Source of the DNA: Antedon mediterranea
Taxonomy: Eukaryota; Echinodermata; Crinoidea; Comatulida; Antedonidae
Reading direction: 5' to 3'
DNA length: 64,000 bases
Assembly: GCF_964355755.1 (NCBI RefSeq)
Contig: NC_092677.1
Span: 3,973,001-4,037,000 of the forward strand
Shown in pieces: positions 1 through 64,000 of this stretch. Under the pieces are notes generated by a model. The model did not search any database. It worked only from the letters and a program-made list of their open reading frames with translations, and had not been told where the DNA came from. Both the position numbers and the translations under genes were made by a program. Within the stretch, counting starts at the first letter, position 1, and every line of letters starts with the position of its first letter.

Positions 1-166
1 CTAATGGTATTACTTAATATAACTGGTATTAACTACCGGTATTACTTATAACTGTGGTACTACTGGTATTACTAGTACCGTATGAACTACCGGTACTGGT
101 ATTAACTATCGGTATTACTTGTAACTAGTATCAACTACCGTTTATTACCCATAACTAATATTAACT
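1..166. repeat. Degenerate minisatellite, about 17-bp unit
   Basis: Repeated variants of the word taactaccggtattactt fill the first 170 bases, with the copy-to-copy changes typical of an old short tandem array. The array probably continues to the left of the window. Confidence 0.6.
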
Positions 167-2581
167 AAAACAGTACAACTATTTATAAAATAAAACAAGT
201 GATGTGTTGCTTGTTATCGGTTCTTCTTTCATTTTGAGTGTGTATTCCTCTTCTACTCGAGCGGTATGAAGTGTAATTAATATGTCGCGGTGAACACAAG
301 ATTCAAGACATTTTATTGGCATAATTAAGACAATAAAACAGCAAATAAAAATATATTAAATTGCAAAAACTTTGCATGGACATAAAAATGCTGTTGGTCA
401 CAGCTAATTTCATTCATCATAGGCCTAATTATGTTTGTAAATAGAGTATTTGAAACTTGATATGTGTGTAATTGGAACATGTTACATGCTCCAGTAACAT
501 GCCTGGCCTCGGGTACTTCGTGACGTGGAACACTCGCAAACAACAGCACGATTGATTATTTAACGCAATTGATTATCTAATTAAAATTACCAGGTCCGTG
601 TGAAAGCTAATAAAAGCAACATTACTACTACACTACATTATTGATAGGACAGCAAACATTACTTACAACGTTGGTAGCTATTATTACTCTTTTAATTGGA
701 AACGTATAATTGTCGTCGTTAAGTCCAAGCTTGACTCGTATGTTGCTTAGTATATGCCAAATTAATTGGCGGTGACCATAAAGTGTCTACGTCGTGTCCA
801 CAATTCCAATTTATTTGAAGTGCAAACAACAACAAGCCAGTTTAAACTAACTTACACTTTTGTAATTATCTTGCGAAATACATACGAAAGTTGGAATTAC
901 ATTCAAAATGCGTTAGACAGATAATTTAATTAGTAGGCCTACAGACAAAATTCTACTGAATTTTACTATTTTTAAGACCTGCATCGTTAGTAGCATAATA
1001 ATAGATGTACCTTTCAATAGCAAAATAAAGCATGCGCATTTAGAATATCAAATTCGAACCTTTTTTTGTACATAAATACAGTAAACAAAATAAACTGAAA
1101 CGAAGCAATATTTTATCTTTCTAAATAATATCAACATATTTGAAAATTTGTTTGTATTTTTACATTTTTGATAAACCATAAAAAAATACACTTACTATTT
1201 TGTCTAAAGCTGTGTCTACACTATCAAATTTTATGCGACAAAAAAAAATGTGATGTGCCAATATATGGACATGATGATGTCATATCACTACCATATTTAG
1301 GCATAACACTAACATATTGGGCACATCACACTTTTTTTTTTGATAGTGTAGAGACAGAGCTTAAAAGTCAATTTGTTTATGGTTTATCAAAAAGGAAAAA
1401 ATACATAAATTATTTTAAATCAGGTGAATATTTTTTCGAGAATATTTGAAAATACTAGTACTTTTCCGGTGGGTCTTTAACATACAGAATTAACAAATTT
1501 CTATTTTATTTGTTCTTTTTTTCTATCTCGAAATGGACATAAATCAGTTATAACGCAAACATAGAAAATAATCAAGGGCCTTCTTAATCATAAATAATAA
1601 CAACAATATAAATGGGATCTGCTATATATAGTCTTTTATTAAGCATCTTGAACCCTATTGGTGGAGATGTACGCGTTAAGTCTGTACTAATTAGTATTAA
1701 TTATTATATTATTATAGTATACCGAACCACAGAACTGAAAAGGCGACTTTGAACTATGATGAAAAACCTATCTTAAATTCTGAAAATATGTTCATTGTTA
1801 TTTTAATAAGGTAGGTATTAACGACAAGATTGTGATATTTTCTTAGCTTTAATAAAACATTTAAGTATGGATCAAAGTCTTAAGTAGGTAAGTTAGTCGT
1901 AGCTCTTATCAATATACCTTTTTCTTTGTAGATGATATCAACGGAAACCAAGTTAATCTAGAAGACTGAACCTCACTAAAGTAAAATCCTGTTCAATTAT
2001 TTATTATTATATATTTTTAAAATTGTAAAATGGAACTGAAGCTACTGTGTTTCAAAGTAAGCGAAACATCTTTAACTTCTATATTCACTTCACTACTACT
2101 ATTTTAATTTATTTCCATCTCTGGATAGCACAATATACGCGATTATATTTACAACACATGGTGCGCCCTCTATATCGTCACCAAAGATACAGATTTTTTT
2201 TAAAGCTACGTTCACACTGAGTTTGTACATCCGACCACCGGATTGCAATCCGGGCTAAATGTGAACGTAACGTTAGAGGAATTGATTTTAAATGTTTTAC
2301 AGATTACAGTTCAAGGATCAAAGACCAGCTTTATTACGCCCTCTAGTAAAACCTAATGAAAATAACCGTCAGCAGGTAGTTCAAAGTTCAACGTAAACAT
2401 TTATTTTCTTGCCTAAACTATTACAATAATATAAGTATTGAATTTAAAATATTTCATTTCGAAAAATATATATCAAAAAATATCATTACTCTATAGGTAG
2501 AAACTGTACATTCGTTTTGATTCACCGATTACATCTTGATGTCGAAATTCAATCTGGCGGTGGCGGCCTTACAGACGGGGT
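167..2581. other. Intergenic flank downstream of HYR copy 1
   Basis: No gene is visible. Positions about 1788-2580 are similar to about 12920-13640, the flank below the stop codon of HYR copy 2, so the duplicated unit includes roughly 0.8 kb of 3' flank. One small TIR element lies at 1204-1364. The rest is unremarkable AT-rich sequence. Confidence 0.6.
1204..1364. mobile_element. MITE with TTAA-type ends (family A)
   Basis: The ends are inverted copies: left aaagctgtgtctacactatc, right reading on the other strand aagctctgtctctacactat. The right end abuts TTAA and the left CTAA, suggesting a TTAA target as in piggyBac-type elements. Related copies with the same ends are at 7122-7198 and 18616-18785. 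No coding capacity. Confidence 0.65.
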
Positions 2582-2924
2582 TCACACTTTACTGTCATTA
2601 TTATATGCGCAGTTGAGAATACCATCGTCTTTCTGAATTGTCTGCGCATCTTTATTTAATGGTCGCAAGTCGCAAATATCTACCGATGGGGGTTCTTTGT
2701 CTTTGTTTTCGCCCTGTAAAATAAACAAATACACTTTTTTACTGAACTGTTCAAATAATATTCGGCAAAATATTCTTGTTTTAAACCACTTACATGTTTA
2801 GGTTGAAAATAGTATTTCTGCTGAACTTTCCTCCCTTTGATTTTAAAAAGTATCCCTGCTATGACGATGACGGCCATGAACAGTAGACATAAGCATACAA
2901 TTAGTACATTAGAAAAACTGTTAT
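2582..2924 (-). CDS. Transmembrane and cytoplasmic tail exons of HYR copy 1
   Basis: Exon 2924-2794 encodes a ~21-residue hydrophobic segment (VLIVCLCLLFMAVIVIAGIL) followed by basic FKIKGRKVQQK, a stop-transfer signal fixing the tail inside the cell. Exon 2713-2582 encodes 43 further residues ending AYNNDSKV and TGA. The tail carries Tyr motifs: YYFQ (fits YxxQ) and YNND (fits YxN, the Grb2-type SH2 consensus); signalling use is inference. The tail exon in copy 2 differs at only two residues. Confidence 0.85.
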
Positions 2925-5900
2925 CTGTAAAATAAAAGTAATACGTAGGCCTACTTTATTCTGCGCATGGGCAACATTATTGATGCAATACATACTTTAA
3001 ACATTACTAAAAATTGTTATAATAAAGTGGACATTGTTGACATTGGTATTTATCTAAGCAAGAATTTTTCAAGAAAGCATAAGGAAGAAAAATATTATCC
3101 ACGTACCGTTGTGTATAGTCTTAGATTAAAGTCCAGGCCTATATATTTGTATTTCATTCAGCCCCATAATATTGAAGTTTATAGGGTAGTAATATTTCTC
3201 GTATACACGATAAGCTAAATCTAAATTGATGGAGTATTATTACTGTGTTTGTATATTTACCATGGCTGTTTGATTTGTTCAGGGCGCCCTCTTCGTTTTC
3301 TGTCATTTGCCCGGAAACCGTCAATATTGAACTAGTAATTACTTCCGGTGACACTTCGTCAAATGACGTTGTCTGTTCACTTGGCCATCCCGTAGTTTGC
3401 TGCTGTATTGTAGACTTCTTATGGACTGCTCGGCGCTCAGTCGTTAGCTGTTCAGCGGTAAAAGTAAACTGTTGACTAGGCCTAGCTTTAGTGACTTTCT
3501 GTTCTATATCGTCTTCTGCTGTCACACTTCCGTTGGTCGCTGGAGTGTCAACTTTTGTGACAACGGTGGTTGTCGGAAGGGAATTCAAGGTTGATGATAC
3601 CAACGGTGAAGAAGATTGAACTAATATCGTTGATGGTGAGGAAGTAGATGCCAGTGATATAAATGGATGAAGGGTGGTGTGAGATTTAAAAGGAACTACC
3701 GAGGAAGAAGATGATGTTGCGAAAGAAGAGGTATATGGTGTAGAGAGAGTCAAGTCGTACGATTGTGATTCTGTATATGATTGATAATTGGTTGTCGGCG
3801 ATGAAATTGTTGTTGGTGGTAATGAAGGTGATGGAAATGGTGAAGATGATTGTCCAGAAAATTGTGATGAAATTGTTGTTGATGGTAATGAAGGTGATGG
3901 TAATTGTGAAGATGATTGTCCAGAAAATTGTGATGACATTGTTGTTGATGGTAATGAAGGTGATGATAATGGTAAAGATGATTGTCCAGAAAATTGTGAT
4001 GACATTGGTGTTTGTGATAATGAAGGTGGTGGTAATTGTGAAGATGATTGTCCAGAAAATTGTGATGACATTGGTGTTGATGGTAATGAAGGTGATTGTA
4101 ATGGTGAAGATGATTGTCCAGAAAATTGTGATGACAATTTTGTTGATGACATTGGTGTTAGTGATAATAAAGGTGATGGTAATGATGAAGATGATTGTTC
4201 AGAAAATTGTGGTGACAATGAAGTTGGTGATAACGAAGGTGATGGTAATGATGAAGATGATTGTTCAGCAAATTGTGATGACATTGCAGTTGGTGTCAAC
4301 GAAGGTGATGTTAATTGTGAAACTGATGGTTTAAAGAAAAAGTGTGATGATATTGGTGTTGGTGATAATTGCGTTGACAGTAACTGTAAAGATAAAAGTG
4401 AAAATGAAAATTGTGATGACGTTGGTTTTGGTGATAATGAAGGGGATAAAGTTCGAAATAAAAATGGTGTTGGTGATAATGACGTTGTTGGTAATTGTGA
4501 GAATGATAAGGATGATGATTGAGCATTTACTGATGATGTTTCTGGCTGAGAGGGCGTGTTTTCTTCTTTTCTGTAGATTTCTGTTATAGTTTGAGGTGAC
4601 ATGGTTGTGTCTGGAAAAGTTATTTCTGGTTCATTTTCTGTAAAATAAAACAAATCACAAAGTGGTTGAGAAGTCCATTGTGGTAATATAACATAGACAT
4701 CTAGTGTTAAGTTGTTTATGTTCCTGGGTGTCTTTATTGTTTTACTGTATTATATTGTTGGATCCATTACTGAGCACGACTTTTAACATTGAGGTTGTTA
4801 TATTTCATAAAACGCTAGCATTGTTGTTAATTGTTTACCTGAAACGTGAACGTAAAAACTACAGAATGCGGTGTTCCTAGAAGAATCTTCAAATTGATAC
4901 ATTATAAAAGTGGTACCGATCGGAAGAGTTGCAGATGCTGTCAAATTTACTCGTTTTCTATATGGTTCCAAACAAAATGGCGTCACCGCGTCGTTGTTTA
5001 CTTGAATCTTAGAAATCAATTCTAGGTCATATACAACTATCGACCAATGTACTAAAGTGCTGTTTTCACCCCGACGAAAACATCTGATAAATTCCGGGCA
5101 TTCAAACGTGGGTGGAGTATTGTCTGAAAGATGATGTATATTATGCAAATTACTTCAATACTGTCAAACCCGTCGTCGCCGTCGTCATCACTAAATGAAA
5201 ACATGGAACACTTTTAATTCTCTATCCAAGCACCAAGCCACAAGATCGTGCAGTTATAGAATGGTATTTTGTGACGACTATCTGCGTAAATGGAATCTGC
5301 ATACAGATACAAATGCATCGCATGCGTACAATTTTTATATGGATGCAGACACGAACAGAGCAAGAGACCAGCAAGAGATTGCTTCCAAACAGTTTTAATT
5401 CATATCTTGTACACACATCTGTATATCTGGCTTTAACATTTAATTTTCTAAAGTTAAAATTATGATGTATAACTACTGATCTTAAAGCTGAGATGCAGGC
5501 ATGAATTTGAAATATAATATCTGGTATTGTACTTAAATCAAATATTTGTAATAGAAATCAAAACGAAAAAACATGAATTTCCCTTAAAATGATCAAATAC
5601 AAAATTTGGCAAAATTCTGCTATAAAACCCAGGGAGACTTTTTTTTATTAGTTAGGTAGTTTAACCTAATGTAATAACAAGTATGGTGACTCCCTAGAAG
5701 GGAGGCATCTGGCCTTTAAGTTCATCCTCATTCGGATGTTACTGTGATCAAGAAGTTTACTGAAATGTTCTAAAAATATTGATGACAGCTTTTGTATTGC
5801 GGTCAAAAGTTGGAATTATTATTCAGAAACTGAAACACGCGCCTACCATCTAACTAGTATGAAAATCAACATAAAAGTAAACTTTAGAAAGCTTTTACTT

Positions 5901-8900
5901 GTAATGTGTTACGATCTCTATTTAAATGCTTCCGTTTAGATATAACTTGCCTGTAACGAGAAAGTACAGTTTGCATGAATTCACATTTCCGGATGCATCT
6001 TCTGCCGTAAACTCCACTTCATAAGGAGGGTAGAATTTTGGCACGAACACATCGCCAGACTTGTGTGATGACTTCATTATCAGACGACCTCCACTGTTGT
6101 CAAAAACTGTAGGATCTTCCCACGTGACGACGGAACTCATGTTGGCATCTGAATCAGTAGCAGCTCTAACAATGCCGAAGTATGTATCGTAGTAATTTGT
6201 AATGTTCGTTGGGCATTCTATAATCGGAGGTTCGATGTCTAGAATAAAATAAACAACATCCCTACTATACGATTGGAATGCAGAAGAAAAGGAGATTCAA
6301 AGAAGCACGTGGTACATGCATTATGTTAGATGAAAGGGGCGTGTGTTTGCCAATGAGTAGACTTGAAATAGAGCCTACATTTCTCTTCGATTAACTTACC
6401 TATAACTGTGAAATAAATGTAGCAAGATTTGTTATTCCCAAACAGATCAGTTGCAGTCATTTGTACAGTATACGGTGGAAACTGTCGCATCGGAATCTTA
6501 TCACCTGATGTATAGGGGAAGCTTTCCCACGTGACCAGATCTTGACTGTTGTCATCAACGTCTGGAGGATACCACGTGACTGTTGCGTATGGATGACCAT
6601 AATCAGTAACGAGGCGATGAAAACCAAATATATAGTCGTAATAATTGGAGAAATTACTCGGACATATAATTGATGGACGTTCATTGTCTAAAATAACAAT
6701 TTTTAAAAGAAATTTAAATTTTGCTGTGTTTTTAGGAATTTAAACAAAGATTTTGATCTCATTATGTGCGAAAACTCACCTATAACTGTAATAGTAAGCA
6801 GACAGGTACCATTGTTACCAGATGTATCTGTCACGGTGTATTCAACTTCAGTTACACCGATAGGAAAAAAGCCATGTTGAGCAAGAGTTATATTTTCGCC
6901 ATTTAATGTAGTTTTCGTAGGTTCAACTCTAGAGTCGTTAGACATGCAGTAGCTGACAGCAAAATTATCATTTAGTGTGATGTTCCAGAAGAATAACGCA
7001 AACCTCGAACCGTCGTCTGTATAGCGTTCCAAGTCAGGTAGACATTCAACTGATGGACTTTCCCAATCTATTTTTAAACCAAGTTTAAACCAAGAGAAAA
7101 AGTATTGACAAATTATTTTCCTTAAAGCTCTGTCTACACTATCAAACTAGTAAATTATTTGTTGTCACATAAAGTTTGATAGTGTAGGCAGGGCTTAAGA
7201 GTAGTGTTGAATGATTTCGGTAACACTAACATTCCTACTTCAAATAAAGCTATCTAACATGACTGTATTTGGAAAGAAATGGAAGGTTGTCTTTCGATGT
7301 ATGACTTGATTCGCTGCGATCGATTATGAGAAAACTAATGACTTATAAAAAGCGTTACAAAGCTTTTTCAGAACTTGAGTTTTCTGAGTAAGCTCTGATG
7401 TTTGCAAAATTGTTTACCGCCCTTATGTCGTACTTCTGGGTTCTCTATCTAAATTTATCTAGTATCATAAGAAAATCATGTGATACAATTTACTATATTT
7501 TTTTATTTATTTTTTTTTATTCAGTTGTCAACCAACAGCGATGAAACCGCCACTAACAGGTTGAATCTAAAGATAATAAATATAAAATGTATTCAAATAA
7601 ACAACACAAACATAAACAAAGATAACAACATTAAAGAGATTTAACAATTTTACCCTTAAATACATTTAAACTATCATAAAATAAATCAATATCCAAACAA
7701 GTAACAAGTAACCTATTAAATGTGTTAGGTAACCGCTGAAAGATACCTCGTTTTGTGCATTCAACACGACCACAAGGAACGTGAAGCAAACACTTGCTGC
7801 GAGTACGAGTTGGAATATTCAACTTAAACAAAGCAACAAGAGGACAATCATAAACGGAATTGAATGAGTTGTATAAAAAAAACATATCAAAAAGAACTCT
7901 ACGATTTTCAAGAGAAATAAGAGAAACATTATAATTAGGACAAGTGCGAGTAAGGAATCTAATGAATTTGTTCTGAACATTATAAATACGCTGAGATTGA
8001 GTACAAGAAATTGAATTAAAAATGACTGAACAGTATTCCAGGTGGGGGCGCACGACTGAACGGTACAATGATGTTAATGCTCCACCATTGCCCATGAATC
8101 TACAGTTCCTCCATAACAAACCCAGCATTATATTTGCCTTAGATACAACATAATTAACATGTAAACAAAAATATAACTTACTATCAATTAAAACTCCTAA
8201 ATCCCTTTGAGACACCTGTATCAAGTTAACCCTTAACATACCCTATACAGGCACTTTGATACCCCGTGAGATGTTGTATTGTGAAATTAGCCTATGACAC
8301 TGGGTTGGCATTTATCAATATTTGCTTATATTTTTGCTTAAGGTGAAATATTTAAGAAGTGCTTAAGCAAATAACTTAATCTTATTTATCAAACCGTCTT
8401 AGCAATGTCTTAGCAGAAAAATTGTCTTAGGTAAATTTTACTTTGCACATGCGCAAAATTAAATTCTAGAGGGCAGCAAATTATGTCTTAAGATGAAAAA
8501 TTCTTGCTTACGCATGCGTATTACCTTTTTTCTCTTAGCGATGGCGGCGCTATAACATTTTATCTCCGTATTTTCACTCCCAACAAGAGAGGGCGCATTC
8601 TGGCTACTATTGTTTTTATTACTTAAAATAGAGAAAGAGCACAACAGTCGGAAATACATACGAAAATCATTCGCTCTAAACTTAAATCAAATCAACATTT
8701 ATTTATTTTTATCAATGACAGCGACCCTTGGCAGCCGATACAGTTTTCTAAAAGTTAGTCAATTGGGTCGTACCTATCCCGAAAATATTAGTTTTGCTCG
8801 TCCAATTTCTAGGCCATCTTTATGAAGATCGATATCATTATTTTAGCGTCCGTAGTACAGCGGAAAACGAACTAGCGTAGCCTTTCCGAATGTTCAATGT

Positions 8901-11900
8901 TCCGGCCTAGCGCGCTCGCGTTGTCAAAAAAGAATGTTTCTGTTGCAGAAATGAGATAAGACGAAATTTTTCATCTTAAGGCAGGGTGTTGTTTGTCTTA
9001 GATTTAAGACAAAATTAAGCAAATTGTTTTGCTTAGATATATTGATAAATCTGACTTAGGCAAAATCAAGGATTTAAGGCAAAGTTAAGACGATTTTTTT
9101 GCTAAGCAAGTTTGATAAATCCGGCCCCTGGAGTATATTGTCATTAAAGGCCAGGTGCGGGCAAAAAATTTCTATTGATCATACATTCCAATAAATATCG
9201 ATCTATAGTTTCCCCTATGTTTCATAATTTTTAAGATTTTATTTGTGTTACACGAGCTTGTTGAAAATAAGCACTTTCTTATCAGTGGGGGGATAGTTCA
9301 AATTACACAGTAAAATCTCTATTCTTTTGTACACAAATTTTGTAAATAGAGAGGCATTTTAAAAAGCTATGAAAAATAAACGGTGTGGTAAAAAATGTTA
9401 TCAGATGACTAAATATAGGTAATATAACTTGAATATTACATTTCTGATATTTTTATTCAACTTCAGATTTTTATTTTCATGCTGTAGCAAAAATTATCCA
9501 CCGTATATCCACCATCTTTTTTCACCGTCTAGGGAGTCACCAGACATGTTATTACATTAGGTTAACTACCTAACTACTGAAAAAAGGTCTTCCTGGTTTT
9601 TATGGAAGAATTTTGCAAAATTTTGTATTTGACCATATTAAGGGAAATTCATTTTTTTTCGTCTTGATTTCTATTACAAATATTTGATTTATGTACAATT
9701 AACCAAATATTATATTTAAAATTCATGCCTGTACCTGAGCTTTAAAGCAATAAGTTGACCTACCTTCGACTGCAATATAAAACGAACAATTTCCGACGTT
9801 GTTATCCCGGTCAATTGCAGTGTACGTTATTTCATAGGCAGAACTTCCTGCCGGAAATTCATCACCAGAGTTGTAATTTGAACTGATGGAGACGACTGTA
9901 CCACTGTTGTCTGTGACGTTTGGTTGTGGCCAATACAATCGAGCACTTCTGGAGGACACGTCAGTGAAAACTGACCAAGAAGACTCTGAAGTTCTTTTAA
10001 CCATGTTGTTTGAATGCGCTGGACAATGTAAAACTGGATTTTCAATGTCTACAATGGTAAAAAAAATATAATTAATTTGAGTGTGGTGAATATGGGTAGC
10101 TATTATGGCCAAAATAAGAAAAATGTCATAACCTGTATATGAAAAAGCATCTCAAACATCTCCCGTTCGCAATAATCTACTACTGCACAAGGTATGTAAA
10201 AGCTAAAGGAGCGTTAATATTGTGGCAATTTATTATTTTATTATTTCTGTATTTTTGGTAATCATAACTAGATTAATATCCTACCTACAACTGCAAAGTG
10301 TAGAACACATTCCTCAAAGTTTCCTGATTGGTCCGTTGCCCGTACTGTAGTCGTGTAAGGTGGAAACATTCTCATTGGGTAAACATCGCCGGGTTTATTT
10401 GGATAACTTGTGATATTGGGAGGAATTCCGCTATTATCTCTGGCAACCAAAGGAACCCACGTGATAGTGCCGTTAGGACTTCCTGCATCAGTATGAGCGT
10501 GGATATAGCCGTAGTAGGTTCTATGATAATTTGACGTTACATCAGGACACTGCAGTTCGGGTGGCTCATCATCTGTCAACAAAGAACAGTTTATTGTTAT
10601 GACTAAGACTAAATTTAACATATTTCTCTATCTTTTGCATGTTTTTTTCCCAAATGTAGAATTGGTTTAGGCCTATCTCGTGTACTACTCCATTCACCAA
10701 TTATAAAAAAAAATCAGATTAAAAATAATGATAAAGATACATATTTTAACGGTCATTATTGTAGTGTACGCTCGGATGAATTATAAGCGTAAAACAAATA
10801 CCATACCAATAATAGGTATATTAAAGATGCATTCAGCCTCGTTTCCAGCAACATTTTTAATTTTCGTTAATGAAGGTAACTCCCATTAACCAATGTTGCT
10901 TGCCCACAGACATCAATCAGAGTTGTGATTCTATAAATCTCGCATTGACATCAGAAACTCCCAAATGGCGAGGAGAGTTGATATCAGTAATTCGATATAC
11001 TCTTACTTTATTGGTCATTAGCGCACTGTAAAATGTAAGTAATCTCGGATAATTTAATTTTTAAAAATCCTACCGATAATAGTTATATTGAAGATGCATT
11101 CAGCTTCGTTTCCAGAGTAGTCTTCTACCCAATACCTCACAGTATAGACGGTTTTCTTTCCACCGACCAATTCAAAGCGTTGTCTTGGAACACTATATGT
11201 CTTTTCTTCTGTCTGGATGCCTTTGTTGTCATGTGCTATTGGTTCCGTCCAACTAACTTCCTGGTATTTTCCCTGAGCTTCAACAATCTGGTTATTTGGA
11301 CAATTTCTTAATGTTGGGTTCTCCAAGTCTGTTAATTTGTGTATCGATAAAATAACAGTAAAAACTTAACAAAAAGTTTAATTTTACACACTAAAATATT
11401 CCTGGTGTTTGAGAGATAAGAAACCACATTTTTAGACGAAAGTAAAATATAATAACTCTTTTTGTTGTATCATTTTATACTACTGCTTTTGTTTTCGATG
11501 TAAAAATGGACTTTTAAAGTAAGCCTTTAAATCTAATCACTTATGTTCTGAATTGCAGGAAATAGTCTATACACAGTCTTGTCAACCAGATTTAGGACAT
11601 AAATAAGCAGTGTTCCTTAAAAATCATTTGTTTGTCGTACAGTCTGGAACTCGAAACCACAACTCCCCACTAGAGTGGTCATAAATGTGTACATTTTGTC
11701 ATTTTCTCAAAATGTCTTTGAAATGGAATCACTAAGAAATGTATGTATTTATTTGTTGAAAAAGGTAGCGCCTATCTGAAAAGGAAATTTAAACTATCAT
11801 AACATACCTCCTGGACCATCACAAATAACACCAGCGTCTTCGGAATGTCCACAATTGTGAACCTTAAATCCATTATTAGAGCATCTTCTTATATCAGTTT

Positions 11901-12525
11901 CATATCCTGTACACTGAACATCATCGTACATAATTGGACCCAACCCCTGGCCAAATTGAGCTTGTAGCGGGGCTCCAGTTGCGTCTCCAAAACCTAATTG
12001 CCTACACACAACTCGAGCGTCTTTTATATCCCAATAATCATCACATATTGTACCCCATTCTCCACCATTATATACTTCAACTCGTCCCTCATAACTATTG
12101 CCGCCACCAACAAGTCTGACTGTGGTAATACACATGAATAAAACCTTAAACCAATTACTTGGCCTAAGTAGATTCTAGTAAGCAATGTCATCCAAGTGAA
12201 TTTTTATTAAATTATTATTTTTAAAAAACACAAAAGATGTTCTCAGAAATTCAAATCTCATGGAACTTTATAATGGTTAACATTAGTCCCAAAAGGAATA
12301 ATGCGTTATATGGTCTATCTACTATAGCATCGGACATGTCGTAGGACTCTAAATTAACTTTATAAAAGGAAATTTACTAAAATGTAAACACAATTAAACG
12401 TCACTTATAATTTTAACTTACGTTTAGTTACAATATTGATCATTCTTACCTGTCGATGACACAGTAGCAGGCACAATGAATAGGAAAAACAATGGAGTTT
12501 TCCAGTGAGTTTTCATTATACCCAT
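2582..12525 (-). CDS. HYR copy 1: SRCR-(HYR)7-mucin-TM receptor-like protein
   Basis: Twelve coding exons, read high to low: signal peptide 12525-12450; SRCR 12119-11808; HYR1 11328-11074; HYR2 10572-10285; HYR3 10048-9764; HYR4 7067-6780; HYR5 6687-6400; HYR6 6238-5951; HYR7 5123-4839; Ser/Thr/Pro-rich 4637-3261; transmembrane 2924-2794; tail 2713-2582. All have AG acceptors and GT donors except HYR6, whose donor is GC. The lengths sum to 4005 nt, 1334 residues and a stop, with every junction in phase. The product should be a single-pass type I membrane protein: a cleaved leader, an SRCR head likely to bind glycans or proteins, seven Hyalin-type Ig-fold repeats, a long O-glycosylatable stalk, one membrane segment and a short tail. 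I do not recognise a named ortholog. A role in adhesion or immune recognition is inferred from the domains only. The next gene up is a tandem paralog with another head domain. Confidence 0.85.
3261..4637 (-). CDS. Mucin-like stalk exon of HYR copy 1
   Basis: A single 1377-nt exon encodes about 459 residues dominated by Ser, Thr and Pro. The central part (about 3765-4340) is a tandem repeat of a ~23-residue unit resembling SSQFSGQSSSPLPSPSLPST, with unit-to-unit substitutions. This composition predicts dense O-glycosylation and an extended rod that lifts the HYR/SRCR head from the membrane. Antisense frames of the repeat look like Asp/Gly/Asn-rich proteins but are shadows. Confidence 0.85.
4839..11328 (-). 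CDS. Seven HYR domain exons of HYR copy 1
   Basis: Each exon (coordinates in the gene entry) is 255-288 nt, begins at phase 1 with a codon for Asp or similar, and encodes one HYR module. Shared marks are an N-terminal PP..xCP, a central DNSG or similar, and a C-terminal YTAxDxSGNxxxC followed by a hydrophobic strand ending in G. Putative N-glycosylation sites (NxS/T) are frequent. HYR3 and HYR4 are separated by a 2.7-kb intron holding three transposon insertions missing from copy 2. Confidence 0.88.
5482..5703 (+). mobile_element. Old copy of the TTAAA-ended MITE, partial (family B)
   Basis: This intronic stretch matches, in reverse orientation, 9527-9746, including gcaggcatgaattt, caaatatttgtaatagaaat and gtaatataac-type words through to the ctccctagaag end. 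A third copy is in copy 2 near 17064-17190. Its presence in both paralogs at the same place shows it preceded the gene duplication. Confidence 0.5.
7122..7198. mobile_element. MITE family A, short form
   Basis: A 77-bp element bounded by TTAA, with ends TTAAAGCTCTGTCTACACTA and its inverted copy. The orthologous element in copy 2 (18616-18785) is longer, so this copy has lost its interior. The insertion preceded the tandem duplication. Confidence 0.7.
7495..8212 (-). mobile_element. 5'-truncated LINE insertion (RT C-terminus)
   Basis: The minus strand encodes the C-terminal part of a non-LTR reverse transcriptase, including LGVLIDSKL, LYRSVVRPHLEYC and the RIYNVQNKFIRFLT stretch. The frame stops at 7631 and a T-rich run on the plus strand at about 7495-7525 is the A-rich 3' tail. 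Copy 2 has an uninterrupted aatttactatat...gacacctgtatc at about 19010-19030, which sets the borders. Jockey/CR1-type group is likely; the exact clade is not certain. Confidence 0.8.
8304..9127. mobile_element. 824-bp non-autonomous TIR element (family C)
   Basis: Imperfect inverted ends of about 25 bp (left gttggcatttatcaatattt; right, reverse strand, gggccggatttatcaaactt), each followed by repeated cttaagc-type words, enclose 824 bp with no significant open frame. Copy 2 has an empty site gaaactggagtatattg at about 19097, and CTGG is repeated on both sides of the insert. No transposase is present. Confidence 0.7.
9142..9746. mobile_element. ~600-bp MITE with TTAAAG..CAGG ends (family B)
   Basis: The ends are an inverted pair: left ttaaaggccaggtgcgggc and right, reverse strand, tttaaagctcaggtacaggc. 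The insert is missing at the equivalent spot of copy 2 (about 19112-19130). Its right half resembles 5482-5703 in opposite orientation. No coding potential seen. Confidence 0.65.
10802..10850 (-). pseudogene. Relic of the 3' end of HYR exon 1
   Basis: This intronic stretch closely matches the last ~45 coding bases and the donor of HYR1 (11074 region): the same atgcattcagcctcgtttcc core and a decayed donor. It is too short to code and looks like a truncated duplicate. Confidence 0.55.
11808..12119 (-). CDS. SRCR domain exon of HYR copy 1
   Basis: One phase 1-1 exon encodes a complete scavenger receptor cysteine-rich domain of about 104 residues. It opens with VRLVGGGNSYEGRVEVY and contains GEWGTICDD, ARVVCRQLGFG, a DDVQCTG stretch and the closing GVICDG. 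Six cysteines are visible. This domain is absent from copy 2, which has a C-type-lectin-like domain in the same place. Confidence 0.92.
12450..12525 (-). CDS. Signal-peptide exon of HYR copy 1
   Basis: The exon reads MGIMKTHWKTPLFFLFIVPA followed by TVSST, a short basic stretch, a hydrophobic core and a small-residue cleavage region. The donor is ACAG|GTAAG at phase 1. An upstream in-frame TAG blocks extension, so the start is ATG at 12525 or the second Met at 12516. The equivalent exon of copy 2 is at 27359-27416. Confidence 0.8.
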
Positions 12526-13641
12526 ACCAAGTAATATCTAATGGTAACTAGCAAAAGTCGATAGAAGGGAAATTTTGGAAAGTCCAAGTTCCAATACATT
12601 CATGGAAGCTTCCTGGTTGTGAAACACAATATCTGTCACTCATATTTTGGTATTGTTTGGAGTAGGAAATATTGAGGGTATGCAATATCTGATTAGTAAA
12701 TCATCTACGATTGGTCTCAAGTTCAGGTTCGATAGAGGATATCAGACTGTATACATTATGCATTGAGGTAACATGCATAGACCACATTATGTGTTTCTGC
12801 GCATGCGCTTAGAGATGTACATAACAAACGAAGCACAGATATTACTAACTGTCAACATAGGTATTTTTATTGATGCTTGGTTGTCGTTGACAGTAAGGGG
12901 ATATTTCAGCGTACCATTTTGATATTGATAGTTTGCTGTTATTTTTATGATTCCGTAACGATAAGATTTTGTGGTTTTCTTAGTATTTTTTTTAAAGTAT
13001 GGAACGAGTCTTAAAGTAGGTAGATAGTCGTAGATGCTATCAATATACCTTTTTCTTTGTAGATAATATCAAAGGAAACCAACTTATTCTAGAAGAATGA
13101 TCCTCACTAAAATATCGTTGGGAACTGGAGCTTCTGTGTTTCAAAATAAGCCAAAAATATATTAACTTCCATTTTCACTACAGCATCTATTTAAATTTTA
13201 TTTCCGTCTCTAGAGAGCACAATGTTGTCGGTTATATTTATAACACACGGTGCGCCCTCTATATCGTCACCAGAGGTACCGACTTTTTTTTTTATAGAGT
13301 TAAGCTACGTTCACACTGAGTTTGTATATCTGGCCGCCGGACCGGATTACAGTTCATGGATCAAAGACCAGCTTGTAATTATTACGCCCTCTAGTAAAAC
13401 CTAATGAAAGTAGCAATAACCGTCAGCAGGTAGTTCAAAGTTCAACGTAAACATTTATTTTCTTTCCTAAACTATTACAATAATATAAATTAATAAGGTA
13501 GGTAAGTATTGAATTTAAAATATTTCATTTCGATAAATATATATTTTTTTAAATATCATTAGGCCCCTACTACTCTTTACGTAGAAACTGTACATTCGTT
13601 TTGATTCACCAACCGGCGATCGACGGCCTTACAGACGGGTT
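12526..13641. other. Region between the two HYR genes
   Basis: This holds the 5' flank of copy 1 (about 12526-12900) and the 3' flank of copy 2 (about 12920-13641, similar to 1788-2581). The 12560-12700 stretch resembles the flank above the signal exon of copy 2 (27480-27625), and 12765-12810 resembles 38790-38850. I see no coding exon. The promoter of copy 1 should lie here but no clear TATA box can be assigned. Confidence 0.5.
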
Positions 13642-14028
13642 TCACACTTTACTGTCATTATTGTATGCGCAGTTGAGAATACCATCGTCTTTCTGAATTG
13701 TCCGCTCATCTTTATTTAAAGGTCGCAAGTCGCAAATATCTACCGATGGAGGTTCTTTGTCTTTGTTTTCGCCCTGTAGAATAAACAAATACACTTTTTT
13801 ATTGAACTGTTTGTGTTATAGAAGGCATTAATATTCGGAAAAATATCAAGTTTCTGAGTTCTTAATTTATTTTGTGATATGTTCTTGTTTTAAAACCACT
13901 TACATGTTTAGGTTGAAAATAGTATTTCTGCTGAACTTTTCTCCCTTTGATTATAAAAAGTATCCCTGCTATGACGGCCATGAACAGTAGACATAAGCAT
14001 ACAATTAGTACCTTAGGAAAACCGTTAT
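13642..14028 (-). CDS. Transmembrane and tail exons of HYR copy 2
   Basis: Exon 14028-13904 encodes VLIVCLCLLFMAVIAGILF and a basic KGRKVQQK stop-transfer; it is two residues shorter than copy 1. Exon 13773-13642 encodes the 43-residue tail, identical to copy 1 except AQ replaced by ER. In the frame left by the upstream shift these exons are not reached. Confidence 0.8.
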
Positions 14029-14344
14029 CTGTAAAATAAAAGTAATACGTAGGCCTACTTCATTCTGCGCATGAGCAACAGTATGATACAATACATACCT
14101 TATACATTAACAAGATTTTTTTTTAAGTGGACATTGTTGACAATGGTATTTATCTAAGCAAGAATTTTTCAGGAAAGCATAAAAGAAATAATATCCACGT
14201 ACCGTTGTGTATAGTCTTACATTAAAGTCTAGGCCTATATATTTGTATTTCAATCAGCACCACAATATTTAAGTTCTTCTCGTGTACAAATTGATAAGCT
14301 AAATCTAAATTGATAGAGTATTATTACTGTGTTTGTATATTTAC

Positions 14345-15818
14345 CATGGTAGTTTGATTTGTTCAGGGCGCCATCTTCGTTTTCAATCATTTGCCCGGAA
14401 ACCGTCAATATTGAACTAGTAATTACTTCCGGTGACACTTTGTCAAATGATGATGTCTGGTCACTTGGCCATCCTGTAGTTTGCTGCTGTCTTGTAGACG
14501 TCTTTTGTACTGATCGGCGCTTAGTCGTTAGCTGTTCAGCGGTAAATGTAAACTGTTGACTAGGCCTAGCTTTAGTGACTGTCTGTTCTCTATCGTCTTC
14601 TGCTGTCACACTTCCGTTGGTAACTGGAGTGTCAACTGTTGTGACAACAGTGGTTGTCGGAAGCGAATTCAAGGTGGATGATGCCAACGGTGAAGAAGAT
14701 TGAACTAAAATCGTTGATGGTGAGGAAGTAGATGCCAGTGATATAAATGGAAGAAGGGTGGTGCGCGATTTAAAAGGAACTACCGAAATTGTTGTTGATG
14801 GTAATGAAGGTGATGGTAATGGTGAAGATAATTGTCTAGAAAATTGTGATGACATTGGTGTTGATGGTAATGAATGTGATGGTAATGGTGAAGATGATTG
14901 TCCAGAAAATTGTGGTGACATTGGTGAAGGTGATGGTAATGGTGAAGATGACGGTTCAGACAATTGTGATGACATTGTTGTTGGTGGTAATGGTGAAGAT
15001 GATTGTCCAGAAGATTGTGATGACATTGTTGTTGATGGTAATTGTGAAGGTGATGGTTTAATAAAATATTGTGATGACATTGGTGAAGGTGATGGTAATG
15101 AAGGTGATGGTAATGGTGAAGATGACGGTGTAGAAGATTGTGATGACATTGTTGTTGATGGTAATTGTGAAGGTGATGGTTTAATAAAATATTGTGATTG
15201 TGACATTGGTGTTGATGGTAATGGAGGTGATGGTAATTGTGAAACTGATGGTTTAAAGGAAATGTGTGATGACATTGGTGTGGGTGAAAATGAAGGTGAT
15301 GGTAATTGTGAAGATGATGGTTTAAAGGAAATTTGTGATGATATTGGTGTTGGTGATAACGAAGGAGATGGTAATTGTGAAACTGATGGTTCAGAATGTT
15401 GTGATGACATTAGTCTTGCTTGGTGATAACGAAGGTGATGGCAATTGTGAAACTAATGGGTTAAAGGACAATTTTGATGATTTTGGTGTTGGTGATAGTG
15501 GCGTTGACAGTAATTTTGAAGATAAAAGTGGAAAGGAAAATTGTGATGACGTTGGTTTTGGTGATAATGAAGGTGATAAAGTTTTAAATAAAAATGGTGT
15601 TGGTGATAATGACGTTGACGGTGGTGATGATGATTGTGATGATAGTTTTACTAATGGCGAAGGAGTAACAGGTAACTGTGATATCGGAGCATTTACTGAT
15701 GATGTTTGTGGCTGTGTAGAGGGCGTGTTTTCTTCAAAGTAAGAGTCATTTCTGTAGTTTTCTGTTATGCTTTGAGGTGACATGGTTGTATCTGGAAAAG
15801 TTATTTCTGGTTCATTTT
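14345..15818 (-). CDS. Mucin-like stalk exon of HYR copy 2, frameshifted
   Basis: The exon encodes a Ser/Thr/Pro-rich stalk with tandem units like those of copy 1 but shuffled and with different unit numbers. The upstream frame runs from 15818 and ends TNVITTF-stop at 15391; the downstream frame covers the rest from about 15410. At the junction the coding strand contains CAAG twice in tandem where related units have a different spacing; one copy of those four bases would keep a single frame. Downstream sequence keeps the same coding bias to the donor at 14345. Confidence 0.8.
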
Positions 15819-16002
15819 CTGTAAAATAAAATAAATCATAAAGTTGTTAAGAAGTCTTTTTTGATAATATAACATAGAAATCTCGTGTTAAGTTGTTTAT
15901 GTTCCTGTGTGTCTTTATTGTTTTAATAAACATTACTGAGCACGACTTGTCTTTTAAAATTGAGGTTGTTATACTTCATAAAACGCTAGCATTGTTGTTT
16001 AC

Positions 16003-16330
16003 CTGAAACGTGAACGTAAAAACTACAGACGGTGTTCCTTGAAGAATCTTCAAATGTATACATTATAAAAGTGGTACCGATCGGAAGAGTTGCAGATGCT
16101 GTCAAATTTACTCTTTTTCTATATGGTTCCAAACGAAATGGCGTCACCGCATCGTTGTTTACTTGAATCTCAGAAATCAGTTCTAGGTCATATACAACTA
16201 TCGACCAATGCACTAAAGTGCTGTTTTCACCCTGACGAAAACATCTGATGAATTCCGGGCATTCAAACGTAGGTGGAGTATTGTCTGAAAGATGATGAAT
16301 TTTATGCAAATTACTTCAATACTGACAAAC

Positions 16331-16365
<35 letters not shown>

Positions 16366-19300
16366 ACCCAACGCAAAATGGAACACTTTTAATTTTCTAA
16401 CCGAGCACCAAGCCCCGACAATGTGCAGTTATAGAATGGGATTTTGTGACGACTACTGTATCTGCGAAACTTAACAATATCTGCGAAACTTAACAAGATC
16501 TGCATACATACCCAAGTGCATCGCATGCGTACAATTGTATTACCATGACGTCCTGGTCGTCGTTAGCATCATCGTCTTATATTATGTACAAACTACCGTA
16601 ATTATTTTTATACTGATGTGCATATGGAATATTCTTTCGTCAACTAATACAGTAACGAACAGAACAAGAGACCAGAAAGGAATTTCTTCTAAACAATTTT
16701 AATTTATAACTTGTTAAAGTATACAAACAGCTGTATACAGTATCTGGCTAAAAGTCTTTTGTCTTCAGATCTTATGAATACATTGACACATTTCATAATA
16801 TATAACTGATCTAGGTTACTGCGATTAACGAGCAAATTTCTAAATATTAGCTTTTATATTGCAGTCAAAAGTTGAATTATTATTCTTAATTATTCTTATT
16901 AAGCTGAAAAACACGCATACCATGCCATCTAACTAGTAAGAAAATCACTATACCAAAGTAAACTACTGTGTACAAGTAGTAGGCTATATTTGCCTTACAT
17001 AAGTATCGCTACAATTTATTTTATTTATTTATTTTATGCTTATGCCGTTAATTTGGAGAAAAAAAATATAAATTTCCCTTAAAATGGTTAAATACAAAAT
17101 TTGGAAATATTCTGCTATAAAAACCAGGGAAACTTTTTTCAGCAGTTAGGTAGTTTAATCTAATGTAATAACATGTCTGCTGACTCCCTAGAAGGGAGGC
17201 ATCCGGTCTTTAAGTTCGTCCTTTGTCGGATGTTAACTGTGACCAAGACGTTTACTGACATTTTCTCAAAAATATTGATGACAGCTTTTGTATTGCGGTC
17301 AAAAGTTGGAATTATTATTCAGAAACTGAAAACACACGCCTACCATCTAACTAGTATGAAAATCAACATAAAAGTAAACTTTAGAAAGCTTTAACTTGTA
17401 ATGTTCTACAATCTCTATTTAAATGCTTCCGTTTGGATATAACTTGCCTGTAACGAGAAAGTACAGTTTGCATGAATTCACATTTCCGGATGCGTCTTCT
17501 GCCGTAAACTCCACTTCATAAGGAGGGTAGAATTTTGGCGCGAACACATCGCCAGACTTGTGTGATGACTTCACTATCAGACGACCTCCACTGTTGTCAA
17601 AAACTGTAGGATCTTCCCACTTGACGGAACTCGTGTTGGCATCTGAATCAGTAGCAGCTCTAACAATGCCAAAGTACGTATCGTAGTAATTTGTAATGTT
17701 CGTTGGGCATTCTATAATCGGAGGTTCGATGTCTAGAATAAAATAAACAACATACTATACGATTGGAATGCAGGAGAAAAGGAGATTCGAAGAAGCACGT
17801 GGTATATGCATTACGTGAGATGAAAGGGGCTCGTGTCAATGGAGTAGATTGTGCATCAGTATTAAGCCGACTTGAATTAAAGCCTACATTTGTCTTTTAT
17901 TAACTTACCTATGACTGTGAAATAAATGTAGCAAGATTTGTTATTGCCGAACAGATCAGTTGCAGTCATGTGTACAGTATACGGTGGAAACTGTCGCATC
18001 GGAAACGTATCACCTGATGTATAGGGGAAGCTTTCCGACGTGACCAGATCTTGACTGTTGTCATCAACGTCTGGAGGATACCACGTGACTGTTGCGTATG
18101 GATGACCATAATCAGTGACTAGGCGATGAAAACTAAATATATGGTCGTAATAATTGGAGAAATTACTCGGACAGATAATTGATGGACGTTCATTGTCTGA
18201 AATAACAATTTTTAAAAGAAATTTAAATTTTGCTGTGTATTTAGGAATTTAAACAAAGATTTTGATCTCAGTATGTGCGAAAACTCACCTATAACTGTAA
18301 TAGTAAGCAGACAGGTACCATTGTTGCCAGATGTGTCTATCACGGTATATTCAACTTCAGTTACACCGATAGGAAAAAAGCCATGTTGAGCAAGGGTGAT
18401 ATTTTCGTCATTTAATGTAGTGTTCGTAGGTTCAACTTTAGAGTCGTTAGACATGCAGTAGCTGACAGCAAAATTATCGTTCAGTGTGATGTTCCAGGAG
18501 AATAACGCAAACCTCGAACCGTCGTCTGTGTAGCGTTCCAAGTCAGGTAGACATTCAACTGATGGACTTTCCCAATCTGTTTTAAACCAAGAGAAAGATT
18601 GACAAATTATTTTCCCTAAAGCTCTGTCTACACTATCAAACTAGTTTGACAAACAAGTGTAATTTGCCTAATGGTAGTGATCTGTTCAATTATGGTAGTG
18701 ATGCGACATCGTCATGTGTTCATATATGGGAACATCATAAATTATTTTTGTCACATAAAGTTTGATAGTGTAGACAGGGCCTTAAGAGTAGTTTTGAATC
18801 TAACATGACTGTATTTTAAGGGAAATGAAAGATTGTTAATCGAGGTAGGACTTGATACGCTCTTATCAATTATGAGAAAATCAATGATTCCTCTAAAAAG
18901 CTTTTTCAGCACTTGAGTTTTTTTAAGTAAGCTCTGATTTACAAAATAGGTTACCGCCATCATGTCGTACGTACTTCTCGGTTTTCTATCTAATTTTTGT
19001 CTAGTGTCATGTAATTTACTATATGTGACACCTGTATCAACCTAACCCTTAACGTGATACAGGCACCTTGATATTGTATTGTGAATTTAGCCTTTGAAAC
19101 TGGAGTATATTGTCATAACGAAAAATTGACTTGCCTTCGACTGTAATATAAAACGAACAATTTCCGACGTTGTTATCTCTGTCAATCGCAGTGTACGTTA
19201 TTTCATAGGCAGAACTTTCTGCCGAAAGTGCATCACCAGAGTTGTAATTTGAACTGATGGAGACGACAGTACCACTGTTGTCTGTGACGTTTGGTTGTGG

Positions 19301-22300
19301 CCAATACAATCGAGCACTTATGGAGGACACGTCAGTAAAAACTGACCAAGAAGACTCTGAAGTTCTTTTAACCATGTTGTTTGATTGCGATGGACAATGT
19401 AAAACTGGCCTTTCAATGTCTACAATGGTCAAAAAAAATATAATTAATTTTAATGTGGCGGATATGGGCAGTCATTGCGGCCAAATTTAAAAAAAAAACA
19501 ACAATTCATCACCTGTAAATGCAAACACAAACATCTCCCGTGAGCAATAATCTACTACTTCACAAGGTATGTAAAAGATAAGGAGTGTTAATATTTGGGA
19601 AATGTAATATTTTATTATTTCTGTATTTTTGGTAATCATAACTATAGATTAAATCCTACCAACAACTGCAAAGTGTAGAACACATTCCTCAAAGTTTCCT
19701 GATTGGTCCGTTGCCCGTATTGTAGTCGTGTAAGGTGGAAACAGTCGCATTGGATAAACATCGCCTGATTTAAGTGGATAACTTGTGATATTGGGTGGAA
19801 TTCCGCTATTATCTCTGGCAACCAAAGGAACCCACGTGATAGTGCCGTTAGGACTTCCTTCGTCAGTATGAGCGTGGATGTATCCGTAGTAAGTTCTATA
19901 GTAATTTGAAGTTACCTCGGGACACTGCAGTTCGGGTGGCTCATCATCTGTTGAAAGGAGAATTCTTTGTATTTTTCTAAATTATTATATAGTTATAACT
20001 CCCCTTTACCACTTGCTCTTAAATGGCGAGGCGAGTATGTAGTGATCATTGAGGTATATGTACTGACATCGGAAACTCCCAAATGGCAAGTCGAGTATGT
20101 AGGCCTACTGATGTCACAATAAAGTAATAAGTACACGGTATGTACGTAAGGTAATCCGGAGTTTTCACCACTTATTTTTTTACCAACTAGTCTGAACCAT
20201 TTACCAGCCTAAATCTACTCTTCATGAGGCGAACAAGATCACAATCAGTTAAGAAGCCAGTTAAAAAGTCAACCAATGATACAAAAGGTAATATTTTAGA
20301 ACCAAAATCTCCTACATATCTAGCCACTATGGCAAGTACAGCACAGCATACGGACACAATACCACCACCTGAATATGCATCTAGCTCTGGTACGCAAAAC
20401 GTTAACCGGGTCGTGAATGAAACAACCGATAGTATGCCTACAATTGATATGAACTCATTGTATCAACTTGTGAGCAAAATGGGAGCTGATATGCGACACC
20501 AATTTGAAGGCTTATCCCAACAATTTACTGATCTAAGAAAAGAAATTAAAAGCATAAAAAGTGAAGTCAAGGATATGGATGTTCAAATAAAAAACCTTCG
20601 ATCAGATATTCATGACGTCAACAATTGCGTCATTCCGCAACTTGCCGAAGAAATGCGAAGCAAGATTAGCTTACTGGACCAATCACGATTGGAGATAGAA
20701 TTATATAGCAATAACAGAAGAGAACAAGAAATGCTATGTATCCGGGGACTTTAATTTTGATTTACTTTGTGTTAATATGAATAAAACAATTAATGACTTT
20801 TTAAATATGTTCTACATGAACAATATGTTTCCCCTTATTGATAGACCAACACGAATAACGCATAGATCAGCCACTCTTCTTGACAATATCTTTACTAATG
20901 TAATCACACATCCTATCCAATCTGGTGTGTTTATATGGGATGTTACAGACCATTACCCTGTTTTTCAAATCACAAATTCCCTGAAAGTTAAACACAAAAG
21001 TAATATTGGATACACACGATCACGGTCATTTAAACAACAAAATATATATCGCTTCATAGACACGATACAAACAACTGAATGGAACAATGTACTTCAAGAA
21101 CAATCGCCTGAAATAGCATATAATATATTTTCAGACAAGATTACAAACACATACAATACATGTTTTCCTATACAATCTAAGCACAAAAAATCAAAATATA
21201 ATCGCATTCCTCGAAATCCATGGATTACTAAAACCATTATAAAATCTATAAATCGTAAAAATAAGCTCTATAAAAAGTATATTTTTCATCGCCAACCACC
21301 ACAAATAAAAATAAATTTACTCGCTATCGTAATATACTTACCTCAATACTCAGAAACGCAAAGAAAAAATACTACACAGAAGAACTAAATAAAACCCAAA
21401 ACAATCTAAAGAAAACTTGGAATATTCTTAATGGACTTCTAGGTCGAAAACAAATTTACCACTTACAGGATAATATGAAAATAAATGAGACGGAAGTTAA
21501 TGACCATAACGTAATCGCTAACAGCTTTAATAATTATTTTTGTAATGTTGGTCCTGAACTTGCCTCAAAAATTCAATCAACCCAAAACGATGAATTTAGG
21601 AATCATCTGAAGAATTATCATCACCAATTAATTCCTTGTTTTTTCTACCAACCGATGTTAATGAAATAATTAGCACATGTAACTTACTTAATTCAAACTC
21701 AAGTCCGGGATATGACGATTTAAAAATGAGTATCATTAAGTGTGTTATCCACTCCTTGGCGATTCCTCTAACACATACCTTCAATATGTCTATCCTTTCT
21801 GGTATTTTTCCAACTAAACTTAAAATACCAAAGGTAGTACCAATTCACAAAGCAGGTTCTTATAATAAAATTCAAAATTACCGTCCAATATCTGTATTGC
21901 CAGCGTTTTCAAAAATTTTCGAACGAATTATCCATAATCGCCTATATAAATTTATAAATAATAATACTTTACTTTATGACCGGCAATACGGGTTTCGTAG
22001 TAAATATTCATCTTACATGGCAGTACTAGAAGCGTATAATGATATAGTTACAAGACTTGATAAAAATCATCATGTTATGGGTATATTTTTGGACCTCGCA
22101 AAGGCATTTGATACCATAGACCATCAAATCCTTCTCAAAAAACTTTATCATTACGGTGTTAGAGGAGTCGCCTATGAGTGGTTCAAGAGTTATTTAACCA
22201 ACAGATCCCAATTCACCGTGTATAACAATCATAAATCAACAACTAATATAATTCGATGCGGGGTTCCACAAGGGTCCATTTTGGGCCCATTATTATTTAT

Positions 22301-24041
22301 AATTTATTTAAACGATATTGTTTCTATTTCCGATAATTTCTCATTTTATTTATACGCAGATGACACCAACATAGTAGTTTCTGATAAAAATATTAAACAA
22401 CTCATTACGACAGTAAATCAAGAACTAAATAAAGTTTCCTCCTGGCTTAAATCTAATAAATTATAACTTAATATACTTAAAACAAATTACATTATGTTTA
22501 AAAATAAGCATAGTAGACGACAATATCACAATATTCAAATTATGATTGACAATACTACTATTTCACAGGTCTCTGATACTAAATTTTTAGGCGTAATTAT
22601 AGATGAAACACTAACATGGTTTAATCACACAGAATATATATCCAACATTATTTCTAAATATACTGACATTTTATTTAGACTAAAACATGCTCTCGCACCG
22701 AATATTTTATTTTCTTTATATCGCACATTAGTTCTCCCATACTTATATTATTGTAATCTTATTTGGGCAGATGCAAACAACTGCAATTTGAAAACCATTC
22801 ATTTAAAACAAAAGAAAATAATTAGACTCTGTACAAACTCATCCTGGCTGGCCCATACTGCACCCTTATTTTTAAAATTAAAAACTTTAACAATCTATGA
22901 TATTCATAAATTACAAAAAGCAATTTTTATGTTTAATTTTGTTAATAATAATCTACCAAGTAATTTTAATACTTTTTGGGCTAGGGTAAAAGAAACACAT
23001 TGTCATAATACAAGAACATTAAATGATTTGCGTCCTCATAATTTCAGAACAGACCTGGGAATGAATACCATTAAACGGCAAGGACCTATATTGTGGAATG
23101 ATATAAGCAATTTTATTAAGAACCAATGTACCTTAAGTTTATTTAAGAAGAAATTTATTCACAGTTTATTATCAACGTATCAGTAATATTATGTTATATT
23201 ATTTAATTAGTAGAGTAACATTATTTAAGTTTACTTAAACAATATATATATATATATATACATATATATGTGTGTGTATGTAAATCTATTACATTTTTTA
23301 TCTAAAAGATGATATTCAGATTTTATTACCATGTACTAGTAAAAATAAAAATAACTATATGTAAAATTCATGTTAACCTTCTTCAGAAGTAAGTTAAAAA
23401 TTATCATTTTATGATCAAAAAGAAATATACTATCTAATTTTCTCCTTTATATAAATATATTATTTTATCCAAGGGGTTGCAAACACAAGTGTTCACATGT
23501 CTTGTTATGTATTGCACCTTTGTCTTGTCTTTATGTTGTCTGTAATGTCACTGCACTAACGGGTGACCGGCTAACGAGCTTCGCTCTTACGGTTATCCAT
23601 CCATATGAGTTGTTTATCTTATGTTCATAAATTGAAATGGAAAATAAACTGAAACTGAAACTGAAACTGAAACTATAATTATCAGTACATATTTGCATCA
23701 AATTTATTTTCTTCTACTTGAACGGTTATTCATCTTACTGTAAAATATAAGTAATCTCGGATAATTTAATAAAAAAAAAATCCTACCGATAATAGTTATA
23801 TTGAAGATGCATTCAGCCTCGTTTCCAGAATAGTCTTCTACCCAATACCTCACAGTATATACGGTTTGCTCTCCATCGATCAATTCAAAGCGTTGACTTG
23901 GAACACTATATGTCTTTTCTTCTGTCTTGATGCCAACATTATCATGTGCTATTGGTTCCGTCCAGCTAACTTCCTGGTACCTGGAATAAGTTTTAACAAT
24001 CCGGTTGCGTGGACAATTCCTTAATGTTGGGTTCTGCAAGT
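16003..24041 (-). CDS. Seven HYR domain exons of HYR copy 2
   Basis: Seven exons with coordinates as in the gene entry; each is phase 1-1 and open. Each corresponds one-to-one to copy 1 with high similarity: HYR1 keeps NPTLRNCP and YWVEDYSGNEAECIFNITI; HYR7 keeps NTPPTFECPEFIRCF. Small in-frame differences (3 bp shorter HYR6 and HYR7) fit selection for frame. The HYR1-HYR2 intron is split by a ~3.5-kb LINE. Confidence 0.85.
16310..17447. other. Intron HYR6-HYR7 of copy 2 with old repeats
   Basis: Contains a GTC/GCC trinucleotide run on the plus strand near 16333-16370 and a MITE family B remnant near 17064-17190. Sequence from about 17190 to 17430 closely matches 5690-5930 in copy 1. No exon seen. 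Confidence 0.5.
18616..18785. mobile_element. MITE family A, long form
   Basis: Bounded by CTAA/TTAA and by the inverted pair agctctgtctacactatcaa and its complement; ~170 bp. It sits in the same intron position as 7122-7198 in copy 1. Confidence 0.7.
20150..23685 (+). mobile_element. Degenerate CR1/L2-like LINE in HYR copy 2 intron
   Basis: Plus-strand, antisense to the host gene. ORF1-like frame 20224-20754 has a basic N-terminus and a heptad-rich coiled coil (about residues 70-170), as in LINE nucleic-acid chaperones. It runs directly into an endonuclease remnant containing GDFN, so the N-terminal part of ORF2 is deleted. Frames 20777-21388, 21475-21669, 21636-22466 and 22494-23186 hold the rest: SSPGYDD, FLDLAKAFDTIDHQ, CGVPQGSILGPLLF and the catalytic YADD. 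Shifts near 21370 and 21650 and a TAA at about 22464 break ORF2, so it is inactive. The 3' end has a TA/TG microsatellite and a terminal (CTGAAA)n run at about 23647-23680. Confidence 0.88.
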
Positions 24042-24695
24042 CTGTTAATGCTATCAATAAAAAAAAAACAACAGTAAAATAATATTTATTATTATTATTT
24101 CATACGCATCCAACAGACTAACTCGCCAATTACAGGATGGATGGAACTAGTTTATTATTATTTATTATTTTTTGTGAGTTACAACCACCAAGCTTTAGTT
24201 CCACTACTATTATTCATGTAATATTTCTACTTTACTGGAAATAAACATGTCGGTTAAAATATCCCGATACGTATAGATGGGTAGTAGCAGGTAATATCAC
24301 CACTAACGTACAGACTAAAATGATAACAATGCATGGTAGGCCTATAATAGAAGAGATCCAATAAACTTCTTAAATTTAAGACGGAAGTAAACGAATGATG
24401 TTGTTTTGGTATTTGGTTTTAACTTTAAAAACATTTTACTTTTGTTACAATTTACAAAAGCCAAAACTAAGTATTTATTGAAATTTATAAAAGTACTTCC
24501 ATGTTCTGAAGTATAATTATACTATGCAAAGCTTGCAGAGAATATTTAGTTTAAAGGTCATATTTTAAGGTTGGTTAAAACAAATTCCATAGAGCTCTTA
24601 CAATAACGTAATGACCAATTGGTACTTTATTTTGTGACGGAAGGCCAAGACCTTTCTGAGCTTTCTATGTGAACAAATCCGTCTCTGAAACTTAC

Positions 24696-25270
24696 TCTTT
24701 TCACATACAAATCCCTTATAAGAATAACAATATTGACTGTTCCAGTTACCAGTAGTATAACTACTGTACCCCTCGTACCTCATAATAATACAATTTCCAG
24801 GACTGCTATCTATAAACAACATTAAAAATAGTAAATCAAAATTTCGTTGTAACACATTATAATAACACAGACTATCGAAACATCATCAGAAATAGAAAAT
24901 ATGAATATCAGTAGGCCTATCATGCACTATCTTGGATAGATGAAGTCTTCGGCCGAGGAAAGGTATTCGAGCCGACTGGGGCACCAAAGGATCTTGTAAA
25001 AACGTAATAAGCACAAATAACTAATAATAATTCGAGTAGTAGGCTTACATCTGTCTAGTTTAGTCCATTTATATTCATTGTCCGTTAAGCGGATCCATGA
25101 GTCTTGACTTATACGATTTTTAATAAAGTTATTCTCTGCATCACTTTCTATAGCGGCCAAATCTGCTTCGTAATTATTGCAATAATTCCTGGCAATCTGC
25201 CATCCCCTTGTGCTTGTTAGAAATCGATAACAGTTTCCTTGAAAGTAACTCCATGACCAAGCACAGCTGC
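24696..25270 (-). CDS. C-type-lectin-like domain exons of HYR copy 2
   Basis: Exon 25270-25049 encodes SCAWSWSYFQGNCYRF, then WQIARNYCNNYEADLAAIES, ENNFI and DSWIRLTDNEYKW, the first half of a CTLD. Exon 24809-24696 encodes SSPGNCIIMRYEG, GNWNSQYCYSYKGFVCEK, the second half. Both are phase 1-1. The usual loop with WxxGEPN or EPN/QPD and WND motifs for calcium and sugar binding is not found. A 48-nt in-phase candidate exon at 24975-24928 could supply a short loop, but its donor is weak. Sugar binding by the classical site is therefore unlikely; protein ligands are possible. Confidence 0.75.
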
Positions 25271-27358
25271 CTAGATGGCGTGTGAACAAATAAAATCAAT
25301 AAATGAATCACATAATTAAACATAAGGAACCAGTTATGTCAACAAATAAAAAGATTGATTTTTTCCAAAATATTTGACCAAATTCGGTGTTTTTAAAATT
25401 CAATAAATATTATGAGTTACAGTTGCTATTGTAGCCTATATAAAAAAAATAAACAAGGCCATATACATGGCTGCAGTCGCTTGCTCAAATTTGAGTTAGT
25501 GTTTACCGACCAACTAACTGACCGACCAACCGACCGACATAGTGAGCTAAAAAAACTATACCGGTACCAAAAACATTCAAAATTAAGGACTTTAAAAAAT
25601 TCAATAATTAGGATTCGTAATTTATTCTTTTCAAAATCACATTTCAATCATCTACTCTCATTATATTATCTATATATAAATTTACGTAAGGGCAAAATTC
25701 GGTAAATCGCGCGTTATTTCTAGAATGTTTACTCGATGGTATATAAAGTTGGTTCGTACTTTCGGTACTGATTTTAACCGCCTGATGTAACCCTGTTTAC
25801 TAATTAAATTGAGTTCGATAATTAGTTATTGACGATTAAAACGAATTTAGGTTCAACGATTTGCCCCAAATAGGGGTGTTTTTCGATCGTGGTATACACT
25901 GTCTAATGGATGTCCGTATTGAAAAATACCCGCAGACGATAATACGAGGATGCTTCGCATTTTCCTATCTCCTCCTACGATAATTGTTTTTAATGGCTGA
26001 AAACCGGTTGAACAGCTCGAGTACAGCATCATAATGTTGAAGACAGGCCGATTTTCTTTAAAAAATACTATTTTGATAGATTTAATATACGTTTATACAA
26101 ATGTATTGATTTGCGATGAATGGAACATTCCAATCTCTGTTCCACAATTGTCTATTCCCTCAGGCGTCGTAAAGGCAAGTACTGTATACTCATAACAGAA
26201 ATTCGATCCATTTTTTTTTTCAATCTGTGCTGCAGAGGTTGGATATAATTTTTTTTTAAACGGATAAAGAGCTAGCGTTTTAACTCGCCGAATATTATGT
26301 ATAAATCTTTATTATTGCAGTTAAACCACCCACATCATCACCCTTCCCTCACTGGCATGAGTAGCGTTGTAAAACCAGTAGAGGATAGGCCTACGGTACA
26401 TCACATGCCCTAAACGCAGAACAACTTTGGTGGGTAGGGGGTGGGTAGGGTAGGAACCAACTGAAGTATGAAACAATTGAAAACCATTGGGCCTACTGAT
26501 TAAGTTGAGTTAGATAATTTAATATTTATCGACGATTAAATCGAATTTATGATTTTCCCCGAATAGAGGTGGTTTTCACAAATTGTTTTACATTATATAA
26601 ACATATACACGTCGTAGTGATGTATCGTTACATGTACTATACTATTTCAATCGACTAGGACGGTGATAGTTTCAACAAAGTATTACATCGCAATGTTTTA
26701 CTGTGTTTAGTGGTATATTATTTGTAAAACATGAAAACAATTAATATTTCGTTACTACATGGATAAAGAATATATTTAAAAATTGTTCCTCTTTGCACCC
26801 ATCCTCTTTCCCATCCCTCAACCCTAATGTTACATACAAAACACAAATTAAGTTTGTTTAAATTTGTCTCAGTTTCTCTTTCGGAAGTAATTCCCAGGGT
26901 GCTAATTTTAGTTCAGTACATAAATCACAGTGTCTATTTATTTGTTCCTGTAAACGACATGTATTATTGTCCTGCGGTACGTACATTTGAAACCATCTAG
27001 TTATCAAAATTCTTCATAAAGTTTATTTATTTTTGGTATATTTGAGAAAATCAAAATTTTGAAATAGCGCCTAATGTGTTTTACCAATTACTTTCAATTG
27101 CGATTTGTTAAGCAAAACACGAAACATAATTGGTTAGATGTACAAGTCAAATTGTACTGAACAATATATTTATTGAATATAAAATCTTTTTTAATTAACA
27201 ATACTTCTAACATTAATATATTTATATTTATAGCTGTTTATCTTTGTTGACTTCGTATTATTCAGTTTTACTGTGAAGATTATTTGTAATAAACATACTA
27301 TTATGAATGAATTAAAAAATGTTTTTATCTGCAATAATTATTAATATTTTATCCTTAC
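25271..27358. other. Intron 1 of HYR copy 2
   Basis: No coding exon found. Two diverged copies of a ~90-bp segment lie at about 25795-25880 and 26492-26580 (shared ttgacgattaaa/aacgaattta and gaataggggtg-type words). A fragment at about 25485-25555 matches the (GACC)n-rich insert family of the 42-kb satellite (ccgaccgacatagtgag). Confidence 0.45.
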
Positions 27359-27416
27359 CTGTCGACACAGTAACAGTAACAGCAGTAATGAATAGGACAA
27401 AAAACAAGTTGTTCAT
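27359..27416 (-). CDS. Signal-peptide exon of HYR copy 2
   Basis: ATG at 27416 gives MNNLFFVLFITAVTVTVST, a typical leader, then donor ACAG|GTAAGG at phase 1. It aligns with the copy 1 leader (shared LFFxLFI..A.TVS.ST). The Ngaro-type element begins only about 220 bp upstream at 27637, so it may have replaced or displaced promoter sequence. Confidence 0.75.
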
Positions 27417-27636
27417 TCTGTCGCTTCCAACTGCTAGTCGCAACAACTAATGATATAGGAAATAATAACAAGTTTATTGTACTATAACATTGGAAATTCC
27501 ACTGTGCTGTGAATTCCTTGAAGTTTCCTGATTGTGCAAGATTGCCGATCTTGTGACGAAAAAGCATGTGAATAGCTTTAGTTTGTTATTTTGAGTAGGA
27601 AATTATTGAGTGTGTGAAATTTCTGTTTAAGTCATA

Positions 27637-27674
27637 TCACGTGATTGCGGGGCGCCCTCGCAATCATCTTTTGA
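27637..27674 (+). repeat. A1 split direct repeat of Ngaro-type element
   Basis: Identical 38 bp to 37948-37985. It contains an internal inverted pair gattgcg/cgcaatc around gggcgccct. Confidence 0.75.
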
Positions 27675-27837
27675 GATCCTCATACACTTATAGGCTGTGT
27701 GAACTCACACAATATACTTTGACTGGAATTTATCTAACACCTTATCTTACCCCCATTCTGTTCGATTTTTCGTACTTTACTGTAATTATGTTGTCTGGTT
27801 ATGCCCTAGCCCTAGGCTCAACTCATTCGTTTCCGGT

Positions 27838-28077
27838 TTGAGCGAAAGCCTCGCTTTCCATCACGGCTTGGGTTATTCGTCCGACTCCATACTTGGTTCA
27901 CATCGACCTTTGCCCGACTTCCGAATCAGTCATCACTATGATAATACTGTTCTTTGGGGGGTGCCCGGCCTAAAGATAAACGACCTAACTAATTTTGTAA
28001 ATCAAGTGGCAACATTCAAGCCAGATTTTTGATAATCGACCTCGGATCGAATGACCTATTTAAAAAGTAAGGTCTGC
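27838..28077 (+). pseudogene. SGNH-hydrolase-like ORF fragment
   Basis: The frame gives LPDFRISHHYDNTVLWGVPG, then LTNFVNQVATFKPDF and, after a one-base shift at about 28028, LIIDLGSNDLF. The hydrophobic strand ending in GSND fits block III of SGNH/GDSL hydrolases and the preceding gl..l...v...kPd stretch fits the family's layout. The rest is cut off by the TIR element at 28102. Such hydrolases are known as passenger ORFs in some retrotransposons. Confidence 0.5.
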
Positions 28078-28101
28078 TTTCATGCACCGGAGCCTCTTAT
28101 G

Positions 28102-29214
28102 CAGTGGCGGATCTAGGATCTGACGAGGGGGGGTGGCCACGAAAGCGGGAAACGAGGTGCGTAGCACCGAGAGGGGGAGGGTTTGGGAGGGGGTGTCCCC
28201 ATCCCGAGGCTCCAAAAAATTTTGAAAAAATAGATGCTTACACACTGTTTAATAGGCTAGAGAAACTGTTTCCATCACACTTAATAACAAATATTACATA
28301 ATGTAAATTTAAATACATCCTTCCTAAATACTGTACGGATCTTTTTCGACGAACTAATAATAAACTTTGATCGAAAAACCTTCAAACAAAATGAACATTT
28401 TGTAATGCGGTACTCCGAAAATGCCTCGATAGAGTGCATGTGTTGTGTACCGTGTTTTGGTGGTCTGTTAACCTCAGAGATATATACCCTACAGCCGGGT
28501 GAATAACTCAATGTAATTTGGTATACAATGATTGCAGTAATCGCCGTGTCTATAACACAAATCAAAAAACGCCAAATACGCCACATACTTTTTTCGGCCG
28601 TCCCGTGTACATACAAGACATTTCATGTTTATTTTATGCCTATAAAATAATAAAAGAACATCATGTTTCTCGTTTATTTTTATCGTTTATACTGCATACC
28701 ATAATATTATACAAAAAACTTTCATGCGCGAGAAAAAAGTTCCCGATATTACACTCCACTCAGGGGTGTAAATATACCACGCTAACGCTTGTGCACACAC
28801 GGACCAGGGCGGCGGAAATTAACTGCAATGGAAAATGGTGTATTTTGGAGAGTGATGACGTCAGCATTCACACGAGGAGCGAGCTTGACAACGTGACGCT
28901 GGTAGTTTTAGGAGTGCGTGTGTTTTGAAAATGGGTATTTTCCGAAGATTGTAAATCGTGTTTTCTTTTTAAACTCTTGAATTCATAATAGTAATTGAAC
29001 TCTTAGCTCTTTCACTGTGTAGGCCTATTTACACACAACTATTAATGCTAACCCTAGCTCTAGTAGGGCCTAGCTAGGCCTACTCTTCTTAATTAAAAGA
29101 TTAATCCACGTCTAGCGACGGTCAATCGCGATTAGGTTGCATCTTTTTTTTTTTTTTTTGAGAATTAAGGGGGGTGGCTAGCCACCCTATTCACCCCCCC
29201 TAGATCCGCCACTG
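28102..29214. mobile_element. TIR transposon nested in the Ngaro-type element
   Basis: Left end cagtggcggatctagg and right end cctagatccgccactg form a 16-bp perfect inverted pair. TTATG is repeated directly outside (28097-28101 and 29215-29219). G-rich and C-rich runs follow the ends. The interior (~1.1 kb) has no recognisable transposase. The CAGTGGCGGATC start resembles hAT-type termini, but the duplication looks like 5 bp rather than 8, so the superfamily is open. Confidence 0.75.
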
Positions 29215-29499
29215 TTATGCTAACTTATGCCATTAAATAACAACAATCTTATTATCTGTTTCTACTACTGCGTCACTGTGGACAATCCGGAACCGGATTT
29301 TAGAGGAAAATAAATACATAATTAAACAGAATAAACAAAATAAAATGCCAGGCAATACACTGTTGACACCATTTTTTATTTTCCCATTGTTTTACATCCA
29401 AAAGAAATAAATAATAACTTGGTTTTTTTTTCTTTCTTGATGCTACGCTAAACTGGCAAATATTTTGCACAAATCTGAATGGTTTAAAGTTAGTATAGC

Positions 29500-31050
29500 A
29501 TTCATCTTATGACTCATGCTGGTTCCCCAAGTACATCATCATTATATTAAGACTCATGCTGGTTTCCAAAGTACAGCATTCATTATGACTCATGGGATGC
29601 TGGTTTCCCAAGTACAGCATTCTCATGCTCCTAAGTACAGCATTCATTATATGACTCATGCTGGTTCCCCTTCTACCACCACATAATTACTTATGCTGGT
29701 TCATAAACTACCCCCACATCATACGGCGGTGTTTTATTACTCATGCTCTTAAGTACAGCATTCATTATATGACTCATGCTGGTTTCCCTACTACCACCAC
29801 ATAAATTACTTATGCTGGTTCATTAACTACCCCCAAATACGGCGATGTTTTATCACTATCACTCATCCTCTTAAGTACAGCATTCATTATATGACTCATG
29901 CTGCTTCCCATACTACCACCACATAAATTACTTATGCTGGTTCATACGCCGGTGTTTTATCACTCATCCTCTTACGTACAGCATTCATTATGACTCATGC
30001 TGGTTCCCATACTACCACCACATAATTACTTATGCTGGTTCATTAACTACCCCCACATACGGCGGTGTTTTATCACTCATCCTCTTAAGTACAGCATTCA
30101 TTATATGACTCATGCTGGTTTCACTACTACCACCACATAATTTCTTATGCTGGTTCATTACCTACCTCCACATACGGCGGTGTTTTATCACTCATGCCCT
30201 TAAGTACAGCATTCATTATATGACTCATGCTGGTTTCCCTACTACCACCACATAATTTCTTATGCTGGTTCATTAACCCTACTACCACCACATAATTTCT
30301 TATGCTGGTTCATTACCCACCCCCACATACGGCGGTGTTTTTATCACTCATGCTCTTAAGTACAGCATTCATTATATGACTCATGCTGGTTTCCCTACTA
30401 CCACCACATAATTTCTTATGCTGGTTCATTAACCCTACTACCACCACATAATTTCTTATGCTGGTTCATTACCCACCCCCACATACGGCGGTGTTTTTAT
30501 CACTCATGCTCTTAAGTACAGCATTCATTATATGACTCATGCTGGTTTCACTACTACCACCACATAATTTCTTATGCTGGTTCACCATTATATGACTACT
30601 ACCACCACATAATTTCTTATGCTGGTTCATTCATTATATTATGACTCATGCTGGTTCCCCTATTACCACCACATAATTACTTATGCTGGTTCATTAACCC
30701 TACTACCACCACATAATTTCTTATGCTGGTTCATTACCCACCCCCACATACGGCGGTGTTTTTATCACTCATGCTCTTAAGTACAGCATTCATTTTATGA
30801 CTCATGCTGGTTTCCCTACTACCACCACATAATTACTTATGCTGGTTCATTAACTACCCCCACATACGGCGGTGTTTTATCACTCATGCTCTTAAGTACA
30901 GCATTCATTATATGACTCATGCTGGTTATATGACTCATGCTGGTCCCCCTACTATCACCCCATACGGCGGTGGTGTCTTATCACCCTCCTCTAGGTACAG
31001 CATTTCATTAAATGACTCATGCTGGTTTCATTCTCTACCCCAATGCTGAC
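29500..31050. repeat. Compound VNTR, ~110-160-bp units
   Basis: At least ten copies of a unit made of cttaagtacagcattcatta, tatgactcatgctggttt, ctaccaccacataattnctt and cacatacggcggtgtttt. Some units duplicate only the ctaccaccacataatttctt part, giving lengths from ~100 to ~270 bp. It lies inside the Ngaro-type element, ahead of the gag-like start. Short open frames here are repeat translations, not genes. Confidence 0.85.
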
Positions 31051-31182
31051 TTTTGTCTCCAATCTTTTATTCACTCCTTTAACATGGTTGCAGGGCCCTT
31101 TTCCCCTGCAACTTGATGATATCTGTCCACACACATTTTTCTTTCCGTCTTAATTGCACAAAGATTTTCTTACAGATACACC

Positions 31183-31264
31183 ATGTCAGGACGGAAAAGA
31201 ACTAACAAGAGGTAAAAAATACGGCACCAAAACAAAAAAAAGAAAAAAAGAACCGTGCCAGTAC
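31183..31264 (+). pseudogene. Start of gag-like ORF of the Ngaro-type element
   Basis: ATG at 31183 reads MSGRKRTNKR, a basic N-terminus, then a stop; lysine/arginine-rich coding continues in another frame to about 31264, where the Rex1-like LINE is inserted. Coding resumes at 34378. Attribution rests on position and on the gag-like downstream segment. Confidence 0.4.
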
Positions 31265-31269
31265 CTGAA

Positions 31270-34200
31270 TTTGACATAAATAAGAATAAGATAAGATAAG
31301 ATAACTTTTATTGATCCTCAAAAAGGAAATTCATTGCTCGTCATAATAACAAAGAAAACACTATAAAAACAAATATAGCATAAAACCATTCATATAAAAA
31401 CATCTAAAAAATTACAAGATAAAATTATCTTCTTGACTTCCTGTGGTACTGGATGATACCGGAGGGAATAAAGGATTTAGCAAATCGATTTGTTTTCACA
31501 CTGAGGAGCCTCAATATACCACTTGGATTAAGTTGGTCTATGATCACTTTGTGGAGAGGATGAGAGGCATCCGACTCAATGCGTTCGAAATCTTTCTGGA
31601 GGTGTTCTAGGTGCACATCGGTAAAGGAAGGCAGTTCCAGACCAATCATTTTACCAGCCCGACGGATGAAAGTTTCAAGGCGTCCTTTATTCCATCCGGT
31701 AACATTACCAGCCCAACAGGAGAGGCAATACGTCCAAACACTACATATAACGGATCTATAGAACGAAAGTAACATCAAATCACAGGAGTTAAATTTATAT
31801 AAAGTTCTCATACAATACATTCTGGGACTTAATTTTTTGCTGATGAAGTCTATATGGTCTCCCCAACTCAGTTTATCATTGAAAACAATTCCTAGATACT
31901 TGTACTGGTCAACAATTTCAATTTCTTTACCTTTGATAGTGATTGGTTGAAAATTAAATTTATGTTTAGTCCTAAAATCAATGATCATCTCCTTTTTTTT
32001 TGATGCATTTATTTGGAGATAATTATCGTCACAAAATTTAACAAATCTTTGTATTTCGCTACGATAATTTTCATCATTGTTTGAAACTATGAGACCAATA
32101 GTACTAGTGTCATCAGCGAATTTAACAATGGGGCAAAGCTCATCATTTAAAGATCTGTAATCCGCCGTATACAAGGAATATAATTTAGGTGCGTTGACAG
32201 TACCCTGAGGAACACCGGTGTCAGAGGTTACGATTTCTGACTTAACACCATTAATATTAACAAATTGTTTTCTATCACAAATGAAATTTAAAACTAAACG
32301 AACAATCGGACGGGGAAACTCCATATTCAACATTTTGTCTGCTAAGATATGGGGTTGTATGGTATTAAACGCAGATTGAAAATCAAAATACATAATACGT
32401 GCCGAGTGGCCTTTCTTTACATTATCTAGATGTGAATACAATTTATGTAATTTAAAATAAATAATAATAAATAAATAAATAAATAATATAATAAATCGCA
32501 TCACTGGTACTACGGAGTGATCGGTAAGCAAATTGCAACGGGTCTAACACTTTTTCAGCATAAGGTTGCATAATTTTTAAAATAATACGTTCCAATATTT
32601 TCATCGCGACAGACGTGAGTGCAACGGGTCTCAAATCATTCATGCTGTTAATCTTAGGTTTCTTAGGTACCGGTATTATGCATGAAAGTTTCCAAATATC
32701 CGGGAACGCATGATAAGAAAGACACATATTGAAAATAAATGTAAATATACCATCAAGGTGAGGAGAGCAGACCTTAAGTACTCGTGGTGGGATTCTATCC
32801 GGCCCAGCAGCCTTCGATGAATTGAGTTTCATGAATTCGTTATGTACATCAGAAATACTTATACTAAATTTGGGATCATCTTCAGTCACCCGACACAAGC
32901 TAAATAGAGCCTCTCTTTCTTTTTTAAAATCATGAACATTAAAACGGTTATAAAATTCATTTAACTCATTAACATATTGCACAGTAACATTCGGAATCGA
33001 GGGTGTATTATTATTATTAGACCTGAAGTTATGTTCAACTTTTTTCCTATAAATGTTCTTCTGTTTCATTATTTCAGATTTAATCTCTCTAGTCAATATT
33101 TTCATACGATTAGAGTCGCCCATCTTAAAGGCTTTACGTTTCTCACACAACAGTAATTTAACGCCTTTCGTGATCCATGGCTTGTTGTTAGGGTAGATTT
33201 TCACTTTTTTAACTGGAACGCATTTATCAATACAAAAGTTTATGTACGAGCTCACTGCATAAGTAATACTATTCAAATCTTCATCCTCCGTAAAAATATC
33301 CCAATCGGTAGATTCAAATTCCGCTATCAGGGCTTCCTCGGCTTCAGGAGACCATTTACGTACATTAATAATTTTTGGTTGGCATGTCTTATTTAACGGG
33401 CGATATTTAGGACTGAGTAAAATCAAATTATGATCAGATTTGCCCAAGTTCGGTAGTGGGGTCGAAATATAGGCATCCTTCACACTAGAGTAGCATAAAT
33501 CAAGAATCGCGTTGTCCCTCGTTTTACATGTAACATGCTGATAATAAGTGGCCGTTGTTTTCTTGAGCTTGCATCTGTTGAAATCGCCATTGATAATTAC
33601 AAGCGCCTCAGGGTGACTACACTCAATACCTTCGATAATTTCTGCGATCTCATTTATAGCAGGCTTTTCAAGCTTTTTGTTAGGTATGTATACCATAACA
33701 TTGATAACATGCGAGAACTCTCTCGGAAGATAGTAGGGGCGAATACCAACAACCAGCACTTCCGAGTGTGGCGAACATTTATGAAGCTTAAGCGTAGAGT
33801 TATTTGGATGACAGTATTTCTCATTAATGTAGAGGCAAAGACCACCACCGCCATCTTTGTTCGCTTCGGCTGTACGATCCCCACGAACAGATTTAAAGCC
33901 AACTACTTGAATATGTTGATCGCTATGCTTATCGCTCAGGTGGGTTTCCGTGAATGCAAGTAAGCTGGCATTCCTAAAATCGCTGAAGTGTTCGACGTTT
34001 GCTCTGAGTAAATCGACTTTGTTATTCAAAGATCTTACATTTCCAAATATTAAAGATGGTATAAAAGGCTTACATTTCCTTCGTTGTAGTCGCTTTCTGA
34101 CCCCACCAGCCTTGCCCCTTTTCCGAAGCCTGCGACGTTGTATCTCAGATGGTAATTCAACGTGTGCCGGTAGCGGTGAGGTCGCCCATGGAATGCAAAT

Positions 34201-34377
34201 CAGATGACGTGTACGCAATTCCACCGCCCGGCTTACTCAATCCACACAGTAAAAACAGCCAAAATATCAGCAAAAAATACAGAAATTTCAAAACTTTCAC
34301 ATACAACATAATGTATAAATCAAATGACTACTTCCACAATACAATACAGTCCAAATATACGAAAATAACGTCAAAAA
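31270..34377 (-). mobile_element. Rex1-like LINE, nearly complete
   Basis: Minus strand. Frame 34224-32452 encodes an exonuclease-endonuclease-phosphatase fold endonuclease (LAFTETHLSD, INGDFNR, KSDHNLI) joined to the N-terminal RT (SSKAAGPDRIPPRVLK, IWKLSCIIPVPKK, NDLRPVALTS). Frame 32531-31425 continues the RT: MYFDFQSAFNTIQPHIL, DTGVPQGTVNAPKLYS, catalytic FADD and QYKYLGIVFND. The two are separated only by a (TTTA)n tract at about 32455-32495 that breaks the frame. The 3' end carries the polymer (TTATC)n, seen as ataagataagataag at 31282-31305. Apart from that break and perhaps the 5' end it looks intact, implying a young copy. A 3' fragment of the same family lies at 56490-56745. Confidence 0.88.
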
Positions 34378-34712
34378 ATGAGTAACAATAGTGAGACAAT
34401 GAGACGAGCTGTGTCGCCGTGTTGCACAGCGCCACTTGTTGAATTAAAGGACATGAGGCATATCGTCGAAACCCTGGTAACTTCTGTGGTTGAGATTAAT
34501 GTCGGTAAGCCGAACCTACCGGCAGCTCTCTTCCTCAAACCCCCTACCTTGTCAAAAACTTAAAGAGAAAATAATCTCCCACAAATTCATCGAGCTGCAC
34601 AATCTGCTCGACTTTAACAGCGCAGCGGAAGCTTTGACGCTAACGTTCACTGGTACCTTTGAACTTGTGCCTAAGCCCAAATGCCGCATCTTAAACGAAC
34701 ACAACTGGCACT
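34378..34712 (+). pseudogene. gag C-terminal region of the Ngaro-type element
   Basis: After the LINE, retroelement coding resumes. A frame from about 34559 gives LKEKIISHKFIELHNLL, resembling the gag C-terminal 'KI..geFVel..Ll' block of Ngaro/DIRS elements, ending at 34714. Interrupting stops are present. Confidence 0.5.
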
Positions 34713-35099
34713 AGGCCTTTCACGACTTTGCCACAGTTTTATTTAAGTAAATATACGCAGGACATCTTAAATTATTTTAAGTATATTAAATACCTCATGT
34801 GCAGTCATCCAAATTAATGGTACTTTTACGACTGATAATTTCGAATGGCTACTGAGTACACACTTTGCTCTTGGTCATCGGTTTGAGCCGACCTCCTGCA
34901 TAAACTAGACGCAACGAGCTAACCATAAACCTCTAACCCATCCAACCGTGGAGCGTCCACTCGGCTTCTCCTACCATAACAGATTCAATAGATGTGTCCA
35001 GACAAACTGTCAGTATCGCCACTCGTTTTTCAGTGCTCGGGATCCCAATAATTCCCACTAGAATAAGCGCACTCCTATCTGGTTACAAACACCACGCTT

Positions 35100-36515
35100 A
35101 CTTAACCCAATGTTTCGCTCATGGCTTCTACCTTACATGGGGCTGTTTTTACAGCAACTAACTCCCAAGCTATCATCAACAACCTTCTGGAAATTCCGTA
35201 CCTGAAAAATGTCGTATCCTCCACAACCTCTCCTATCCCTACGACTCAAACGCTGTCAATCACAACATCCCTGGGTTTTGCATAACAGTTCATTACGAAA
35301 CAATTGCCAACGCAATAGACATAATTGACATACACAATCACCCGGCATTCATGGCTAAGACGGACACCAGTGACGCATACAGACTAATACATTTACATCC
35401 CACTCAATATCACCTCACAGGTTTCACGTGGTTAGGCCAATATTACTACGATAAAACGCTTCCCCAAGGCGGCGGATCTTCGTGTATAATATTCAATAAG
35501 TTTTTCTGACGGAGTGAAATTTTTCCTTATAAAAAAGTTAAAACAGCCCAATAACGTGAAAATATTAGACGACATCCTCGTCATTGAAGACACACACCAA
35601 CTGTGTGCGAACTCCTTGAAGATATCCAAGGCGCTTGCTGACCGCGGTGGCATACCTCTAGCACCGCACAAAACAATTTCACCCACCACCACCATTTCTT
35701 TTCTGGGTATTGAACTTGATTTACAGAAAATGTAAGACAGGCTTCCATCTGAGATAATAAAATTACGTTACTCCCTTTAAAGTTCAAAACTTCACTCAAC
35801 TACATTGAGAGCCCTCCAATCTCTTTGAAAAGCTACAATTTGCCACCTGGGTTATACCCTCTGGACTGGCGTTCCTAAGAAGGCTTAATGCCCTAACGGC
35901 CGGTCTAACTAACCCCCCCTTTTCAACTATTCACCTTTCTGACTCAGCAAAAGAGGATCTCCAAATTTGGGCTGACTTTCTTAGCAAACACAATGGCGTT
36001 ACCATTTTTCACCCCCACAAAAATTTGACTCGCAGCGTTTACATTTCTCCTCTGTTGCCTCAAAAACCGCACTTGGTGCGACCTTCCAAAAGTTCTGGAT
36101 TCAAGGCCGCTGGCCGGAATCTTGGAAAATGTTCGACATCATGGTTCTCGAAATTTACCCCATCTATGTCATGCTTTCGATTTTTGCAAAACAGCTAGCC
36201 AACACCCATGTAGTTTTCCACTGTGATAACCTAGCTGATGTATATGTGCTTAACAAAAAATCGTCATCAAACGAAAAGGTCATGAGAGTGGTTCGCGCTA
36301 TCGTCCTTTTGTTACTACTAAACAACATTCAGTTTACAGCCAGGCACATCCCTGGTAAGCAAAACAGGATATGTGACGCTCTTTCTCGTTTTCAGGAAAC
36401 GGAGGCCATGCTAGAGGAGCACAGTATGAACCGCACACCGCTAAAGATACCAAAGCACTTACAACCAATCTACTTCGAACCACTAAACAACTCAAGATCC
36501 TCACACGAGAGCTAA
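35100..36515 (+). pseudogene. RT and RNase H of the Ngaro-type element
   Basis: Frames between 35190 and 35735 hold KTDTSDAYRLIHLHP, WLGQYYYDKTLPQGG, LDDILVI (the catalytic box) and TISFLGIELDLQK, the DIRS-order RT pattern. Frame 36129-36515 holds HCDNLADVYVLNK, RHIPGKQNRICDALSRF, the RNase H end. Several stops and shifts separate the parts, so no full product is possible. Confidence 0.75.
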
Positions 36516-36562
36516 TGTGGAACTCATTAAGCAAATGAACCGCTAGTAACTATAAAAGCAAA

Positions 36563-37153
36563 TTGCACCATTTTAACCAATTCAGGAAATCACTAAGCCT
36601 TCCGCTACCAGCGACTCCACAGACAATTGTTCTCTATGTAAGTAAGCTGACTAAAAATGCACTGGCGATTTCCACGATTCGAAACTACCTTAGCCCAGTG
36701 TCATTCGTGCACAGGGTATCATTTATGGAAGACCTTACCGCAAATCCAGCAGTCAGCAATTTATGCAGAGGAGTAGCGAAACAAAAAACGAACTCTCCAT
36801 CCAAACCGATCAGACCGCAGGTCACCTCCGACATTCTTGTAACGCTAATTGGACATATGCGAGGTAGCATGAAATCCAAATACAAATTCATCCAATACAG
36901 AGCCTTGTTCATAATATGTTACTTCGCATGCCTCGGAGCCAGTGAAGCAGTAGTCTCCAAAGCCGCAGAACACACACTATTATGCTATAAACAATTAGCT
37001 CGCCATGCTAGTCTGGAACATACACAGTTTAACACTCATTCTTTCAGAATCGGTCGAGCTACCGACCTTCACCAACTTGGACACTCTCACCAAGACATTA
37101 TGATTTTTGGACGATGGTCGAACCACATAACTTTGTCAAATACAGCGTTGTAA
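36563..37153 (+). pseudogene. Tyrosine recombinase of the Ngaro-type element
   Basis: A 196-residue frame with the SAM-like N-terminal half (FRKSLSLPLPATPQTIVLYV, ISTIRNYLSPVSFVH) and the C-terminal HSFRIGRATDLHQLGHS and IFGRWSN, giving HxxR and the GRW box. Where the first catalytic Arg is expected (usual FLRxSE) it reads CLGASE, so the Arg is lost. The middle is shortened and the terminal catalytic Tyr region is cut by a stop. Inactive. Confidence 0.75.
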
Positions 37154-37284
37154 ATATGGGTGCTGGCTGGTTGGCATATTTCCTAAAGCATGACTGGGTA
37201 TTAAGCGTCAAGCTTAAACAAAGTTTGATACTTATTTTTTCTGTATATCGTTTTACTTATTTCATTTTGTTTTCTTTCGGTGAC

Positions 37285-37735
37285 AGAATAGGTTGCACCG
37301 CCAATTATAATCATATGTTCAATTGGAGTCAACACGTTGCTCCAGGTAGACTAATAAGTTATTTATATGTTTTCGGTGTCAACATGGTTGCACCGTTTAT
37401 TAAACTCAATTCTCAAACGCGTACTGGAGTCAACACATGTTGCCCCAGGCAGACTAATGTAGATTGTTTCTAGACGTTTTTCGGTGCCAACATTTGGTTG
37501 CACTGCCTACCTAATTAAAATGTTTAAACACGTACTGGAGTCAACACATGTTGCTCCAGGTAGACTAATGTAGGTGTTTCTATACGTTTTTCGATGTCAA
37601 TATTTGGTTGCTCCACCTATCAGGCGCTAATGGTTAACCGGGTACTGGAGTCAACACATGTTGCTCCAGGTAGACTATGTAGATAGTTTCTATACGTTCT
37701 GGGTGTCAACATATGTTGCACCATCATCTGAATGG
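37285..37735. repeat. Tandem ~105-125-bp repeats in the Ngaro-type 3' region
   Basis: Four units of gtactggagtcaacacatgt-tgctccaggtagactaatgta-tttctatacgtttttcg-tgtcaacatttggttgca. They lie between the recombinase and B1, where Ngaro elements carry non-coding repeats. Confidence 0.75.
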
Positions 37736-37800
37736 CTTGTCATCGGTTCTACCTGCACTTAATTTGGGCTGCTTCGTTGGCTCCTTCGTTGCCAACTGTG

Positions 37801-38278
37801 TTGGCCCTTTCAGAGCATCCCAATGTTCCTTTTTTATGTTTTCCTTTTACGTGCATGCTGCAACGATGACTTGCCATTCATATTAAATAACTTTACAACC
37901 AATACTAGTTTCCTTGTTTTTGCTTATCATGCTCACATGTGTCAAAATCACGTGATTGCGGGGCGCCCTCGCAATCATCTTTTGACAGCGTGAGCATCTC
38001 ATCCTTTTCACCTCACGCTGTCAACAGATTACCACGCCAGTTTTTGGCTAAGTAAAATAATTTTCACTTCCTTCCCTCCACTCCCTCTTTATTTTGTTTT
38101 CAATTACGATTTTGAGACATGTGTTTTGGCCCTTTCAGAGCATCCCAATGTTCCTTTTTTTATGTTTTCCTTTTACGTGCATGCTGCAACGATGACTTGC
38201 CATTCATATTAAATAACTTTACAACCAATACTTGTTTCCTTGTTTTTGTTTATCGGGCTCACATGTGTCAAAATATAA
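37801..38278 (+). repeat. B1-A2-B2 terminal repeats of the Ngaro-type element
   Basis: B1 at about 37801-37947 and B2 at about 38127-38278 are nearly identical (gcatcccaatgttcctttttt, cgtgcatgctgcaacgatga shared). A2 (37948-37985) is between them, followed by a stretch that does not match the A1 flank. Confidence 0.7.
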
Positions 38279-38285
38279 CTTCTGC

Positions 38286-38930
38286 ACCCGATAATACTTA
38301 TTGACTGACCATGATAGATATGTGGTAGTGTTATGTCGCTAGGTACTCTTCGTTATGCATGATTAGTTTATAAGATCTATTACGTAATGTACCGGTGTAT
38401 ATTAATATTTACAAACTGGCCATCGTTTTTCTAAGTAATTTTTATTTTAATTAGAATTCCAGACAGCATTATTATAGTAGTAACAGAACATAATATTTAT
38501 AAAAGTAAATGTATTCGTAATCACCAGGCACTACTAATAACTATATGATATATAAAAGTCACATTTTCTTTCAATTTAAAGGAAAGAGAAAGTGCAATTG
38601 TCTTTGAGAATTCAACACTTTCCTACCGTTATATCCAGTTTCCTGATGTTTTCAAGATATCTTTTTTTTTCAAAACTAGAAAGGAGGATCTTTAATTTTG
38701 GAGTGTATTATTACTCTTAAAATATTTTTAAATTAAGAATACACTGTTCATCATTTTGTTAAAAAATAAAAAATATCGACTGTTTAAAATATGCATTGAG
38801 AGGTAACATGCGCATACCATATTATGTGCGTCTGCACATGCAATTTTTTGGTAACATGCGCAGACCACATTATTTGATTATACGCATGTTCAGTTATGAC
38901 ACAAAAGTAGGGGTCGACAAATGGCCATAT
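38286..38930. other. Spacer with HYR-flank-like sequence
   Basis: No gene. About 38600-38700 (gtttcctgatgttttc...aactagaaaggaggatc) resembles 46515-46600, and 38790-38880 (gaggtaacatgcgca...ccacattatgtg) resembles 12765-12810 above HYR copy 1. This suggests older duplicated flanks of the HYR cluster. Confidence 0.4.
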
Positions 38931-41900
38931 ATGCGCATATATTGTGTTATCAACATCTTATAGAGACATAGTTACTTGTTATGTCAACAAATATAAGAGT
39001 CGAAATTTGGCCATTTTTCGAAAAATTGCCAAAATATCTACTTTCTAAAAAATAGCATAGTACAGGAATTTTTGCGCACTTTTTAAAATAATCTTATTAT
39101 GCAATAATATTGCTATATATGCGCATATATTGCGTTATAATCATCTTATAGACCTATAGTAACCATTTATGTCAAAAAATAAAAAGGTCGAAATTTTGCC
39201 ATTTTTGGAAAAAAAAACCTGTACTATAGTACAGGGAAATTTTCGAAAAGTTACCATTTATCGACCCTTTTATTTTTGGACATTAATGGTTACTATATTC
39301 ATGGAGACTTATTTCTCCATGCTATAGCATAATAAACATGCGCAGAGTCGAATAATGTGTTCTGCGCATGTCAATTATGCTATAGTAACCAGCCCTTTTA
39401 TTTTTTGACATAAATGGTTACTATAGCGTAATAAACATGCGCAGAGTCGAATAATTGGTTCTGAGCGTGTCAATTATGCTATAGTAACCAGCCCTTTTAT
39501 TTTTTGACATAAATGGTTACTATAGCATAATAAACATGCGCAGAGTCGAATAATGTGTTCTGCGCATGTCAATTATGCCATAGTAACCAGTTTTATGGAA
39601 AAATAAAAAGGTAGAAATTTGGCCATTTTTTAAAAAAAAACCTGTACTATAGTACAGGGAAATTTTCGAAAAATTACCATTTTTTTCGACCCGTTTATTT
39701 TTTAACATAAATGGTTACTATAGCATAATAAACATGCGCAGAGTCGAATAATTGGTTCTGCGCATGCCAATTATGCTATAGTAAGCAGCCCTTTTATTTT
39801 GTGACATAAATGCTTACTATAGCATAATAAACATGCGCAGAGTCAAATAATGTGTTCTGCGCATGTCAATTATGCTATAGTAACCAGTTTTATCGAAAAA
39901 TAAAAAGGTACAAATTTGACCGTTTAAAAAAAAAAAACCCTGTAGTATAGTACAGGGAAATTTTCGAAAAATTACCATTTTTCGACCCTTTTATTTTTGG
40001 ACATAAATGGTTACTATAGCATAATAAACATGCGCAGTGTCGAATAATTTGTTCTGCGCATGTCAATTATGCTATAGTAACCAGCCCTTTTATTTTGTGA
40101 CATAAATGGTTACTATAGCATAATAAACATGCGCAGAGTCGAATAATGTGTTCTGCACATGTCAATTATGCTATAGTAACCAGTTTTATCGAAAAATAAA
40201 AAGGTCGAAATTTGGCAATTTTTTGAAAAAACCCTGTACTTTAGTAACAGGGAAATTTTCGAAAAATTGCCATTTTTCGACCCTTTTATTTTGTGACATA
40301 AATGGTTACTATAGCATAATAAACATGCGCAGAGTCGAATAATGTGTTCTACGCATGTCAATTATGCTATAGTAACCAGTTTTATCGAAAAATAAAAAGG
40401 TTGAAATTTGGCCATTTTTTTAAAAAACCCTTTACTATAGTACAGGGAAATTTTCGAAAAATTGCCATTTTTCGACCATTTTATTTTTGGACATAAATGG
40501 TTACTATAGCATAATAAACATGCGCAGAGTCGAATAATTGGTTCTACGCATGTCAATTATGCTATAGTAACCAGCCCTTTTATTTTTTGACATAAATGGT
40601 TACTATAGCATAATAAACATGCGCAGAGTCGAATAATGTGTTCTACGCATGTCAATTATGCTATAGTAACCAGTTTTATCGAAAAATAAAAAGGTCGAAA
40701 TTTGGCCATTTTTTTAAAAAACCCTTTATTATAGTACAGGGAAATTTTCGAAAAATTGCCATTTTTCGACCCTTTTATTTTTGGACACAAATGGTTACTA
40801 TAGCATAATAAACATGCGCAGAGTCGAATAATTGGTTCTACGCATGTCAATTATGCTATAGTAACCAGCCCTTTTATTTTTTGACATAAATGGTTACTAT
40901 AGCATAATAAACACGCGCAGAGTCGAATAATGTGTTCTACGCATGTCAATTATGCTATAGTAACCAGTTTTATCAAAAAATAAAAAGGTCGAAATTTTGC
41001 CATTTTTAAAAAAAAAAACCTGTACTATAGTACAGGGAAATTTTCGAAAAATTGCCATTTTTCGACCCTTTTATTTTTGGACATAAATGGTTACTATAGC
41101 ATAATAAACATGCGCAAAGTCGAATAATTGTTTCTGCGCATGTCAATTATGCTATTGTAACCAGCACTTTTATTTTTTGACATAAATGGTTACTATAGCA
41201 TAATAAACATGCGCAGAGTCGAATAATGTTTTCTACGCATGTCAATTATGCTATAGTAACCAGTTTTATCGAAAAATAAAAAGGTCGAAATTCGTCCATT
41301 TTTTTTTTTAAAACCCTGTACTATAGTACAGGGAAATTTTCGAAAAATTGCCATTTTTTGACCATTTTATTTTTGGACATAAATGGTTACTATAGCATAA
41401 TAAACATGCGCAGAGTCGAATAATGTGTTCTACGCATGTCAATTATGCTATAGTAACCAGTTTTATCGAAAAATAAAAAGGTCGAAATTTGGCCATTTTT
41501 TTAGAAAAAACCTGTACTATAGTACAGGGAAATTTTCGAAAAATTGCCATTTTTCGACCCTTTTATTTTTGGACATAAATGGTTACTATAGCATAATAAA
41601 CATGCGCAAAGTCGAATAATTGTTTCTGCGCATGTCAATTATGCTATTGTAACCAGCACTTTTATTTTTTGACATAAATGGTTACTATAGCATAATAAAC
41701 ATGCGCAGAGTCGAATAATGTTTTCTACGCATGTCAATTATGCTATAGTAACCAGTTTTATCGAAAAATAAAAAGGTCGAAATTCGTCCATTTTTTTTTT
41801 TAAAACCCTGTACTATAGTACAGGGAAATTTTCGAAAAATTACCATTTTTCGACCATTTTATTTTTGGACATAAATGGTTACTATAGCATAATAAACATG

Positions 41901-42197
41901 CGCAAAGTCGAATAATTGGTTCTGCGCATGTCAATTATGCTATAGTAACCAGCACTTTTATTTTTTGACATAAATCGTTACTATAGCATAATAAACATGC
42001 ACAGAGTCGAATAATGTGTTCTACGCATGTCAATTATGCTATAGTAACCAGCCCTTTTATTTTGTGACATAAATGGTTACAATAGCATAATAAGCATGCG
42101 CAGAGTCGAATAATGTGTTCTGCGCATGTCAATTATGCTATAGTAACCAGTTTTATCGAAAAATAAAAAGGTCGAAATTTGGCCATTTTTTGAAAAA

Positions 42198-43006
42198 CAA
42201 GGCCAACAGCCATTAAGTCGCGTGCTACAATGCATAGTGATACCGGACCGACAGACAAACAGACCGACAGACAGACAGACCGACAGACAGACGGACCGAC
42301 CGACATAGTGAACTATACTGACCGAAATTACTGAACATGTTTAAAAATGTTGAAATGTTTAAAAACATTTATATTTTTTTAATTTACACGTGCGTAGCCT
42401 GTCACTTTTGACGTGCTCGTATAACGTAATTTCGAGTTGAAAAGTAAGTCAAGAAAACAGAAATCGGGCAAGAAGAGTGCGCAATAACATTTAACGCGCA
42501 GTGCGCGCGCAAAAATCTGCGCACTCATGGCAATTTTGTAAACGCTTAAAATTGCCTGAAACGTACTCTTATTTCATCGAAAATAAATTTTGAAAATTTT
42601 AAGCGCGCTTACGCATGCGTTAAATGCGCTACGCACGTAATTGTATTGCCATATGATGATTTATGCCCTGAAATTTATGAGTACCAAATTTTATTTAATT
42701 GTGATTCATGGTTGTTAAGATATGATTACAAACGTGATTTCGTTAAATCGTGCGTAGACCGCGTAATTTTTTATTGCGCACCGTGAAAACATAACCACAT
42801 CGATTCCTGGCCATAAGGAATATTCTGTGAAAAATTGACTTAGCTAGATTAAACTGATATCAAGATAAGGTCATAAAGCGATAAAACGCATAGTGATACC
42901 GGACCGACAGACAGACAGACAGACAGACCGACAGACAGACCGACAGACAGACAGACAGACAGACCGACCGACATAGTGAACTATAGAGTCGCTTCCACGC
43001 GACTAA
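42198..43006. mobile_element. Insert with GACA microsatellites inside the satellite
   Basis: Two (GACA/GACC)n tracts at about 42244-42303 and 42898-42968, each preceded by catagtgataccggaccgac and followed by ccgacatagtgaactata, bracket ~590 bp of unrelated sequence rich in gcgcgc/acgcatgcgt words. The ends, aagtcgcgtg and cacgcgactaa, are inverted. No coding frame. A relic of the family is at about 25485-25555. Confidence 0.55.
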
Positions 43007-45028
43007 AAACCTGTACTATAGTACAGTGAAATTTTCGAAAAATTGCCATTTTTCGACCCCTTTATTTTTGGACATAAATGGTTACTATAGCATAATAAAC
43101 ATGCGCAAAGTCGAATAATTGTTTCTGCGCATGTCAATTATGCTATAGTAACCAGCACTTTTATTTTTTGACATAAATGGTTACTATAGCATAATAAACA
43201 CGCGCAGAGTCAAATAATGTGTTCTACGCATGTCAATTATGCTATAGTAACCAGTTTTATCGAAAAATCAAAAGGTTGAAATTTGGCCACTTTAAAAAAA
43301 AAAAACCTGTACTATAGTACAGGGAAATTTTCGAAAAAATTGCCAGTTTTCGACCCTTTTATTTTTGGACATAAATGGTTACAATAGCATAATAACCATG
43401 CGCAGAGTCGAATAATAGGTTCTGCGCATGTCAATTATGCTATAGTAACCAGCCCTTTTATTTTGTGACATAAATGGTTACTATAGCATAATAAGCATGC
43501 GCAGAGTCGAATAATGTGTTCTACGCATGTCAATTATGCTATAGTAACCAGTTTTATCGAAAAATAAAAAGGTCGAAATTTGGCAATTTTTTGAAAAAAA
43601 ACCTGTACTATAGTACAGGGAAATTTTCGAAAAATTGCCATTTTTCGACCCCTTTATTTTTTGACATAAATGGTTACTATAGCATAATAAACATGCGCAA
43701 AGTCAAGTAATTGGTTCTGCGCATGTCATTTATGCTATAATAACCAGCACTTTTATTTTATGACATAAATGGTTACTATAGCATAATAAACATGCGCAGA
43801 GTCGAATAATGTTTTCTAGGCATGTCAATTATGCTATAGTAACCAGTTTTATCGAAAAATAAAAAGATCGAAATTTGGCCATTTTTTTTTTTAAACCCTG
43901 TACTATAGTACAGGGAAATTTTCGAAAAATTGCCATTTTTCAACCATTTTATTTTTTGACATAAATGGTTACTATAGCATAATAAACATGCGCAGAGTCG
44001 AATAATTGGTTTTGCGCATGTCAATTATGCTATAGTAACCAGCCCTTTTATTTTGTGACATAAATGGTTACTATAGCATAATAAACATGCGCAGAGTCGA
44101 ATAATGTGTTCTGCACATGTCAATTATGCTATAGTAACCAGTTTTATCGAAAAATAAAAAGGTCGAAATTTGGCCATTTTTTGAAAAAAAACCTCTACTA
44201 TAGTACAGGGAAATTTTCGAAAAATTGCCATTTTTCGATCTTTTTATTTTTGGACATAAATGGTTACTATAATAAACATGCGCAAAGTCAAATAATTGGT
44301 TCTGCGCATGTCAATTATGCTATAGTAACCAGCACTTTTATTTTTTGACATAAATCGTTACTATAGCATAATAAACATGCGCAGAGTCGAATAATGTGTT
44401 CTACGCATGTCAATTATGCTATAGTAACCAGTTTTATCGAAAAATAAAAAGGTCGAAATTTTGCCATTTAAAAAAAAAAAACCTATACTATAGTAGAGGG
44501 AAATTTTCGAAAAATTGCCATTTTTCGACCCCTTTATTTTTGGACATAAATGGTTACTATAGCATAATAAACATGCGCAGAGTCGAATAATTGGTTCTGC
44601 GCATGTCAATTATGCTATAGTAACCAGCCCTTTTATTTTGTGACATAAATGGTTACTATAGCATAATAAACATGCGCAAAGTCGAATAATTGGTTCTGCG
44701 CATGTCAATTATGCTATAGTAACCAGCACTTTTATTTTGTGACATAAATGGTTACTATAGCATAATAAACATGCGCAAAGTCGAATAATTGTTTCTGCGC
44801 ATGTCAATTATGCTATAGTAACCAGCACTTTTATTTTATGACATAAATGGTTACTATAGCATAATAAACATGCGCAGAGTCGAATAATGTTTTCTAGGCA
44901 TGTCAATTATGCTATAGTAACCAGTTTTATCGAAAAATAAAAAGATCGAAATTTGGCCATTTTTTTTTTTAAAACAGGGAAATTTTCGAAAAATTGCCAT
45001 TTTTCGACCATTTTATTTTTGGACATAA

Positions 45029-45676
45029 TAACCAATTATGTCACAAAATAAAAGTGCTGGTTACTATAGCATAATTGACATGCGCAGAAACAATTATTCG
45101 ACTTTGCGCATGTTTATTATGCTATAGTAACCATTTATGTCACAAAATAAAAGGGCTGGTTACTATAGCATAATTGACATGCGCAGAACCAATTATTCGA
45201 CTCTGCGCATGTTTATTATGCTATAGTAACCATTTATGTCCAAAAATAAAAGGGTCGAAAAATGGTAATTTTTCGAAAATTTCCCTGTTACTAAAGTACA
45301 GGGTTTTTTGACATGTGCAGAACACATTATTTGACTCTGCGCATGTTTATTATAATAAACATGCGCAGAGTCAAATAATGTGTTCTGCACATGTCAAAAA
45401 ACCCTGTACTTTAGTAACAGGGAAATTTTCGAAAAATTACCATTTTTCGACCCTTTTATTTTTGGACATAAATGGTTACTATAGCATAATAAACATGCGC
45501 AGAGTCGAATAATTGGTTCTGCGCATGTCAATTATGCTATAGTAACCAGCCCTTTTATTTTGTGACATAAATGGTTACTATAGCATAATAAACATGCGCA
45601 AAGTCGAATAATTGTTTCTGCGCATGTCAATTATGCTATAGTAACCAGCACTTTTATTTTGTGACATAATTGGTTA
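45029..45676. repeat. 648-bp perfect palindrome in the satellite
   Basis: Bases 45029-45352 are the exact reverse complement of 45353-45676 over every part I compared, with no spacer at the centre (...gtttattat|aataaac...). Orientation of satellite units reverses here. Confidence 0.85.
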
Positions 45677-46140
45677 CTATGGCATAATAAACATGCGCAG
45701 AGTCGAATAATGTTTTCTACGCATGTCAATTATGCTATAGTAACCAGTTTTATCGAAAAATAAAAAGATCGAAATTTTGTCATTTTTTTAAATTATGCTA
45801 TAGTAACCATCCCTTATATTTTTTGACATAAATGGTTACTATAGCATAATAAACATGCGTAGAGTCGAATAATTTCGAAAAAATAAAAAAGTCGAAATTT
45901 TGCAATTTTTTTGAAAAAAACCCTGACCTTTTATTTTTTAAAAGGTAGTACATGGATTTTTTTTAAATGGCCAAAATAGGCACTTTTTAAAATACTTTTA
46001 TTATGCAATACTATTGCTATATAGGGCATATATTGCGTTATAATCATTTTATATACGTATAGTAACCATTTTTAAGTCAAAAAATAAAAAGGTCGAAATT
46101 TGGCAATTTTTTTCAAAAAAATCCCTGTACCATAGTAGAA

Positions 46141-48357
46141 CTGTCATTATGTTTGTCAAAAACACATAATTCAATTGAGCTTGGTTTCCAAGAGGACATA
46201 AACGCAACGCAAACGTGTTGACCAATGACAAGCGATCGTTCGAATACATCATCGCTTGTGATTGGTCAACTAACTCAAATCCATCCATGATAAAAAAAAA
46301 AAAAGATAATTGTAACAGTTTAAACAAAAATGGAAATTCCACTCTGCAATGAATTCCTCGAAACTATCAAAACATGTGTACAATAATCCTATTTTGGAAA
46401 TGTTGAGTGTTTGAAATATCTGTTAGGGATGTACAACCGGTGACGAATAATTATATTATATACAATACTGTATCAGGTTTCTTTCCGTTAAAGTTCAACA
46501 AATGCCTTTAAAAGCATTCACCAGTTTCCTGATATTTTCCGGATTATTGTTAATGGTTTTGTTTTTAATACAGAGAAGGAGAACTATGTTGTCTATACCT
46601 TTATTGCTGTCATTATTCTGAAAACAATTTTAGATTAAGTTTTATTAATTGGCCACGATAATAATTTCAATTTAATTTATTTCCACAATATAATAACATA
46701 TAGGATAATAAATACAATGAAGTAATCATGTGAGGGGAGGGTAATATATAACACGAAATATATATAGGCCTAATACGAAAGCTGCCTGTATTGTTTCATC
46801 CCGTTCCGATGAAGATAGCACTACGTAATTTTACTTGAAACATATTGTAAATAAAATATTTACCATAAATCTAAAAGTTCTCCATCTGATTTCCTGCAGT
46901 TTTGAAGTAATTTGAATTTAAATTACGAACTATTTTCCCACAACCAATCAACGAATATTCATGCGCCGACTTGATTTTTATGACGTATAATTAAATTGAA
47001 CCAATCGCGACAGTGATTTTACGTCACGCTTATCTAATTCTACAATAACAAAACAATTCTCAGCATGGCCGAAAAGAATCATGCGAATATGCAGCATGAT
47101 TCACAGAAAAAGACGTTGTTTGTTTATTGCTGTGGATGACGCGTGACCAATTTGGGAAAATCAACACTGCGTTACTATCATATGTAATTTGACCAATCAC
47201 AACGATGCATCATCCAAACTGTCGCTTGTGATTGGTCAACTCACTTGAGTTGCGCCTTTATTATTAAAAACAAAAGCAAAATTACACCCAGATCGTGTTT
47301 ATTGAGATCAAACATAACCTACAGTATTTAAAATTTTCAGTTTTACAATTCCGGAATACTATAACTGAAGAATATAGATTACATTATTAATAATTTATAG
47401 TTCATAAATTCGAGAAAAAAAATTAAAGTCCTATTACTCAAAATGTAATTACAGTTTTAATGGAGATATTCGTAATTCCAGTTCCATTTAAAATGTTTTC
47501 CTTAAAAAAAGATTTCGGAAAAATAAATACAAATTAGACCCCTACATCAATTTTTCATTTGAAATTCTGCCTGTATGAAACTGTATTATTATGTCTACAA
47601 TATAAATCTTAGGATATAATATTATTAACGCTAATGTTCCTGGATACACAATGTATGTGATGCATATATGTTACGGTATCAAGGCACTTGCCTATGAATG
47701 ATACTGGACAATAATGTAGATACAGTATATGGAATTGGAATATTACCTACTACAATTGAATTCCAAACGAATCCAGGACAAAACTATTAACATGGCCAAC
47801 ACATATGGAGACATCCCTACTGCATTTAAATCTCCCGCAGTAACGTAACGCAACGTGACCAATCACAACCGATGGATTTCTTAACTGTCGCTCATCATTG
47901 GTCAACTCGCTTGCGTTGCGTCTACGTCATTGCATTGCCTTCTAGTGGGAACCAAGTTTCAAGGGTGCTTACGATCACGAAACAACATAATCTTACATAG
48001 AGGGCGGGGTTCAGGGGCACTATAAATGTAAATTCTGCTCTAAGGTTCAATACAATTACAATATAAGTAAAATATAAAAGTTAACATTTAATACATAAAA
48101 TAATATACACGATATTTCGACAATTTAACAAATACAAACGTACTTGCAAAATATCCAAATATAGCCAGAAGTTCCCGATATGAATACTGAAATTTTATCT
48201 ACATAAAATGCTAACTAATCATAAAACATTTAAATATTTAAAAATACACTATAGCATACTGTGACAAAGTCATTTATAAGTTATAGTATTCTATTGTTAC
48301 TTTCGGTGTAGAATATCATTTGAAAGTCATTTATAGAATTTTTCAATGACAAATTAA
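46141..48357. other. Intergenic region downstream of PRDM10
   Basis: No protein gene seen. About 46325-46435 (tggaaattccactctgcaat...ttgagtgtttgaaatatctg) resembles 27490-27620 above HYR copy 2. Three foldback-type repeats with gaccaatcacaa and cgcttgtgattggtcaa words occur at 46165-46275, 47165-47255 and 47830-47950. The part next to 48358 should contain the PRDM10 3' UTR. Confidence 0.5.
46165..46275. repeat. Foldback repeat with GACCAATCACAAGCGA arms
   Basis: Arms gttgaccaatgacaagcga and tcgcttgtgattggtcaac are inverted around a short loop. Related copies at 47165-47255 and 47830-47950 have the same arms plus flanking acgcaacgcaa/ttgcgttgcgt. Confidence 0.6.
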
Positions 48358-51230
48358 TTAACGAAATTGTGGGTACTGAGCCCAGTTTCCTTGTATAAAC
48401 ACTTGTGGTTGAGCTTGCTGCGTCTGTTGGCCGTTTTGTTGAGGTTGTCCCTGAGCAACCTGTTGCTGTTGAGCTGGCTGCGTCTGCACTTGTATTAGCT
48501 GCTGAGGTACTGGACTCATTGACTGTGTCACGGTGTGAAGCTGCGTTAACTGAGGCGTCCCGGTCTGATCACCCGATGCCTGCTGAAATTGTGTCACATT
48601 CTGCCGAACTTGCGATAAGTCTACTGTAGTGGTTGACGTGCCTGGCTGAGCACTGACCAGCTGAGTGGCTGCTGCGGCTGCCACTGCCATCGAACTGGTC
48701 TGGATCTGTGTCACAGGAATCGGTGTGACCGTGATAGTACCGGAAGACAAGTTCTGTGAGATAGGAATCTGCATTCCACTGACGCTGGCTATATTTGGCA
48801 CTGTTCCAGCTGCCTGCGAGACTGGCATTTGAATCTGTGAAACTGGTATTTGAGCGTGCAGAGTCTGAAGGATTGGTGGTTGACCTTGTTGGTGTATAAT
48901 CCTTTGAATCTGCTGAACAGGTTGATATTCAGATCCACCTTGCTGCTGGCGCATCTCGTTGATGGACTGCGACAGCTCCGTCATAGCCTGTGTTAGCAAG
49001 TCTGTAGCTTGTACAGGCTCTGTTTGAATAACCTGCGCCTGTTGATGACCACTTGGCGTCTCAATATACCGAATTTGAATAGTCTGAGGCGCTTGCAACT
49101 GATCCTGACCAACCACATGTTGTATTTCAACCTCTCCACCATGTTCTGGTTGAGCCTCAACTGTGATTGTTGCAGGATGTCCTGTAGCAGCAGCAGCTAG
49201 AGCAACAGCAGCGGCAGCATCTCCAGATGGGAACACCACTTGTTCACCGCCGATAACAACTTGTTGAACACCATGTTGAATGCTGTCATGCACAATGACA
49301 TGATTCATGTCAGAATTCATTTGTTCCTGCATCAAAGAAATTTGATTAACTGTAGCACCTCGCTTAACCAGAGTAGAAGCCTGCGGATTTGATTCCATAT
49401 GCTTCTTCCGTACATGATCCATCATCTTAGCTTTTGTACTATACTGACGTGGACAATGAGCACATGCAAAGTAATGTGTAGTTGTTGTGCCAGCAGGAGC
49501 TGTATGAGGATCACCCATTGGGCTGTTAGGATCTCCTTTGGTGACTCTCAGACTTGGAGGTAACTGCGCTCCTGGATGATTTTTTAGAATGTGTATTTTT
49601 CTCTTACTACTGCTTTTATACACTTTCTCACAATAAGCGCAGAAATAATTACGATTTGGCTTTACAATCGGAAGATTTAATTCGGGAATAGAGTCAATTA
49701 CCACGTCAGGGTGTGTTTTTGCAAGGTGGTTTACCAGCATGCCTCGTCGCTTGAAGCCAACTCGGCAAATTCTACATTTAAAGGTGAAACGGTCTATATC
49801 ACTTGGTGGGATCTGTGGCTTGAAAGGTACCTTCCTAGGCTTGTTAGCCTGTAACGCGATCTCTGCCTCCCTTTGAGGATTGTGCATCCGTTGCATATGC
49901 TCTTTTAACTTGTCTTTACGTTTGAATTGTTTTCCACAATTGGCGCATAGGAAGTCCTTTTTGTCCGAATGTCGTAAAAGATGAAGCCGAAGCTTATCAG
50001 GTCTTGGAAACACTTTTTCACAGTGGTCACAAGGGAATTCTTTTTGAGAATGAAAGCTACGAATATGTTTCCGTATCTGAGCGTATTCCTTGAATATTTT
50101 TTCACAGTGTGGGCAGTGATAAAGTCCATTTTTACGATGAAGCACAACATGTTGTCGGAGAAGATCACTCTTGTCAAAGGAATCTTCACAAAAGGGACAC
50201 TGTAAGCACCTGTCTTCAGAATGCACTTTCATGTGACAGGCAAGAGCAGATTGACTTTGCACTGACTTCCCACAAACTTCACACTGAATTGAGTTCTCGT
50301 TTTCAATATGCAACTCCATATGTTTTTCGAGTTTCGTTTCATCTTGTAAAAATCTCTTACAGATTTCGCATCTGATGGCATTGCGATACTGCTCTACAAT
50401 GCCAGGTTTATGTTGACCATGTGCACTCGCATGCAGCCATAACGTTTTCTTATCTTCAAATTCTTCATCACAATCTGGACACATCAACTCTGGGCCTGGA
50501 TCATCATCATCATCATTGTTCTCTTTGTCATCATCTTCAGTCTTATCAACTTCCATTGCTTCTTCATCCTTGTTCTTAGCTGCGCCATCTTCTGTGATAC
50601 CAGCTTCTTTGGCAGCAGTCTCAATTACTTCAGTGATAAATGAAACTGGTTGTAATTCTCCTTCTGGTTTGCTTTCTTTTGCTTCCGGTTCATCGTCTCG
50701 GAGGTCGTGAATGTTACTGTGAAGATCAAGCAAATCGTTGCTTTCAAAACACAAATCACACTGTAAACAAGGCCAGACATCATCCTCATCTTCTTCGTCA
50801 AATCCCCTTCGGCTTCGTCTCTGTCCCTCATTAGATTCCTCCTCATGTTTTCTCATGTGCCGTAGCTTGTTATATGTATGGGAAAATGTTTTCTTGCATA
50901 CGGGACAAGTGAAGTTTTTCTCGCCGGAATGCATTAGCATGTGACGTGTTAAGCTGTACAGCCTAGCAAATTGTTTTCCACATTCTGTACAAGCATATCC
51001 CTCTTGCATTCTTAACTTCAAGCCTTTGGCTCCTTTCAGCTTAGACATTGCCAAGCGACCACGATACCCTTCGGGGTATTTTCTAGGCCGCCCTCTTTTG
51101 CTCTTTTTGCCTCGTTGTGGCTTAGTATGAAGGGCATCATGTGTTGCAAGGTGGCGCTGTAAAAGATCTGATGTTCGGAATTTACGGTTACACTCAAAAC
51201 AAGGCCAGGTCTTATCATTTTCTTCCATTT
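48358..51230 (-). CDS. PRDM10: Zinc-finger and Gln-rich exon of PRDM10
   Basis: A 2873-nt final exon. Fingers by eye: CFEC, CTEC, CPVC, CLQC, CPDC, CEIC, CEVC, CPFC, CPHC, CDHC, CANC, CRIC, CAYC and CAHC with their His pairs. An acidic stretch (DDDKENNDDDDDPG) separates the first four from the rest. The last ~330 residues are Gln/Thr/Val-rich with short alternating motifs (IPVSQIQMPVSQ), typical of an activation region. Confidence 0.92.
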
Positions 51231-54200
51231 CTGAAAAAAATAATGTTCAATTTTCAAATATTTCTTGATTTTATTACTACTGTAATGACACCTGTCTGTG
51301 AAGTGCCATTCAAACAATTATTCCTATATATAACACAACACACAAGATAATCATGCAAGACAAGTTTCATTCAATTGAAGCTCCATAATCCTATGCTACT
51401 ACTGTAGGAACAACTAAATAATTGCAAACAGGTTAACAAGTAAAGAAAATACAGTTACATTACAGCAGTAACTGCAGTAGAATCTTTAATTAAAAATTGT
51501 CATACCTTGTACTTCTTCGGCCGTGGCTTCTAGAACGCTAAGCCCTAGAAATTCTGCGTACACTCTTGTATACCAGACCTTAAGTTCAGTCTTTGGGTCG
51601 ATATTCTTCATTGTGGCAAAGTAGATGTTGCCATCGGCCTGGAACGCTACCAGGTTCTGCTCACTGTATCTCTTAGCTGGTCTAATGAACATCATCCAGT
51701 TACATTCTGCCTCATCCGAACAATCCACATACGACACTGATTGATCTGGTTTCTGGATCTAAATGGAAACATTTTTTTAAAATTAATTGACTAACGAAAG
51801 GCGATGGCAAATGATGATAGTAATGTGATATTCAGGAATATGAAGAATATTAAGATGGTGATGGTAATGGCAATGATAATGATAGTGAAGTGATATTCAG
51901 GAATATGATGGTTAATTATAAAATGCCTGATAATGATATGCAAATGATATATTCACCTTCCACTTTATGGCTGCATTACTTATTTCATCTTCTGCGGTTC
52001 TTACTTTTCCTTCAAGAGGCCCAAACTGAGTTCTTTTAGGAACAGTTTTACGAGCAAACACTCCTACAAAAACAATTCATATATTTATATTCTAATATTT
52101 GGTGTTATTAAAGAAGCAAATGGCATCAAAATAACTTTGATAAAGGTACTGTACCTATTTCTCCATCTTCTACTTTAAATATCTGTAAAATGGCAGGCAG
52201 ACTAGCCCTAGCTCGAGATGTTACAGGCTTATCCGCAATGGTATGAAATATACCTTGCTTTAGAAAGTCTTCCTCGTTAAACTCATTACCTTCTTCTGTT
52301 AAAACAAAATGTAAAAAATAATGAATAATAATGAAGAAAAAAAAATGCAGTGCTGAAATTTTCTTTACAACCAACAAATGGCATATTTCTGTGCCGGATG
52401 ATTATATTTCAAAACCAAACATAGTAGGAATCAAAAGTATATAACACCATGTTTATAGAAAGTAAGTTTTTTTTTTTTTTTTTAACCACTACAGTTCATT
52501 TGGTAAGAGAAAGATATTTCATAATGTCATGAACATGGACTGCACCTGATTTCCAAAAGTCCTAAATATTTTTTTTTAAATAGCTGGCACAAAAGTGAAA
52601 ACAATTAAACGCTGGTTCAAAATGATACCTATTCACAATAAAACATTTTTGTTTTAAATTCAATATTTTACAAAGGGGCATCACAAGGTAAAACCACCCT
52701 AGTGAAAAATAATTCATAGCAAAATTGTTTTGGAATTTGGAGACAATACTGTAATCATTACACACATACCTTCATCATCGACATCCATATCGTTTGGATT
52801 TCCTGGTTTCATTGATCGCCTGCGAGGGCGACTATCAAGTTCCTCTTCGCCTTCCAATTTGTATGGAATAGGCTGAACAATGACCTTGGAACCCTTTTTG
52901 CGTCCACGTTTCTTAGGGGTTACCCCCGACGTGGATGCAGTCATCTCTTCATCCACGGTGCTCTCATGGATCATGCTTGGCACATGTGGTATTATCTCAC
53001 CTTCACGCTCTTGGATGCTGAGCGCTTCATGAAGGAGGAAGAGATCAGAAGGGGGTTCAGCAAGAACGCCCGTGGAATCTGGTATTGTTGTACCTTCAGT
53101 ATTTCTATCTGCAAGTAAAAAAATATTTTCTGCATTAAAACACAATTTTAATACAGTTCTCCAAAACATTCAATAAAATGATTAATACTAATAATAATTA
53201 AAAGTATAAAATTGTTAATTGTTAAATTTGATTCATTTTGTTATCATCAATCAAAATTTATTAATAATATATGCAAAATGTGTGACCTCAAAATGTCTCA
53301 CTGACTTAAAGTAGAAAGCTAGCATTAAATACTCTTTTGAATTATTTTGTGTCGGAACTAACCTTCCATAACTGTGGAAATCTCTTCGACATGGACACAG
53401 ACAACATTAGGTTGTTCGTTATCTACTGGTGGTAGCGACTCAGCCACCGTTGACTCAGGTTCATGATGACTTGACTCTGCCTCCGAAGACAATGCAAAAC
53501 GACTGCTGGTGCTGCCCTAAATCATAAAGCATTAGATAATGCACTCTGTAAAGGAATCTTATGGTTTCCTCTTAATGGGAACATGGTATGGCGTCTCTTT
53601 AGAATTGGCAAACTTCCAAGAAACGTATTTATTAATTCAGTTTGTTTGCATGATAAGATACACAATTTTCAAGTTAACTCCCAGCCTGCTCGGATTTTCT
53701 TTTTTTGTATAATTAGTATTTAACTAAAATATTATATACAGACAAATACCTATTGATTTTTTTTTTAATCAACGTCAAAAAGATTATTAAAATCTATAGT
53801 TATGATGTACAGTACTGGAATATTAAATAGTGCGCTATGAAATCAGTCAAGTACAGTATTTCTGTTTTTGATTTGTTTATACAGTACTAAATATTTAAAC
53901 CCGGAAGAGATAAAACAAGACAAACATGAGAAGCAGAAGCATCATTGATGAAGCGGCTTCCTAGATAGGAAAATTCTGGTTTAGGTAGAAAAAGATTTTT
54001 CTGGTATTACCAATTTAAAGCAACATACATACACACTTAAAATTAAGACCAGACTAAAAGATCTATAAATATTATGTGCATACTACTAATTTAGTAATAA
54101 ATTAGTGTACAGTGTACGATTTATTTCCTTCTAGGCTAGCCTACAATAGTTAAATATTGAATTGTACCTGCTGGCTAGTGCCCTGAGAGCTTGATACACC

Positions 54201-54266
54201 ATCATCCTGTTCACCTCCCTGTGAGGCATGTGGTGGCCACACAGGCTCTCGTCCCTCAGCTTCCAT
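48358..54266 (-). CDS. PRDM10: PRDM10: PR-domain C2H2 zinc-finger transcription regulator
   Basis: Seven coding exons, high to low: 54266-54168, 53516-53363, 53108-52770, 52295-52155, 52063-51957, 51758-51506, 51230-48358. All junctions have AG/GT sites and matching phases; the sum is 3966 nt, 1321 residues. An in-frame TAA just above ATG 54266 supports the start, and a T-rich acceptor ends at 54273. The PR domain spans exons 4-6 with SLPAILQIF, GVFARKTVPKRTQFGPLEG, CNWMMFIRPA, EQNLVAF and TELKVWYTRVYAEF, matching vertebrate PRDM10. The first finger opens with TWPCFECNRKF, again like PRDM10. About 14 C2H2 fingers, AT-hook-like RGRPRKY and a Gln-rich C-terminus follow. PRDM10 is a nuclear DNA-binding regulator; its PR fold lacks classical SET catalytic motifs. 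A noncoding first exon probably ends at 55677. Confidence 0.93.
51506..52295 (-). CDS. PRDM10: PR/SET domain exons of PRDM10
   Basis: Exons 52295-52155 (phase 1 to 1), 52063-51957 (1 to 0) and 51758-51506 (0 to 1) encode the PR domain. The phase-0 intron lies just before IQKPDQSVSY and the phase-1 intron after ATAEEVQ; PRDM15 has introns at the equivalent points. Confidence 0.9.
52770..54266 (-). CDS. PRDM10: N-terminal exons of PRDM10
   Basis: Exon 54266-54168 encodes 33 residues with EPVWPPHASQGGEQDDG; exon 53516-53363 a Ser/Glu-rich stretch ending EEISTVME; exon 53108-52770 an acidic segment followed by PKKRGRKKGSK, an AT-hook-like or nuclear-localisation stretch. These parts are low in conservation, so the model rests on splice phase and open frame. 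Confidence 0.75.
53517..54167. other. Intron 1 (coding) of PRDM10
   Basis: Nothing beyond AT-rich intron sequence is seen. Confidence 0.5.
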
Positions 54267-54273
54267 ATTTTAC

Positions 54274-55676
54274 TTTAAAAAAACACATTTAAATAACATT
54301 AGCTATCATTATTTAACGACATATAAAAAATAGACAAAATAGTTTTAAAGTTTAAAGTGTTTTCCTCGTCAGATAATCAGTCCTATCTGTTGGTTAACTC
54401 CATAAAACACCTGTTCCTGGGAGCAGTCACTACTTCTTATCAGTTAGCCATATGTCATGAATTTATAAGAAAGGAACAATGTGACGGGATTCGGATTGCT
54501 AAATAAATTTGCATAGAAATGATATAAAAAGAATATGTCTACATACATCACATGGATGGTGTAATTTGTTTATTATATAGTAATAAAATATGTATTTTCA
54601 GTTATATGAATTGTTTTTATTTTTTATATAGTTGCCACCTATGAATAATTAAAATGAAACAGTATAACTATTTATTAAAATTAGACTACTGTATATCAAG
54701 TACTCCATGCAACTATACAGATAGATCTATGCTATTAATACACACTATAGCAAGCCAAGGGCAAGGCCTAACTAAGAAAGGCCTAGCTAGCTAGGTATAA
54801 AATGTAGGCAATTATCCTAAAAATAAATCCTGATTTTTAGATTGTACTAATTATATAGTTTTATCCTGTACTGCTAATTCAATCAAACAAAAAGAGCACC
54901 CCCTTAGATTATTGAATTATCCCAAAAAGTGGAACGCTCTTCGTAAACAAAAAATGGACTATCCTGGGGATGGGCCTACTCCATTTCCTTGCCGTGTGTA
55001 CCCACCCGAATGGTTTGACCGAATCGTTCAACGACTAAAATATAAATCTAACGTCTTTATCTTCGCTTATTCGTACTACGTGCATTAAATATTACATATT
55101 TGATTTAGTTGTCTTTATTTATATCTTTAAATGTATCCAGACACAACATATTAGTGAAAGGAAGCGATTTGATGTGTGTAAAACAACAACGATATGACAT
55201 CACAATCTCTGAACTCTTCGCCATTTTCGAACGACGACCTCCCCTATCCAAAATGGTTGTCTTCTTTCTTTTCGCAGACGACAACCAAATATAAAAACAT
55301 TCCGAAAATTCGAACTAATTAATCAACAATCACATTGAATAATTCAGAAGATTTCTAACAAAACAGTAAACAAATATTTTATAGTTAGGATTTACATTTT
55401 AAAACGAATTAATAACAGAAACATCAGTCAAAAATAAGCAAATAAAATACTGACAAATCTGCTACAAAATCGACGAAACCTACTCCGGCTGTTTGGTCTG
55501 GTCGATACGTTGTTCGTGTGCATTTAATTGTAAAAAAACTAGCGAATGTATAAGTACTAAATATACATTAAATAACTACAACACACTCACTAAGGTATAA
55601 TACTAATATGGGCTAATTATAAACTGTAAATTAAAGCAGATTTCAGAAAATAATAAATGCAAATTTGTACACGTAC
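54274..55676. other. 5' intron of PRDM10
   Basis: No coding exon seen. Small open frames here lack any family resemblance. Confidence 0.4.
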
Positions 55677-55745
55677 CTTTCTTCCCTCCCGAAAAGCGTC
55701 GGTTATGCCAAATACAATGTAGCCTACGTAAGGTGGATTTTGATT
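55677..55745 (-). promoter_or_regulatory. Probable PRDM10 5' UTR exon and promoter region
   Basis: On the minus strand the sequence CGGGAGGGAAGAAAG is followed by a strong donor GTACGT at 55676, with no long frame. It lies 1.4 kb above the first coding exon and in a locally less AT-rich area. The transcription start itself cannot be read; the upper limit is a guess. Confidence 0.4.
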
Positions 55746-58308
55746 GGTTACAATCTACCGCATGGAAGCTGTCATTATAGGGAATAAAAACAACACGAAA
55801 AGTGTATGATTCAATATAATATCATTTTTCTTGAGCAAACAAGTTAATACAAAATATTCTTATGGCAATTGTATAGTAATAATAAATAAATATTTGAATT
55901 TGTCTAAAAAATGTATAAAACCGTCCATTTTAGGTGTACAAAAAGTAGCCAATAGGACAAGCCGTTACATCATAATTCGTAGCTGAAATGCTTATGAATA
56001 TGCATTACCGAGATAAATATTTTTCCTGTCTGTACTTCGTCTCCTCTCTCCGATCTCATAAAACTTTATCCGCCTCCTAAAAACGTGGTTGCGCTACTGT
56101 ATATATTATACTGTAAAAAGAAAAGCATGCACATTTTGTGAAAAGCAACCAATGACATTTAGATGTTAAATAATTTAATTCAGTTTTTTTTATAATTTTA
56201 TTCATACATACTGTACGTTTGTGTCTGCAGGGAAGAATTTCTCTTCCCTGGTGTCTGTATTATACTGCCTTGTGGTTAAATATGGTCAAACGACCTGACC
56301 TGTATGCATATTTAACAAGCATTAGAAATAAAGATTTCAAAATTATTTTTCAAGGGGACAATACATCGTTAAGAAATATTTACCTTGAAAATAACTTTTA
56401 ACATAAACAAAATCAAAACAAAATAAATAAATATTTGTTTCTTCTGGTGTACATAGTACATACAAGTGATCATAGACCAACTTAATACAAGTGCGCTGGT
56501 AGATTGAGGCTCCTCAGTGTGAAAACAAATCGATTTGCTAAATCCTTTATTCCTTCGGTATCATCCAGTACCACAGGAAGTCAAGAAGATAATTTTATCT
56601 TGTAATTTTTTAGATGTTTTTATATGAATGGTCTTATGCTATATTTGTTTTTATTGTGTTTTCTCTGTTATTATTACGAGCAATGAATTTCCTTTTTGAG
56701 GATCAATAAAAACGTTATCTTATCTTATCTTATCTTACACAAATAAAACTATTTTTCGTCGAACACTTTCACACATCACATCACTTTTGTAATTTTTAGA
56801 TTTCAATTTTTAAGATTTCAATTTCACTGAAGCCCATATGTTCCAGTTCGAATACAGGTCTGTTTAATTGGAGGTTGACATATAATTATATTGAAGCCTT
56901 TCCACTTTGCAAAAAAAAGTAAAAAAATCGCGCACCCTTAACAAGAATGATAGCTGCGATATTCATTACCATCGCGTGTTTCTGATGAGCTTTTGATTGG
57001 TTGTGCAATTTTCGCTTCAAGAATTTGAAACAATTCTTTAAACAAAACTACTTTCACTCAAGGAAATATAATTCGTCGCAGAGAGGGATTTGGAATTTGG
57101 AAATATGAATGTAATAAGCCGACGATTTTTATTCGCGCGAACAAATTCGCCTTGAGTGTGGACAAGGACAAGTGGCATGCATGTCCCAATTCAAGGCTCA
57201 GTGAGTGGTGACAGGCTCAATAAATACATTAGGGAAATATCTCTGAATTCGGCTACAAGGGAGGGCAGAATATAAATCGTCACAAACAGCATGGAGTGGT
57301 TTAATATCTGCCAGAATACAGTGATAAAGAAACAATACAAACAAATTGTATATTTTAATGTCGACTGACTCTATTTAAATTACTATCATTTTATTTGGTT
57401 CGTACACAGCGTGCTCTTTTACAAATTAACTTTAGTTTATTTATAAAAAAAAATTAATAACAAAATTTACAAAAATTAAACCTTATTACTGTACAATAAA
57501 TTGTTAGGTTAATTTGGTTGCTGTCTTTGTAATTTATTAATGACAAATCAATCTTTAGTTTATAAGAATGAGGGATTTTTTCTTTGTTTGACATATTTAA
57601 TACCGTTTGATATTTGTTGAAATTCCACATTATAGTATAGTTATATTATAGTACAGTATACTATATTTATAGTAGAACTCCTCCATTGGAGGTAGGGTAA
57701 CACTAAACCCCAATACTAGGTGGACATTTATGGATCCTGAATGGGTTCAGTAAAAATAGTTGTTAAAAAATTATTTCTGCAATTGCCATTTAACTGTTTG
57801 ATATCTTGATATTTATAAATTAAAATTACTGTAAAATTAAATATTATTGCAATTATGTTTAATTACATATCAAACTTTGATTAAAAAAAGATTAACGTAC
57901 ATTAAAGTAAAGTATTGTTTCAGGTGTGTCTATGGATAACACATACATATGGCACCAGGAGAAAATGTAAAGTAAATTAATCATCAAATGCATTGTCTTG
58001 TACCATTTCGTAAACTTATTAAACTCCACAGCTTTCCATCAAACACCAACACCATCATACGTATATCGCATCTAACACAGAGCTTTACACTCTCTAGGCT
58101 TAACCAATTTCTCGAAACAGCTAGTAAAGTTGCCCGCCTCTTTCTTTTGATTCATGAATAATTAATGAGGATAAAACATTCAGAGACACGCTGAAATTCT
58201 AAAGGGTTACACTGGGTATGGGATAAATGGAAGGATGTGATATCTGTACATGATGATACATCCTGTACATTGCAAACTGTACTGTACTCTCTTTCATACA
58301 ATATAAGT
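55746..58308. other. Intergenic region between PRDM10 and PRDM15
   Basis: Contains the Rex1-like LINE fragment at 56490-56745 and otherwise AT-rich sequence. The part next to 58308 should hold the PRDM15 3' UTR. No gene seen. Confidence 0.5.
56490..56745 (+). mobile_element. 5'-truncated Rex1-like LINE fragment
   Basis: The sequence from about 56507 (gaggctcctcagtgtgaaaa) to the (TTATC)n end at 56718-56738 is nearly identical to the reverse complement of 31285-31510, the 3' end of the LINE at 31-34 kb. It carries only the last RT codons and 3' UTR. Confidence 0.88.
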
Positions 58309-61300
58309 TTAGATTTGTTCAACAGTTTCATAAGTAACCTGAGCAGTGGCCTGGGTCAGCTCTGCCTCTGAAACCCGTCCAGACAATTCAACAAATTGTT
58401 GCAGCACGCGAACACCTTCCACAACATCTGGTGTCAGATTGGCAGCAGTTCCATCATCTAATTGTAGCACAGTTCCTGTATCACTGACTGCTGTTACTAC
58501 TTCGCCGTCTTCTGCCGATCTTACAACCACCTCTGGCGACTGGATAATATGAACAGTAAATCCTTCTTCACCATGGATGACTGACCCTAAAACAGGACCA
58601 AGACTACCTGCCGGAACTGAAAGCTCCTGAATTATGTTTCCAGTTTCTGGATCAAACTTCGCATGTTGTTCAATTTGCAATATGTTTTCCTCTTTGTTTG
58701 CATCGTTTTGTTCATCCTCATCCTCTATGGTTCCGAGCTTCCTTACCTTACTCGGATCATCAGCGTACATGACTGGCAAGTAGTCGGAAGCGAGAACTTG
58801 TGGATGCTTACGACGCATATGGCGGCGATATGACGCTACAGTCTTTAAAAAAGAACCACAGTGCTCACAATGACATGAATTTTGAAACTCATGATGTTGT
58901 TTAATGTGTTTATTCAAAAAGTACTGACGGGTAAACTTGTGTGTACAAATATGACATTGTAGTTTGGAACCTTCGTCATGAATGAGAGCGTGGCGTTTTA
59001 ACAATGCAGGGTTATTAAACTTTCGCTTGCATATTTCACACTGAAAATTAAATGTGTGGTTGTGAGTAAGTAAATGCTTGTTCAAGTTACCTTTCTGGAT
59101 GAACGCTTTTTCACAGAATGTACACTTAAAGTCACGCTGATTCAGGTGGATTTTTACATGCATATCGTAAGCAATGCGAGATCTGAATTTTTTATTGCAA
59201 TCTTTACATTCTGCCACGGTTTCCTGAGTGTGGGATCGGATGTGTGCCTTCAATGAATCTTTTCGATTAAACATTTTTCCACATGTATCACACATGAACT
59301 CCTGCTGCTTCTCATGCACCATTCTTTTGTGTTTGGCCAGCCTTGCTGGTTCTAGAAACACACGATTGCATTGGTCACAGCAGCAACTGACCATTTGCTT
59401 CTTGATTTCTGCGTCTGTGACAACCATCTGCTGATGTTCTTCAGTATGGATACTGATCTCTTCTTCTGAGGTGAGAACTTTGGGACAAATAGTACATGGC
59501 AGCGCTTCAATGGAATGGAACATTTTCAAATGATTGATGAATGATTTCTGTGTGCTGAACTGACAATGGCATTCAGGACAGATGTTAAGAATGGAATTTT
59601 TTAGATACGGTATTTTCACAACCTGTGTGTTGCCATCAGTGTCATGGACAACCTTATAATGAACTTTCGTGTGTGTTTTAAGTGACGCTTTACATTGAAA
59701 CTTTCGGCCACACATTTCACATTCATGCAACTTTGGTAAATGCTTCTTCTTATGGCGTTTTAGAGCCCACTGGTCATCAAATGTCTCTGTACAATTGTTG
59801 CAATTAAATTTATTTGACATCTTTTCTTTGGCCTCTTTGAATTTTAAAATATCTTCATCTGTACATTCATGGGTTTCCATATTCTCTTTAAACTTAAATG
59901 ATGCACCGCATTCCTCACAAGTCAAGAGTTTTTGCGATTCAAGGTCTACACGGCAGTTATGACGCTGGACACTGTCTTTACGTTTGAAGACACTCTCACA
60001 CTGACCACACTTGTACATGAGATTGCTATGCTTACGCATGTGTTTATTGTACACATTACGTCGCAAGAACGCACTTGGGCAATGCTCACATCTGTACACT
60101 TTTGAAATACCAACATTAATGTTCACTTCTGGATGATCTGTTAAAATATGCTCTGTAAGAGACATTTCATGAAGGAACTTCTTGTCACAAAGTTGACAGG
60201 CATAAGGTTTTTCTTCATGCATGGCCATATGACGGTGAAGGTTTTGCTTAGTTGTACAAACTCGTCCACATAGACTGCATGTGACATCATCAGCGTCTAT
60301 ATCAATATCATTTACCTTCTCTCCTTTTGCCTTGTGATGCGCTAAATGTTCCATATAAAGGTAACGCCTGTTAAACTGCACACCACATAAACTACATTTT
60401 AAGTCGTTCCTAAGTTTGAATTCCGATTCTGTACCCTGCCCACTATGAACTGCCATGTGTCTTCTCAGATTTCCTTTGGAGGCCATTTCCTGATCACAAA
60501 TCTTACATTTGAATAAGTCTTCAATTACCGAGGACTGCTTTGACACAATGATTTTGTGCACGGTACGCATGTGTTCATGAAGACGACGTTGACTTGGGAA
60601 GATCTTGAGGCAAATATCACATGGTAATGTCTTCTGCTCATGTACCTCTTCTACGTGTCTCTTTAATGATGGCTCATGGACAAATATCTTTTCACAATAC
60701 TCGCAAATGAATTGACTTTTCATTGAATGTGTGGCTTCTAAATGCTTCTTTAGACTGTTTTGTGTTCCGAAAACCTTTTCACAGTGATCACACCGAAACA
60801 TCAACAAATGATGAACTTCATGCATGTGTGAAATATACAGACCTGGTTCTTCACATACAGCCTTGCAGAGATCGCAAGTAAAATTGTCAGACTTCTGTTC
60901 ACATTCTTTCTTTTCGTCTTGTGTTGTTAACCTAATATCATGGTCAAGAATAAGGTGGCTTGTAAGAAGAGTTGTTGAAGGAAACTTCTGTGGGCACATA
61001 GTACAACCCATATTTTTTCTTCCATGTTCCTCAAGAAGATGAGCCTGAAGAACAGTTTTCAGAAACCTCTTGTTACAAACTCCACAAGGAATGAGGTCTT
61101 CAGAATGCATTAGCACATGCTTGTTATATGCTTTCATTGATGTTAAGGTCAAATCGCAAGCCTTGCATGGTATACCGTGATGAGACTTCAACATATGTGA
61201 CTCGTAGTCTGCCTTTTTCCAGAATCCTTCACCGCATTCTAGACAACCGTAGATATCAACAGTTTCTAGCTTATCAAGATCATCTTGGTGGCACTTCAAG

Positions 61301-62114
61301 TAATGTTGAACAAGTTGAGTTCGTGAATCAAACTGCTTTTCACACATTTCACATAAATGCTTTTCAGACTGATTCTTTCTGGGTCTTCCTCTACCTCTTT
61401 TTTTAACAGATGTGGCCACCTCGTCCACAGTGTCTTCTTCTTGGAGTTTATCTGCAGCAGCTTTTTTTGGTGATGGTGTTATTACTCTGGTGGATTTTCT
61501 TGTACTTGGTGATGTTGATTGAATTTGGTTCTCTATAGGCTCTGGTAGAGTAGTCTCTAACGTAGCAATCACCTCTGCATTGGTATGAATTTCACTTTGA
61601 ACATGAGTGATTAGCGCAAACTGATCATTAAATACCATTTTACATTCTATACATTGCCAATCAATTCCCTTCCCACCTATTTCATCTACGACAATACTAC
61701 TTGTGCCTTCTTCAGGTGGCTTATCTTTACTTTGAATAGGATCATCACTGTTGACAACTTCTACAGAATTGCTGTAAACATCATTGACTGTGAAAAAACC
61801 ATCTGAACCTTGTTCTAGTTGAGGAATCGTTACAACACATGGCTCTGTTCCATCTGCCTCAGTGTTCCGTTTTACAACAGAATTTTCTTTAATACTAAAT
61901 AATTCTTTAACATTAAATTTTTTCTCAGACTGCCGATGTGATTTTCTAGTTGCAAAAGGAATAACGCGTTGCTTGCGACTTTTACTTGGCGACACAATCT
62001 TTGGTTGAATGGTATCTTCTTTTTTAGTCCTTTTCGCAGGTGATGATTTTACCGAACTTGTTTCTTCAAACTCTTTGCCAATACTCCTCTTTCTTATTTC
62101 TTGTAACTCTTTAC
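58309..62114 (-). CDS. PRDM15: Zinc-finger exon of PRDM15
   Basis: A single 3806-nt exon, open for 1268 codons. About 28 CxxC...HxxxH fingers can be counted from CIECKMVF to CEHCGSFL; a few have unusual final spacing (for example VCTTKQNLHRHMAMH after CSLC). The last ~170 residues lack fingers and are rich in Glu, Val and Gly. No stops or shifts. Confidence 0.92.
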
Positions 62115-63274
62115 CTAATAAAAAAAAATCCAGTGAAAATATAAGAATGTAGCAGATACAGTAGTGCTGTTTCGATTTTCTAGACTATTGTAAAAACCTC
62201 ACCTCAAAATACATGTACTGTTTTCAAAACTTACCTCTTGAATTTTGATAATTTTCCAACGCTTCTTTTTCTAATCGACGTCCGTAATGTGGAGCATACC
62301 AAACCAGAAGCTTGCCATCAACCTCAATATCTTTAATAGCAGAGTACATTATGCCATCTTTGTATTGAAACGCACTAAGATTCTGTTCCACTGCATTGCC
62401 AGCTACTTTCACAAGACACATCCAATTGCATTTGTCTTCATTACTTGGATCAAGGTACACAGGTTCCTCGTCTTTTTTGAATACCTGAAATGTGTTAAAA
62501 GTAAAAATAATTTTCCTTCTTTTCTGTGGCTGGGATTCTTAAGCCTTTTTATCTATCTCTTTCACTTATACAAATGGCAGACTTGTTTGTTTGGAAACAA
62601 TACATTTGTGCAGTGTTTTAACATTTTATTTAATGTACAGTGCTCGAATATTGTATTTTACCTTTAGAAAAAATCCTTCCAATTTGTCATCAGCAATACT
62701 ATCCAGAAGAGGTGCTTCAAAAGGACCAAATCTTGTTCCTTTTGGAATTGCAATTCCTGCAACAACATGCTTCTCCCCATCAATAACTTTCAAGTTCAAA
62801 CTTCTTGGAAGAGTGGCTTCTGCTTTATTCAGAATAGGTTCTCCGAGGACATTGAGAATGCTGCCTGCAAGAGGGCACTCGGTCTCATGCGTATCCTGAC
62901 AATCCTCACACCCTAAAAAATGTTTATCATACTTTCAATTTAAATATACAGGTACTGTAATATCAAAAGACTTAAATACAGTTTAACAGAGTTTTGTTGC
63001 CAGATAATAATTATTCAGTAAACAATGAAAAATAACCATGAGTGAGAATGGGCTAAAGCCCAAACAGATCCTGCACTCACGCAATGCACAGCAAGACACT
63101 TTTAGAATACAGCTTTAGGAGTCATGTCTAATTATTCTACAGGCAGAAAGTGTAGTTTCAGTACTGCAGTAGAATTATTTTAAAACGATTCCTTAAATAG
63201 AAAAATTGGAAATCATGTTCAATCTAGGAATCATGCAACTTACACAATGGAGTAGAATTTTCGTCAGACTGCAT
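58309..63274 (-). CDS. PRDM15: PRDM15: PR-domain multi-zinc-finger transcription regulator
   Basis: Four coding exons, high to low: 63274-63244, 62912-62662, 62484-62235, 62114-58309. Phases agree (1, 0, 1) and the sum is 4338 nt, 1445 residues. The first exon reads MQSDENSTPL and completes a Trp codon across the junction, giving WCEDCQDTHETECP, which matches the Cys-rich lead-in (WCEEC..) of vertebrate PRDM15. The PR domain follows: GIAIPKGTRFGPFEAPLL, VFKKDEEPVYLDPSNEDKCN, EQNLSAFQ and LLVWYAPHYG, again closest to PRDM15 as I remember it. A Lys/Arg-rich linker with an AT-hook (RGRGRPRKN) precedes about 28 C2H2 fingers. The C-terminus is acidic. PRDM15 acts in the nucleus as a DNA-binding regulator. 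Upstream noncoding exons are not resolved. Confidence 0.9.
62235..63274 (-). CDS. PRDM15: N-terminal and PR domain exons of PRDM15
   Basis: Exon 63274-63244 is only 31 nt and is chosen because it has an ATG, a good GTAAGT donor and the phase needed to make the conserved Trp. Exon 62912-62662 holds the Cys-rich lead-in and first half of the PR domain; exon 62484-62235 the second half, ending NYQNSRG. Confidence 0.8.
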
Positions 63275-64000
63275 TTTTCAAGATTTGAAACACTTTTTTG
63301 AACCTGTACAGAAAAAAAAATTATTGTAACTCCTACAGTATACACATTTTAGGTTTAAATGTTTAAACCTAAAATAAAAAATTTAATGTTAACCACACAA
63401 TATACAGTACTGTACTATCAATGTAGGCCCATTAGTTACCATTTACATAAAATTAAATTAATTTACAGGTATTGTGAAATGATAAACGCTGTGTATACCC
63501 ACAACAATCATTTGCCTTGTTTGTTTCAATTTTGATATATATTTTTTTAAATAACGTATTAACGTTTGGTAATCACATTGGCTGAAGCAAAACTTTTTAT
63601 GAAAGGAAAGTATGGTTTTCGTGTTGTGCCTCTGTATTTTAAACATTTTATTTCTGTTTCTTCAGAAGATAATTTTCATTCATATTCAAAGTCTTGAAAG
63701 TCTCCGAAAACACATCCCACAACCAACTAGCAAGGGCTAGAGTGGAGTGGTACACCCCGCCACCAAACCGTATCTCTCAGGCCAGTTTTAATTTATTAAC
63801 TTTGGGCCAATTCTTGGCCTAGCCTACCTGAATGGTGGGTCATTCATGGGGCATGGATTAGAATAGATAGGCTACAGCAGTAGCAGGGTAGGGCTAGCTG
63901 CCTGATTGGTTGAGCTTTCTATCTAGTAGGTAGGCCCAGCCTAGACTAGAGGGGATCCCTAGCAATAGCATTGCCATTAGCATATTTGTTGTTGCTCGAT
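63275..64000. other. Upstream flank of PRDM15
   Basis: No coding exon. The sequence becomes less AT-rich with aggcctac-type words near 63700-63950; a 5' UTR exon or promoter may be here but no splice donor stands out. Confidence 0.4.

Follow-up and report, generated by a model that had tools for sequence, protein, structure and literature searches.

Two neighbouring genes in the genome of the crinoid Antedon mediterranea carry different head domains on a common receptor chassis, and the anatomy that they have in common goes far beyond chance. The pair probably arose by local replacement of the head in one copy of a tandem-duplicated gene, within a three-copy family that has one intact member. 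The analysed window (C8:3973001-4037000, a stretch of 64,000 nucleotides; positions without a contig name refer to it) belongs to a 354-Mb genome in 18 contigs. Gene A (12516..2582) and gene B (27416..13642) are tandem neighbours on the minus strand, and the third copy is a relic on another contig, here called C. The exon models of A and B are predictions obtained by in silico splicing of the genomic sequence; exon phases and splice sites were read from the joined exons. The sequence-only reading of this DNA had proposed two adjacent same-strand genes with the same parts in the same order, and the seven HYR exons, the stalk exon, the transmembrane (TM) segment and the tail were all recovered in each of them. 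It had also claimed that the exons behind the leader differ, and this was borne out by an SRCR domain in A (Pfam E 7.6e-33) and a Lectin_C domain, i.e., a C-type-lectin-like domain (CTLD), in B (E 1.3e-12).

The 12 exons of gene A joined into a single open coding sequence of 3,996 nt (1,331 residues) with the domain order leader, SRCR, seven HYR, Ser/Thr/Pro-rich stalk, TM helix and tail. Each junction from the leader through the TM acceptor is in phase 1, and the TM-tail junction is in phase 0. The leader (signal-peptide) exon (12450..12516) has a phase 1 donor and is followed by the SRCR exon (11808..12119, phase 1-1), which scored 113.3 bits vs. a cut-off of 26.1 for Pfam PF00530. SRCR domains of group A have six cysteines and are encoded by two exons, while those of group B have eight cysteines and a single exon; with six cysteines within one exon, the SRCR domain of A is mixed relative to these criteria. 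The Pfam HYR model matched HYR1 (11074..11328; E 3.3e-14), HYR3 (9764..10048; E 2.1e-14), HYR4 (6780..7067; E 1.6e-9), HYR6 (5951..6238; E 8.2e-10) and HYR7 (4839..5123; E 2.6e-9). HYR2 (10285..10572; 21.2 bits) and HYR5 (6400..6687; 18.9 bits) fell short of the HYR cut-off of 21.7 bits and were accepted because their order and their conservation among A, B and C support both; HYR5 is 82-94% identical in C and B. HYR6 ends in a GC donor (GCAAGT) that is common to all three copies. The mucin-like stalk exon (3261..4637; 1,377 nt) is open, contains 45% Ser+Thr+Pro and has no Pfam domain; it precedes the TM exon (2794..2924) and the exon for the cytoplasmic tail and stop codon (2582..2713). The tail measures ∼55 residues in the three-copy family. 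A YxN motif is kept in it, as YNN in A and B and as YTN in C, and so is a C-terminus that reads S-K-V, the form in A, or S-R-M. Going by motif alone, we would guess at a similarity of the first element to an SH2-docking site and of the second to a PDZ ligand.

Gene B consists of 13 exons, from 27416 to 13642, that encode a leader, a two-exon CTLD, seven HYR domains, the stalk, the TM segment and the tail. The intron between the leader exon (27359..27416) and the CTLD contains a dispersed repeat of ∼1.3 kb (25668..26992, minus strand) with dozens of copies genome-wide. CTLD exon 1 (25049..25270) and exon 2 (24696..24809), both phase 1-1, gave the Lectin_C match when joined. They are followed by HYR1 (23787..24041), HYR2 (19660..19947), HYR3 (19135..19419, with a GC donor), HYR4 (18289..18576), HYR5 (17909..18196), HYR6 (17448..17732, again with a GC donor) and HYR7 (16003..16284); HYR4 and HYR5 were placed by genome-wide searches in addition to splicing. 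A LINE-like element on the plus strand (20191..23186; RVT_1 E 2.4e-33) occupies the HYR1-HYR2 intron. The mucin-like stalk exon (14345..15818) is 1,474 nt long (3n+1), and as assembled it has a +1 frameshift near 15,391-15,452 that leads to a stop at 15,391, codon 931, ahead of the TM helix. The TM exon (13904..14028) and the tail exon (13642..13773) lie 3' of the frameshift. As the stalk, TM and tail beyond it are still open in the next frame, the damage looks as expected if the frame had been lost recently or the assembly were wrong at this place; gene B may now encode a secreted protein of 930 residues or be a null allele, unless the frameshift is an assembly error. The stalk, TM and tail that had been described as common to both genes are thus present in B, but its reading frame ends before the TM helix.

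The limits of the homology between A and B were determined by blastn, which paired 1876-11355 (A) with 13007-24065 (B). The edge of this match lies ∼24 bp before HYR1, and the similarity continues past the 3' end. Exons are 88-98% and introns 75-97% identical, with 84.7% for the pooled non-coding sequence of the chassis. The chassis has a dS of 0.12 and a dN of 0.041 between A and B, and the dN/dS ratios of 0.33 (A-B) and 0.19 (A-C) show that the chassis is under constraint. The leader exon and its 5' flank are homologous as well (12695-12432 vs. 27629-27343; 294 bp, E 3e-14), with 63% identity counting gaps and 74% without gaps, so that the leader proposed to be shared is shared in DNA. From the leader to HYR1 no similarity was detected by blastn: this interval comprises ∼1.1 kb with the SRCR exon in A, and ∼3.3 kb with the CTLD exons and the 1.3-kb repeat in B. 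No trace of an SRCR was found in the 5' region of B and none of a CTLD in that of A. The swapped head exons are phase 1-1 throughout, and because phase-1 introns lie on both sides, the head cassette is replaceable without a change of frame.

Whole-genome searches with the tail, HYR4 and HYR5 found the chassis at three loci only: A, B and relic C on contig C7 (tail match at C7:10113263). These searches scored the best candidates only, and a very diverged copy could escape them. Relic C comprises a leader-like stretch, an SRCR exon, HYR2-6, the stalk, the TM segment and the tail; HYR1 and HYR7 were not found in it. Its SRCR is 66% identical to that of A and is located at the corresponding position. 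The exon is split by a transposon-like insert of 1,304 bp (C7:10101282-10102587), which has perfect inverted ends of 34 bp and comes with a target duplication of 7 bp (CTTGTAC); the stalk frame of C is broken. In the best explanation, C is a pseudogene in which the ancestral head, an SRCR, is still recorded. Over the three chassis loci, the head is an SRCR in two and a CTLD in one; the frame is damaged in two, and only A is open throughout. The suggested tail search with the head of every copy listed, run here in this genome, thus returned both heads, but at three loci only (SRCR, SRCR, CTLD). A large modular receptor family in which heads are exchanged while stalk and tail stay constant would show many copies of one chassis; with three loci, two of them SRCR-headed and two damaged, this part of the sequence-only reading was not supported.

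The synonymous divergences were used to ask which head came first. The A-C dS was 0.73 for the SRCR and 0.64 for the chassis; the two values match and both exceed the 0.12 of the A-B chassis, so that the simpler reading places the SRCR head earlier than the split of A and B. Since the SRCR is found in both A and C, and the branch to C is much older than the separation of A from B, we infer that the SRCR likely preceded the CTLD as head and that B is the copy that changed. The SRCR of A is not clearly nearer to that of C than to other SRCR domains: dS values against the SRCRs of multi-SRCR genes were 0.56-0.87, and the support in an SRCR tree, for which alone the two halves of the split C exon were set side by side, was 83/73. 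Separate gains of an SRCR in A and C are therefore possible. This support was too weak for the tree to prove orthology of the A and C domains, and the distances were undecided too. In the introns flanking the A and C SRCR exons, no common sequence was detectable. The SRCR domain is strongly expanded in this genome (404 first-look candidates, of which the best 150 were scored), and most matches sit in runs of many SRCR exons.

According to its translation, the CTLD of B shows, at the expected places, all six cysteines that mark the long form. Exon 2 is without the EPN/QPD segment, and WNS replaces WND. The spacing from WTKLDR to GNC is four residues, where paralogues from the same genome have the EPN segment, and the B domain lacks the EPN/QPD and WND combination that its paralogues carry as EPN/WND. 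A hidden middle exon with an EPN motif was not seen in the translated CTLD intron. Because the EPN segment is missing, canonical calcium-dependent sugar binding by this domain is unlikely. Both heads had been called classic recognition folds: the SRCR and C-type-lectin-like matches agree with this, but as the calcium/sugar motif is absent, it is doubtful that the CTLD acts as a sugar lectin.

The origin of the B head was investigated by searching the genome for a donor. No donor could be identified, because the closest CTLD in the genome is only 45% identical, and the DNA search with the B head region matched the dispersed repeat only. The equivalent DNA search with the 5' region of A returned only a small repeat, SRCR exons and a single inverted copy of a short element from the flank. 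A ∼150-bp sequence upstream of A (12810-12959) has an 86% identical inverted copy at C8:3972698-3972857, on the far side of A and immediately outside the left end of the window, and no other copy was listed. CTLD-HYR genes are plentiful, and therefore donors of a like kind exist for the B head. CTLD exon pairs followed by rows of HYR exons are abundant at 39.36-39.67 Mb of C1, a one-exon CTLD-HYR-CTLD-HYR-TM gene with a short tail lies at C10:21806841-21808130, and SRCR, HYR and CTLD exons adjoin each other at 2.63-2.65 Mb of C5. Reshuffling of SRCR, CTLD and HYR domains is ordinary in this genome. The CTLD-HYR genes on C1 and C10 resemble B in having a CTLD in one or two exons ahead of HYR; unlike B, the CTLDs examined keep EPN and WND, and the genes have other tails, no SRCR and not the chassis of A, B and C. 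The C1 region forms a large cluster of CTLD exon pairs with long rows of HYR exons (39.0-39.7 Mb). On C5 the SRCR, HYR and CTLD exons share one strand (C5:2634431-2648846), and a HYR-CTLD pair occurs twice, ∼7.5 kb apart.

In the favored history of local head replacement, an ancestral leader-SRCR-HYR gene would have duplicated in tandem, and in copy B a two-exon CTLD cassette would have taken the place of the one that stretched from the leader donor to the HYR1 acceptor. The replacement may have proceeded by recombination between phase-1 introns, which would have kept the frame. The divergence between A and B varies along the genes, with a tendency to higher values nearer the 5' end (dS 0.05 in HYR6, 0.20-0.23 in HYR2-HYR1), which allows an alternative history. 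In this, A and B would be old paralogues with long-different heads, and gene conversion or unequal crossing-over would later have homogenized the chassis from the upstream edge of HYR1 to the 3' flank. The lower identity of the leader region (74%) than of the pooled chassis non-coding sequence (84.7%) and the homology edge within ∼25 bp of the HYR1 acceptor are consistent with it. However, intron 3-4 and the TM-tail intron (75% identical) have diverged as much as the leader, so that the leader is not clearly older, and the leader homology covers 262 aligned bases between A and B vs. 116 and 191 with C. We regard this history as unlikely. A first idea, by which the leaders would far predate the chassis, was weakened when the leader region was realigned.

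A partial tandem duplication, in which the chassis alone was copied behind an existing leader-CTLD start, or the reverse for SRCR, would account for a unit B that begins at 13007, ∼0.5 kb upstream of the A start codon, and for the end of the homology just before HYR1. It appears improbable, as homology between A and B, and partly with C, extends over the leader and ∼200 bp of its 5' flank, and the gene start therefore belongs to the family. There is similarly little reason to expect a head-exchange locus for innate recognition under diversifying selection, at which leader and HYR stalk would stay constant and replacement of the cassette flanked by phase-1 introns would leave members of one population, or different species, with different heads. 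A single transcription unit, whose alternative splicing exchanges heads on shared exons and skips the broken stalk of B, would fit the tandem order on one strand and the phase 1-1 exons, which would keep hybrid B/A transcripts in frame, but is very improbable as A starts with a leader and 5' flank of its own, homologous to those of B, and B ends in a separate terminal exon with a stop codon.

Within the history of local replacement, the family would consist of type I membrane proteins with a signal peptide, a single N-terminal head, a stiff HYR stalk (seven domains in A and B), a spacer, a TM helix and a tail. Gene A would be the working copy. We infer that it acts at the cell surface in adhesion or recognition, with an SRCR head that would contact a ligand while being held off the membrane by the seven HYR domains and the mucin-like spacer. 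Innate recognition or gamete adhesion would be a plausible role, the latter because the sea urchin protein EBR1_5 combines seven HYR domains with a SEA domain and a TM segment. EBR1_5, a putative egg receptor protein of 1,243 aa (PMC5521101), is the nearest published architecture. It resembles A in its single TM segment, its similar size and its exactly seven HYR domains; it differs in the SEA domain, for which the stalk exons of A and B gave no Pfam match at E 0.01, and an SRCR or CTLD head is not reported for it. Strongylocentrotus purpuratus has about 200 SRCR loci (PMC5521101), and receptors of the SRCR superfamily are known from sea urchins and sponges (PMC10855680). These have the SRCR domain in common with A, which differs by a single SRCR exon on a HYR stalk; HYR is not mentioned in the latter paper. 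A literature search for HYR with SRCR and CTLD found no published protein of the full architecture, in line with the earlier statement that no named protein has it.

Further features were observed in the window and elsewhere in the genome. Two adjoining PR-domain zinc-finger genes lie on the minus strand at 48358-63000 (Pfam PR domain E 3e-27 and 3e-23), which we take to be PRDM10- and PRDM15-like. An array of about 99/296-bp repeats at 39206-45817 includes a 329-bp perfect palindrome (45024-45681), and a LINE-like retrotransposon on the minus strand (31425-34236) has its reverse transcriptase split over two overlapping frames. A homeodomain search found one ordered Hox cluster of 12 genes at 7.83-8.21 Mb of C2; by our reading of the homeodomains, its end consists of Hox9/10 and a trio of Hox11/13-type genes, of which one is inverted. 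A complement of Hox9/10 and Hox11/13a-c has been described for Ambulacraria (PMC6307216), to which the C2 cluster points; taken by itself, it would fit a hemichordate at least as well as an echinoderm. In addition, a posterior Hox inversion is mentioned in a hemichordate (PMC11175523); the C2 cluster is similar to the ordered clusters with inverted posterior genes of acorn worms.

No new class of immune receptor emerges from the A/B pair. It would represent a fairly young exon-cassette replacement (chassis dS ∼0.12) between two recognition folds, for which the genome itself contains an outgroup copy that hints at the older of the two heads. Related species could show how often, and between which introns, the heads of invertebrate receptors exchange.
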